Below, piece after piece: positions 1 to 47,820 of a stretch of 47,820 nt of DNA (within the stretch, counting starts at the first letter, position 1; each line of letters starts with the position of its first letter). The DNA comes from Bacteroidales bacterium (GTDB lineage: Bacteria > Bacteroidota > Bacteroidia > Bacteroidales > F082): the NCBI GenBank assembly GCA_016290215.1, contig JAEETH010000022.1:1-47820 (forward strand), read 5' to 3'. The notes below the pieces were generated by a model, which was not told the origin of the DNA, did not search any database, and saw only the letters and a list, made by a program, of their open reading frames with translations. The position numbers and the translations under genes were made by a program.

Positions 1-7
1 AAGGCCT

Positions 8-925
8 ATGATTAACAGCCTGAAAATCGGGGACTTGACTTGGCGTCATCTCAACAACCCAACGGAAGAAGACTTTGAATTCCTGAAAGACCGATTTCAT
101 TTCCACCCTTTGGACATCGAAGACTGCAAATCCGTCAACCAACGCCCCAAAATCGACATCTACGACGATTATTACTTCCTTATCCTGCATTTTCCCAACT
201 TCGACCGCCAGAACAAGTTCGTGAAAATCAAGGAGGTGAAAATTTTCTGGGGCAAGGACTACATCATCTCCATCGAGAAGAACCCTTGGGGCGTGTCGCA
301 GCTCTTCGAGGAATATGAAGAACGCATCAAGAACGAGGAAGAAATGAACATCCGCAACTCTGACCTCCTGCTCTACCGCATCCTCGAAAAGCTGATGACC
401 GAGTCGGTGTACCTGTTGCGTAAAGTCGGCCTCGACGTCGAATTAATCAACCGCGAACTTCTCCAAGAAAAACAGGTGAAGATCATCGAGCGCATCAGCG
501 TGACGCGCAAGAACCTCATCCTTATCAACACCATCTTCAAGCCGCAGCTCCGACTCTTCCACCTCTTCGAGACGGGTAAGGTGACCGGCTTCACCGACGA
601 CGTGGAGTACATGGAAGACTACTGGGGCAACATCCTCGACTACCTGCAGAAGGTGTGGGATATGACCGAAGATTATGAGGAACTGATTGAAGGCCTCTCC
701 ATGACCTTCGACTCGATGCAGACCAACAAGACCAACGAGACGATGAAAATCCTGACCCTCGTGTCGACCATCATACTGCCTTTGACCTTCATCACCGGCC
801 TCTACGGCATGAATGTCGCCCTACCCTTGCAGGAATACGCCTGGGCCTTCTGGGTCATCATGGGGTTCATGGCTTTGGTGGCTACGGGATTCTATATCTA
901 TTTCAGGCATAAGAAAATGATGTAA
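8..925 (+). CDS. corA: CorA-family magnesium/divalent cation transporter
   Basis: This 305-residue inner-membrane protein should carry Mg2+ (possibly Co2+ or Ni2+) into the cell as a homopentamer. The long charged N-terminal part (residues 1-245) matches the cytoplasmic funnel of CorA, with helical segments rich in Lys and Glu. Two membrane helices follow, at about 250-270 and 280-300. The family signature GMN lies at residues 267-269, at the end of the first helix inside LYGMNV, where it forms the ion selectivity loop. The short basic tail RHKKMM is typical of CorA. The length is normal for the family. The ATG is the first in-frame start, but only 7 bases precede it, so the promoter and any operon partner cannot be seen. 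Confidence 0.95.
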   Translation: MINSLKIGDLTWRHLNNPTEEDFEFLKDRFHFHPLDIEDCKSVNQRPKIDIYDDYYFLILHFPNFDRQNKFVKIKEVKIFWGKDYIISIEKNPWGVSQLFEEYEERIKNEEEMNIRNSDLLLYRILEKLMTESVYLLRKVGLDVELINRELLQEKQVKIIERISVTRKNLILINTIFKPQLRLFHLFETGKVTGFTDDVEYMEDYWGNILDYLQKVWDMTEDYEELIEGLSMTFDSMQTNKTNETMKILTLVSTIILPLTFITGLYGMNVALPLQEYAWAFWVIMGFMALVATGFYIYFRHKKMM

Positions 926-926
926 T

Positions 927-1001
927 CAGTTGAGAGTTGAAAGTTGAGAGTTGAGAATTTAGAGACAGTTGAAAGTGTAGAGTTGAAAGTTGGGAGTTTA
1001 G
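927..1001. repeat. Low-complexity TTGAGAGT / TTGAAAGT array, left of the four-helix gene
   Basis: The array starts directly after the corA stop codon and consists of imperfect 7-8 bp units of the form AGTTGAGAGTTGAAAG. It is purine/T rich on this strand. The array at 1390-1500 has the same composition on the opposite strand (units ACTCTAA), so the two bracket the four-helix-bundle gene as loose inverted repeats. A related GTTTAGA array occurs at 5443-5478. Confidence 0.8.
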
Positions 1002-1038
1002 TGTATAATAATAGTTAAATGGCTTAAATACTTTAGAT

Positions 1039-1416
1039 ATGGAAATCTTTGGATATAGAAAACTAATAGCTTATCAAAAGGCAAAGGATGTGGTAAAAAA
1101 AACATACAAACTCCTCAAAAAGTTCCCAATCGAGGAACGCTATGCGATGTGTGACCAACTTCGTAGAGCTGCTGTTTCAATTACTTCCAATATAGCCGAA
1201 GGAGTAAATCGTTTTTCTGTGAAAGAAAAAGCTCATTTTATCGAAATAGCCTACGGTTCGTTGATGGAAGTTTCGTCCCAATTTGAGATTGCCGAAGAGT
1301 TATGTTACATTAGTTCAGAGGACAGATTGAGTATGGATATGCTTATAGAAGAAGATGCTCGTTTGCTGTCTGGTTTATTAAACTCATACAAACCCTCAAC
1401 TGACCCTCAACCCTAA
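1039..1416 (+). CDS. Four-helix bundle protein (S23 / rRNA intervening-sequence protein family)
   Basis: This 125-residue protein matches the four-helix-bundle family first known from open frames inside 23S rRNA intervening sequences. Family hallmarks visible here are the opening segment in which a few residues precede RKLIAYQKAKD, the motif RYAMCDQLRRAAVSI in the middle, and SNIAEGVNR near residue 50. All four amphipathic helices appear intact. The function is unknown; related proteins include the accessory protein Avd of diversity-generating retroelements, which binds nucleic acid. The gene stands alone and is bracketed by opposed simple-repeat arrays. Its last codons (KPSTDPQP) are themselves written in the repeat sequence. 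It is AT-richer than its neighbours, which hints at separate origin. The family call is firm; the role is not known. Confidence 0.85.
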   Translation: MEIFGYRKLIAYQKAKDVVKKTYKLLKKFPIEERYAMCDQLRRAAVSITSNIAEGVNRFSVKEKAHFIEIAYGSLMEVSSQFEIAEELCYISSEDRLSMDMLIEEDARLLSGLLNSYKPSTDPQP

Positions 1417-1500
1417 ACAACAATCACTTTACACTCTAAACCAATAACTCTCCACCAACTCTAAACTCTAAACTCTAAACTCTGAACTCTAAACTCTAAA
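1390..1500. repeat. ACTCTAA heptamer array, right of the four-helix gene
   Basis: The array begins inside the last codons of the four-helix-bundle gene (CCCTCAAC units) and continues as ACTCTAA heptamers to the base before the stop codon of the opposite-strand nuclease gene. Near its right end at least six consecutive heptamers are almost perfect. On the complementary strand it reads GTTTAGAG, the same motif as at 5443-5478 and close to the left array at 927-1001. Confidence 0.85.
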
Positions 1501-2556
1501 CTATTTCACCAAAAGTTTCTCGTATTTCACTGCCGTGCCATTGCACATTAATTTGACAAAGTAGCAGCCGCGCGACAAATCGTCGGGCAGCGCGACAACG
1601 GCGTCGGCGGCGTCAATTGTGGCGGTGAGCACCGTGCGTCCACAAAGGTCGAAGATGGTTATGGCATCGATGGTATTACAGCCGCTCAGGTGCAAGGCCT
1701 GTCCATGTTCAACGGGATTGGGGTAAATGGAAACCTTCGCTGTCTCCTCCCCGACCACATTCCAAGTGGGGTCCCAAATCATGCGGGCGTATTCCGGATG
1801 GTCAATGAAGGGGTTGCGGTTGCGCTGGTATTGGTTGTAGATGGCGTTGTTGCGGTTGATTTCCTTCTGGCTCACAGGGTCTTGCTCGTGCCAACGCAGC
1901 AGCATCTGCATGGCCCAAGGCTTGATTTCCGACTTGTTGGTCATGTCGCTCGTGCTCCAACCGCTGTCTTCGGTGTAGTAGCGCACGCTCATATACATTA
2001 ATGCGCGGGCAAAGTCACCTTTGTATTCGTCGATGGGCTCGAAGACCGTGCCCGAGAAGCCCGAAGTTTTGCAAGTACCTAATTTTGAGCCATTGCGCGA
2101 GGTCCACGAGGCCGAGCGCACCTCTCCATAGGCATAGTTGGCGCGTTTGTTGTTCACAAAGCCGTCCGTCGGGAAGAGATGGTGCAAGTCACAACGCGGT
2201 GTGCTCTGGTCATTGAACCAGCTCTGCGGCCATGAGTGCTCACGGTTGTAGCAGTCGCCCTCGCTATCGTAGTTGCCGCATTGGTCTTGGCCAATATGAT
2301 AGGTGTAAGGCGGCGTGCCGTTGGGTTTGTCGGAATACATGTCCCACACGATGCCGTTGCCTTTGTTGTCGGTGCTCCAAAAAGCATCCGCAGTGGCGGA
2401 ATACGAAATGGCAGTGTGGCCCTTGATGATGTTGTGCAAGGCCATTTTCAGCTGATTGCCGCTCAAACCGTTGGCGGAATTGTAGTAGTTGGCGGGTTGG
2501 GCTGAAACCACCAATGTGATGAATAAGCTAAAGAGAAGAGAAAAAGTCTTTTTCAT
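1501..2556 (-). CDS. Secreted EndA/NucM-type endonuclease I with T9SS sorting domain
   Basis: This 351-residue exported nuclease should cut extracellular DNA or RNA without sequence preference. A signal peptide occupies residues 1-19 (ending VVSAQ). The endonuclease I fold follows, with its signature NREHSWPQSWF (catalytic His107) and the metal-site region DLHHLFPTDGFVNNKR at 123-138. The C-terminal 80 residues form a type A T9SS sorting domain, starting at VSIYPNPVEHG near residue 275 and ending YEKLLVK, so the protein is probably exported across the outer membrane and released or anchored. The length is typical of Bacteroidetes members. Its stop codon touches a simple-repeat array. The gene appears monocistronic. 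Confidence 0.92.
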   Translation of the reverse strand: MKKTFSLLFSLFITLVVSAQPANYYNSANGLSGNQLKMALHNIIKGHTAISYSATADAFWSTDNKGNGIVWDMYSDKPNGTPPYTYHIGQDQCGNYDSEGDCYNREHSWPQSWFNDQSTPRCDLHHLFPTDGFVNNKRANYAYGEVRSASWTSRNGSKLGTCKTSGFSGTVFEPIDEYKGDFARALMYMSVRYYTEDSGWSTSDMTNKSEIKPWAMQMLLRWHEQDPVSQKEINRNNAIYNQYQRNRNPFIDHPEYARMIWDPTWNVVGEETAKVSIYPNPVEHGQALHLSGCNTIDAITIFDLCGRTVLTATIDAADAVVALPDDLSRGCYFVKLMCNGTAVKYEKLLVK

Positions 2557-2579
2557 ATAATCACGTCAGTTTATTGATT

Positions 2580-2710
2580 AGATTCCCTTCGGAAATGGAA
2601 CACTTACTTCTGTTTATCGGCGGCGGCTTCAGATATCTGTCACCTTGTTGGCTTCTCAAGCCGCCGCATATTAATGCAATGCTTCACTCCATTCCCCGTA
2701 GGGGAATCTC
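2580..2710. repeat. Nested-palindrome intergenic element, copy 1
   Basis: This is the first of four copies of a roughly 130-bp element. The left end is AGATTCCC, a short loop, then GGAAATGGA. The right end is TCCATTCCCC, GTA, then GGGGAATCTC. Each end is a hairpin, and the ends are inverted copies of each other. In the centre CGGCGGCGGC pairs with GCCGCCGC. The element begins 20 bases downstream of the MntP-like stop codon (minus strand). Other copies are at 3868, 27975 and 45569. Confidence 0.85.
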
Positions 2711-2729
2711 TGTTAGTCCATAATTATCA

Positions 2730-3296
2730 TTATATCATCAAATCAGTAAACAAATACAATGCCGCAATCACCAGCATAAACACCGAGGCGGCAAACTCTA
2801 TGAAACTCACCTTCTTGATGATGCCCGGAGTGAACTCGGTGCGCACGGTGAAGAACGACCACAAAAAGCCTGCCACAGCAACTGCCACGAAAAACCAAAT
2901 CCCAAACGGCACGAAAAACACGCTCACCAACGAATAGATGAAGGTATTAATGGCGGCCAGAATGGAAAGCAGCAGGATGTCAATCTCCTTGCTGACCGTG
3001 TACAGCATCTTGCCTCTCAACGACCGCATGGAGTCGACGAAAAGCTTCACCGCCACCACGAGCATCATCGCAAAGACCATATACTCAGCGATATAGGTGA
3101 AAAGATGCGATATAAGTCGTCCCAAGCTATGGCCCAACAAAGCCATGATGCCTTGGCTGAGGCCAAACATGACGGGAATCCAAATCTTCTGCGCCGGCTT
3201 GTCGTCGGACTTGATCAAGCCCACCGAACGCGGCACCACGCTGGACGTGAGGCAGAGGATAAAGAGGATGCCTAATATGATGGAGGAAGTGGTCAT
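2730..3296 (-). CDS. MntP-like membrane protein lacking the conserved transmembrane aspartates
   Basis: This 188-residue protein has six predicted membrane helices and lines up by eye with the manganese efflux pump MntP: FGLSQGIMALLGHSLGRLIS corresponds to the MntP segment around ETLTPLIGWGMG. In MntP, acidic residues in helix 1 (SMDAFA) and helix 4 (SLDA) are central to transport. Here the matching places read LTSSVV and AINT, so both Asp residues are absent. It may export a different substrate or be a divergent paralogue. The ATG overlaps the stop of the upstream toxin gene by 4 bases (3293-3296), so all three genes of this cluster are probably co-translated. Family assignment is moderately sure and substrate is unknown. 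Confidence 0.6.
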   Translation of the reverse strand: MTTSSIILGILFILCLTSSVVPRSVGLIKSDDKPAQKIWIPVMFGLSQGIMALLGHSLGRLISHLFTYIAEYMVFAMMLVVAVKLFVDSMRSLRGKMLYTVSKEIDILLLSILAAINTFIYSLVSVFFVPFGIWFFVAVAVAGFLWSFFTVRTEFTPGIIKKVSFIEFAASVFMLVIAALYLFTDLMI

Positions 3297-3571
3297 TTTT
3301 CAAACAAATCAGAATGAGTTCCTGTGCGAACCAAAGACAATAGATTAATTCTGTCTTCCTTTGAATAAATCAGCAACCAATCAGGCTGAATATGACATTC
3401 GCGGCAGCCTTTATATTGCCCTTTAAGGGGATGATCCAAATTAGCTTCAGGAAGCTGAATGTCTTGAGCGAGTTTTTTGATTACTTCATTCAATTTTTCT
3501 TCAGGGAGGTTGCGCTTTAATGCAAGCTTCAAGTCTTTTTTATACTGAGTAGTAAAGAAAATAGCTCTCAT
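3293..3571 (-). CDS. RelE/YafQ-family mRNA interferase toxin
   Basis: This 92-residue protein matches YafQ-type toxins of the RelE superfamily, which cleave mRNA in the ribosomal A site. Visible family features are the N-terminal MRAIFFTTQYKKDLKLA, the central LDHPLKGQYKGCRECHI, the strand DWLLIYSKE, and the C-terminal segment LVRTGTHSDLF containing the His and Phe typical of YafQ active sites. It overlaps the antitoxin stop by 4 bases (ATGA, 3568-3571), the usual translational coupling of such pairs. It also overlaps the downstream MntP-like start. The length is normal and no key residue appears lost, so it should be active unless neutralised. Confidence 0.88.
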   Translation of the reverse strand: MRAIFFTTQYKKDLKLALKRNLPEEKLNEVIKKLAQDIQLPEANLDHPLKGQYKGCRECHIQPDWLLIYSKEDRINLLSLVRTGTHSDLFEK

Positions 3572-3780
3572 TCGTGAACCTTTTTCAAATAATCGTCAAA
3601 ATCCTCACAATAAACGCCTTTCCCTTCCTTAGCTTCACGAATAGCATTAAGGGTCAATGATTTACCAGAATCCGTTGTCGGGCGAACAGGTTGAATCAAA
3701 ACACCTAATGATTTTATCAAAGCCAACAAGGCCTTCCCTGTACTCGTCCGCTCGTTAACCGTAATTGTATATGTAGCCAT
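3568..3780 (-). CDS. Antitoxin of the YafQ-type module
   Basis: This 70-residue protein lies directly upstream of the YafQ-type toxin with a 4-base overlap, and is therefore its likely antitoxin and the autorepressor of the operon. The N-terminal half (TYTITVNERTSTGKALLALI) reads as a beta strand and helix suited to dimerisation and DNA binding. The C-terminal half is acidic and probably disordered until bound to the toxin (EAKEGKGVYCEDFDDYLKKV). I do not recognise the exact antitoxin family beyond its common occurrence in Bacteroidales. Identification rests on size, order and overlap. Confidence 0.8.
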   Translation of the reverse strand: MATYTITVNERTSTGKALLALIKSLGVLIQPVRPTTDSGKSLTLNAIREAKEGKGVYCEDFDDYLKKVHE

Positions 3781-3796
3781 AATTGTTGTTTTGCCG

Positions 3797-3804
3797 CAAA
3801 ATTA
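3797..3804 (-). promoter_or_regulatory. Probable -7 box of the antitoxin-toxin-MntP-like operon
   Basis: On the minus strand the sequence reads TAATTTTG, a full match to the Bacteroidetes -7 consensus TAnnTTTG, 16 bases before the antitoxin ATG. No convincing -33 TTTG stands at the expected distance, so the call is moderate. The leader would be very short. Confidence 0.5.
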
Positions 3805-3867
3805 CATATTTTTTCCCAAAACGGCACCGTTTCCATAAAACTATTTCGGAGGCACCTATAATTAATA

Positions 3868-3996
3868 GAGATTCCCTGCGGGAATGGAAAGTCCGTATTA
3901 ATGTTTCCAGCGGCGGCACATGGCACTTACAACCCGTAAGCTCCACAGGCCGCCGCTGGCGACAAAATCAAAGGCTCCATTCCCGAAGGAAATCCC
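3868..3996. repeat. Nested-palindrome intergenic element, copy 2
   Basis: The left end is GAGATTCCC, TGC, GGGAATGGA; the right end is TCCATTCCC, GAA, then a decayed GGAAATCC. The inner stem is GCGGCGGC with GCCGCCGC, and between them is a further small stem, CTTAC and GTAAG. The segment TACAAnnCGTAAGC is shared with copy 4 at 45569. The element begins 21 bases downstream of the tnaA stop codon (minus strand), where it could act as or with the terminator. Confidence 0.85.
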
Positions 3997-4017
3997 CTTG
4001 CAATTATCGATTAATCA

Positions 4018-5394
4018 TCATCCCAGTCTCTTGAACTGGCAGGTGAAGTGACGCATCAGCTCGGCTTCCCAGGTGATTTCGAGGCCACGCTTGATGCTGT
4101 CGCGACGGTCGTACACATTCTTCAGGGCCGCGGCAATCACGTCCATGTGGTTGTTGGTGTAGACACGGCGCGGGATGCAGAGACGCACGAAGTCGTTGCC
4201 ACCGAAACGGTTCTGGCGCGTGACCGGGTCACGGTCGGCAAGGACGTAGCCGATTTCGCAGGCACGGATGCCGGCTTCGAGATACAGCTCGCAGGTCAGC
4301 GTTTGGGCAGGGAACTCTTCCTTCGGGATGTTGGTCAGCACCTTGTCGGCGTCGACGAAGATGGCGTGGCCACCGGCGGGACGCTGGTAGGGAATGCCGT
4401 ACTCGTCGAGCTTGGCGGCGAGGTAGTGCACCTGCTTGATACGGGTTTCAACCATGTCGAATTCAATGTTTTCCTTCAGACCGACGGCCAAGGCATCCAT
4501 GTCGCGACCGTTCATGCCGCCGTAGGTGAGGAAGCCCTCGAAGGGGATGCAGAACAACTTGGCACCTTCGTACCAGTCTTTCTTGTTGGTGGCGATGAAG
4601 CCGCCCATGTTGACGAGACCGTCCTTCTTGGCACTCATGGTCATCGAGTCGGCATAGCTGAACATCTCGAGGGCGATTTCGCGCAGGGTCTTGTCGGCAT
4701 AGCCTTCTTCGCGCGTCTTGATGAAGTAGGCGTTTTCGATGAAGCGCGCGCTGTCGATGTTGACCGGCACGCCGTACTTGTGGCAGAGTTCACAGGTCTC
4801 GCGGATGTTTTTCATGCTGACGGGCTGACCGCCGACGGTGTTGTTGGTCACGGTGAGCACCATGAAAGGCACATTGCCTTGGTTCTCTTTCAGCACTTTT
4901 TCAAGCTTTTCGAGGCTGACGTTGCCCTTGAAAGGCACTTCGAGCTGGGTGTCGTAGGCCTCGGGCACGGTGACGTCGATGGCGAAAGCCTTACGGCTCT
5001 CGATGTGGCCCTTGGTGGTGTCGAAGTGGGCATTGCCGGGGACAACCATGCCGGGCTTCACGAGGTAGGAGAACAACACGTTCTCGGCAGCGCGGCCTTG
5101 GTGGGTGGGGATGACATACTCGAAACCAGTGAGTTCGGTGATGGTGTCTTTCATGTGGTAGAACGAGCGGGCGCCGCCGTAGCTCTCGTCGCCCATCATC
5201 ATGGCCGCCCACTGGCGGTCGCTCATGGCGCCGGTGCCGCTGTCGGTCAGCAGGTCGATGTAAACATAGTCGCTCTTCAGCATGAAGACATTCTGGTGGG
5301 CTTCGTTGAGCCACTTTTCGCGTTGTTCGCGGGTGGATTTCTTGATAGGTTCAACCATCTTGATTTTCCACGCTTCTGCAAATGGTAATTCCAT
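4018..5394 (-). CDS. tnaA: Tryptophanase (tryptophan indole-lyase)
   Basis: This 458-residue PLP enzyme splits L-tryptophan into indole, pyruvate and ammonia in the cytoplasm. It follows the Bacteroides tryptophanase sequence closely from end to end, including the start MELPFAEAWKIKMVEP, the cofactor-site stretch IPTHQGRAAENVLF (95-108), DSARFIENAYF (214-224) and the PLP lysine in MSAKKDG (Lys257, second of the pair). Tyrosine phenol-lyase is the close relative, but the overall match and the AEAWKIKMVEP start favour tryptophanase. No TnaB-type permease lies beside it. The best promoter is about 320 bases upstream, so a long leader made largely of short tandem repeats precedes the gene. Element copy 2 follows its stop. 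Confidence 0.93.
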   Translation of the reverse strand: MELPFAEAWKIKMVEPIKKSTREQREKWLNEAHQNVFMLKSDYVYIDLLTDSGTGAMSDRQWAAMMMGDESYGGARSFYHMKDTITELTGFEYVIPTHQGRAAENVLFSYLVKPGMVVPGNAHFDTTKGHIESRKAFAIDVTVPEAYDTQLEVPFKGNVSLEKLEKVLKENQGNVPFMVLTVTNNTVGGQPVSMKNIRETCELCHKYGVPVNIDSARFIENAYFIKTREEGYADKTLREIALEMFSYADSMTMSAKKDGLVNMGGFIATNKKDWYEGAKLFCIPFEGFLTYGGMNGRDMDALAVGLKENIEFDMVETRIKQVHYLAAKLDEYGIPYQRPAGGHAIFVDADKVLTNIPKEEFPAQTLTCELYLEAGIRACEIGYVLADRDPVTRQNRFGGNDFVRLCIPRRVYTNNHMDVIAAALKNVYDRRDSIKRGLEITWEAELMRHFTCQFKRLG

Positions 5395-5410
5395 GATTTT
5401 TATTTATTTA

Positions 5411-5478
5411 GTTGTTCAGTTGTTCAGTTGTTCAGTTGTTCAGTTTAGAGTTTAGAGTTTAGAGTTGAGAGGCAGTTG
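5411..5478. repeat. GTTGTTCA x4 plus GTTTAGA heptamer array
   Basis: Four perfect GTTGTTCA octamers (5411-5442) run directly into GTTTAGA heptamers and a GTTGAGA variant. The second part has the same motif as the arrays around the four-helix-bundle gene at about 1 kb. The array ends 16 bases before the tnaA ATG (on the minus strand), inside the presumed tnaA leader. Confidence 0.9.
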
Positions 5479-5543
5479 TAAGTTTATAGTTGTAAGTAGT
5501 AAGATTGGTGGATGTTGGTGTGTTTTTTGAAACGAGAATGACT

Positions 5544-5618
5544 CATTCCGCATTCAGCATTCCTAATTCCGCATTCCGCATTCCGCATTCTGCATTCCGC
5601 ATTCTGCATTCCGCATTC
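5544..5618. repeat. ATTCCGC heptamer array
   Basis: About ten units of CATTCCG/CATTCTG stand in tandem, with variants CATTCAG and CTAATTCCG. It is not CRISPR-like, since the units are 7 bp without spacers. It lies in the presumed tnaA leader and would be transcribed as repeated GGAATGC. Confidence 0.9.
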
Positions 5619-5709
5619 AAAAGAACCTGTCGCGTTCCTTGATGTTCAGGTAAACCCTATTGTCTATGGTGTGGGGCATATTAATAATAAGGTGTTTCAA
5701 AAAACGGGT

Positions 5710-5739
5710 CAAAGATAGGGAATATTTTGCAAACACAAA
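5710..5739 (-). promoter_or_regulatory. Probable tnaA promoter
   Basis: On the minus strand TTTG (5736-5739) is followed after 18 bases by TATCTTTG (5710-5717), a near-ideal Bacteroidetes -33/-7 pair. Transcription would start near 5703 and give a leader of about 310 bases. Confidence 0.65.
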
Positions 5740-5799
5740 GAATTATGGAAAGTTTTTTCTTATCCAACACGATATTTTTTTCGAAAAAATTCCACTTTT

Positions 5800-5833
5800 T
5801 TTGACAAACATTTCAATTAATTTTCTATTTTTG
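5800..5833 (+). promoter_or_regulatory. Probable promoter of the giant Fn3 protein gene
   Basis: TTTG at 5800-5803 is followed after 22 bases by TATTTTTG at 5826-5833, matching TAnnTTTG. The start would be near 5840, about 100 bases before the ATG at 5939. Confidence 0.65.
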
Positions 5834-5938
5834 GGGCCAAATTATGTAGTCTCGGCTGCTTGGCCCTGTCCTTGCCGCCCTTTAATGAATAGGTAACACA
5901 CGATAAATCAATTAAATATTAACTAAAATCTTACAACA

Positions 5939-8900
5939 ATGAAAAGGAAATTATTACTTTTCGCGCTGCTAATGGCACTATTCGCGCCTTGGGCAGCACA
6001 AGCTCAAAATGAGCTGACAGTGTATGATGGGACGACCACAAGCTATTATGTTCCAGCATACATGGCCTATTTCGACGACTTCTCAAGAAGCCAATTCGTC
6101 ATCCCCGCCGATGATTTGGCAGAAATGAATGGCGGTACGATTAGCAGTATCAAGTTCTACACCAACAGTTCCAATGTGCCTTACACTGCAGTAAGCACTG
6201 CGGATGTCTATCTTATGGAAGTGGACTACACTTCAATGAGTGCTTTTGAGCCCACATCCAGTGGAACTATCGTTTACCAAGGTTTTCTCGACGTTGTGGC
6301 CGAAGGCGAAGGCGGTTCGCTCACCATCGAGTTCGACACTCCGTACACCTATGGTGGCGGTAATCTGCTCGTGGGCATTGAAAACACTACAGATGCCGGT
6401 TACAAGTTCATTTATTTCTATGGACAAACTGTTACTGGCGCCAGCGGTGCCGCATCCAATGGAAGTTCCTTGAGTAATGTCACCTTTACCCAGCGTAACT
6501 TCATCCCGAAGACCACCTTCACCTACATTTCTGGCAGTGGCCCCAACTGCGATAGGCCCGAGACAGTCACTGCTGATGACGTGACCTCCAACTCCGCCAC
6601 TATCAATTGGGCTGGCGGCAGCGGCACCTACAACATGGAATACAAGAAGACCTCCGACGAAACGTGGACCACTGTCCTCACGAACAGTTCAGCTACGTCA
6701 GCTGAGCTCATCGATCTCACTCCTGGCACGCAATACCAAGCCAAAGTGCAGAGCGTGTGCGTGTTCGACGATACCACTTTGTATAGAGATAAGAGCGTAA
6801 GCTTCAGAACCATGTATGGTATCCCGCTGATTGAAGAGTTCCCAACCTCCAGCGCTCCTGCCGATTGGAACAGATACAGCGGCCTGCTGAGCAATGTGAT
6901 GAACGGCACTGCATTGACTCCCCTCTCAGGCGGTTGGAATTTCGGCACTTCCAACGGCGTGTTTGACAGTCATGCCCGCGCCAACATCTATAGCACCGGC
7001 TGCCAGTACTGGTTGGTCACCCCATCCCTGTTGATGGAAAACAACGTGGAACTCAGTTTCGAAGTGGCTTATACCGCTTATAGTGGCACTGCTGCTACTC
7101 CCGCCCAAACGGGTACAGACGACAAGTTCGTTGTGTTAATCAACAACAATGGAACTTGGGAAATTCTCCGCCAGTGGGACAATGCTGGTTCGGAATATGT
7201 GTTGAACAACCTTAACCCCACGCCTCTCTATGTCAACATCGACTTGAGCAGCTATGCCGGACAAAACATCGCCGTGGCCTTCTATTGTGAATCCACCGCA
7301 AGTAACGCCGACAACAACCTGCACATTGACAATGTGAGCATCGACTACATTCCTTCATGCCCCAAGCCCTCTGGCTTGGCCTATTCTGATGTGACCGGCC
7401 ACACGGCCAACCTCACCTGGACCCCTGGCGCCGAAGGACAAACCCAATGGCAGATTTGCCTCAACGGTGACGAAGAGAACCTCATCCTCGTGAATTCGGC
7501 AGAAGGCGCCTACACCCTCACCGGCCTCACCGGCACAACGCCTTACACCGCCAAGGTGCGTGCCTACTGCAGCGAAACCGACCAAAGCCCCTGGAGCAAC
7601 CAAGTGAGCTTCACCACCGATGTGACCTGCGTCACTCCTACCGGCTTGACCAATTCCAACGTCACCAACCACAGCGCCACGCTGGATTGGACCAGCGACG
7701 CCACGGAATGGATTTTGGCTTATAGGCTCTATTCCGGCACCGACGACGACTATATTGAAATGCCCGTGACCGAGAAGCCTTACATCCTTGACGGCCTCAC
7801 TCCCGAAACCAGATACATGGTGAGAGTGCGTGCCAACTGCGGCGAAGAAGACGGCTTGAGCACTTGGAGCGGCACCACCAACTTCACCCTCCTCGAAGCC
7901 TATCCTGCTCCGAACAACTTGACTTGCGACAGCACCTTCGCTTACAGTGCTTACTTCAGCTGGAACGAACGCGGCTCCGCCACCGACTGGGAAGTGGCTT
8001 ACAAGCTCGCTACCGATCCCGACGATGCTTATATTATTGAGCCTACTCCTGATAACCATCCTTTCATGCTCGGCGACTTCGAGCCCCTTCTTCCTGGCAC
8101 TGACTATGTCTTAAGGGTGCGTTCAGTGTATTTCGACGCTGATACAACAAGCGCATGGAGCGCTGTGGTTCCTTTCACCACACTCCAAACCTGCCCCGCT
8201 CCCACGGAGGTTGTCGTCTACGACAGCACCATCAACGCCTACGGTGCCACTCTCAATTGGCACTCCCACTACAGCGACAGCTGGAACGTGAAGTATAGAG
8301 AACCCGCTTATGTAGATAATCCTCTCTTCCAAGAAGGTTTCAATGGAACGTCGATTCCTACGGATTGGACACAATATGTTGGCTTGTTTGACGAAACTAC
8401 AGGAACGGCTACTCTTACAAGTGGAACCAGATGGAATTTTGGCTCCAATAATGGTGTATTCGATTCACATGCCCGGACCAATGTCTACAGCACTTACCAA
8501 GCTTGGTTGGTCACTCCGAGCCTTACAATAGGCGACAATATTGGCCTCAGCTTCGATGTTGCATTAACCAAGTACAGTGGCACTTTGCAACCTGTTGATC
8601 CCACACAGCAACTTGACGACAAGTTCATCGTGATGATTTCGACCGATGAAAGAGCTACATGGACCATTCTTCGCAAGTGGGATAACGCAGGCTCAGAATA
8701 TGTCTATAACAATATTGCCTGCACTGAAAATGGAGAGAATGTATCTATTGACCTCAGCAGCTATGCTGGCCAAACTGTATACATCGCCTTCTACGGTGAA
8801 TCGACTGTAGCTGGCGGTGACAACAACCTCCACATCGACAATGTAGCCATCGGCACATTCGTTCCCGCCACCGCATGGCAGCCCGTTCTTGCCGAAGAAG

Positions 8901-11900
8901 TCCCGTTCGACCTCACTGGCCTCAATCCTGAGACCTACTACGAAGTCGTCGTTTCTGGCAACTGCAGTGAAGAAATCAGCGAAGAGAGCGCAAGTGTGTT
9001 CTTCACCACCAAGCCGAGCTGCCAAGCTCCCACCGAGCTGACCGTTGACAACGAGAGCGTTACCGCTCACGCTGCCACCCTCAGCTGGACTGAAAACGGC
9101 AGCGCTACCGAATGGGTGATTGAATACACCGCCGTCGTTAACGAAGAAGCCGTTACTAATACAATTAATGTCACCGAGAATCCTTACACGCTGACGGGCC
9201 TCATCGCCGAGACGCCTTACGCTGTGAAGGTGAAAGCCTTCTGCGGCCAAGGTGACGAAAGCCAATGGAGCAACACAGCTCGCTTCACCACCACTGTGGC
9301 TTGCCCCGCTCCTACCGAGCTGGCTGTTGACGAAGAGAGCATCACCGCCAACGGTGCCACCCTCACTTGGAACGGCACGAGCGACAACTATATCATAGAA
9401 ATGGCCGATTTGTCGGCTGCCACGACTTCTGAAGAGGTTGTAGAAGCCTTCTCCGAAAACTTCGAAGGTGGTTCGGTGCCTGCTGGCTGGACTAACGAAG
9501 GTGATGCCTCTTGGACGGTCGGCACTGGCGATTACTCCACCACAACAGGTGCCCATGGCGGCACTTATAACGCCATAATCAGCCACGGCACGACTGGCAA
9601 TGTGACTTATTTTGTCTCTCCTGTTATTGACTTGAGTGCATATACCAACGCCAAGCTCTCCTGCTGGTACGTGAACCGCCAGTGGGTTTCTGACATTGAC
9701 GGATTCGGCGTTTACTATCGCCTCGGCAATGGGGAATGGAACGAGCTCTTCAGCACCACTGCTGCCCACAGCTCATGGACACAGCTCTCACAATTGGCGC
9801 TTCCGAGCGAGTCCAACGTACAACTTGGATTCAAGTTTACGGACGGCTATGGTTATGGTGTCGGTCTTGATGACATCCTCATCGAAGGTAATTCATTTGC
9901 ATACGAATGGACTACATTTGACAGCGAAGCCACAAGCCCCTACACCTTTGAGGACCTTACTCCTGGTACCGAATACATGGTGCGCGTGATTGGCGATTGC
10001 GGCGAAGAAGGCGAAAGCGTCCCGAGCGCAGCCATCAGCTTCACCACTGTGGCCACCTGCGTGGTTCCTACCGACTTTGCTGCTACCGATGTCACTGCCC
10101 ACACCGCCACATTGGTTTGGAACGGCGAGAATGACAGCTATGTCGTGAACTACAGAGTAGCTGCTGGCACCCAAGATTGGATTAATGTTGACTTTGAAAA
10201 CGGTTTACCCGATGGCTGGACTAACGAAGGTGCTTCCTCTTGGTCGGTCGGCACTGGTGATTACACCGCAGCAACGGGTGCCCATGGCGGCAGCTATAAC
10301 GCATTGATCAACCACGGCACGACTGGCGATGTGACTTATTTAGTCTCACCTGCTATTGACCTGAGCGAACAGAGCGACCTTTCTCTCAATTTGTGGTACA
10401 TCAACAGACAATGGGTTAACGACATCGATGGATTCGGTATTTATTACCGTATCGATGGCGGTGCATGGAACGAAATCTTTGCCACCACCTCAGCTCATAG
10501 TAGTTGGACTGAGTTTAGCCAAGCACTTCCTGCAGGCGCTTACGCTGCAAACTGCCAATTCGGCTTCAAGTTTACGGACGGATACGGTTACGGTGTTGGT
10601 TTGGATGATATCAACATCAGTATACCCACTCCCGCTGGCGAATGGATGACTGCCACCGCCAACGAAAACACAGTCGTACTTTCCGGCCTCGTTGGTGAGA
10701 CCACTTACGAAGCTATGGTTCAAGCTGTGTGCTCTGGAGACGATTCATCAGCATTCACTGACATCATCACCTTCACCACTGAAGTGGCTTGCCCCGCTGT
10801 GACAGAACTTGCTGCCGACACTGTCGGTACTCATGAGGCTGTGATCAGCTGGGTTGAGACTGGCGAAGCCACCGCATGGCAAATCTGCGTGAACGGCGAC
10901 GAGGACAATCTGATTGAAGTTACTGAAACCACTTACACCATGGAAGGCTTGACTCACAATACCGCCTACACCGTGAAGGTTCGCGCCTACTGCGGCGAAG
11001 AAGACGGTGCCAGTGCATGGAGAACAGTTAACTTCCATACAGAGATTGCTTGCCACGAGCCCACGAACCTCGTTGCAGATAACATCGGCACCGAATCGGC
11101 CACGCTGATGTGGGAAGGCGAAAGCGAAAGCTACGTGGTGCAATACAGGCCTTGGGAACAAGTGGGCGATGACCAGGCTGCTCCTTCAACGATGACCACC
11201 TTCACCTACGACCTGAGCGACTACAGCGGCATGGGCTCCATCGCCATCCGCCACTACAACATATCTGATATATTCAGTGTGAACGTGGATGACATCGTGG
11301 TGACCAACGCCCAAGGTGAGACCGTGTTCTCCGAAGACTTCGAAGGCGGCATTTCTTCCGCTATCTCCATTATGGACTTGGACGGTGATGGATACACTTG
11401 GAGTATGGGATCGACCAATACCGACTCTCAAGGTAATCCTACCGGCAACGGAAACTATTACGTTACTTCATCAAGCTATGACAACAATGTGGGTGCTTTG
11501 ACTCCCGACAACTGGTTAGTGATTTCCGGCGTTGAATTAGGTGGCCAACTTACCTTGGTGGCTCGTGCCCAAGACCCAGAATGGACAGGCGATAACTTCG
11601 GCGTGTTTGTATCAGCTGAAGAAGGTGCTGGTGAAGAAATCGTTGACGGCGACACCCAAATCGATCTTTGGGATCTGACACCCAACACCTCATACGCATG
11701 GCAAGTGAAGGGCGTTTGCGGCGAAGAGGAAAGCCATTGGGTTGCTTCCTTCTTCACCACTTTGGACGATTACCTGACCTTTGTTACCGACGGTGATTGG
11801 AACGATGCCAACAACTGGAATCCTGCCGAAGTGCCCACCACTGACAAGAATGTGCATATCCAAGCTAACGCTATCATCCCCGCTGGCGTGGTGGCCGAAG

Positions 11901-12958
11901 CCAACAATGTCACTATCGAAAGTGGTAGCATCACCATCAAGGACGGTGGTCAGATGAAGCTGAACTCACAAGCTGAAGTAGTGATGGAAAAGGAAATCAC
12001 TGGCTACGGCGAGGGCAACGGTAACTACTACCTCATTGCCAGCCCGTTCACCGGCAGAACCCAATTCGGTTATTCGACATGGAACCATGTTGATAGCTTG
12101 ATCTACGGTACCTACGACCTCTACACCTACGATAATACCTATGGTGAAGATGAAGAATGGGTGAACTACAAGGCTCATCCTGAGCACATCGCCTTCCAAT
12201 CCGAAGCCCAAGGCAACCAAGGCCTGTTTGAAAAGGATGGCTATCTCTATGCCAACCAGAATGATATTACCTTGGTATTCACTGGTAAGATCAACAAGAA
12301 TATTGGCAAGTCCGTGATAGATTCCATTATTTACGACACCATCAACAAAGGCTGGGCTCTTGTGGGTAACCCCTACGCTTGCGATGCCTATCTTAGCTTC
12401 GTTGATGACGAAGGCGAAATGATGGAAGCCAACTACTATGTGATGAACGCCGCTGGCGACAACCTCGAACAGGCTGAAACCGCCAATGGCATCGCTCCTT
12501 TGACTGCTGCTTTCGTTCACTTCGATGCCGATAGCAAGTTCTACATCAATTCAGAGATGCCTAATACTGCCAAGACCAACAGAACCGGCAAGTTCATCAT
12601 GAACCTGAACCAAGAGGGCAACACGGTTGACAAGGCTGTGCTCCGCTTCGGCAAGGGCATGGGTCTCGAAAAGATGAGCCTGAAGAACAACAGCAAGCTC
12701 TACTTCTCGCACAACGACAAGGACTATGCTGTGGTCTACACGATGAGACAAGGTGAAATGCCTGTCAGCTTCAAGGCTGAGACCGCTGGTAGCTACACCA
12801 TCAACTTCGCTGCCGACGGCGTGAGCTTCAAGGAGCTCGTCCTCGTCGACAACGTCAACGAAACGAAGGTCGACCTGCTCGCCAACCCGAGCTACACCTT
12901 CGAGACCGAAGCCGGTGAGTTTGCCGGACGCTTCACGATTGTTTACAGAGTGAAGTAA
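5939..12958 (+). CDS. Giant secreted multidomain protein: ten Fn3 domains with jelly-roll modules
   Basis: This 2339-residue protein has a signal peptide (residues 1-22, ending AAQAQ) and a beta-rich N-terminal domain (23-200). About ten fibronectin type III units follow, opening with C-x-x-P motifs near residues 203, 474, 564, 655, 752, 1028, 1122, 1371, 1618 and 1704. Five jelly-roll (choice-of-anchor J / MAM-like) modules are present: the first, near 300-470, follows an Fn3 unit; the other four sit inside Fn3 units, between the YxVxYR strand and the LTPGTxY strand. Two pairs are close duplicates (about 300-470 with 794-974; 1168-1318 with 1414-1561). The C-terminal part (about 1972-2339) contains the GWALVGNPYAC region shared with the two giants downstream, but no YPNP sorting domain. 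It is probably a surface adhesin or matrix protein; the ligand is unknown. Some part could be a degradative accessory module, but no catalytic domain is seen. Confidence 0.85.
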   Translation: MKRKLLLFALLMALFAPWAAQAQNELTVYDGTTTSYYVPAYMAYFDDFSRSQFVIPADDLAEMNGGTISSIKFYTNSSNVPYTAVSTADVYLMEVDYTSMSAFEPTSSGTIVYQGFLDVVAEGEGGSLTIEFDTPYTYGGGNLLVGIENTTDAGYKFIYFYGQTVTGASGAASNGSSLSNVTFTQRNFIPKTTFTYISGSGPNCDRPETVTADDVTSNSATINWAGGSGTYNMEYKKTSDETWTTVLTNSSATSAELIDLTPGTQYQAKVQSVCVFDDTTLYRDKSVSFRTMYGIPLIEEFPTSSAPADWNRYSGLLSNVMNGTALTPLSGGWNFGTSNGVFDSHARANIYSTGCQYWLVTPSLLMENNVELSFEVAYTAYSGTAATPAQTGTDDKFVVLINNNGTWEILRQWDNAGSEYVLNNLNPTPLYVNIDLSSYAGQNIAVAFYCESTASNADNNLHIDNVSIDYIPSCPKPSGLAYSDVTGHTANLTWTPGAEGQTQWQICLNGDEENLILVNSAEGAYTLTGLTGTTPYTAKVRAYCSETDQSPWSNQVSFTTDVTCVTPTGLTNSNVTNHSATLDWTSDATEWILAYRLYSGTDDDYIEMPVTEKPYILDGLTPETRYMVRVRANCGEEDGLSTWSGTTNFTLLEAYPAPNNLTCDSTFAYSAYFSWNERGSATDWEVAYKLATDPDDAYIIEPTPDNHPFMLGDFEPLLPGTDYVLRVRSVYFDADTTSAWSAVVPFTTLQTCPAPTEVVVYDSTINAYGATLNWHSHYSDSWNVKYREPAYVDNPLFQEGFNGTSIPTDWTQYVGLFDETTGTATLTSGTRWNFGSNNGVFDSHARTNVYSTYQAWLVTPSLTIGDNIGLSFDVALTKYSGTLQPVDPTQQLDDKFIVMISTDERATWTILRKWDNAGSEYVYNNIACTENGENVSIDLSSYAGQTVYIAFYGESTVAGGDNNLHIDNVAIGTFVPATAWQPVLAEEVPFDLTGLNPETYYEVVVSGNCSEEISEESASVFFTTKPSCQAPTELTVDNESVTAHAATLSWTENGSATEWVIEYTAVVNEEAVTNTINVTENPYTLTGLIAETPYAVKVKAFCGQGDESQWSNTARFTTTVACPAPTELAVDEESITANGATLTWNGTSDNYIIEMADLSAATTSEEVVEAFSENFEGGSVPAGWTNEGDASWTVGTGDYSTTTGAHGGTYNAIISHGTTGNVTYFVSPVIDLSAYTNAKLSCWYVNRQWVSDIDGFGVYYRLGNGEWNELFSTTAAHSSWTQLSQLALPSESNVQLGFKFTDGYGYGVGLDDILIEGNSFAYEWTTFDSEATSPYTFEDLTPGTEYMVRVIGDCGEEGESVPSAAISFTTVATCVVPTDFAATDVTAHTATLVWNGENDSYVVNYRVAAGTQDWINVDFENGLPDGWTNEGASSWSVGTGDYTAATGAHGGSYNALINHGTTGDVTYLVSPAIDLSEQSDLSLNLWYINRQWVNDIDGFGIYYRIDGGAWNEIFATTSAHSSWTEFSQALPAGAYAANCQFGFKFTDGYGYGVGLDDINISIPTPAGEWMTATANENTVVLSGLVGETTYEAMVQAVCSGDDSSAFTDIITFTTEVACPAVTELAADTVGTHEAVISWVETGEATAWQICVNGDEDNLIEVTETTYTMEGLTHNTAYTVKVRAYCGEEDGASAWRTVNFHTEIACHEPTNLVADNIGTESATLMWEGESESYVVQYRPWEQVGDDQAAPSTMTTFTYDLSDYSGMGSIAIRHYNISDIFSVNVDDIVVTNAQGETVFSEDFEGGISSAISIMDLDGDGYTWSMGSTNTDSQGNPTGNGNYYVTSSSYDNNVGALTPDNWLVISGVELGGQLTLVARAQDPEWTGDNFGVFVSAEEGAGEEIVDGDTQIDLWDLTPNTSYAWQVKGVCGEEESHWVASFFTTLDDYLTFVTDGDWNDANNWNPAEVPTTDKNVHIQANAIIPAGVVAEANNVTIESGSITIKDGGQMKLNSQAEVVMEKEITGYGEGNGNYYLIASPFTGRTQFGYSTWNHVDSLIYGTYDLYTYDNTYGEDEEWVNYKAHPEHIAFQSEAQGNQGLFEKDGYLYANQNDITLVFTGKINKNIGKSVIDSIIYDTINKGWALVGNPYACDAYLSFVDDEGEMMEANYYVMNAAGDNLEQAETANGIAPLTAAFVHFDADSKFYINSEMPNTAKTNRTGKFIMNLNQEGNTVDKAVLRFGKGMGLEKMSLKNNSKLYFSHNDKDYAVVYTMRQGEMPVSFKAETAGSYTINFAADGVSFKELVLVDNVNETKVDLLANPSYTFETEAGEFAGRFTIVYRVK

Positions 12959-12982
12959 GCAGACACCGTGCTAAAGTATGCG

Positions 12983-13018
12983 AAAAGCGCCGCCCCATTG
13001 CGGGGTGGCGCTTTTTTT
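12983..13018 (+). terminator. Intrinsic terminator of the giant Fn3 gene
   Basis: A strong stem, AGCGCC-GCCCC paired with GGGG-T-GGCGCT across the loop ATTG, is followed by seven T residues. It lies 25 bases after the stop codon. Confidence 0.9.
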
Positions 13019-13063
13019 GGTAAAAAACTTACGATGCATTATACTGTTTTTCACGGGAATTTG

Positions 13064-13071
13064 TATTTTTG
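13064..13071 (+). promoter_or_regulatory. Probable -7 box of the second toxin-antitoxin operon
   Basis: TATTTTTG matches the TAnnTTTG consensus and stands 15 bases before the antitoxin ATG. The -33 region is only T-rich, so strength is uncertain. Confidence 0.5.
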
Positions 13072-13086
13072 CAAAAAAAAGAAAAA

Positions 13087-13239
13087 ATGACAACAAATCC
13101 TCCAGCAAGTCCTAAGGTAAAAGATTGTTTACGCCCAAAAACTGCAAACAAAACAACTTCCAAAGTATTGCCAGGATGTGTTTCGTTTGAGCAGTTCAAA
13201 GAAAAGTTGTTGAAGTCTGTTGCAGAATACTATGAATAA
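13087..13239 (+). CDS. Small antitoxin-like protein of a ParE-type module
   Basis: This 50-codon open frame starts at the first ATG after a -7 box and ends by overlapping the toxin start by 8 bases (ATGAATAA). The product is basic in its first half (KVKDCLRPKTANKTTSKVL) and ends with a helix FEQFKEKLLKSVAEYYE that could clamp the toxin. It is shorter than most ParD-type antitoxins and shows no complete ribbon-helix-helix domain, so it may be a minimal or trimmed antitoxin. The identification rests on position, overlap and size. No specific family was recognised. Confidence 0.65.
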   Translation: MTTNPPASPKVKDCLRPKTANKTTSKVLPGCVSFEQFKEKLLKSVAEYYE

Positions 13240-13537
13240 CTATATACTCAATGTCAAACAAGAAGTGTATGACGACATTGAAAATATCAGGAACTTCATT
13301 ATTACTGTGGGCAGCAAAGAGCTTGCATTGAAATACACACAAAATCTTCTTTCTGAGATTGAAGACTTGACTTATTTGGCGGATACCATGCAAGTTTCGC
13401 AATGGAAAACTGCCAAACTATACCACCCTAAAGCCCGAAGGCTCATTACAAAAAACCGCAAGTGGAATATCATCTATCACATTGAAGACGAATTTGTGGT
13501 AGTTGATAAAATCATCGCTTCATCAAGAATGTTTTAG
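13232..13537 (+). CDS. RelE/ParE-superfamily toxin
   Basis: This 101-residue protein starts MNNYILNVKQEVYDDIENI. The ATG at 13232 is preferred over an upstream TTG because it gives the coupled overlap with the antitoxin. The fold pattern is ParE/RelE: an N-terminal strand, a two-helix region (DDIENIRNFIITVGSKELA, then LLSEIEDLTYL), then strands with YHPKARRLITKNRKWNIIYHIE and the closing VVVDKIIASSRMF, typical of ParE toxins. ParE members poison gyrase and RelE members cut mRNA; which applies is not decidable here. The secreted-protein gene downstream begins only 13 bases later, so it is probably in the same transcript. Confidence 0.85.
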   Translation: MNNYILNVKQEVYDDIENIRNFIITVGSKELALKYTQNLLSEIEDLTYLADTMQVSQWKTAKLYHPKARRLITKNRKWNIIYHIEDEFVVVDKIIASSRMF

Positions 13538-13550
13538 AAATAGAATCAAA

Positions 13551-14651
13551 ATGAAGAAATACCTTCTATCCCTTCTGATCGCTCTGATAGCCAGTCCTGC
13601 CATGGCTGGCAGCATCCTCATCGAAGGCTTCGAATACGCCAACCACGACCTCGAACGCCCCATCGGCTGGAGCTGCGACAACAACGCCTGGCTCAGCGGC
13701 TACCTTGAAAAGGACCACAACCGCATCCCGCACTCGGGCAACTGGTATGCCTTTAGCAACGCCGACGACGCATGGATGTTCATGCAGCTCTACCTCATCC
13801 CCACCATGCAATACCGTGTCACCTGCTGGGCCATCTCCGACGGCAGCTGCCAACTCGAGTTTTGGGCTGGCTCCTCCCCTGCTATCGACGACATGCATAC
13901 CCTGCTGCTCAGCACCACCATCGGGAGCGAGGGCTACCAAAAGGTTTCAGCCTACATTGAGACCATCCCCACAGGCTGCGAATACATCGCCATCCGCGCC
14001 ATCACCGACGCCACTGCCACCTGCCTCACCATCGATGACATCGAAATCGACATGGTGGAGCAATACCAATTCGAGTCAGAACCCATCACAGGCGACACGG
14101 CCATGTATCCAGGGAGCCAAGGCACGTTCCGCTTCCTTGTACACAATGTAGGCTACGATGCCTTGGACATCACGGCACATCCTTCCAATGAGTTCTTCAC
14201 CGACTTCAGCTGCCAGTTTAACGGCACCACAGGTATGACCTTCCCCACCCAATCCAACGAGACTGTTGAAGTGACCATCACGGCCACCCTGCGGCCCGAG
14301 GTTGAGCCCGGCACCGTCTGCTGGCTCGATGTCCCCATGACCATACCCTGCAACTGCAACACCTCCTTGGTCACCTTCTGGGTAACGCCCTTGGCGTTGG
14401 AACAGACGGCGGAAAACGTGGCACCTGAAATCAAGGTCTACCCCAACCCTGCAAGCGATTACATCACCATCGAGGCAGAGGGCTTGGAGACTGTAACTTT
14501 AACCGACATCAACGGAAAAACCCTCAGCAGTAGGACTGCCAAGGGTTCTTCAATCTCTTTTGATGTCAGTGCTCTAAAAGCAGGAGTTTATTTCATTTCC
14601 GCCAAAACACGCTCCACCTCTTCTTTCGTGAAGTCGATTTTGAAGATGTGA
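13551..14651 (+). CDS. Secreted T9SS cargo protein of unknown function
   Basis: The start MKKYLLSLLIALIASPAMA at 13551 gives a clean signal peptide; the open frame extends upstream, but that part overlaps the toxin gene. The 366-residue product has an N-terminal jelly-roll-like domain (about residues 18-170) with GFEYANHDLERPIGW, similar to choice-of-anchor J modules. A beta domain (180-285) with NVGYDALDITAHPSNEFF follows. A type A T9SS sorting domain comes last (from VYPNPASDY near 302 to the end FVKSILKM). No catalytic motif is seen. The last 64 bases overlap, tail to tail, the cysteate synthase gene on the other strand. The gene lies 13 bases after a toxin gene, an unusual partner for a secreted protein. 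Confidence 0.82.
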   Translation: MKKYLLSLLIALIASPAMAGSILIEGFEYANHDLERPIGWSCDNNAWLSGYLEKDHNRIPHSGNWYAFSNADDAWMFMQLYLIPTMQYRVTCWAISDGSCQLEFWAGSSPAIDDMHTLLLSTTIGSEGYQKVSAYIETIPTGCEYIAIRAITDATATCLTIDDIEIDMVEQYQFESEPITGDTAMYPGSQGTFRFLVHNVGYDALDITAHPSNEFFTDFSCQFNGTTGMTFPTQSNETVEVTITATLRPEVEPGTVCWLDVPMTIPCNCNTSLVTFWVTPLALEQTAENVAPEIKVYPNPASDYITIEAEGLETVTLTDINGKTLSSRTAKGSSISFDVSALKAGVYFISAKTRSTSSFVKSILKM

Positions 14652-15880
14652 TCGGGCTTGAGGTAACACACCTCATGCTCGGCATGGAAGCGACGCTCGC
14701 CGCCTCCCGTGATGTTGAGCATCACCACATCATCAGCCTTCACCGTTCCCTTCGCCACAGCCTGCTGCAACGACGCCGTAGCCACGGCAGCGGCATGGTA
14801 GATGTCGATACCTTCTGTTTCCTCAAACAGCGCTTTCGCGGCATTAGCTTCGTCGTTGCTGACGGCAAGGATGTCGCCATCGGTGTCCTTCAGGGCATCG
14901 TAGAGGCCACCAGCGAGGCCGTAAGGCGGCTTGCGGTTGGAGAGCACCGGGGCACATATCTCGGCAGCGTCCTTGCGGGCTTGTTCGGCATCGTAAGGCA
15001 GCATGGCACGCGAGTCGGCACGCCAAGCGTCGTACATCGGCACGAAAGGCTTGTTTTGCGACACCATCAGGCGAGCTTTGTGTGAGCCATAGCGACCGTC
15101 GCCGATGAAGCGCAAGTTGGCCTCCCAAGCGGCGATGGCACCCGTGCCACTACCCACAGCCTGAAAATAGAAGTCGGGCGTACGACCGATGAAGGTCGTG
15201 GCCGACATCATCGTGGTGCTCATGCCGTCGCGACGTGCGATGTTTTTGGCACCGCCTTCGGCGAGAAAGCCGTCCAAGGTGCAGACCACATTCGACAGGT
15301 TGATGGCATCGAAATAGTCGCTGCCACTCTCGGTGGTGATGAGTTTCACGCAGGGCTTGAGGGGCTTGTCGAACCACAAGGCATTAATATTGTCCTGAGG
15401 CACGCAAAGCAACAGTTTGATGTCGTTGTCGGAGCACACCTTAGCGAAAGCACGGGCGGTGTTGCCAGCTGAGGCCACCACCAGCACCTTATCTTTGAGG
15501 TCGTCACCCAAGCGGGCGCACACCGAATAGGCTTCCATCTCTTTAAACGAGCAGGTGGTCATGCGGGCGTTGCGCTCGGGCCACCAACCATTGAAGGTGA
15601 TATAGAGATTGTGCAAGCCTAAACGTTGGGCCAAGCCTTCGCTCTTGTAGGTAATGGGCTCCGAAGGATGGCGCAGCATCGTCTTGATGGGCAGCCAGTC
15701 GGCATAGCGGTACAAGCCCAAGCAAGCGCCTTCCTTCACTTCGAGTTGTTTCTTTTCATACACAGGGCGCACCATGCTTGGCTTGTCGCACTGCTTGTCG
15801 TCGAGGGTCCAGCCTTCATCATCGAAGAGGCGGCCCGTGGCGACAGTCTGAAGTCGGTAATTGGTTGGAGTGAATATCAT
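14588..15880 (-). CDS. Cysteate synthase (threonine-synthase-like PLP enzyme)
   Basis: This 430-residue protein belongs to the threonine synthase branch of fold-type II PLP enzymes. It fits the cysteate synthase group, which makes L-cysteate from O-phosphoserine and sulfite. The cofactor lysine is Lys79 in EPITYKSEGLA. The phosphate-binding loop VASAGNTARAFA lies near residue 135, and a glycine cluster, NITGGGERR, near 390. In Bacteroidetes L-cysteate feeds capnine-type sulfonolipids; in methanogens it leads to coenzyme M. It starts 18 bases after the stop of the giant gene upstream, with no promoter visible between. Its 3' end overlaps the opposing T9SS cargo gene by 64 bases. Ordinary threonine synthase is the main alternative, but the divergent K-motif argues against it. 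Confidence 0.72.
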   Translation of the reverse strand: MIFTPTNYRLQTVATGRLFDDEGWTLDDKQCDKPSMVRPVYEKKQLEVKEGACLGLYRYADWLPIKTMLRHPSEPITYKSEGLAQRLGLHNLYITFNGWWPERNARMTTCSFKEMEAYSVCARLGDDLKDKVLVVASAGNTARAFAKVCSDNDIKLLLCVPQDNINALWFDKPLKPCVKLITTESGSDYFDAINLSNVVCTLDGFLAEGGAKNIARRDGMSTTMMSATTFIGRTPDFYFQAVGSGTGAIAAWEANLRFIGDGRYGSHKARLMVSQNKPFVPMYDAWRADSRAMLPYDAEQARKDAAEICAPVLSNRKPPYGLAGGLYDALKDTDGDILAVSNDEANAAKALFEETEGIDIYHAAAVATASLQQAVAKGTVKADDVVMLNITGGGERRFHAEHEVCYLKPDHIFKIDFTKEEVERVLAEMK

Positions 15881-15898
15881 TATTTTCTTGTTTTTAGA

Positions 15899-18800
15899 TT
15901 ATCTTTGGTCGTTATTAATATTGTCTCTATTGGAATTCACAAACCAGTATTTATACCCTGGCCCGGGAACTTCCACAAACACGCCTTCCATGGGAGCGAT
16001 AGGAGTGTCCAAAGAGGTGGGTATTAGCTTCGTGAACTTCTTTCCGTTTTCCGAGACGTCTTTCAGCCTGTAATAGGTAGTGATGGCTTCGCCCTCGTCT
16101 TCTCCGGTGTATTCAATATTCAAAAAGCCCTCGCAGGTGTAAGGGTTGCCGATGAGATTCCATCCGCTCAGACTCATATTGGGGACGTAGAGCAAAGGAC
16201 GTTGGCCCACCACCGATATCAATTCACCCGTAAAGGTGATTTCAGTGTCTTCCCTATTGGCGTACAACACGCTACCTTGTTCACCAAAGACGACATCGAC
16301 ACCCTCGGTTTCATCATTCTGCCATTCCATACCCATGAAGGCATATAAATCGTAGGCACCACCCTCTAAGCCATCCACATGGCTTGTTGTTGACGACATC
16401 CCCACGGGCGACGACAGCAGGTGCCAGCCCGTTCGAGCCGTGTCAACGACATAGCCGTCGATGTTTTTCATCACTTTGGCCATGATGCCCGTGTTGTTGT
16501 AGGTCACCTTGAAATGAGCGTCATTCTCGATGATGAAATGGTCTGCCGTGTCACAAGTGAGGTTGAAATCTGCCATATCCAAGTAATAGCCGCTCGGGAT
16601 GATGGACGGACCGGTGAGAACGATGTCAGAGGTGGCGGTTTCGTTCCAGAAAACACGCGTAAACCGCGAAGCCTCGCCCGTAACCGCAGCTTGTTTCTTG
16701 AAAAGCAGCAGCCTTGAATAGCTATTCGCATTGCTTGTGGTGAGATAGCTTCGCCAATCTTGCTCGTTATACACCACCATATACCTGTCGTTACACTTCA
16801 TGTTAAACTGTTCGGCGAGCGTCAAGTCTTCGGTGATAGTCCAAGTAGTGTTTTCGCTCGTGTGGCCGACGCGAACACCCGTGCTGCTGCCACTGATGAT
16901 ATAAAGATAGTTGGTGGGGTCGGCGGTTGAAGTAATCGTCATGTTGGAACTTGTGCCTCTGAAAGTCCAGGTGAGTTCACTCAAGTCGTCGCCTTCAAGA
17001 ATGCCATCGTTGGAGATGGAGACACCCAAGCTGCTGATGCCATGGGCCGTAGGCGAATGGGTTGAAGAGCCATTCTTAATCGTAAACTTGTCGCTGCCGC
17101 CTTCTGCCAAAATCACGTATTCGCCATCAACAAAGTCCGAAATGTCATTCACTTTCTTATAATAGAACTCCTCGCCTTTGACGTAAACGGCATAGAGCAC
17201 GATGCTGCTTGTAACGGTATAAGGCAACTCGATAACTTCAGTACTGGCTTCCGACAGCGACCAACCTACAAAGCTGAAATCGCCTAAACAGGTGACGGAA
17301 GGCGTTTGCGTTTCGTCCAAAACGTCGGTCAACAAGACGTTGTTGTTGGCATCAACGACGCCATTAATGCTGAATTTCACGGCAAAGGTGTTGGCAGGCA
17401 GCCTATAATACGACACCACCTCGTCTGAATTGGCATAAAAGTCACGGATGCCATAAGCCTTCAACACTGTTGTATTCTCAAACAAGTTGACATAGGTAAA
17501 CGTGGTAAAGGGGATAGATTGTCCGTCGTTGAGACAATATTGGCCCTTCGTATTGGGTGAAGGTGAAAGAAGCACGGTAGTCGCCGCAGATGGGTCGGTT
17601 TCAGTGCCTCTTGGGCTGATGGCTGGCGTTCCCGCTTTCACCGTGGTACTGATGTCGGTCAGGGCCACAGGGTCGATTTGGTATCGGGTGACGCTGTTGG
17701 AATAATAGCCATTCAGCAAACCTTTCACCGTGAAGAGGTCAGTGGTTTCGGGTGCAGTCTTGGTAGCGTAACCCGACTGGAAACGGTCGTGAAACGCCAA
17801 AGTGCCATTCGTGCCTGACACAGTCCAATTGCTGATGGTCATATCGCTCAGCTGCACATAACGCGCATCGTAGGTTTCAGGGCTGCTGAGGATGTCGTCA
17901 ACCGTAGCGGCAACACAAGTCAGTTCCCCCTCGGTAGTGACAACATCAACGAATTGGAAATTCTTGATTTCGATGATGCCGTGATAGTTCTCGTATGTAC
18001 CTTCCAAATAACCTGACACGAACTTGTCGCTCGTGTGCAATGTTGGGGCACCCGTGCCATAAACGAGCACGCCAGCTTCGGCATCCTGCAAATAAAGATA
18101 GGATCCTGCCTGCCCAACGACTTCCACATCCTCCAAATTGATGCAAGCCGCAGAACCGTTGTTTGCGATGAAATTCGCCTTGCTCTCGTGCAAAGTTTGG
18201 GCATTGGCAGGCAACACCTTCGCCTGGATATTAATGCTACTGCTGACGCTGTCGGAGGTAGCCAACACCCGAACGACAAAACCATCTTCGTCAGAAGGGG
18301 TGTAGGTCCATGTCACCAAGGTGGGTTCGGCATCGAGGGGAATCTCCGTATTAGGTTCGCCATTGATACTTAATTCACCCTTGACGACGGCCATTTTCAC
18401 CCGCTCAGACAAGTTGGCTTGGCTCACCGTAAAGTTCACGCTCAACGGTTGGTCAACCACCACATTGCCCAAGTTGATTGACGAAGGCTCGATGAGGATA
18501 GCGGGCAAAGAGAAGTCCAACGTCTCCCAAATGACCCTTATCTCCGACAAATAGATGGTACCCGAATTGGAGCGGAAGCCCAAATAAGAATAAGTGCCTA
18601 AGTCTTCCACATCGAGCTCGGCAGTGTTGCCGTTGCCTTTCAAGATGGAAGCTAACAAGGTGCCTCGCGTATCTCCATACAAATCCGTTGTTCCACTATA
18701 AGGCGTGTTTTTTCCATACACTTCAAGGACACGATTGCTGTCGGTTATTGTATGCCATTTTAGCTTTATCTTTTTGACTTTCAAATTGTTGACTTGTGTC

Positions 18801-19753
18801 GTAACGATACCCGAATAGCTGCTCGCACCTGAGATAGTGGAATTCATCTGGATATAGTTGATGTTTTTCGACGACTTACCCTTATACGTCACCCGAGGCT
18901 GTTCGGCATCGGGCAAGTTGATTTCCCAATTGACGTAGTCAGTGGTATCGCCGATGGCCTCGTTCACCGCTGTGGGATCGAGCACATTGACGACGAGATT
19001 CGATGAAGTGGTCCACTGGGCGTATAAAGTGACATGGTCGGTGATAGTCATCGGGTCGCCTGGATTGTATGCGTCTCCCGTTCCATCAGCGGCTGTATTC
19101 CAATTGTCGAAGACATATTCGTCGCGGTCATAGGGGTTGGCTATCACCATGGCGACACTGTTGTAGGCATAGCTGAACGTCATATCCTCACCCACGCCGC
19201 CATTGGCGGTATAAGTGACTTGGTAGAACGTATTGGTGGGAGAGGTATAGGTAACCTTGATTTGCAACAGGCACCTTTGCCCCGCATTCTTCATATTGAA
19301 CGTAAGCCCCTTTGTGTTCAGGCCAGTCCAAGTAGTCACCACCACGTCATCCGAGGTAGCTGGAAGGGGGTCGACGAGCTCGCCATCCTGCGAGGGTACC
19401 ACCGATTCAATTTCAAGATAAGTCTTTCCTCCATTTCGCTTACAAGTCAACTCCACACTACGGATAGATGCACCTTCGGAAGGTCTAAACGTAATGTTGT
19501 TGTAGGCATACAACCTAACGGCCATGCTGCTGGGATAGTAGGTCGGCGCAGCAGAGCCCGAACCTCTACCCAATTGACATTGAACGTAGTCTCCCAACAA
19601 GAACAGGTCAGTAATGACCTGTCCTTGCTGAAAGCCTTGTTCCACTGCTACCCATGTGGCCGTTGGATTCTCCGTTTGGCCCATGAGTTGAATTGTAAGG
19701 CAGTGTATTGCCATCCATGCAATACAACTAAAAACTACATGTTTTCTTTTCAT
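15899..19753 (-). CDS. Large secreted multidomain protein with InlB-like, DUF5689-like and shared C-terminal modules
   Basis: The start is set at MKRKHVVFSCIAWMAIH, a signal peptide ending near LMGQ, rather than at a start 21 bases upstream that would spoil it; the product has 1284 residues. An InlB/Flg_new-type repeat is at about 175-243 (YTANGGVGEDM ... LYAQW). An OB-fold DUF5689-like domain begins near 522 (SKANFIANNGSAACINLED). A chitobiase-C-like beta sandwich is at about 700-780, a second InlB-like unit near 800-860, and a trefoil-like segment near 863-1022. The end (about 1045-1284) is the region shared with the other two giants: GPSIIPSGYYL, HLLSSPVG, YDLYAF, GWNLIGNPYTC, APMEGVFVEV. 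No YPNP sorting domain follows. It is probably a surface protein cotranscribed with its larger neighbour. No enzyme motif is seen. Confidence 0.78.
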   Translation of the reverse strand: MKRKHVVFSCIAWMAIHCLTIQLMGQTENPTATWVAVEQGFQQGQVITDLFLLGDYVQCQLGRGSGSAAPTYYPSSMAVRLYAYNNITFRPSEGASIRSVELTCKRNGGKTYLEIESVVPSQDGELVDPLPATSDDVVVTTWTGLNTKGLTFNMKNAGQRCLLQIKVTYTSPTNTFYQVTYTANGGVGEDMTFSYAYNSVAMVIANPYDRDEYVFDNWNTAADGTGDAYNPGDPMTITDHVTLYAQWTTSSNLVVNVLDPTAVNEAIGDTTDYVNWEINLPDAEQPRVTYKGKSSKNINYIQMNSTISGASSYSGIVTTQVNNLKVKKIKLKWHTITDSNRVLEVYGKNTPYSGTTDLYGDTRGTLLASILKGNGNTAELDVEDLGTYSYLGFRSNSGTIYLSEIRVIWETLDFSLPAILIEPSSINLGNVVVDQPLSVNFTVSQANLSERVKMAVVKGELSINGEPNTEIPLDAEPTLVTWTYTPSDEDGFVVRVLATSDSVSSSINIQAKVLPANAQTLHESKANFIANNGSAACINLEDVEVVGQAGSYLYLQDAEAGVLVYGTGAPTLHTSDKFVSGYLEGTYENYHGIIEIKNFQFVDVVTTEGELTCVAATVDDILSSPETYDARYVQLSDMTISNWTVSGTNGTLAFHDRFQSGYATKTAPETTDLFTVKGLLNGYYSNSVTRYQIDPVALTDISTTVKAGTPAISPRGTETDPSAATTVLLSPSPNTKGQYCLNDGQSIPFTTFTYVNLFENTTVLKAYGIRDFYANSDEVVSYYRLPANTFAVKFSINGVVDANNNVLLTDVLDETQTPSVTCLGDFSFVGWSLSEASTEVIELPYTVTSSIVLYAVYVKGEEFYYKKVNDISDFVDGEYVILAEGGSDKFTIKNGSSTHSPTAHGISSLGVSISNDGILEGDDLSELTWTFRGTSSNMTITSTADPTNYLYIISGSSTGVRVGHTSENTTWTITEDLTLAEQFNMKCNDRYMVVYNEQDWRSYLTTSNANSYSRLLLFKKQAAVTGEASRFTRVFWNETATSDIVLTGPSIIPSGYYLDMADFNLTCDTADHFIIENDAHFKVTYNNTGIMAKVMKNIDGYVVDTARTGWHLLSSPVGMSSTTSHVDGLEGGAYDLYAFMGMEWQNDETEGVDVVFGEQGSVLYANREDTEITFTGELISVVGQRPLLYVPNMSLSGWNLIGNPYTCEGFLNIEYTGEDEGEAITTYYRLKDVSENGKKFTKLIPTSLDTPIAPMEGVFVEVPGPGYKYWFVNSNRDNINNDQR

Positions 19754-19802
19754 ACCGGTCCGAAAAAAGCACAATCAATCAGTGCTTATAAACCTTTTCG
19801 AA

Positions 19803-22800
19803 TCAGGGTTTCACCATGAACACTACCTTTGAACCCGTATTGCCACTTGTGGAAACTTGAGGAGCCTTGGTGAAGACAATCGTCTGACCTTCGACGTGCA
19901 CAAGCACACCTTCCATCGGGGCGATGGCGACGCTGCTGTCGGTTTCCACCAACGCGGCACCACTTTCGTCTAATCTGTAGTAAGGCACATTGATAGTGAC
20001 ATTGCAGGGATACGGGTTACCGATGAGGTACCAGCCGTCGAGCGTGGTGTTTCCTGCACCGCTATTCGTCATCAAGCCGGCCACCGTAATGGTGCCACCC
20101 ATAGCCTTGGCGTAGAGATAACCATTGCCCGTGGTGAGATTGAAAGGCTCCACTTTATAATTCTGCCATTCCTCATCTGTGGCTTCTTGGTCGAAGTAAT
20201 AGAGGTCGTAGTTGCCGCCAACCATGCCCAACTGAGCGGGATCTTGGTTGTTGACAGGCGAACTGATGAAGTAGAAGCTGTCGACAACCTCAGCCTGGTA
20301 AGGATTAATGGTCTTCCTCATCGTGGCATTCACGTTGTTGGAAGTCACCAACTGACCGCCTTCTTCGATAAGCAGTCTGTCGGCACCCAACTCGTTGGTA
20401 ACGGAACTCACATTCAGCACATAGCCGCTCGGGATGATGGACGGGCCAGCGATGGCCACAGTGCCTTCAGGATTGTCGACAAACACGCGGGTGTAACGTT
20501 CGTCGGCTCTTCCTGCATACTTATAAAGCTGAATGGCTTTTTGAGCCGAGTAAGTGCTCGACTTGAAGTAACGGAATCTGGTTTGTCCAGAAGTGGAATT
20601 ATATCTCAAATGAGCACCACCTGCACCTACGATGTTCATCTCATCGTCATAGTACAGGCTATTGGCATACGCCACATTCGGATCGGTATCTAAGCCATTT
20701 GAGTCGTCTCCTCTACCAATGTACCTGCCACTTGCGCTCTTGATGGAATAGCCATTCTCAATTGCCTCAATCGTAAACTTAGCCGCATTAATTGTCGCAT
20801 TGGAAGCAATGGCACCGTTAGCGATGCTCACCGCTATGGTATTGCCTACTGCATCCAAAGTTTCCAAACCTCCATTGAAGGCCACATTACCTTCTTCATA
20901 CACAATCAGGTAGTCGCCTGACCAATCACCGAGGTCTTCTGTCACCTTGACATATTGGTTTTCCACCGATGGATCTGAATAGTTATACACGGCGTAGAAG
21001 GTCATGTCTTCCATGATCGTATAGGAAGTTTCAGCAGGCATTACATTTTCGACGTCGTTGGGGTCGAGAGTCCAGCCAATGAATTCAAACGCATCGATAT
21101 TGGCACCATCGGCCAAAGTGATGGCTTCGCCTACGACAGCCATTTGCGGTGCAGTCTCCACGCCATTGACGGAATAGACGTATTGGTATTCGGTGGTGGC
21201 TTCCACAATCACAGCCTCAACCGTCACCGCGCTGGCTGGCATGGAGAACTGATTGTCGCTGACGGCAACAGTACCCTCGTTTTCGTCGGTCACATTCCAT
21301 TCGATGAAGAAGTAGCCTTCGGCAAGCTCATAGCTCAACGTGACCGTCTCACCTTCGGCTGCAACGGCCTTATCAGCAGAGATAGAGCAACCGGCAAACT
21401 CAGGCTGGTTCAACACGATGTCGTATCTTTCAATCCACCCAATTTCGGCAGCAACAGTCACATTGCTGGCTGGCATGGTGAACTGGTTGCCGTTGACTGC
21501 AACAGCATCGCCATTTACGTCGGTCACAACCCATCCAGACAAGAAGTAATCTTCGGCAAGCTCATAGCTCAACGTGACAATCTCGCCTTCAACAGCCATG
21601 GTCTTGTCGGCAGCGATGGAACAACTGTCAATCTCAGGTTGGTTGAGCTCGATGGCATAGAAGTCGTCAGGAGTATAGAGATGAATGTCGCCCAAACGCA
21701 CATTACCTACCGAACGGGTCCAATAAATCCATCTGATGTACCTCACATCCGAAGACAAGTCGTCGAAAGTCTTTGTCTCGTAGCCACTGGTGGATATCAC
21801 GTTAGCAATGGGTCTCAACGGATCATCGTCACTCATCTGGGCAATCATTTCAGCTGTTGTATAGACCGCTATGATAGTCCAATCGAGTCCGTTGGTTGAA
21901 GTCTGCAAATAGAAATAACCGCCTCTGAAACCATTAGCACCCTGAATGTCGAACGTAAGTCTTGCTGGCTCTTCTTCGAAAGCCAACTCAATATAGTCTT
22001 GTTGGCCCGTCTCTGAATCAGGGGCGTCAAAATTCAGATAAGGATAATTGTCATAGTATTCACCCAAACCATCGACTTTAAGGCCTTCGGGTATAGAATC
22101 CAAACGTGCCAAAACATCAGCATCAGACTCAGAGGCAAGCTTCTCATAAGCATAACGGAACGGCAAAGGAGCAAATTCGCACTCGTTTTGGGTAATGGAG
22201 GCGATGTTGGACACCACTTCGTTGCCCGACCAGTCACCGCCAATCACTTTCAGATAGGCGGTACGTGGAACCTCAGTCTCAGCAGCGGCATTGATATGGA
22301 AGTTCAATTCACTCCCATTCAGCGTAACCGTAATCCAATCGTATTCAGCCGCATTTCCTTGTTCATCGCAAAGCTGCACCCTCGGCGGGTTACCCTGGAA
22401 ATAAATGTTATAATAACCAACATTCAAATGACCATCCTTCTCTCCGCAGTCGGTCGATTCCGAACTGACGGTGATGGAAGAGGGGCGTTCCCATTCGTAG
22501 ATGATACTATACTGTTTGAACTCTTTTATTCCATGATATATTTGCAAGTCGCCAAGCACGGTAACGATATCGCCCTTGCGAAGGTCATCCTCCGAATCAA
22601 TAGGTTCGCCGCCTAAGCCTTTGCCACGATACACGTAAAGCTGATTGGCTTCACCAGCAGTTCCATCGTCAGAGATGTAGTAATTGGCATTATTATAATG
22701 GCCTGTCTCAATGATAGGATCGGTGCACACGATACCGCGCACATAGACCTGATCAATGTCCGAAATAGAATCCATAAGGTCAAGAATCTCCTGTACGGTG

Positions 22801-25800
22801 TAAGGCGTTTCCATAGTACCAGGGGTACCAGGCGCAACCATTCTATAAGTAGCTGTTGTGACAGCACTATGCATGCCCTCATAGTAGGCAATGGCCTTAA
22901 TGGTGACGGTTCCTGTCACACCCTGCAAGTTGATGGGTTCTGATTCATCAAACAGGGGACTATTCATATCGGGATCTGTGCCATCCATGGTGTAATGGAT
23001 TTCGGCTTCGTATGTATCACAGAAGAGATACACTATAGCATTCTCATCGTTGGTCAACATGCATGAACCTGGGCTAAAGAAAGGCGGCTCGACATCGCGT
23101 TCGAGGGAAACGAGGTAGTTGTAAGCAGCAATACGAGGTGTGCCACCGCTTCTTTCCAACTGTCCGTAGATAACCACGCGGTCACCCTCATGGAGTTCGT
23201 CTATCGAGTAAAAGTCGGAATCATACAAGTTTTTGCCATAACGGACATACATTTGGTTACTTGTACTGCCATCAGCAGAAATGTTATAGCTTATATTGTG
23301 GTACTGAACAACTTGGTCTGCGGTTGTTACAATACTGGAAACTATACCTTGTACATATACGAAATCAGACATGCCAGACGCAGGAGTGTTATCCATGGCT
23401 TGCGGCACCGTATAGGGATTTTCAAACGTGCCAGGTGCGTTGGGGTTGATATTGTAGACACCCGTAGCCATTCTACTGACGATTGTGTCTAAAACAGCAA
23501 TGGCCTTGATGGTGGTAATGCCTTCCGTAACCATAATAGGCTCGGCATAGACATCACTTTCAGTTGTAGGTTCTGAGCCATCAGTGGTATAGTAAATCAC
23601 CGCATCTTGGGTGGTGCAAGTGATGGTCACTTCTTGGTCTTCAGTGTAACTACCCGGAAGCGGGCTGAAGGTAGGAGTGGCAACGTATGGAACGCCACCA
23701 GTGCTTCTATACAGTGACAAGGTTCCACCCGTGCTGGAAGCATAGCAACCAAAACCGACAGTACCATTTCTCCTCAAATACTTGTTGTTGAAATCAGACG
23801 AAGCTTGAGAACGACCATAGTTTACAAAGTCGTATGTATTCGTTCCAGAAACAGTCCACAAAGCCAAAGCATCAGTTCCATCGGCCAGCATTTGGGCGGT
23901 GTTCTTCGAGTTGGTACCAGCAGCGTATGCATCGGCAGCAACATTATAAATGGTCCAATAGCCATCGCTTGGAGCGATATGCCAAACGATGGTGGCATCC
24001 TCTGTGACGATGACACCATCCTCTGGTGTCACTTCCTCGTAGGAGAGCCTATTATTGACCACCGTGTTTTTCATGGCAGCGCCATTATAAAAAATTACAT
24101 AGTCGCCTTCGACGAGTTCTCCAGAATAAAGCGTGTAAGTATCACCCGTCGGAGGAGCCACATAGGCTGCCTGGTTGATGGTGACGAGGTCGGAATAAAT
24201 GTCTTCGTTATTGTTGTCAGGGGCGTGAACCTTGAAGTAAGCCGTGCGGGCTGCGCCTTCGTTAGCGGCAATGACATAGTGAACATCGTTGTTTTCATCA
24301 ATGTTGGCGTTAAACCAGTCGTAAGTGACGGCATCGCCGTTGGCATCGCAGAAATACACATCGGCGACAACTTCGGTGATGTTGTGATAGGTCACTCCGA
24401 GGGTGCCTTCGGTTTCGGTGGCTTGGGCACTGACCTCATAACTGCTAAGCATAATGGAAGGTGCAGTGTCGGGCAAAGCCAGCGTGATATTGCCGAGAGC
24501 GACATTGCCGCTGACCTTATTCGTATACACCCACTTGATGTAACGGACATTTTCACCTAAGTTGTCGAATTCTTCTGAAAGGACAGTAGTAGTAAGATTG
24601 GTATAAGTTTCCAAATCGGTGAAAGTCTCACCGTCTTCAGAGGTCTGCACCGTGAAAGTGCCTCCTGAGAAGCTGTTGCCCTTGATGTCGAAGGTGAGTT
24701 TGCCAGGGGTTCCGTCGAAGTAGAGCATCACCCAATCGCCAGCAGAGTTGAACTTCAGTTTAGGCGAGGAGCTATAGTCACTATCAAGGCCTTCTTGGGT
24801 CAAACCATCGGTGTTTGCAATGTCGGAACGACCGCCGTCGAATGCGAAGGGCAAGGTGGCCACGGTAGGAGCCTCGTAGGCTGCCTGGTTGACGGTGACA
24901 AGGCCAGAGTAAACATCCTCGGCATTATCATCGAGAGCGTAAACCTTCAAGTAAGCTGTACGAGCCTCGCCTTCGTTGGCTTCAATGAAATAGTACACAT
25001 TATTGTTGTCATCAATATCAGCATCAATCCATTCGTATGTAGCTGTTTGACCTTCAGCATCGCAGAAATACACCTCGGCTAAAACCTCCGAGATATTATT
25101 ATAGATAACAATGAGGGTGCCAGTGGCCTCTTCTGCCGTAACATCCATTGTGGCAGGATTGACGGTGATGGAGGCAATATTCGGATTGCCTGCTTGCGTG
25201 ACGGTCACTTCCTTGGTGGCGATCTCATCGTTTTCACCATAGGTGTAAGTCAGCGTGACAGTAGCGGTACGGGCATTAATGCCTTGGTTGGCTGTGCAAG
25301 TGAAAGGAACCGTGGCGTCGACTGTGCCAAGGGTGAGCCAGCTTTCAGAAGAGGCAGCTGACAAAACACCATCCTCAACAGGGTTATTAATCGAATATTC
25401 GATAGCACCCGAAGTGGCATCGTAGGCTATTTCCACATTGGCGGCCGTGATGGAAGGATTTGTTGAAGGAGTTGTCCCTACTTTGACAATCGTGGCTGAA
25501 GCAATACCCACTTGATTGCTGGTTGAGCTAAACGTAATCTTAACCGCATTTGTGCCAACAGGAAGGTTGTTGTCAGTGATGGTAAAATTGGTAGAGGTTA
25601 TACCCGTTGACGTGTATGTTTCTCCACCATCTGTACTATAATGCAACGTAATGGTTTGTGGTTTAGTAGTCCATTGAGTGCAAACAAAGGTAGCCGAACT
25701 CATCGTTGAACCATCAGTTAATACCAATGTAACGGCACCGCCTTTGGTTACGGGCTGGTTGGTAATCGTGCTAGCCTGGTGAGAGGCCGAAGCAAACGTC

Positions 25801-26597
25801 ACAATTGCATCGGAATATGTAACAGTGTGTGACAAATAAGAATTAGTCCATGTAGCAAAGCCATCAATTTCAGTAAAGTCATACGTTACTTCTTCACCGC
25901 TAGGACCTGGGCCAGGAGGCGTTGTGTTTTCCGTATATTGGGCGGTAAAGGAAACATCACCGATGACGGGGAATGTATAACCGCCTGCATACTCATATTC
26001 GGTAAAGTCATCCATCCAACCTGTGAAGGTGAAGCCATCTTTGTGGGCCGAGGGCAGGGTGTGGGAGCCTGCTACGACTTCGTTTTCCAATTCTGGGAAA
26101 TCGTCGTTGCCATCAAAGGTGCCATCTGCTACATCGAAAGTGACGGTGTAGGTGGGAGCAGGTGGTGTGTCACCTGACAAACCTTCGGTTAGTTTTACAC
26201 TATTCACATAAAAAGTACCATGACCTGTTCCTGAGCCTGTGTTATTTGTAAAATTAATAACGATAGGACCCACGGTAGCTGAACCTTCGAATATTGCATC
26301 GGCTGTTGTATTACCAGTAATAGTTTGGGTACCCCAAGAAGTTCCATCTACGAGAACTTCGATAGTTACTGGATTTGCAATAGTTTTGTTGTACCTCCAA
26401 TTAATAGTAACAGCTTCAATTGGATAGGATTGTGCATCAATGTTAATCGAAGGAATTGCATTGTTGTTGTTCAACAAAGTGCTTTGTGTAATGTTCATGT
26501 CGTGAACATCACCTGCATCAGCCCTCATCCCCATCGGGATAGCAAGAAACGCGAGCAGCGCAAAGGCTGCCATCAGAAATGTAAATCTTCTTTTCAT
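19803..26597 (-). CDS. Giant secreted multidomain protein with BACON-like, chitobiase-C, OB-fold and shared C-terminal modules
   Basis: This 2264-residue protein starts MKRRFTFLMAAFALLAFLA, a signal peptide ending near MRADA. Rough order of domains: InlB-like (150-225); BACON (376-470); a 100-residue unit present three times (473-577, 713-812, 1376-1473), each with the pattern V-x-F/L-CDxxG and ending in an (N/T)QxAY- or QNE-type strand; discoidin-like segments (586-710, 1483-1643); trefoil-like segments (816-970, 1883-2030). There are two chitobiase/hexosaminidase C-terminal sandwiches (973-1043, 1173-1250), each followed by an OB-fold DUF6359-like domain (1053-1170, 1256-1370), and tandem Flg_new-type repeats (1646-1796). 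The last 210 residues are the region shared with the other giants (GPSIIPSGYVL, SSPV, GWYLIGNPYPC, APMEGVLVHV). Such proteins are thought to bind surfaces or glycans; the ligand is unknown. Downstream gene 49 bases away in the same direction. Confidence 0.8.
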   Translation of the reverse strand: MKRRFTFLMAAFALLAFLAIPMGMRADAGDVHDMNITQSTLLNNNNAIPSINIDAQSYPIEAVTINWRYNKTIANPVTIEVLVDGTSWGTQTITGNTTADAIFEGSATVGPIVINFTNNTGSGTGHGTFYVNSVKLTEGLSGDTPPAPTYTVTFDVADGTFDGNDDFPELENEVVAGSHTLPSAHKDGFTFTGWMDDFTEYEYAGGYTFPVIGDVSFTAQYTENTTPPGPGPSGEEVTYDFTEIDGFATWTNSYLSHTVTYSDAIVTFASASHQASTITNQPVTKGGAVTLVLTDGSTMSSATFVCTQWTTKPQTITLHYSTDGGETYTSTGITSTNFTITDNNLPVGTNAVKITFSSTSNQVGIASATIVKVGTTPSTNPSITAANVEIAYDATSGAIEYSINNPVEDGVLSAASSESWLTLGTVDATVPFTCTANQGINARTATVTLTYTYGENDEIATKEVTVTQAGNPNIASITVNPATMDVTAEEATGTLIVIYNNISEVLAEVYFCDAEGQTATYEWIDADIDDNNNVYYFIEANEGEARTAYLKVYALDDNAEDVYSGLVTVNQAAYEAPTVATLPFAFDGGRSDIANTDGLTQEGLDSDYSSSPKLKFNSAGDWVMLYFDGTPGKLTFDIKGNSFSGGTFTVQTSEDGETFTDLETYTNLTTTVLSEEFDNLGENVRYIKWVYTNKVSGNVALGNITLALPDTAPSIMLSSYEVSAQATETEGTLGVTYHNITEVVADVYFCDANGDAVTYDWFNANIDENNDVHYVIAANEGAARTAYFKVHAPDNNNEDIYSDLVTINQAAYVAPPTGDTYTLYSGELVEGDYVIFYNGAAMKNTVVNNRLSYEEVTPEDGVIVTEDATIVWHIAPSDGYWTIYNVAADAYAAGTNSKNTAQMLADGTDALALWTVSGTNTYDFVNYGRSQASSDFNNKYLRRNGTVGFGCYASSTGGTLSLYRSTGGVPYVATPTFSPLPGSYTEDQEVTITCTTQDAVIYYTTDGSEPTTESDVYAEPIMVTEGITTIKAIAVLDTIVSRMATGVYNINPNAPGTFENPYTVPQAMDNTPASGMSDFVYVQGIVSSIVTTADQVVQYHNISYNISADGSTSNQMYVRYGKNLYDSDFYSIDELHEGDRVVIYGQLERSGGTPRIAAYNYLVSLERDVEPPFFSPGSCMLTNDENAIVYLFCDTYEAEIHYTMDGTDPDMNSPLFDESEPINLQGVTGTVTIKAIAYYEGMHSAVTTATYRMVAPGTPGTMETPYTVQEILDLMDSISDIDQVYVRGIVCTDPIIETGHYNNANYYISDDGTAGEANQLYVYRGKGLGGEPIDSEDDLRKGDIVTVLGDLQIYHGIKEFKQYSIIYEWERPSSITVSSESTDCGEKDGHLNVGYYNIYFQGNPPRVQLCDEQGNAAEYDWITVTLNGSELNFHINAAAETEVPRTAYLKVIGGDWSGNEVVSNIASITQNECEFAPLPFRYAYEKLASESDADVLARLDSIPEGLKVDGLGEYYDNYPYLNFDAPDSETGQQDYIELAFEEEPARLTFDIQGANGFRGGYFYLQTSTNGLDWTIIAVYTTAEMIAQMSDDDPLRPIANVISTSGYETKTFDDLSSDVRYIRWIYWTRSVGNVRLGDIHLYTPDDFYAIELNQPEIDSCSIAADKTMAVEGEIVTLSYELAEDYFLSGWVVTDVNGDAVAVNGNQFTMPASNVTVAAEIGWIERYDIVLNQPEFAGCSISADKAVAAEGETVTLSYELAEGYFFIEWNVTDENEGTVAVSDNQFSMPASAVTVEAVIVEATTEYQYVYSVNGVETAPQMAVVGEAITLADGANIDAFEFIGWTLDPNDVENVMPAETSYTIMEDMTFYAVYNYSDPSVENQYVKVTEDLGDWSGDYLIVYEEGNVAFNGGLETLDAVGNTIAVSIANGAIASNATINAAKFTIEAIENGYSIKSASGRYIGRGDDSNGLDTDPNVAYANSLYYDDEMNIVGAGGAHLRYNSTSGQTRFRYFKSSTYSAQKAIQLYKYAGRADERYTRVFVDNPEGTVAIAGPSIIPSGYVLNVSSVTNELGADRLLIEEGGQLVTSNNVNATMRKTINPYQAEVVDSFYFISSPVNNQDPAQLGMVGGNYDLYYFDQEATDEEWQNYKVEPFNLTTGNGYLYAKAMGGTITVAGLMTNSGAGNTTLDGWYLIGNPYPCNVTINVPYYRLDESGAALVETDSSVAIAPMEGVLVHVEGQTIVFTKAPQVSTSGNTGSKVVFMVKP

Positions 26598-26639
26598 AAC
26601 GTTAGTATTTGTTGATAATTAATGCGTATTAAAAGCGCC

Positions 26640-26647
26640 CAAAATTA
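26640..26647 (-). promoter_or_regulatory. Probable -7 box of the giant-protein / cysteate synthase run
   Basis: The minus strand reads TAATTTTG, matching TAnnTTTG, 42 bases before the ATG of the 2264-residue protein. The -33 region is a run of TTTTTTC, a weak match. If this is the only promoter, it would drive three genes over 12 kb. Confidence 0.5.
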
Positions 26648-26743
26648 GGGATTTCGGCGATAAGAAAAAAGAAAAAAGTGAATTAATTAGCATTTTTGTC
26701 GATTGCTCAGGACAAAAACGCAACAAAGCCCAAATACGGGCTT

Positions 26744-27187
26744 TTATCCCTTCATCTCACAGAAATCGGGCAGATGGTCCAAAGGCTGCAAAGTTTGTCC
26801 ATCGGTCTTGAAACAATAGGTGACAGCACCATTGCTGAGCAACAAAAAACTCGGTCGCAACGCGGAATGGTAACGCAGGGCTTGGTCCAACACAGCTTGG
26901 GTTATTTCCACATTGGGTGCCTTGCACTCCACAACCATCAGCGGACAGCCCTCGGTGCCAAAGACAACGGCATCGGCGCGTTTGTCCAAGCCGTTCACCT
27001 TCATCGAATACTCCACTGCCACAAGGCCCGCCGGCACTTTGAGGTGTTCCACCAACAGATACAGCATCTTCTGCCTCACCTCCTCCTCGGGGGTGAGGAG
27101 CACCATGCGCTTGCGCAAGGGGTCGAAGACATAGGTCTTACCTTCACGCTCTTCGGTACGGAACCAATGTAACTGCGTAGTAGACAT
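26744..27187 (-). CDS. Orphan HsdR N-terminal-like (HSDR_N) nuclease-fold protein
   Basis: The ATG at 27187 (MSTTQLHWFRTEEREGKTYVFDPLRKR) is chosen over one 63 bases upstream because a good promoter lies between them; the product has 147 residues. It matches the stand-alone form of the type I restriction R-subunit N-terminal domain. The PD-(D/E)xK nuclease core is visible as KRADAVVFG followed by LMVVECKAPN, with Asp and the E-x-K triad in place. A helix with QALRYHSALRP follows, and the strand FLLLSNGAVTYCF. No methylase, specificity subunit or helicase domain is nearby, so it is not a restriction system. Such proteins are common in Bacteroidetes and of unknown function. Confidence 0.8.
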   Translation of the reverse strand: MSTTQLHWFRTEEREGKTYVFDPLRKRMVLLTPEEEVRQKMLYLLVEHLKVPAGLVAVEYSMKVNGLDKRADAVVFGTEGCPLMVVECKAPNVEITQAVLDQALRYHSALRPSFLLLSNGAVTYCFKTDGQTLQPLDHLPDFCEMKG

Positions 27188-27206
27188 GAGTTTTGTTTTG
27201 GGACTG

Positions 27207-27239
27207 CAAAGATAACGCTTGAGGGGATTGCTTCGCAAG
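27207..27239 (-). promoter_or_regulatory. Probable promoter of the HSDR_N-like gene
   Basis: On the minus strand a TTG (27236-27238, within TCTTG) is followed after 21 bases by TATCTTTG (27207-27214). The start would fall near 27200, giving a leader of about 13 bases before the ATG at 27187; this decides the start codon. Confidence 0.6.
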
Positions 27240-27295
27240 AAATCCGACAAAAATCTTTTTTTGAGTCACCTTCCATAGATTTTTCCTTGTATCCC

Positions 27296-27350
27296 GCTGC
27301 CCATAGATTCCCGCCTATCCACATACCCACGCCGGAATGACATGGGCAGC
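27296..27350. repeat. GCTGCCCAT palindromic element, copy 1
   Basis: This 55-base element opens GCTGCCCATAGATTCC and closes GGAATGACATGGGCAGC, so the ends GCTGCCCAT and ATGGGCAGC are perfect inverted repeats, and GATTCC pairs with GGAAT inside. Copies stand at 27424 (reverse), 27518 and 41650. Confidence 0.85.
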
Positions 27351-27423
27351 TAACTTATTAAGGCCTTTCTTTAGGTTGTTTAAGGCTCCAGAAAGCATGT
27401 CACCATGCGATTTGGCAAATGCA

Positions 27424-27490
27424 GGGCCTTGAAGCCATGTCATTCCTACGGCGGGCCGTGTGGTGGAGGGAATCTATGGTTCCAAGGCCC
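27424..27490. repeat. GCTGCCCAT-type element, reverse copy with new outer stem
   Basis: The core reads CCATGTCATTCC ... GGGAATCTATGG, the reverse of the flanking copies. The outermost stem here is GGGCCTTG paired with CAAGGCCC, in place of the GCTGCC ends. The centre (TACGGCGGGCCGT) is itself GC-rich and partly self-complementary. Confidence 0.75.
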
Positions 27491-27517
27491 GTCGAAACAG
27501 GTAATCCTTTTTTAACC

Positions 27518-27573
27518 GCTGCCCATAGATTCCATGCCCAAACACTTGCCTACGCTGGAATGACATGGGCAGC
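27518..27573. repeat. GCTGCCCAT palindromic element, copy 3
   Basis: This 56-base element has ends GCTGCCCATAGATTCC and GGAATGACATGGGCAGC, identical to copy 1, and a different centre. The tail GCAGCTAA after the element is also shared with copy 1. It ends 25 bases before the lipoprotein -7 box. Confidence 0.85.
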
Positions 27574-27598
27574 TAATTTTAAATTCAACAAAAAAGAC

Positions 27599-27606
27599 TA
27601 TTTTTG
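27599..27606 (+). promoter_or_regulatory. Probable -7 box of the small lipoprotein gene
   Basis: TATTTTTG is followed by GCAGC and then the ATG at 27611, so the message would be nearly leaderless. The -33 region is not a clear match. Confidence 0.5.
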
Positions 27607-27610
27607 CAGC

Positions 27611-27973
27611 ATGAAAAACAGATTTCCTTTTCTCATAGCCCTCGCCGTAACACTTTCCGCCTGCACGCCAAAATCCGACCCGCTCTTCGGCACCTGGACC
27701 GTTAGCAAGGTGAATGTGCAGTTCGATGAACAGCTCAGCACCCCCGAATTAGTGAAACAGGTGGGGGAGATGGAAAAACAGAATGTCATTAAAATCAGCA
27801 CTGACTCCATACTGACTTTCAAAGGCTTGGACATCGAATGGCAAGATAGGATCAGCCTCAAAAACGAAACACTGCTCCGCAATGGCGCAGTGTTCGGTAG
27901 TTGGAAGAACGGAGAAATCGTCACTCGCAGTGGGTCACCGTTGGGGGAAGTCGTGGTGGTTTATCGGAAATAA
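27611..27973 (+). CDS. Small lipoprotein, lipocalin-like, function unknown
   Basis: The 120-residue product starts MKNRFPFLIALAVTLSAC and carries a lipobox (LSAC, lipidated Cys18), so it should be anchored in a membrane. The start follows directly on a -7 box, and the open frame upstream is repeat sequence. The body PLFGTWTVSKVNVQFDEQL, with later strands ending in VVVVYRK, resembles the small lipocalin-like lipoproteins of Bacteroidetes, where a G-x-W motif opens the barrel. No binding-site residues can be assigned. Its stop codon is followed after one base by the nested-palindrome element shared with the converging gene. Confidence 0.78.
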   Translation: MKNRFPFLIALAVTLSACTPKSDPLFGTWTVSKVNVQFDEQLSTPELVKQVGEMEKQNVIKISTDSILTFKGLDIEWQDRISLKNETLLRNGAVFGSWKNGEIVTRSGSPLGEVVVVYRK

Positions 27974-27974
27974 T

Positions 27975-28104
27975 GAGATTCCCTTCAGGAATGGAGTCCT
28001 GCTTGTTTATTAATCGGCGGCAGATAGAGTTTATTGATAGTAAAACTTCATCCGCCGCCGCTTAATAGATTTATGCCAACTCCATTCCCCAAGGGGGAAT
28101 CTCA
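27975..28104. repeat. Nested-palindrome intergenic element, copy 3
   Basis: The element fills the entire space between two converging stop codons. The left end is GAGATTCCC, TTCA, GGAATGGA and the right end TCCATTCCCC, AAG, GGGGAATCTC. CGGCGGC pairs with GCCGCCG in the centre. Since it is the only sequence between the two genes, it probably ends both transcripts. Confidence 0.88.
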
Positions 28105-29109
28105 TCACTCATCCACGAACTGCAAGCTATAAGCCATCGCTTCCAATTGCAGCAGTTGGCTGCGTTTCTTCTGGTTGGGCTCATAGTAATAGCCTTCCAC
28201 GGTGACGAGGTTGCCCGTGCGGCTGTCGGCAAAGGTGTACGACACGAAGGGGCCTCCCATGAAGTCGTTCTCCACACGCCACATGCCACGCATCTCCATC
28301 GTGTAGCCGGCAGGAAAATCCTTGACATTGGTCACCAATGGCGGCACGAACTCGGTCTCAGTGGCCATATAAGAACCTTCAAGGGGGCCTGGGATGTACT
28401 GATGCATCATCATGTCGCGCATGGCGATGAGACTCGGTGCAGTAAACTGAACGGTGTCCTTGTACGGCATCTGGTAAATCACGATACAGGCGCTGGAACG
28501 TTCCTGTTCCTTGCGAAGCCACATGAAGTCAGGCTCGTCCTTGGCGATGAAAAAGCCTTGCGGCACAACCAAGGTGAAGCCGAAACGCTTGGCAATGGCA
28601 TTGGCGATGTTCTCATCCTTAGTGGGACGAAACACATTGAGGATACGCTCACGCTCCACCTTGTCGAACCATTGCTGGTAAACGTCTTTTTGCTTGTCGA
28701 AAAGCTCAACCCACGAGGTGATATTAGGCGCACTGATTTTGATGTAGCGCTGTGGCTCCGCCCAAAGGTTTTCGGCAGTCTCGGCCACAGCTTTCTCAAG
28801 ACTCGGGTTGATTTCCACTTCGATGATGTTCTTGTGTTTCTTAAACAAGTCGGAGAAGCCCGACACATTCACATGGGCCAGCTCATTGCGCGACTCAGGT
28901 TGCGGCAGTCCATATTGATATTCCAAGAAACAGTGGCGTATCGAGTCGCCGATGCGACCGTTCCATTGGTCTATGTTTTGGGTGACGACCAAAATCTCGG
29001 ACGTTCCACCCGTCGAGCGGTCTTTCCTGCCCGAGCGCGTGTTTTCGGCACATGATGCCAACACTACAGCCATCACGATGACGAATGCGGTTTTAAGATA
29101 GGTTTTCAT
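28105..29109 (-). CDS. DUF4837 family lipoprotein
   Basis: This 334-residue protein matches the Bacteroidetes DUF4837 family. A signal peptide with a lipobox (VVLASC, lipidated Cys20) is at the N terminus. The conserved opening ILVVTQNIDQWNGRIGDSIR follows at about residue 40, and later family landmarks include LPQPESRNELAHVNVSGF, FMWLRKEQE and the closing region RGMWRVENDFMGGPFVSY with YYYEPNQKKRSQLLQLEAM. The family's function is unknown; members are common membrane-attached proteins. It lies downstream of the MltD gene, 125 bases away in the same direction. Its stop touches the palindromic element. Confidence 0.85.
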   Translation of the reverse strand: MKTYLKTAFVIVMAVVLASCAENTRSGRKDRSTGGTSEILVVTQNIDQWNGRIGDSIRHCFLEYQYGLPQPESRNELAHVNVSGFSDLFKKHKNIIEVEINPSLEKAVAETAENLWAEPQRYIKISAPNITSWVELFDKQKDVYQQWFDKVERERILNVFRPTKDENIANAIAKRFGFTLVVPQGFFIAKDEPDFMWLRKEQERSSACIVIYQMPYKDTVQFTAPSLIAMRDMMMHQYIPGPLEGSYMATETEFVPPLVTNVKDFPAGYTMEMRGMWRVENDFMGGPFVSYTFADSRTGNLVTVEGYYYEPNQKKRSQLLQLEAMAYSLQFVDE

Positions 29110-29174
29110 GGTATTATGTTTTTATTTGTTAAAGAGAGCCTGGCCGTTGAGCACATCAAAATGCCGTCTGTTAG

Positions 29175-29224
29175 CTGTCGGCCCTTCGGCCCTTCGATAG
29201 GCCTCAGGGACCGCAGGCTCAGGG
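29175..29224. repeat. CCTGAGCCTGCGGTCCCTGAGG repeat variant
   Basis: On the minus strand this reads CCTGAGCCTGCGGTCC, then CTGAGGCCTATCGAAGGGCC, then GAAGGGCCGACAG. It resembles the CCTGAGCCTGTCGAAGGG intergenic repeat seen in many bacterial genomes, with a partial duplication of GAAGGGCC. It lies between mltD and the DUF4837 gene, so it would be transcribed with them. Only one copy was found in this window. Confidence 0.55.
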
Positions 29225-29234
29225 ATCTTGTATT

Positions 29235-30761
29235 TTACTTTTTGATTTTCAGCTTCTGCCCTACTTTCACAGTGTTGCTTTTCAAGTTGTTCCATTTTTT
29301 GAGGTCGTTGACACTGCAACCGTATTTATTTGAAATCGAGTTGAGTGTCTCGCCTTTCTTCACGGTGTGCGTCCTGACGGTTGCGGGTTGTTTTCCACTG
29401 CTGCTCGACTTGCTGCCGCTCTTGTTGACCTGAGCCTTGGGAGCACCCGAACGATAAATCTTCAACTTCTGTCCCACATGGATGGTATCACGTTTCAAGC
29501 GGTTCCAATGCTTGATGTTCGAAACGGTGACGTTGTACTTTCGGGCAACACTACCCAAGCTCTCGCCTTTTTTCACCGTGTGGATGATGTAGTCGTTCAC
29601 GGGCACCACCTTTTCCTCTGTCACCACTGGCACTGGTTCCGCCTTCTTGGTGTAAGCATAAATGCTGTCCTCAAGTTGCACAAAGCGTAGGGTGTACTTC
29701 ATCGGCAGGCGCAACGAACATGGGAAGTCCTTCGAGGCGGGCACGATACGCTTGATGTATTGTGGATTAAAGAAGACAAGGTCCGTCATAGGCACGCCGA
29801 CGACCTCGTTGATTTGATTGAAGCCCACGCGTTGGTTCACCACCACTGTGTCGGTGCCGTGCAACAGCAAGCCTGGGTTTGTGGGATAGATATTGTGCTC
29901 AGTGGCATAGTTCATCAGGTAGGTAACGGCGATGAAAGCGGGGACGTAACCACGGGTTTCCCTAGGTAGATAAGGCCAAATGGCCCAATAGTTCCTCTTG
30001 CCACCAGCGCGGATGATGGCCTTGTTGACCGTGCCAGGACCTGAGTTGTAGGCCGCCAACACAAGGAACCAATCCTCATAGCGTGCATACAGGCTTTGCA
30101 GGTATTGACAGGCAGCCACGGTCTCCTTCATTGGATCATAACGTTCGTCGAGCAGCGAGGTGACACGCAGACCATAATCTTTGCCCGTCCCTAACATAAA
30201 CTGCCACAAGCCTTTGGCTCCTGCTTTCGAGCCTGCTGTGGGGTTCAATGCCGACTCCACCATGGCCAAATACTTCAGCTCCAAAGGAAGGTTGTACTTA
30301 GCCAAATATTCCTCAAACATCGGGAAATAAACGTATGAAAGGCCCAACATGCGGCTCGACTGCTGACGGCGACGGTTGGCATAAAGGTCGATAAACGACT
30401 TCACATAGCTGTTGAAGGTCAAAGGTATGGTCGTTTCCCTTGCCAAGGCCTCGATGCGCTGTTGGTAGATAGAGTCATCGAAGACGGGTACTTCATCTTT
30501 GGCATAATCATAGATGTTCATCACCGCCGTGTCGATGTCGAGATACACATCCTTGAAATAACTAATGCTGCTCACCATATCCAGCATTTCCATCACCGCC
30601 GACTCGTCGATTACCGCCTTGCCCGAATTTATATCTTGGATTTCCTTGTCGTTGAGTTCGACTTCAAGACTGTCAGGGACGGCATAGTCAGGGTCATTGA
30701 CTTGAGCAAAAAGTGTGGCAAAAGGGGAAAATATTAATAGGATGAGATGTATGTATTTCAT
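29235..30761 (-). CDS. mltD: Membrane-bound lytic transglycosylase MltD-like with two LysM domains
   Basis: The ATG at 30761 (MKYIHLILLIFSPFATLFAQ) gives a signal peptide; the product has 508 residues. The SLT domain at about 150-300 contains the catalytic Glu169 in YLAMVESALNPTAGSKAG and the motifs GLWQFM and LAAYNSGPG. It should cleave the glycan strand of peptidoglycan to anhydro-muropeptides in the periplasm. Two LysM domains at the C terminus (from YIIHTVKKGESLGSVA and RTHTVKKGETLNSIS) bind peptidoglycan; they are separated by a Ser/Lys-rich linker. The architecture and length suit MltD. It is divergently arranged to the AI-2E-family gene and shares its 117-base upstream region. Confidence 0.9.
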   Translation of the reverse strand: MKYIHLILLIFSPFATLFAQVNDPDYAVPDSLEVELNDKEIQDINSGKAVIDESAVMEMLDMVSSISYFKDVYLDIDTAVMNIYDYAKDEVPVFDDSIYQQRIEALARETTIPLTFNSYVKSFIDLYANRRRQQSSRMLGLSYVYFPMFEEYLAKYNLPLELKYLAMVESALNPTAGSKAGAKGLWQFMLGTGKDYGLRVTSLLDERYDPMKETVAACQYLQSLYARYEDWFLVLAAYNSGPGTVNKAIIRAGGKRNYWAIWPYLPRETRGYVPAFIAVTYLMNYATEHNIYPTNPGLLLHGTDTVVVNQRVGFNQINEVVGVPMTDLVFFNPQYIKRIVPASKDFPCSLRLPMKYTLRFVQLEDSIYAYTKKAEPVPVVTEEKVVPVNDYIIHTVKKGESLGSVARKYNVTVSNIKHWNRLKRDTIHVGQKLKIYRSGAPKAQVNKSGSKSSSSGKQPATVRTHTVKKGETLNSISNKYGCSVNDLKKWNNLKSNTVKVGQKLKIKK

Positions 30762-30805
30762 TGGGCTTTTTCTGATTTGATGAGACTCCTTTTTAGAAGC
30801 GAACG

Positions 30806-30813
30806 CAAAATTA
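30806..30813 (-). promoter_or_regulatory. Probable -7 box of mltD
   Basis: The minus strand reads TAATTTTG, 44 bases before the mltD ATG. A TTTG 14 bases farther upstream is closer than the usual 19-22 bases, so the match is partial. Confidence 0.4.
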
Positions 30814-30845
30814 ATAAAAATCATATACAAAAAGAGAAAAAAAAC

Positions 30846-30853
30846 TATTTTTG
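30846..30853 (+). promoter_or_regulatory. Probable -7 box of the AI-2E-family gene
   Basis: TATTTTTG lies 25 bases before the ATG at 30879. No clear -33 TTTG is seen; the upstream sequence is A-rich. Confidence 0.45.
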
Positions 30854-30878
30854 TTGCTTCAAAGAAAAAGCATAACCG

Positions 30879-32036
30879 ATGGAAAACGAAAGAAGTACCG
30901 AGAAACTTGCACGTTACATCATCAGATTGGGTGGCTTGGCCATCATCGTAGCCTTGTGCCTATACTTCAAAAGCGTGCTGATTTACATCATTGCAGCCCT
31001 TGTGATCTCTCTTTTGGGACAACCTTTGATGAGGCTCATGCGAAAAATCAAAATCAAAGGGAAATCGGCACCTGATTGGCTGTTGGCCGTGTTAGCCATC
31101 GTGGTCATCATCGTCCTTCTCGTACTAATTGTATCCCAAATCATCCCTTTGGTCTCCAGTATCATACGGGATGCATCAGCTATCAACGAGAAAAGTTATT
31201 TTGGGGAGAACCCTATCGACAGTGTGAACCAATGGCTTATCGGGCTGTTCCCCGGTTTGGACTCGAGTTTCAACATTGCGACCGTTGCCATGGAAAAGAT
31301 TAGGGAGTTGGTCGACTTCGGCAAGGTGGGTGGCATCGTAGGCTCGGTGGCTTCCTGGGTGACCAGCCTTTTCGTGGCCGTGTTTGCCATCGTGTTCATC
31401 TCGTTTTTCTTCCTCAAGGAAGAGGGGTTGTTTGGACGAATCGTCTGTTCATTTGTGCCCGACAAACATGAAACGACCATGAACAAGACCATGAATGAAA
31501 TCAAGGAACTGCTCTCCCGTTATTTCGTCGGTCTGCTCCTCGAGATGCTCGGCGTGGCCGTACTCGACTTCCTCGGTCTATGGCTCATCGCCCGCATTGG
31601 TGTCAATTATGCCATGGGTATCGCCTTCATTGCTGGCTTGCTCAATATCATCCCTTACGTCGGCCCCATCTTAGGCTATGGCATTGGCATCATTTTCGGC
31701 GTTATCATAAAGTTAGGCATTGGCGCCGGATTGGATGTCAACATCTGGGTGTTCATCCTCATCATCTTCGCCATCATGTTTACGGTACAGATGATTGACA
31801 ACTTCATCTACCAGCCCCTTATCTACTCGACGAGCATCAAGGCGCATCCTTTGGAAATCTTCATCGTGATACTCATGGCAAGCTCGATAGGCGGTGCCAT
31901 CGGAATGTTAGTGGCTATTCCCGCTTACACCATAGTACGCGTTATCGCCATCCGGTTCTTCTATCGCCTCAAGCCCATCCAACGGCTTGCGCCCGACTTG
32001 AGCGAAGAGGATAAAATCATCGAGAATATTGATTGA
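30879..32036 (+). CDS. AI-2E family transporter (TqsA/PerM-like permease)
   Basis: This 385-residue inner-membrane protein has about eight predicted helices and the AI-2E (UPF0118) pattern. A paired hydrophobic start (LGGLAIIVALCLYFKSVLIY) is followed by a soluble middle segment at about 95-160, and the conserved core SFFFLKEEG, LLLEMLGVAVLDFLG, IAGLLNIIPYVGPILGYG and the closing DNFIYQPLIYSTSIKAHPL. Members export autoinducer-2 or act as Na+/H+ antiporters; the substrate cannot be chosen here. The length is normal for the family. The last 20 bases overlap the convergent GNAT gene. Confidence 0.9.
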   Translation: MENERSTEKLARYIIRLGGLAIIVALCLYFKSVLIYIIAALVISLLGQPLMRLMRKIKIKGKSAPDWLLAVLAIVVIIVLLVLIVSQIIPLVSSIIRDASAINEKSYFGENPIDSVNQWLIGLFPGLDSSFNIATVAMEKIRELVDFGKVGGIVGSVASWVTSLFVAVFAIVFISFFFLKEEGLFGRIVCSFVPDKHETTMNKTMNEIKELLSRYFVGLLLEMLGVAVLDFLGLWLIARIGVNYAMGIAFIAGLLNIIPYVGPILGYGIGIIFGVIIKLGIGAGLDVNIWVFILIIFAIMFTVQMIDNFIYQPLIYSTSIKAHPLEIFIVILMASSIGGAIGMLVAIPAYTIVRVIAIRFFYRLKPIQRLAPDLSEEDKIIENID

Positions 32037-32526
32037 TGACTTTCTGAAACGCCAGACGCTCGTTGCCATCCAATAGATAAATGATGCCGCAATACTGATA
32101 GCCATGCTTCTCCAAGCCCTTGCGCATGATGATGTTGGCCTCGTGCGTATCGATGCGGATGTTGCCGACTTGACTCTCACAATAGTCCAAAAGCGCATCC
32201 AAGATGCCGTGTGAGCTGGGCGTGCTGGCGATGCGGTGGATGACATGATAAGGCTCATCATCGAGCCATTGACCGCTGTATATTTTGTTGTAAGTCACCT
32301 CTGGACTGGGCAGCAAGGCGAAAGTCCCCACTATCTCTCCCCTATCATCAAGCATCACATGACTGCCTCCCAACTCAATGTCTTTCTTGAACATATCGTC
32401 GCGGGGATAGCCGTCGGGCCACTGGAAGGTGTTGCCATAGCTGCGCATGATTTCGCGGGCTTGGTCGCGAAGGCTGAGGATGGTCGGAAGGTCGGCCAAT
32501 GTGGATTTGCGGATGGTGTAGCTCAT
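32017..32526 (-). CDS. GNAT-family N-acetyltransferase
   Basis: This 169-residue protein has the GNAT fold: opening strand YTIRKSTLADLPTILSLRDQA, strand 4 with GEIVGTFALLPSPE, and the acetyl-CoA-binding region VIHRIASTPSSHGILDALLDYCESQ, in which the loop resembles a relaxed Q/RxxGxG/A motif. Closing landmarks are HEANIIMRKGLEKHGYQYCGIIYL. The substrate is unknown. It is the last gene of the purL operon and overlaps the ybaK stop by 4 bases, and the AI-2E-family gene by 20 bases tail to tail. Confidence 0.85.
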   Translation of the reverse strand: MSYTIRKSTLADLPTILSLRDQAREIMRSYGNTFQWPDGYPRDDMFKKDIELGGSHVMLDDRGEIVGTFALLPSPEVTYNKIYSGQWLDDEPYHVIHRIASTPSSHGILDALLDYCESQVGNIRIDTHEANIIMRKGLEKHGYQYCGIIYLLDGNERLAFQKVINQYSR

Positions 32527-33026
32527 TTTGCACCGAGTTCAAAAACGGTCAAGTCAGCCACAGTCATATCCACCACTTGAATCAAATCTTGTGGGTTAAG
32601 TTTGAATTGCAAGCCGCGCACACCCGCGCTAACGTAAATGTAATCAAACAACTCGCAGGTTTCGTGGATGAAAGTCGGGAACTGTTTCTTCATGCCCACG
32701 GGCGAGCAACCGCCACGGATATAGCCCGTCAGAGGCAGCAGTTCCTTCATCGGGATGAGGTCGCAGCTCTTGTTGCTCGTAGCCTTTGCGGTCTTTTTCA
32801 GGTCGAGTTCGTCGTTGCCTGGAATGACGCAGACGAAATACCCAATTTTGTCGCCTTTCAGCACCAAGGTTTTGAACACCTGATCGATGTCCTCGCCCAA
32901 CTGGTCAGCGATATGCTGCGCCCCGAGGTCATTCTCATCGACTTCGTAGGGAATCAGCTCATACGCAATCTTCTTCTGGTCGAGGATGCGGCAAGCGTTC
33001 GTTTTATTGATTTTTTCTTTGGGCAT
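32523..33026 (-). CDS. ybaK: Cys-tRNA(Pro)/Cys-tRNA(Cys) deacylase YbaK/EbsC
   Basis: This 167-residue cytoplasmic enzyme hydrolyses mischarged Cys-tRNA(Pro) and related tRNAs. It shows the YbaK pattern: N-terminal NKTNACRILDQKKIAYELIPY, core GAQHIADQLGEDIDQVFKTLVLKGDK, then FVCVIPGNDELDLKK, the catalytic-region GYIRGGCSPVGMKKQFPTFI, and VSAGVRGLQFKLNPQDLIQV. The length is typical. It begins 3 bases after the stop of the upstream winged-helix gene and overlaps the GNAT gene by ATGA, so it is translated within a tight operon headed by purL. Confidence 0.92.
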   Translation of the reverse strand: MPKEKINKTNACRILDQKKIAYELIPYEVDENDLGAQHIADQLGEDIDQVFKTLVLKGDKIGYFVCVIPGNDELDLKKTAKATSNKSCDLIPMKELLPLTGYIRGGCSPVGMKKQFPTFIHETCELFDYIYVSAGVRGLQFKLNPQDLIQVVDMTVADLTVFELGAK

Positions 33027-33029
33027 GGG

Positions 33030-33398
33030 TTATTCTATTTTCAATAAATAATCCAAACAAGCCTTCCCCTTTTCTGTCAAATAGTATTTTTGTTTAGGAT
33101 GTTTCGGCTTATCAGGATATAACATTGCAACAAGACCTTGTTCCATGGCTGGATATATCACTTGTTTTTTAAAGTACACAGGGCTCTTACCCGAATAGGA
33201 TTGTACAAGTTCAGGTACAAGTAGCAATTCAGAAGCGGATTTTTCTTGCTCTTTTAAATTGATTATCAATATCTTAACTTGACTTGACAAGCTTTGTACA
33301 AGTTCTGGTACAAGTTCAAGTACTAGTTCTTTTCGGTCATCTTTTATAATGTTCGTCTGGGTACTTGTCTGTGTACTCTTACGGAATGTAACCATCAC
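33030..33398 (-). CDS. Small winged-helix protein resembling the C-terminal domain of Fic/AlbA_2-type proteins
   Basis: The 122-residue product has an N-terminal linker-like part with repeated STQT and VPELVQS phrases. A winged-helix domain follows at about 35-120, ending VIYPAMEQGLVAMLYPDKPKHPKQKYYLTEKGKACLDYLLK. That ending is typical of the C-terminal winged-helix domain of Fic-type or AlbA_2-type ATP-binding proteins of Bacteroidetes. The rest of such a protein is absent here, so this is either a detached domain kept as a regulator or the remnant of a larger gene. It starts 2 bases after the purL stop and ends 3 bases before ybaK, so it is co-transcribed. Function unknown; DNA binding is likely. 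Confidence 0.65.
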   Translation of the reverse strand: MMVTFRKSTQTSTQTNIIKDDRKELVLELVPELVQSLSSQVKILIINLKEQEKSASELLLVPELVQSYSGKSPVYFKKQVIYPAMEQGLVAMLYPDKPKHPKQKYYLTEKGKACLDYLLKIE

Positions 33399-33400
33399 AT

Positions 33401-37090
<3,690 letters not shown>

Positions 37091-37099
37091 AAGTGCAAG

Positions 37100-37115
37100 G
37101 TTTTATGCATAAAAC
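37100..37115. promoter_or_regulatory. Perfect palindrome in the purL leader
   Basis: GTTTTATGCATAAAAC is a perfect 16-base palindrome between the purL -7 box and ATG (37090). It could be an operator for a dimeric repressor or a small RNA stem. No regulator for it is known from this window. Confidence 0.45.
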
Positions 37116-37122
37116 AACGGCA

Positions 37123-37130
37123 CAAAGGTA
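37123..37130 (-). promoter_or_regulatory. Probable -7 box of the purL operon
   Basis: On the minus strand TACCTTTG matches TAnnTTTG, 32 bases before the purL ATG. A GTTTC stands roughly 16 bases upstream but is not a clean -33 TTTG. Confidence 0.5.
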
Positions 37131-37172
37131 GGGTTTTTATTGGAAACGAGCCACATAAAAACCACTTCGCCA

Positions 37173-37208
37173 ATAAAAATTCTCCGCTCCATAACTGAAA
37201 CGGAGAAT
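37173..37208 (-). terminator. Intrinsic terminator of the M28 peptidase gene
   Basis: On the minus strand ATTCTCCG pairs with CGGAGAAT across a loop of about 14 bases and is followed by TTTTATT. It lies 28 bases after the stop of the M28 gene. Its stem and loop closely resemble those of the terminator at 39007-39044. Confidence 0.75.
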
Positions 37209-37236
37209 CGTGAAGTTTTTCAGAAAGCCAAAAGGC

Positions 37237-38757
37237 CTACCGAACGATGATTTTCGCGGTCATGTCGCTGTTTTCGCCTATTGCCTTTAGGAAATACATA
37301 CCTTTTTGGCACGAACCAAGGTCAAGGATAGAACAACCATCCATACAATTTTCATAGACCTTGCGACCCGTGATGTCGTAAACTTCCACTTTCCATTGGC
37401 CTGCGCCAAGGTTGAGGTTGAAGGTGCCGTTGGAGGGATTGGGATAGACCGACATGTTATTGTACTCATTTTCACCCACAACATCGGCATCTATTTTGGC
37501 AATCTCAGCCAAACAAGCAATATTCATTTGGCAATACTGCTGCGACATCTCAAAACTGTTTACGCTCGTTCCAATCAAGTCGTTGGGCGAGTGGATGTGA
37601 GGGCTGTAGTGTTCATAATCCTCGAAGGGATAGATGCCCATATAGCCGTGGTTATTGAAAGAGGTGTGGTCGCTGTCGCCTTCGTTGAAGTTGACGTGAC
37701 GGATGGGCAATTCGGGATAATACACGCTGCCGACATTCATATAATAAGTGCCAATAGGTTCCACCGAGTTGGGATAGATGCAGTCGATGTGGATTGGGTC
37801 GCCAGGATTCAGGTAGCCATTCATGTCGTTGTTGAAATAGCCGATGATGTCCAAACCCTGCTCTTGACAACGCGAAGCGAAAGCCTCACTGCCATAAAGC
37901 CCCATCTCCTCGCAGCCGTAAGCACAATAGATGATGCTATATTCGAACGCATACTTGGTCATGATTCTCGCGCTTTCGAGCACGCTGGCCACGCCTGTGG
38001 CATTATCATCGGCACCTGGAGCTGTGCCTCCGAAATACATGTTTTCCCAAGAGAATGAATCAAAATGGCTTCCGCAGACCACGTAAGTGTCGGGATGGAG
38101 CGTACCACGCTGGATGCCGATGACATTGGGGGCCGCACTGTCTGCACCCAACCAAGTGTCGGCATAAAAAGGCTGTTGTTCCACTTCCAGGCCAAGGGCT
38201 TCCATACGGCTGGCAATCCAATCGGAAGCAGCATAGGCATTGTCGGAGTTCCACAAACGGTGGCCGTAGTCCTGCAGGTGCTGCACAGTGGCCTCAAGCG
38301 AGTCCTGGTTCACTTGGTCCAGCATCTCGCGGATGATTGGATTCACCTCCGTCACCTGCGGGAAGTCGCGAGTCAATCTTGGAAGACTGGCAGTTTTGTT
38401 GAAAATGGCTACTGCTCCATCGTTTTTGTAAGGCATTGCGGATCCGCTCACAACGACATAATTCTGAGTGGAATAAAGCGCATTATAACGTTGCTGTTCC
38501 CCCTTGGGGCAATACACCAACGTGTAGTAAGAGTTTTCAGCAAAAGCGTTTTCTTCAATCATCACCATACTGCGCGAATCGAAGCGTTCAGCCGTGGCAA
38601 AAACCTCAGAATCAGTGTAGAAATGCACCGTCAAGTTGGGGTCAGAGAAATGTTTTTCCAGTTCAGATTGCCCTGAATAGGAAAGCACCACGAAATGGCT
38701 AGCCATCGTCACCAAGGACATGGCCAACACAACCAAAGTAAAAAAGAACTTTTTCAT
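37237..38757 (-). CDS. Secreted M28-family zinc metallopeptidase with T9SS sorting domain
   Basis: The ATG at 38757 (MKKFFFTLVVLAMSLVTMAS) gives a signal peptide; the product has 506 residues. The M28 aminopeptidase domain spans about 150-425. Predicted two-zinc ligands are His231 (CGSHFDS), the bridging Asp250 (GADDNATG), Glu283/284 (GCEEMGLYGS, catalytic Glu plus ligand), Asp311 (NNDMNGY) and His364 (DSDHTSF). All the expected residues are present, so it should be an active exopeptidase. It ends with a type A T9SS sorting domain (VYPNPSNGTFNL from about 430). The N-terminal 130 residues are a divergent domain of unknown role. A long leader with simple repeats precedes the gene, and a terminator follows. 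Confidence 0.9.
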   Translation of the reverse strand: MKKFFFTLVVLAMSLVTMASHFVVLSYSGQSELEKHFSDPNLTVHFYTDSEVFATAERFDSRSMVMIEENAFAENSYYTLVYCPKGEQQRYNALYSTQNYVVVSGSAMPYKNDGAVAIFNKTASLPRLTRDFPQVTEVNPIIREMLDQVNQDSLEATVQHLQDYGHRLWNSDNAYAASDWIASRMEALGLEVEQQPFYADTWLGADSAAPNVIGIQRGTLHPDTYVVCGSHFDSFSWENMYFGGTAPGADDNATGVASVLESARIMTKYAFEYSIIYCAYGCEEMGLYGSEAFASRCQEQGLDIIGYFNNDMNGYLNPGDPIHIDCIYPNSVEPIGTYYMNVGSVYYPELPIRHVNFNEGDSDHTSFNNHGYMGIYPFEDYEHYSPHIHSPNDLIGTSVNSFEMSQQYCQMNIACLAEIAKIDADVVGENEYNNMSVYPNPSNGTFNLNLGAGQWKVEVYDITGRKVYENCMDGCSILDLGSCQKGMYFLKAIGENSDMTAKIIVR

Positions 38758-38844
38758 TTTACCGCTATTTAAAGAGTCCAAAAACAAATACAACTAACTA
38801 TTAAGTAACTGTTCAAAATTAAACTGCATTATTATAAGTTTTAT

Positions 38845-38918
38845 AGCTGTAAGCAATCAGCCTTCAGCTATCAGCTTGGTGGCACCATGGCTGACTGCTG
38901 ATTGCTGACTGCTGACGG
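38845..38918. repeat. Opposed CAGC/GCTG simple-repeat arms
   Basis: The left arm (38845-38875) carries AATCAGCCTTCAGCTATCAGC and the right arm (38889-38918) GCTGACTGCTGATTGCTGA, so the two can pair over roughly 25 bases around a short unpaired middle. It would lie in the 5' leader of the M28 gene. Confidence 0.75.
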
Positions 38919-38975
38919 CCAAATTCTCCTGCTTTTATATAAACTAATTCTGCTCATCTTTTTACTGATTAGGTG

Positions 38976-39003
38976 CAAAGATACACAAGAAAACAACACC
39001 AAA
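38976..39003 (-). promoter_or_regulatory. Probable promoter of the M28 gene
   Basis: On the minus strand TTTG (39000-39003) is followed after 16 bases by TATCTTTG (38976-38983). The spacing is a little short. The start would lie about 210 bases before the ATG at 38757. Confidence 0.45.
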
Positions 39004-39006
39004 CAT

Positions 39007-39044
39007 AAAAAATCTCCGTTCCAATGCTGAAACAGAGATTTTTT
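39007..39044 (-). terminator. Terminator of the TonB-type receptor gene
   Basis: AAAAAATCTC is an exact inverted match to GAGATTTTTT across a stem extended by imperfect pairs, with T-runs on both strands, so it can act bidirectionally. It lies 18 bases after the stop of the minus-strand receptor gene. Confidence 0.85.
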
Positions 39045-39062
39045 CCTTGTCACATGGAGGCT

Positions 39063-41540
39063 TTAATACCCTTCATCCGATTGCTGCTCTTCGCCGCCGC
39101 CTTCGTCACCGCCACCTTCTTCGCCATCGGGACGACCTCGCTTGATATTCTGCTGGTTGATGCGGTAGTTGAAGTTGAGCGAGAACGAACGGCGGTTCCA
39201 AGTGCTGGTGCTGTATTGCCAGAAGCCGTCACCCCACGACTCGCCGCCATGACTGCGTGAGTTGAACAGGTCGCGCACATTGAAGGTAATGGTGCCGTTG
39301 CCGTGCAAGATTTCCTTGCTTACCGCCAAGTCAATCCACCAGTTGCCTTTGTGCATACCTAACGGCTCCTTGTGTGGACCCATGACATGTGCAGTCAGCT
39401 GCAAGTCAAACCAATTGCTGACCTTGAACTTCGACACGGCACGCCCGAAGAGCATCCAAGTGGCATCGTCGTAGACCTTGTCATTGATGGTACCTTTGAA
39501 TCGGGAACGGAAGAAGTTGACATTGCCGTTGAGGTTCCACCACTTGGTCATCTGACCTTGTGCCACCGCTTCCACACCGAAATCATCGGCCTTACCGAAG
39601 TTGATAGGCATGCTATAGAATACGCCATCGTCCTCGTAGGTGTAATGACGAATCGTATTATTGCTATGACGATAATAGGCAGTAAAGTTGAAACTGGCCT
39701 TTTCCCAGAAATGGATATAGCCTAATTCATAACTATCCGTGTACGAAGGCTTTAACGCAGGGTTACCCATACGGATATTGCGGTTGTCGTTGTAGGAGCG
39801 GAACGGGCTCATCTGCCAGAATCCCGGACGACGGATGCGACGCGTATAACTCACCTGGAACTGGTTGTTTTCGTTCACCGAATAATTCAAATGTGCACTC
39901 GGAAACACATCGATATAAGGTTTGCCTCCGTTGATGGAGTCAGTACCGTCGTGGGCATAGCCTTTCAGGTTGGTCATGATGTCGGTCATCTCGGCACGCA
40001 CACCCACCTGTCCAGACCAGCGACCCCAGTCGTTGCCCAAACTGGTGTAAAGCGCAGCCACTTGTTCCCTATACTCATAGTCGTAACAATAGTTGGACAA
40101 AGGCTCCCAAATGCCGTCATTCTTTTGCCAAACGCTGTCGTTGCTCAAGATGTTGCGGTTGGTGTATTTCGCGCCAATCTCCCATTGCGCCTTGGTAAGG
40201 AAAGGATGCACATAGTCGATGCTGGCCTGCAGGTTGCGCATACGCTGGTCGTTGTTCGTCTTCTGATAGAGGGTCCACAAAGCCTGTTGCGCATCCGCAT
40301 TAGGATAAAGCGACTCATTGATGTCAGAGCCTGCATTCTCGGTATTGGTGAAAAAACGCACATTGGCCTTCAAACTGCGGCCTTTGCGTTCAAAAGTCTT
40401 GTCATAATCCATAGTAACCTCATACATCGGGTCATACTCCCAATAGTCCTCGGAACGCACGTCATACGAGGAGGAGTCCCAAACCGGAAAAACGTCGGAA
40501 TAACGCACCACCGGATGCGTCTCCAACTTACCGTAACGGTAGACAAAGGCAGCACTCACGATGTCGTGGTCGGTGATGTAATAGTCGGCACCCACACGCA
40601 CGTTGTGACCCATGCGGCGCATTCGGCGCTCAGTGGTCTGGTCGGTGAGCTGGGTGAAGATGGTATCGCCATCCACAATGTCGCTGAAACGTTTGGTCTT
40701 ATTGACGCCCCCACCGATGTTCGAGCGGTTGTTGAAGCCATAGCTGGCAAAGAGGTTCCATCGTTTCAGGCGGTAGTTGGCCGAAAGGCTCGCACCATAC
40801 ATCCAAGGATAGCCACCCCTAATGTTGACCGCGCCATTGAAGCCTTGCCGCTTGTCCTTTTTCAGAATGATATTGATGATACCTGCCGAGCCTTCCGCAT
40901 CGTAACGCACGGAAGGATTGGTAATCACTTCAATACGTTCGATCATGTCGCCCTGCAAGGTACGTAAAGCATCTTGGGTGCTCATGCCCGACAGTCCCGA
41001 CTCTTTTCCATCAATCAGGATGCGCACGCCGTCGTCGCCACGCAGGCTCACATTGCCTTCCACGTCGACCGAAACGGCGGGGATGTTCTCCAGCACTTCG
41101 ATGGCGTTGCCCGCAGTGTTGGCCACATCCTTACCCACGTTGAAGACACGTTTGTCGAGGGTCATCTCGTAGGTGCTTTGCTCTGCCACCACATCCACTT
41201 CGCTCAGCATGCGGCTATCTGGCGAGAGATTGATTTTCCCAACATCGACAGTGCTTTTCGAGCCGTCGAGAGTGACATTTTTGTATTTGGTGATGAAGCC
41301 CATGTATTGCACCTCAAGCACATAACGGCCTTTCTCCAACTGCAACTCAAACGCGCCCGTAGGCTCAGTGATGCAGCCCGAAACAAAGGCGGTGTCAGGC
41401 AAGGTGCAGGCACGCACCGTGGCATATTCCATGGGATGGCCCGTCGAGTTGTCGAACACGCGGCCTTTCACGGTGATGGAGGCAAAAGAGAGTTGGGCAC
41501 AGCATAAAAGTGCCAATAAGAACAAGATAGCTTTTCTCAT
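39063..41540 (-). CDS. TonB-dependent-receptor-like outer-membrane barrel protein
   Basis: The ATG at 41540 (MRKAILFLLALLCCAQLSFAS) gives a signal peptide; 825 residues. A carboxypeptidase-D-like regulatory domain follows (about 22-110, from ITVKGRVFDNSTG), then a plug (about 125-235, with VDVEGNVSLRGDDGVRILIDGKE and IERIEVITNPSVRYDAEGS). The barrel spans about 240-790 and fits the outer-membrane beta-barrel family of TonB-type receptors, whose members in Bacteroidetes take up or bind unknown ligands. No SusD gene is beside it. After the last strand (SFSLNFNYRI) there is an unusual acidic, glycine-rich tail with RPDGEEGGGDEGGGEEQQ. A longer upstream frame is ignored because it lacks a signal peptide. 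Confidence 0.88.
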   Translation of the reverse strand: MRKAILFLLALLCCAQLSFASITVKGRVFDNSTGHPMEYATVRACTLPDTAFVSGCITEPTGAFELQLEKGRYVLEVQYMGFITKYKNVTLDGSKSTVDVGKINLSPDSRMLSEVDVVAEQSTYEMTLDKRVFNVGKDVANTAGNAIEVLENIPAVSVDVEGNVSLRGDDGVRILIDGKESGLSGMSTQDALRTLQGDMIERIEVITNPSVRYDAEGSAGIINIILKKDKRQGFNGAVNIRGGYPWMYGASLSANYRLKRWNLFASYGFNNRSNIGGGVNKTKRFSDIVDGDTIFTQLTDQTTERRMRRMGHNVRVGADYYITDHDIVSAAFVYRYGKLETHPVVRYSDVFPVWDSSSYDVRSEDYWEYDPMYEVTMDYDKTFERKGRSLKANVRFFTNTENAGSDINESLYPNADAQQALWTLYQKTNNDQRMRNLQASIDYVHPFLTKAQWEIGAKYTNRNILSNDSVWQKNDGIWEPLSNYCYDYEYREQVAALYTSLGNDWGRWSGQVGVRAEMTDIMTNLKGYAHDGTDSINGGKPYIDVFPSAHLNYSVNENNQFQVSYTRRIRRPGFWQMSPFRSYNDNRNIRMGNPALKPSYTDSYELGYIHFWEKASFNFTAYYRHSNNTIRHYTYEDDGVFYSMPINFGKADDFGVEAVAQGQMTKWWNLNGNVNFFRSRFKGTINDKVYDDATWMLFGRAVSKFKVSNWFDLQLTAHVMGPHKEPLGMHKGNWWIDLAVSKEILHGNGTITFNVRDLFNSRSHGGESWGDGFWQYSTSTWNRRSFSLNFNYRINQQNIKRGRPDGEEGGGDEGGGEEQQSDEGY

Positions 41541-41568
41541 AGTAATAATTCTGCTCGTTTTAAAGCTG

Positions 41569-41576
41569 CAAAAATA
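41569..41576 (-). promoter_or_regulatory. Probable -7 box of the TonB-type receptor gene
   Basis: The minus strand reads TATTTTTG, 28 bases before the ATG at 41540. The -33 region was not recognised. Confidence 0.5.
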
Positions 41577-41649
41577 GGTCTTTTTGGGCAATACAGCGCT
41601 AAAAATGATACAGAAAATGAGCATCTTCAGTTTCGCTGACCGATACGAC

Positions 41650-41705
41650 GCGGCCATAGATGCCCGCAGACGCACAATCCAGCGTCGGCATGACATGGCT
41701 GCTGC
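41650..41705. repeat. GCTGCCCAT-type element, diverged copy
   Basis: GCGGCCATAGATGCCCGC at the left and TCGGCATGACATGGCTGC at the right align with copies 1 and 3 near 27 kb (CCATAGAT, CCCGC, ATGACATGG shared). It stands 10 bases downstream of the priA stop codon (minus strand). Confidence 0.75.
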
Positions 41706-41715
41706 AATGACAGAC

Positions 41716-44220
41716 CTACATCGGGTCCACATCAATCTGCACCTGAACGGCCTTGTAGTCGGAATTCTGCTGGAACAAATGAATCTGCTTGGCAATCAAC
41801 TCCTTCACCTTCTGAGTGTTGAAATCACGCCTAAACTTTACCATCATCTGCTTGATATACAGATTTTTCACCCTTGAAACAACAGGGTATTCCGGCCCGA
41901 GTAAGTCCTGCTTGAAAATGGGTCGAAGCATCATGGCCAACTCAGCCGCCGCAGGATTGAGTTTTTGGTAGTCCTTGTGCTTCAAGCGGATAAGAATCAA
42001 GCGATAAAAGGGCGGATAGCCAAACTGTCGGCGGATGACCATTTGCTTTTCGTAGAGTCCACGGAAGTCGTTGCGCAACACATCTTGCAAAACTGGATGC
42101 GCCGGCTCGTAGGTTTGAATGATGACTTTGCCTTGCTTGCCTTTGCGTCCTGCCCTACCCGCCACCTGCGCCATCAGTTGGAAACTGCGCTCATGGGCAC
42201 GGAAATCTGGGAAGGAAAGCATGTTATCGGCGTTGAGGATGCCTACTACCTTCACCGAGTCGAAATCCAAGCCCTTGGTGACCATCTGGGTGCCCACAAG
42301 GATGTTGGTCTCATGGTCTTGAAAAGACTCCAAAATGCTTTGATAGTCGTTTTTTGAGCGCGTGGTGTCGAGGTCAAGGCGGGCGACCTTGGCTTCGGGC
42401 ATGACAAGGCTCAAATCCTCCTCAATTTTCTCAGTACCAAAGCCATGCATACGGATGTTGGGGCTGTGGCAAACGGGACATTCGCTCGGCACACTGGCCG
42501 TGTAACCGCAATAATGGCAACGCAACACGTTTTGGCTCTTGTGATAGATAAGGCTCACGTCACAGTTGATGCACTGCGGCACATAGTGACATTCGTCGCA
42601 CTCCAAACGCAGCGAGAAACCGCGTCGATTTTGGAACAAGATGGTCTGGTTGTGTTCGTCCAAAGTCTCCTTCATCGCATCGAGCAAGGTGCTTCCAAAG
42701 TCGGCCTTCATGGTTTTGCGCCGACGTTCCACGCGCATGTCGCTAAGGATGATTTCGGGCATCTGCACACCGCCATAGCGCTCTGTAATCTCCACCAGAT
42801 GGTAGCGGCCATTCAAGGCATTATAATAGCTTTCGTATGAAGGTGTTGCCGAGCCTAACACGACATTCGCCTTGTGCATGGCTGCCAACACGATGGCTGC
42901 ATCACGGGCATTGTAGCGCGGCGCAGGGTCTATTTGCTTGAAACTGCTGTCGTGCTCTTCGTCAACGATGATAAGTCCGATGTCAGAATAGGGCAAAAAG
43001 ATGGCCGAACGCGAGCCAATGATAATCTGATGCTTAGGCGTTCCGCCAGCGTGGAATGAAGGGCCAAAATCGCGCACCTGCTCCCAAACCTCTACCCTTT
43101 CGTTGTTGCCGTAACGCGAATGGTATACCCCAAGCATATCTCCAAAGTATTCCTTCAACCGATTGATAATCTGTGCCGTAAGCGCAATCTCAGGCAAAAG
43201 ATACAGCACCTGCTTGCCTCGGTCGACAGCCTCTTTGATGAGTTTGATGTAGATTTCGGTCTTGCCGCTTGAAGTCACGCCGTGAAGCAGCACAGGCTTG
43301 TTCATTTCAAATCCCGTCTTGATGCCGTCGTATGCTTTTTGCTGGGCTTCCGTAAGATGTATGCTGTCCACATCGGTTTGCACCTTAAACTCTTTTAGTC
43401 GGCTCACCTTGCGCTCATACACTTCGAAAATGCCTTTGTCTGCCATGGCTTTCAGTATCGTGGAAGTGGCATTGGCCTTCTCCAACAACGCTTTGGCCAT
43501 AACGTCGTTGTCGGCATCGCCACCGAGGGTGATAAAAGCCAGCAACACCTCTAACTGCTTATAGGCGCGCTTCGTCAACGTGTCCATCAGCTCATGAAGT
43601 TTGGCCTCGTCACGATATTCGGGGCAAAGTCGCACAAAACGCTCGTATTTGGCCTTGTATTTCTCGTTCAGCTCCTCCTCTATCACGAGGATTCCTTTCT
43701 CCATCATACTATGTATCAAAGGCATCACCTTTTTGAAGCCGATAATTTTGCTCACTTCGCTAACCGTGATTTTCGGCTTGATTTGCAGGGCTTCCACGAT
43801 GAGGTATTCGAAGTCGTTCAAGGCCACGGAGTCAAGGACGTAATCGGGTGAAAGGGCGACGGTGGTCTCGCTGCTCAGCTTCAATGCCGAGGGCAAGGCG
43901 GCTTGCATCACTTCGCCGGGGTGACACATGTAGTAGGTCTTGACCCAATCCCAAAACTTCAGTTGCTTCTCGTTGACCAAAGGCTGGTCATCGAGCAAAT
44001 CCATGAGGAATTTCACTTCCACCGAGGGTACGGTTTCCGAGAGCCCCACAATCAGCCCCGACATGATTTTGGTCTTGCCAAACTGTACCACTGCCCTTTG
44101 CCCCACGCGCACTTGGTCGTTCAACGCGTATGGCACGCGGTAGGTGAAGGTGCTGGGCACGGGTATCGGCAACAATACCTCCGCAAACAAGGTGATTCTA
44201 TCCGTCGAAGCCGAATCCAA
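41716..44220 (-). CDS. priA: Primosomal protein N' (PriA helicase)
   Basis: This 834-residue helicase restarts stalled replication forks by reloading DnaB. The N-terminal 3'BD-type domain (VLLPIPVPSTFTYRVPY) is followed by a winged-helix part and the helicase core with Walker A GVTSSGKT near 314-321, the DEEH box near 420, ATPSYES and the C-terminal motifs GRAGRKGKQGKV. Eight Cys at about 535-590 (CDEC, CINC, CHYC, CPVC) form the two zinc sites that bind primosome partners. The length is at the upper normal end. It follows the T9SS plug gene by 28 bases in the same direction and is probably cotranscribed with it. Confidence 0.95.
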   Translation of the reverse strand: MDSASTDRITLFAEVLLPIPVPSTFTYRVPYALNDQVRVGQRAVVQFGKTKIMSGLIVGLSETVPSVEVKFLMDLLDDQPLVNEKQLKFWDWVKTYYMCHPGEVMQAALPSALKLSSETTVALSPDYVLDSVALNDFEYLIVEALQIKPKITVSEVSKIIGFKKVMPLIHSMMEKGILVIEEELNEKYKAKYERFVRLCPEYRDEAKLHELMDTLTKRAYKQLEVLLAFITLGGDADNDVMAKALLEKANATSTILKAMADKGIFEVYERKVSRLKEFKVQTDVDSIHLTEAQQKAYDGIKTGFEMNKPVLLHGVTSSGKTEIYIKLIKEAVDRGKQVLYLLPEIALTAQIINRLKEYFGDMLGVYHSRYGNNERVEVWEQVRDFGPSFHAGGTPKHQIIIGSRSAIFLPYSDIGLIIVDEEHDSSFKQIDPAPRYNARDAAIVLAAMHKANVVLGSATPSYESYYNALNGRYHLVEITERYGGVQMPEIILSDMRVERRRKTMKADFGSTLLDAMKETLDEHNQTILFQNRRGFSLRLECDECHYVPQCINCDVSLIYHKSQNVLRCHYCGYTASVPSECPVCHSPNIRMHGFGTEKIEEDLSLVMPEAKVARLDLDTTRSKNDYQSILESFQDHETNILVGTQMVTKGLDFDSVKVVGILNADNMLSFPDFRAHERSFQLMAQVAGRAGRKGKQGKVIIQTYEPAHPVLQDVLRNDFRGLYEKQMVIRRQFGYPPFYRLILIRLKHKDYQKLNPAAAELAMMLRPIFKQDLLGPEYPVVSRVKNLYIKQMMVKFRRDFNTQKVKELIAKQIHLFQQNSDYKAVQVQIDVDPM

Positions 44221-44248
44221 TTTTAAATTTTAAATCTTGAATTTTAAA

Positions 44249-45520
44249 TTAATGTGAATTCACCGTGGTGTAGCCCACCAACTCGTCATAGCCTTTGAGG
44301 GCGTTATAGTAGTAGAAATACAGTTTGTAGACGTTATTGGTTTCCCAGTGGTTGCCTGCGGTCAGATCAGTGAGCACTTCATGGTTAGTGCGATCGATGG
44401 TGACGAACATGAAGTTGTAATAGCCTTGCTTGAGCACCATGGAACAGGTGTAGCCCCGCAAGCGATAGTCGTAGCGCATCTTGTTGCTCTCGTTGAAGCA
44501 CCAGTCGTTGAGCGCACCCATGATGTAGAGGTCCTCATGCGTCAACGGGGCTTCACTTTTATAGAAGAAGTTGACGCGGCAATAGTCGGCTTCAGTGGCA
44601 TTGTCGAGGTCTTCGTTTTCCACATAGATGAATTTCTCGCCATGGATGTCCTCATAGGAAGCGTAGGCTTTCCTCGCCCTCGATTCACAAGTCGCGATGT
44701 CGATTTCGAAGCTCTCGTCAGTCTGACGGATGTGGGCCAAATTCTCCGACTGGAAATAGAAATTGCTCGTGTTGAAGCGCCTGTATTGGTTGGTGGCATC
44801 AAAAACCGTTTGCGGATTGTGTTCAAACGAGAGGTAATCGGGATAAACGTAGGTGGGCTTCAATCCTTCGGCGGCATTGTCCCAACGTCCATTCTGGCGA
44901 ATGGTTAAATAGCTGTATTGCTGTGTATTACCCGTCAAATAGTTATTCATCGCCACCCTTACATCGAGTTGCTGATGCGTGTTGGTGAGGGCCAAATCAT
45001 CCGGATAACGCGGCACTGTGGCACTCACTTGGGCTTTTTGGTCTACCACCATGAATCGTCTCGTGAAATAGAGGTCGTTCAGGTCGTCGCCATAAACGAT
45101 GAGCAAGTAGTTGCCTGAAACGGTCGGCATCATGTCTTCCTTCGGGAACCTGAGCTGATAGTTGGCATAATCTATCAAGGTATTGCGCGAAAAAGCATAG
45201 TCATCCAAACGGTCCGATTCGAAGCCAGAGGCATATTGTATGCGTTGTATGTCGGTAGGTTCCCAATCGTGGCTGCAATGGATGAAGGTGTAATTCAAAA
45301 TTTCCCCATCGCCGTCAATGATGTCGAACGACAGCGTGAGGCGTTCCACCATATCCTCCAAAGGAATGATGGGGTCGTTCAGCTGGTTGCCGTCGGCATA
45401 AAGCAACACGGTCTGCACTTCAGGCTTGTAGTTGAGGTTGCCGCAAGGCAGGTCGAAATCCTGGGCAAAGAGGCCTGTCGCCCCGCAGAGCACCAGAATT
45501 AATAAGGTAATTCTTTTCAT
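44249..45520 (-). CDS. Type IX secretion system plug protein (DUF5103)
   Basis: The ATG at 45520 (MKRITLLILVLCGATGLFAQ) gives a signal peptide; a longer frame upstream runs through the palindromic element and is rejected. The 423-residue product fits DUF5103, now called the T9SS plug protein, which closes the large SprA-type outer-membrane translocon on its periplasmic side. Visible family landmarks are the first beta domain with LSFDIIDGDGEILNYTFIHCSHDWEPTDIQ, the stretch RFPKEDMMPTVSGNYLLIVY, and a second domain with LYIMGALNDWCFNESNKM. No lipobox is seen. It is placed upstream of priA with a 28-base gap and is the only T9SS plug found in the window. Confidence 0.85.
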   Translation of the reverse strand: MKRITLLILVLCGATGLFAQDFDLPCGNLNYKPEVQTVLLYADGNQLNDPIIPLEDMVERLTLSFDIIDGDGEILNYTFIHCSHDWEPTDIQRIQYASGFESDRLDDYAFSRNTLIDYANYQLRFPKEDMMPTVSGNYLLIVYGDDLNDLYFTRRFMVVDQKAQVSATVPRYPDDLALTNTHQQLDVRVAMNNYLTGNTQQYSYLTIRQNGRWDNAAEGLKPTYVYPDYLSFEHNPQTVFDATNQYRRFNTSNFYFQSENLAHIRQTDESFEIDIATCESRARKAYASYEDIHGEKFIYVENEDLDNATEADYCRVNFFYKSEAPLTHEDLYIMGALNDWCFNESNKMRYDYRLRGYTCSMVLKQGYYNFMFVTIDRTNHEVLTDLTAGNHWETNNVYKLYFYYYNALKGYDELVGYTTVNSH

Positions 45521-45540
45521 CGCATTGGGATTATATTGGG

Positions 45541-45548
45541 CAAAAATA
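45541..45548 (-). promoter_or_regulatory. Probable -7 box of the T9SS plug - priA operon
   Basis: The minus strand reads TATTTTTG, 20 bases before the ATG at 45520. It is preceded by further T-rich sequence and then by the palindromic element. No exact -33 box was found. Confidence 0.5.
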
Positions 45549-45568
45549 CAAAAATTAATCCAAATGTA

Positions 45569-45702
45569 GAGTTTCCCCTTCGGGGAATGGAGCATCAAAA
45601 TGGTATTATTAAGCGGCGGCCCGTAGAGCCTACAAAACGTAAGCGCCACAAGCCGCCGCATTAAACATTCTTGCTTATCTCCATTCCCGCAAGGGAATCT
45701 CA
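45569..45702. repeat. Nested-palindrome intergenic element, copy 4
   Basis: Left end GAGTTTCCCC, TTC, GGGGAATGGA; right end TCCATTCCC, GCAA, GGGAATCTC. Central stem GCGGCGGC with GCCGCCGC, and the TACAAnnCGTAAGC segment shared with copy 2. It ends one base before the HIT gene's stop codon and lies just upstream of the plug-protein promoter, so it separates two minus-strand transcription units. Confidence 0.88.
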
Positions 45703-45703
45703 C

Positions 45704-46096
45704 TTACAGTTGCTCCACAATGCGTTTCTGCACCTCTTTGAATTCATCCTCGCTCATGTGCACATGTTCTTTCTTGAAGTCCATGTCGCCTTCCTGCGAG
45801 ATCGGGATGAGGTGGATATGGGCATGGGGGACTTCCAAACCGATGACAGCCACACCGATGCGCTTGCAAGGCACAGCCTTTTCAATAGCCTTGGCCACTT
45901 TCTTGGCAAAGACCATCATGGCACCGATTTCGTCGTCGTCGAGGTTGAAGATGTAGTCATCCTCACGCTTGGGAATGACCAAAGTATGACCCACAGCAAC
46001 AGGGTTGATGTCCATGAATGCGAAGAAACGCTCGTCTTCGGCAATCTTATAGCAAGGGATTTCCCCTTTCACGATTCTTGAAAAAATGGTAGCCAT
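45704..46096 (-). CDS. HIT-family (HINT-like) nucleotide hydrolase
   Basis: The ATG at 46096 (MATIFSRIVKGEIPCYKIAEDE) is the usual HINT start; the open frame continues upstream into the greA end and is not used. The 130-residue product has the histidine triad HAHIHL at 91-96, with the nucleophilic His in the middle. It also has the family's IPKREDDYIF and GVAVIGLEVPHAHIHLIPI strands. HINT members hydrolyse purine nucleoside phosphoramidates. It follows greA by 13 bases in the same direction, so it is in the greA operon. Confidence 0.93.
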   Translation of the reverse strand: MATIFSRIVKGEIPCYKIAEDERFFAFMDINPVAVGHTLVIPKREDDYIFNLDDDEIGAMMVFAKKVAKAIEKAVPCKRIGVAVIGLEVPHAHIHLIPISQEGDMDFKKEHVHMSEDEFKEVQKRIVEQL

Positions 46097-46109
46097 AGTG
46101 ATATAAAGG

Positions 46110-46583
46110 TTAACGGGTGATTTCCATGATTTCAAACTGAACTTTACCGGCAGGCACCTGAATTTCGGCTATTTCGCCCACCTGCTTGCCCAACAAACCT
46201 TGGCCGATGGGCGAGTTGATGGAAAGCTTGCCGTCCTTGAAGTTGGCTTCCTTCTCAGGCACGATGGCGTAAGTCATCATCATACCCGACTTGGTGTTCT
46301 TGATTTTCACCGTCGAATAAAGCAACACCTTCGAGTTGTCCATCTTCGATTCATCAAGGATACGGGCATTGAAGATCAGGTCTTGCAGTTCTGCAATCTT
46401 GGCTTCCAGCAGGCCTTGAGCCTCTTTGGCGGCGTCGTATTCGGCATTTTCAGAGAGGTCGCCCTTGTCGCGTGCCTCCTGGATGGCCTGCACGATGCGC
46501 GGACGTTCGCGAAGAATCAGGTCATCGAGTTCGTCTTTCAGTTTCTGCAACCCCTCGGGGGTAAAGTATTTAATTTCTGACAT
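46110..46583 (-). CDS. greA: Transcription elongation factor GreA
   Basis: This 157-residue factor rescues backtracked RNA polymerase by stimulating transcript cleavage. The N-terminal coiled coil (about 1-75) carries the acidic tip motif with Asp42 and Glu45 in DKGDLSENAEYDAA, matching the D41/E44 pair of E. coli. The C-terminal globular domain (80-157) contains SPIGQGLLGKQVGEIAEIQVPAG, normal for GreA. The leader contains a strong intrinsic terminator-like hairpin just after a probable promoter. The HIT gene follows 13 bases downstream in the same direction. Confidence 0.95.
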   Translation of the reverse strand: MSEIKYFTPEGLQKLKDELDDLILRERPRIVQAIQEARDKGDLSENAEYDAAKEAQGLLEAKIAELQDLIFNARILDESKMDNSKVLLYSTVKIKNTKSGMMMTYAIVPEKEANFKDGKLSINSPIGQGLLGKQVGEIAEIQVPAGKVQFEIMEITR

Positions 46584-46615
46584 AGTTAGAACATTTAATT
46601 TTCAAAACAAGTTGC

Positions 46616-46646
46616 AAAAAAGAGACCCTTACCGAAATAAGGGTCT
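46616..46646 (-). terminator. Terminator-like hairpin in front of greA
   Basis: On the minus strand AGACCCTTA pairs perfectly with TAAGGGTCT across a 6-base loop (TTTCGG) and is followed by CTTTTTT. It lies 52 bases after the stop of the PorV-like gene and 33 bases before the greA ATG, downstream of a likely promoter. It can end PorV-like transcripts and may attenuate greA. Confidence 0.88.
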
Positions 46647-46664
46647 ACTTTTGGTTTGCGACTG

Positions 46665-46693
46665 CAAAGATACGAATTATTTCAATTCCGCAA
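46665..46693 (-). promoter_or_regulatory. Probable greA promoter, upstream of the hairpin
   Basis: On the minus strand TTG (46691-46693) is followed after 18 bases by TATCTTTG (46665-46672). A transcript would start near 46658 and read straight into the hairpin at 46646-46623. A smaller stem, TTTGC with GCAAA, overlaps the -7 box. Confidence 0.6.
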
Positions 46694-46698
46694 GAGAA

Positions 46699-47787
46699 TT
46701 AGAAAATAATTCTTGCACCCACGCTGTGCGTGCCTTTGAAGGTGTAGGTGTCTCTGTAGGAATAATCCACAGCCAACTTGATACCGTCTTCCTTCTTCGT
46801 CAGCGGCACTTGCACCGAAACACCAGCGCTGAGGCCTCTGTTGATGTTCATGCAGTTGGCATCATCAAGGATGCCTGACTTCGACCAGATACCTTTTTCG
46901 TAGGTATAACCGGCACGAATCAAGAACATTTCTTTCCAACCATACTCAAGGCCAAGGGTGAATTGGTCGTTGGTGAAGGAGTTGGAGGCGAAGTTACCAG
47001 CCAAGGTGATTCTGTTGGTTTCAGCAAACAGGAAGTCGTAGGCGGCAGCAATGCTCAGTTGGGTGGGAAGTTCGAAGTCGTCGACACGTTGCACCATGGT
47101 GAACTGCTGGGTGCTACCTTCAACGAGGAACGCTCTGAACGAGAGACCGTCACCCGAGAACTTCATGGTGGGTCCGATGTTCTTCAGCGTGACGCCGAAG
47201 TGGATGTTGTCGTAAGGACCAGTGACATACTGGATGGCAGCGTCCAAAGCGACACCAACACCGCTCATATCCTTGATGGACTCGCTGATGATCTTCAAAT
47301 TGAAACCACCGCTGATGCTGTTGGAGAACGACTTGGCGAAAGCTAAGTTGATGTTCATCAGGTTGGGTTTGAACGTACCCAAGGTATTAGGATCGGGGTT
47401 TTGTGTCGTAGTGATCGGGATTTCACCGATGCTGAACGACATGAACGACAGACCCAAAACACTGGATTCGCCCACGCGGACCAAGGCGCCGAACGAGGAA
47501 ATCCTCGTGTCGTTGCCCACACCCACCAGCCAGCTGGTGTGCGTGAAGTTCAAATCCAAGGTGTGGCAGGAGGTAATACCAGCCACGTTGCCGAACATGG
47601 CGTCGACGCCATGCACGAGCGACATACCAGCATTACCCCAACCCGACGAGGCTGCCCATGGGTTAATGAGCAACTCGGCAGCACCGGCTTGGCCTGAACG
47701 GTCTTTATTTCCTGCAAATGCTTGAGGAGCACTTAATCCCATAAGGATTACGAAGCTCAAGACGATATATCTAAATGATTTCTTCAT
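46699..47787 (-). CDS. PorV/PorQ-family outer-membrane protein (T9SS-associated)
   Basis: This 362-residue protein has a signal peptide (1-25, ending PQAFAG) and a barrel pattern of repeated strands to a C-terminal Phe (GARIIF), as in the FadL-like PorV/PorQ family. The N-terminal block AAELLINPWAASSGWGNAG and DAMFGNVAGI matches the family signature in which a WNPAGL-type motif follows; here it reads FGNVAGI, slightly diverged. In T9SS organisms PorV shuttles cargo from the translocon to the attachment complex and PorQ is part of that complex; which applies here is unclear. The start ATG at 47787 is the first good one. Its promoter lies beyond the 33 bases visible upstream. Confidence 0.78.
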   Translation of the reverse strand: MKKSFRYIVLSFVILMGLSAPQAFAGNKDRSGQAGAAELLINPWAASSGWGNAGMSLVHGVDAMFGNVAGITSCHTLDLNFTHTSWLVGVGNDTRISSFGALVRVGESSVLGLSFMSFSIGEIPITTTQNPDPNTLGTFKPNLMNINLAFAKSFSNSISGGFNLKIISESIKDMSGVGVALDAAIQYVTGPYDNIHFGVTLKNIGPTMKFSGDGLSFRAFLVEGSTQQFTMVQRVDDFELPTQLSIAAAYDFLFAETNRITLAGNFASNSFTNDQFTLGLEYGWKEMFLIRAGYTYEKGIWSKSGILDDANCMNINRGLSAGVSVQVPLTKKEDGIKLAVDYSYRDTYTFKGTHSVGARIIF

Positions 47788-47820
47788 GATGATAAGTTAT
47801 TTACGGTTAGCAATTACATT

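What the first reader, a model, noticed from the sequence alone, without database searches (positions are those of the whole stretch)
2580..45702. A 130-bp nested-palindrome element occurs four times, always just after a stop codon
Copies at 2580-2710, 3868-3996, 27975-28104 and 45569-45702 share an exact plan. There is a hairpin at each end (GATTCCC with GGGAAT; ATTCCC with GGGAATC), the two ends are inverted copies of each other, and a central stem GCGGCGGC/GCCGCCGC is embedded at similar distances. Two copies share an extra stem around CGTAAGC. All four begin or end within about 21 bases downstream of a stop codon (MntP-like, tnaA, lipoprotein plus DUF4837, HIT). Copy 3 fills the entire gap between two convergent genes. 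Ends are conserved while the interior drifts. This looks like a mobile palindromic element (MITE- or REP-like) co-opted, or selected, as a transcript end or RNA-stability structure. I do not recognise it as a named family.
Basis: seen in the sequence. Interest (0 to 1): 0.72.

Follow-up and report, generated by a model that had tools for sequence, protein, structure and literature searches.

The report
Gene-end palindromic repeats in gut Bacteroidales
More than eighty copies of a 130-base folding DNA repeat, most of them right behind the stop codon of a gene, are scattered through the genome of a bacterium whose named relatives live in animal guts; the repeat comes and goes, yet its hairpin parts appear to stay conserved where it lands while the DNA between them drifts, which hints at a use at gene ends.

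Summary
The four window copies belong to a dispersed family: 83 copies in the window's genome (a lower bound), matches in 20 of 40 same-genus genomes and in none of the other genera among 295 genomes of the order. Plan: end hairpin ATTCCC-NNN-GGGAAT, 20 nt of free sequence, GCGGCGGC, about 31 nt, then the mirror image. In 52 of 83 copies an end lies within 30 nt of a stop codon. Empty and filled sites at the same gene ends fit gain, and loss to one leftover hairpin. In 26 flank-matched pairs, boxes and stems differ by 2-3% against 16-18% in arms, core and loops, so the boxes look constrained in place; some ascertainment bias remains. No adjacent Y1 transposase (0 of 42 loci), no target duplication, no RNA-strand signature. 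Best reading: a REPIN-like, non-autonomous mobile palindrome, probably moved in trans by a single-strand transposase (inferred), whose hairpins are then kept as gene-end structures (role inferred). A new variant of a known kind.

The parts
2578..2711 (-). Copy 1, between the MntP stop and the endonuclease I gene
   Evidence: R1 94.2 bits; sequence
2582..2596 (.). Copy 1 end hairpin far from the stop (ATTCCC-TTC-GGAAAT)
2620..2627 (.). Copy 1 box GCGGCGGC
2660..2667 (.). Copy 1 box GCCGCCGC
2691..2707 (.). Copy 1 end hairpin on the MntP side
   Evidence: distance to the stop 22 nt
3867..3997 (-). Copy 2, after the tnaA-like lyase stop
   Evidence: R1 105.3 bits; fold -79.5 kcal/mol on the minus strand
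3871..3885 (.). Copy 2 end hairpin far from the stop
3910..3917 (.). Copy 2 box GCGGCGGC
3949..3956 (.). Copy 2 box GCCGCCGC
3979..3993 (.). Copy 2 end hairpin on the lyase side
   Evidence: distance to the stop 24 nt
27974..28104 (.). Copy 3, fills the gap between two convergent stop codons
   Evidence: R1 91.3 bits; the matching gap in relative G018 is 4 nt in the alignment
27978..27992 (.). Copy 3 left end hairpin
28014..28021 (.). Copy 3 box (TCGGCGGC variant)
28054..28061 (.). Copy 3 box GCCGCCGC
28084..28100 (.). Copy 3 right end hairpin
45568..45703 (-). Copy 4, directly after the HIT stop
   Evidence: R1 109.3 bits
45572..45588 (.). Copy 4 end hairpin far from the stop (TTTCCCC type)
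   Evidence: end types
45613..45620 (.). Copy 4 box GCGGCGGC
45652..45659 (.). Copy 4 box GCCGCCGC
45683..45698 (.). Copy 4 end hairpin next to the HIT stop
   Evidence: distance to the stop 5 nt

Best explanation
It is a non-coding, dispersed, REPIN-like palindromic element of about 130 bp: two inverted end hairpins and two inverted inner boxes held at fixed spacing by 20-nt arms of free sequence. It settles at the 3' edge of genes, usually right after the stop codon. Shown by comparison of genomes: dispersal, presence and absence at the same gene ends, single leftover hairpins, crowding at stops. Supported, with a remaining ascertainment caveat: constraint on the hairpin parts in place while arms, core and loops drift. 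Inferred: it is non-autonomous and moved in trans by a Y1/HUH single-strand transposase, because it has hairpin ends and no target duplication. Inferred: after landing, the hairpins are kept because they serve as a gene-end structure, in place of or beside a terminator, as RNA or as extruded DNA.
For: Family and plan; arms 18-21 nt in 55 (left) and 58 (right) of 60 parsed copies, core 31 nt in 43 of 60. One genus only. Stop placement: 52 of 83 copies; 50 of the 60 stop-adjacent ends lie at -1 to 15 nt. In tandem gene pairs the stop side holds a median 4% of the leftover gap (24 of 32 pairs usable, KS p=1.4e-6); convergent leftovers have median 14 nt (13 pairs) against 48 nt for 31 element-free gaps. 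Presence and absence: MntP junction filled in 2 of 30 genomes shown, one of them seen by eye; DUF4837 end filled in 3 of 24 shown; HIT end filled in 2 of 20 shown. Leftover hairpins. In-place constraint, 26 pairs: outer stems 6/309, inner ends 14/515, boxes 9/416 changed, against arms 177/983, core 127/799, loops 30/186. Equal stem runs (3/3 in 101 ends, 4/4 in 35) and TNC in 101 of 113 triloops. No target duplication in 83 copies. Intrinsic terminator at 2 of 56 element gene ends against 17 of 121 controls, p=0.038.
Against: No transposase beside it: none of the 42 Y1 loci of ten element-bearing genomes carries it within about 1.7 kb, less at contig ends, and the two G000 Y1 genes sit among other hairpin repeats. 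No GT[AG]G foot. No strand bias in folding. 29 box pairs are broken against 6 compensated. The constraint test uses pairs picked by hand, from loci fetched because they hold element-like sequence, and its parser demands near-intact boxes in one member; counting only halves not needed to fetch a locus leaves boxes 6/272, outer stems 6/202 and arms 113/642, but fully decayed copies could still be missed. The terminator contrast is weak and no T-tract follows the element in the flanks read. 31 of 83 copies have no stop within 30 nt.
Confidence: 0.6

Rival explanations
1. Purely selfish REPIN or MITE. Boxes are conserved across copies only because a mobile copy must keep its recognition sites; stop-side placement is what survives purging of insertions in genes and promoters.
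For: Patchy copy number in the genus; presence in short junctions that are empty in relatives; small convergent leftovers, where another place would break a gene.
Against: Does not predict that boxes and outer stems stay at 2-3% while arms reach 18% between flank-matched copies, nor the crowding within 0-15 nt of stops in tandem gaps that leave tens of nt on the start side. The first point carries the ascertainment caveat.
Confidence: 0.3
2. DNA-level site: the inverted boxes at fixed spacing are bound by a protein (nucleoid, gyrase-like or segregation factor) or extrude as a cruciform where supercoils gather behind and between genes.
For: Two-fold symmetric; spacing fixed but arm sequence free and unpaired; no RNA-strand signature; loops TNC, i.e. 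GNA on the other strand, in 101 of 113 triloops; convergent gaps filled.
Against: No protein partner was looked for or found; the crowding at stops is tighter than supercoiling would seem to need; the 6 double changes in the box stem point to base pairing.
Confidence: 0.25
3. MITE derived from a DDE insertion sequence.
For: Short non-coding element with terminal inverted repeats (T)GAGATTCCC...GGGAATCTC(A).
Against: No excess of target duplications at offsets 0-5 and lengths 2-10 in 83 copies. No element opened by a gene was noticed among the 100 of 158 end hairpins that one search listed.
Confidence: 0.07
4. A vertically inherited RNA element (terminator or stability hairpin), not mobile.
For: Copies shared at the same gene end by relatives with homologous flanks.
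Against: Empty gene ends in most relatives at the window loci; patchy presence.
Confidence: 0.08

Closest known systems
REPIN (REP doublet forming a hairpin; Bertels and Rainey 2011, PMC3116915, abstract and passages read)
   Same: Two inverted conserved end motifs around a less conserved spacer whose length matters; extragenic; tandem clusters; excision events; mobile and non-autonomous.
   Different: About 130 bp here, against 71 bp between the invariant 16-mers of the GI type; a second, inner conserved box pair; no GT[AG]G foot; no adjacent RAYT found.
REP/BIME, GTAG and CGTC superfamilies (PMC3733652, passages; PMC6006769, passages and section 13)
   Same: Lie mostly downstream of genes, between convergent or same-direction genes; GTAG ends often supply a stop codon; a 'double foot' palindrome can arise by central deletion of an inverted dimer, like the leftover hairpins here. 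CGTC repeats are reported from Bacteroidetes.
   Different: REPs are 20-40 bp with a GTAG or CGTC end motif; here a fixed four-part unit without either in the consensus.
Atypical hairpins beside subclass 2.6 TnpA-Y1 genes of Bacteroidetes (PMC6006769, section 13)
   Same: Bacteroidetes; genomic copies of non-canonical hairpins tied to Y1 transposases.
   Different: Their sequences are in a figure that is not held, so no comparison was possible; none of the 42 Y1 loci examined bears this element.
ERIC, YPAL, RUP, NEMIS and similar MITEs (named in PMC3733652, passage; sizes recalled)
   Same: Short palindromic elements next to genes, transcribed with neighbours.
   Different: Different host phyla; sequences not compared; no target duplication here.
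BrickBuilt MITE of Porphyromonas gingivalis (PMC4596501, listing and start of abstract; PMC10969869, passage)
   Same: Strictly intergenic MITE in Bacteroidales.
   Different: Contains a minisatellite; sequences not compared.

Membership tests
REPIN/BIME | Inverted doublet of a conserved hairpin-forming end motif | tested here: met
REPIN/BIME | Variable spacer of constrained length | tested here: met
   60 of 83 copies parsed: arms 18-21 nt in 55 and 58, core 31 nt in 43
REPIN/BIME | Spacer sides pair, with compensatory changes | tested here: inconclusive
   box stem in 161 copies: 6 double, 29 broken, 6 G-U; arms and core halves: no excess pairing
REPIN/BIME | GT[AG]G tetranucleotide at the hairpin foot | tested here: not met
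   consensus foot reads (T)GAG outside and GGAG inside
REPIN/BIME | Cognate RAYT gene flanked by copies | tested here: not met
   0 of 42 Y1 loci, all those listed for ten element-bearing genomes; several of these genomes are incomplete, the window's 85%
REPIN/BIME | Extragenic, many copies per genome | tested here: met
DDE-type MITE | Target-site duplication | tested here: not met
DDE-type MITE | Parent IS with the same ends | tested here: inconclusive
   none noticed among 100 of 158 listed ends; lone ends at C36:4540, C95:15456 and C118:2378 were not followed up
Intrinsic terminator | GC hairpin followed by a T-tract | tested here: not met
   flanks read
Rfam RNA family | Match above gathering score | tested here: not met
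   0 matches in the window

The most novel reading that the evidence does not exclude
A portable gene-end module: a mobile palindrome with two conserved box pairs read at fixed geometry across 20-nt spacers of free sequence, which plugs in behind stop codons, can take the place of a native terminator and is then kept by the host as a bidirectional transcription or supercoiling boundary, so that each copy carries its own neutral control (the arms) for measuring selection.
Probability: 0.2. Interest if true: 0.75.

Novelty: new variant of a known kind. Interest (0 to 1): 0.52.

Why it matters
Whether extragenic palindromes such as REPINs are only selfish or are kept by the host is an old question. 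Here conserved boxes and freely drifting arms lie in the same 130 bp, so the arms act as a built-in neutral control, and filled, empty and leftover-hairpin versions of the same gene end exist in related species. That makes the question testable by sequence alone and by swapping gene ends.

Tried and rejected
Rejected: Rfam families (none). RNA-strand asymmetry suggested by the four window copies, which fold better on the minus strand, did not hold over 44 copies. Arms as paired stems: no excess complementarity. RAYT beside the element: the two Y1 genes of the window genome lie in other hairpin arrays, and 0 of 42 Y1 loci carry the element. Lone end hairpins as an independent family or required target: 0 in G000, one or two in 7 of 40 genomes, some of which look like ordinary terminators. 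Viral carriage: 15 pattern hits, 0 with the full model. Target duplication: none. Single strict-pattern hits in Proteobacteria, Streptomyces and others look like chance; they were not run through the model. My idea that arms are guides was not tested.

Limits. Gene calls are my own longest-ORF choice. The order-wide search scored 11 candidates per genome with stricter filters. In one search, 31 pairs picked by hand were given, 5 did not parse and were dropped; some pairs share a member and at least one (L147/L153) lies within G000. In one search about half of the 311 ends were anchored wrongly, so only the runs and triloops quoted are used and its p-value is not. The element in G364 behind MntP was missed by the script and seen by eye. 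The tree rests on two proteins with rough ORF ends, and G019 is misplaced by a partial sequence.
Full report
The four copies. Each folds much better than shuffled sequence on both strands. Pfam confirms the neighbours as MntP, a beta-eliminating lyase (tnaA-like), DUF4837 and HIT; the 184-aa protein left of copy 3 has no Pfam match. Copy 3 lies between two convergent stops with 4 nt to each.

A genome-wide family. The strict half-site pattern hits 43 places in the window's genome and its reversed control 0; the end-hairpin pattern 158 against 4. A covariance model from 22 copies gave 150 scored hits, the cap, all at E 2.3e-13 or better. The stretches fetched around them plus the window held 164 hits on two strands that reduce to 83 separate copies. 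Of these, 60 parse fully: arms 18-21 nt in 55 (left) and 58 (right), core 31 nt in 43. Some copies form arrays: 55-bp half units on C63 and 150-bp units on C140.

Distribution. The strict pattern is in 16 of 40 same-genus genomes and the model in 20 of 40 at E 1e-5, G000 included; two of these, G011 and G039, are weak. It is rich in some relatives and absent from others near to them on a rough two-protein tree. In 295 genomes drawn from the order, 183 genera, only two genomes had it, both of this genus, with 11 candidates scored per genome. Among the 80 of 110 named stretches listed, those with full copies are Bacteroidales assemblies, several titled from goat, yak, buffalo or horse gut. Fifteen viral contigs matched the pattern but none the full model.

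Placement. Of 83 copies, 44 have one end and 8 both ends within 30 nt of a stop codon; 50 of those 60 ends lie at -1 to 15 nt, while distances to starts are mostly 16-90 nt. In 24 of 32 tandem pairs that could be used, the stop side holds a median 4% of the leftover spacer (KS p=1.4e-6); in 13 convergent pairs the leftover is 14 nt in the median against 48 nt in 31 element-free gaps. The end next to a stop reads ATTCC in 52 of 60 cases and TTTCC in 2; elsewhere TTTCC occurs 24 times against 52 ATTCC (p=4e-5), so the element has a polarity relative to the gene. The remaining 31 copies have no stop within 30 nt; many of these are in arrays, clusters or divergent gaps, and a few follow the T-tract of a terminator.

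Gain and loss. Protein-anchored searches do not use the element as bait. Behind MntP, 2 of 30 genomes shown carry the element, G000 and, seen by eye, G364; the other 28 show spacers from a few to about 110 nt. Behind DUF4837, G000, G028 and G029 of 24 shown carry it with unrelated arms; G018 has 4 nt between the convergent genes, and in several others the neighbour is another gene. Behind HIT, G000 and G019 of 20 shown carry it where, by eye, G003 and G018 have a hairpin-plus-T terminator and others a different palindrome. Two sites with 93-99% matching flanks hold only one end hairpin where a relative has the whole element (L201 against L048, L034 against L096), which fits deletion between the two ends. 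Lone hairpins are rare. No target duplication is seen.

Constraint in place. Copies with matching flanks in different species are 95-100% identical in the closest cases while 500-bp flanks are 80-95%. Over 26 flank-matched pairs, outer stems changed at 6 of 309 sites, inner ends 14 of 515, boxes 9 of 416, against arms 177 of 983, core 127 of 799 and loops 30 of 186. The outer stem was not part of the pattern that fetched these loci; its contrast with the arms has p=4e-16. Counting only halves not needed to fetch a locus, boxes are 6 of 272, outer stems 6 of 202 and arms 113 of 642. Both members of a pair still had to be recognised as elements, and the parser wants near-intact boxes in one of them, so this is strong but not free of bias. 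At the three protein-anchored gene ends the seven elements seen keep their plan, one (G019) with a compensated box change; there is one possible remnant (G016 behind HIT).

Pairing. In 161 copies the box stem shows 6 two-sided compensatory changes, 6 G-U and 29 broken pairs. End stems keep equal C and G runs (101 ends with 3/3, 35 with 4/4) and loops are TNC in 101 of 113 triloops, which is GNA on the other strand; that GNA loops are unusually stable in DNA is recalled, not looked up. Correction of imperfect palindromes during replication could also make two-sided changes (recalled). Arms and core halves show no pairing beyond chance, and the sense strand folds no better than the antisense. 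RNA function is therefore not shown.

Partner. Both Y1 transposase genes of G000 lie among other hairpins, and none of the 42 Y1 loci listed for ten element-bearing genomes has the element. Hairpins beside some of these genes (for example CATCCCGTAGGGATG) share the CCC-NNN-GGG form, which makes a Y1 origin plausible but unproven.

Comparison with print. REPINs (PMC3116915, abstract and passages) share inverted conserved ends, a length-constrained spacer and excision. GTAG REPs (PMC3733652, passages) also lie mainly behind genes and can supply the stop codon. A survey of Y1 proteins (PMC6006769, passages and section 13) mentions atypical hairpins next to Bacteroidetes subclass 2.6 genes. PMC6060812 (passages) reports inverted repeats behind E. 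coli stops, the longer ones mostly terminators. The searches showed, in the listings and passages seen, no description of this element; most subscription papers are not held. A GT[AG]G foot and an adjacent RAYT were tested and not met, so it is not filed as a REPIN, though it behaves like one.

Mechanism. Most likely it is moved in trans as a hairpin-ended single strand and inserts without duplicating its target (inferred); insertion or survival favours the place just behind a stop (shown as placement); it can be lost by deletion between its ends (shown as leftover hairpins); the boxes and end stems are then kept (supported). Genes with an element next to the stop carry an intrinsic terminator in 2 of 56 cases against 17 of 121 (p=0.038), a weak hint that it stands in for one.

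Noticed in passing
L249 (G000 C88:71074-71418) and L291 (G000 C72:30380-30724): Two Y1 (PF01797) transposase genes, each among its own short hairpin repeats (CCCCTACGGGG type; GCAGGGACTCACGTCGCCTGC type).
   Followed up: partly
L373, L394, L384: Related Y1 genes of G019, G021 and G029 flanked by CATCCCGTAGGGATG hairpins, with the same-looking gene downstream in all three (by eye).
   Followed up: partly
L218, L219, L220, L222, L224 (behind HIT): A different palindrome of the type GTAGAGACG...CGTCTCTAC occupies the same place behind HIT in five relatives; a sixth (L221) is similar.
   Followed up: no
L152:2216-2480 (G000 C63:32115-32379): Tandem array of 55-bp half elements (end hairpin, arm, one box).
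   Followed up: no
L143:11848-11981 and L157:6895-7170: A second small palindrome (GATTCGGCGGAGCCAATC type) appears inside or fused to the end hairpin of the element.
   Followed up: no
L148 (G000 C128:7000-22800); G239 C6:89892-107657: Clusters of copies; in G000 they lie between ORFs of about 2.4 and 1.3 kb and three share a right arm, suggesting local duplication. For G239 only the positions were seen.
   Followed up: partly
window 2730-3296 and 1501-2556: MntP and an endonuclease I gene with a secretion tail look adjacent in the relatives displayed, with spacers of a few to about 110 nt.
   Followed up: partly
G000 C36:4540, C95:15456, C118:2378: Lone end-hairpin matches without a partner at the usual distance in the listing.
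   Followed up: no
window 5939-12958 and 19803-26597: Two very long ORFs (2339 and 2264 aa), not examined.
   Followed up: no
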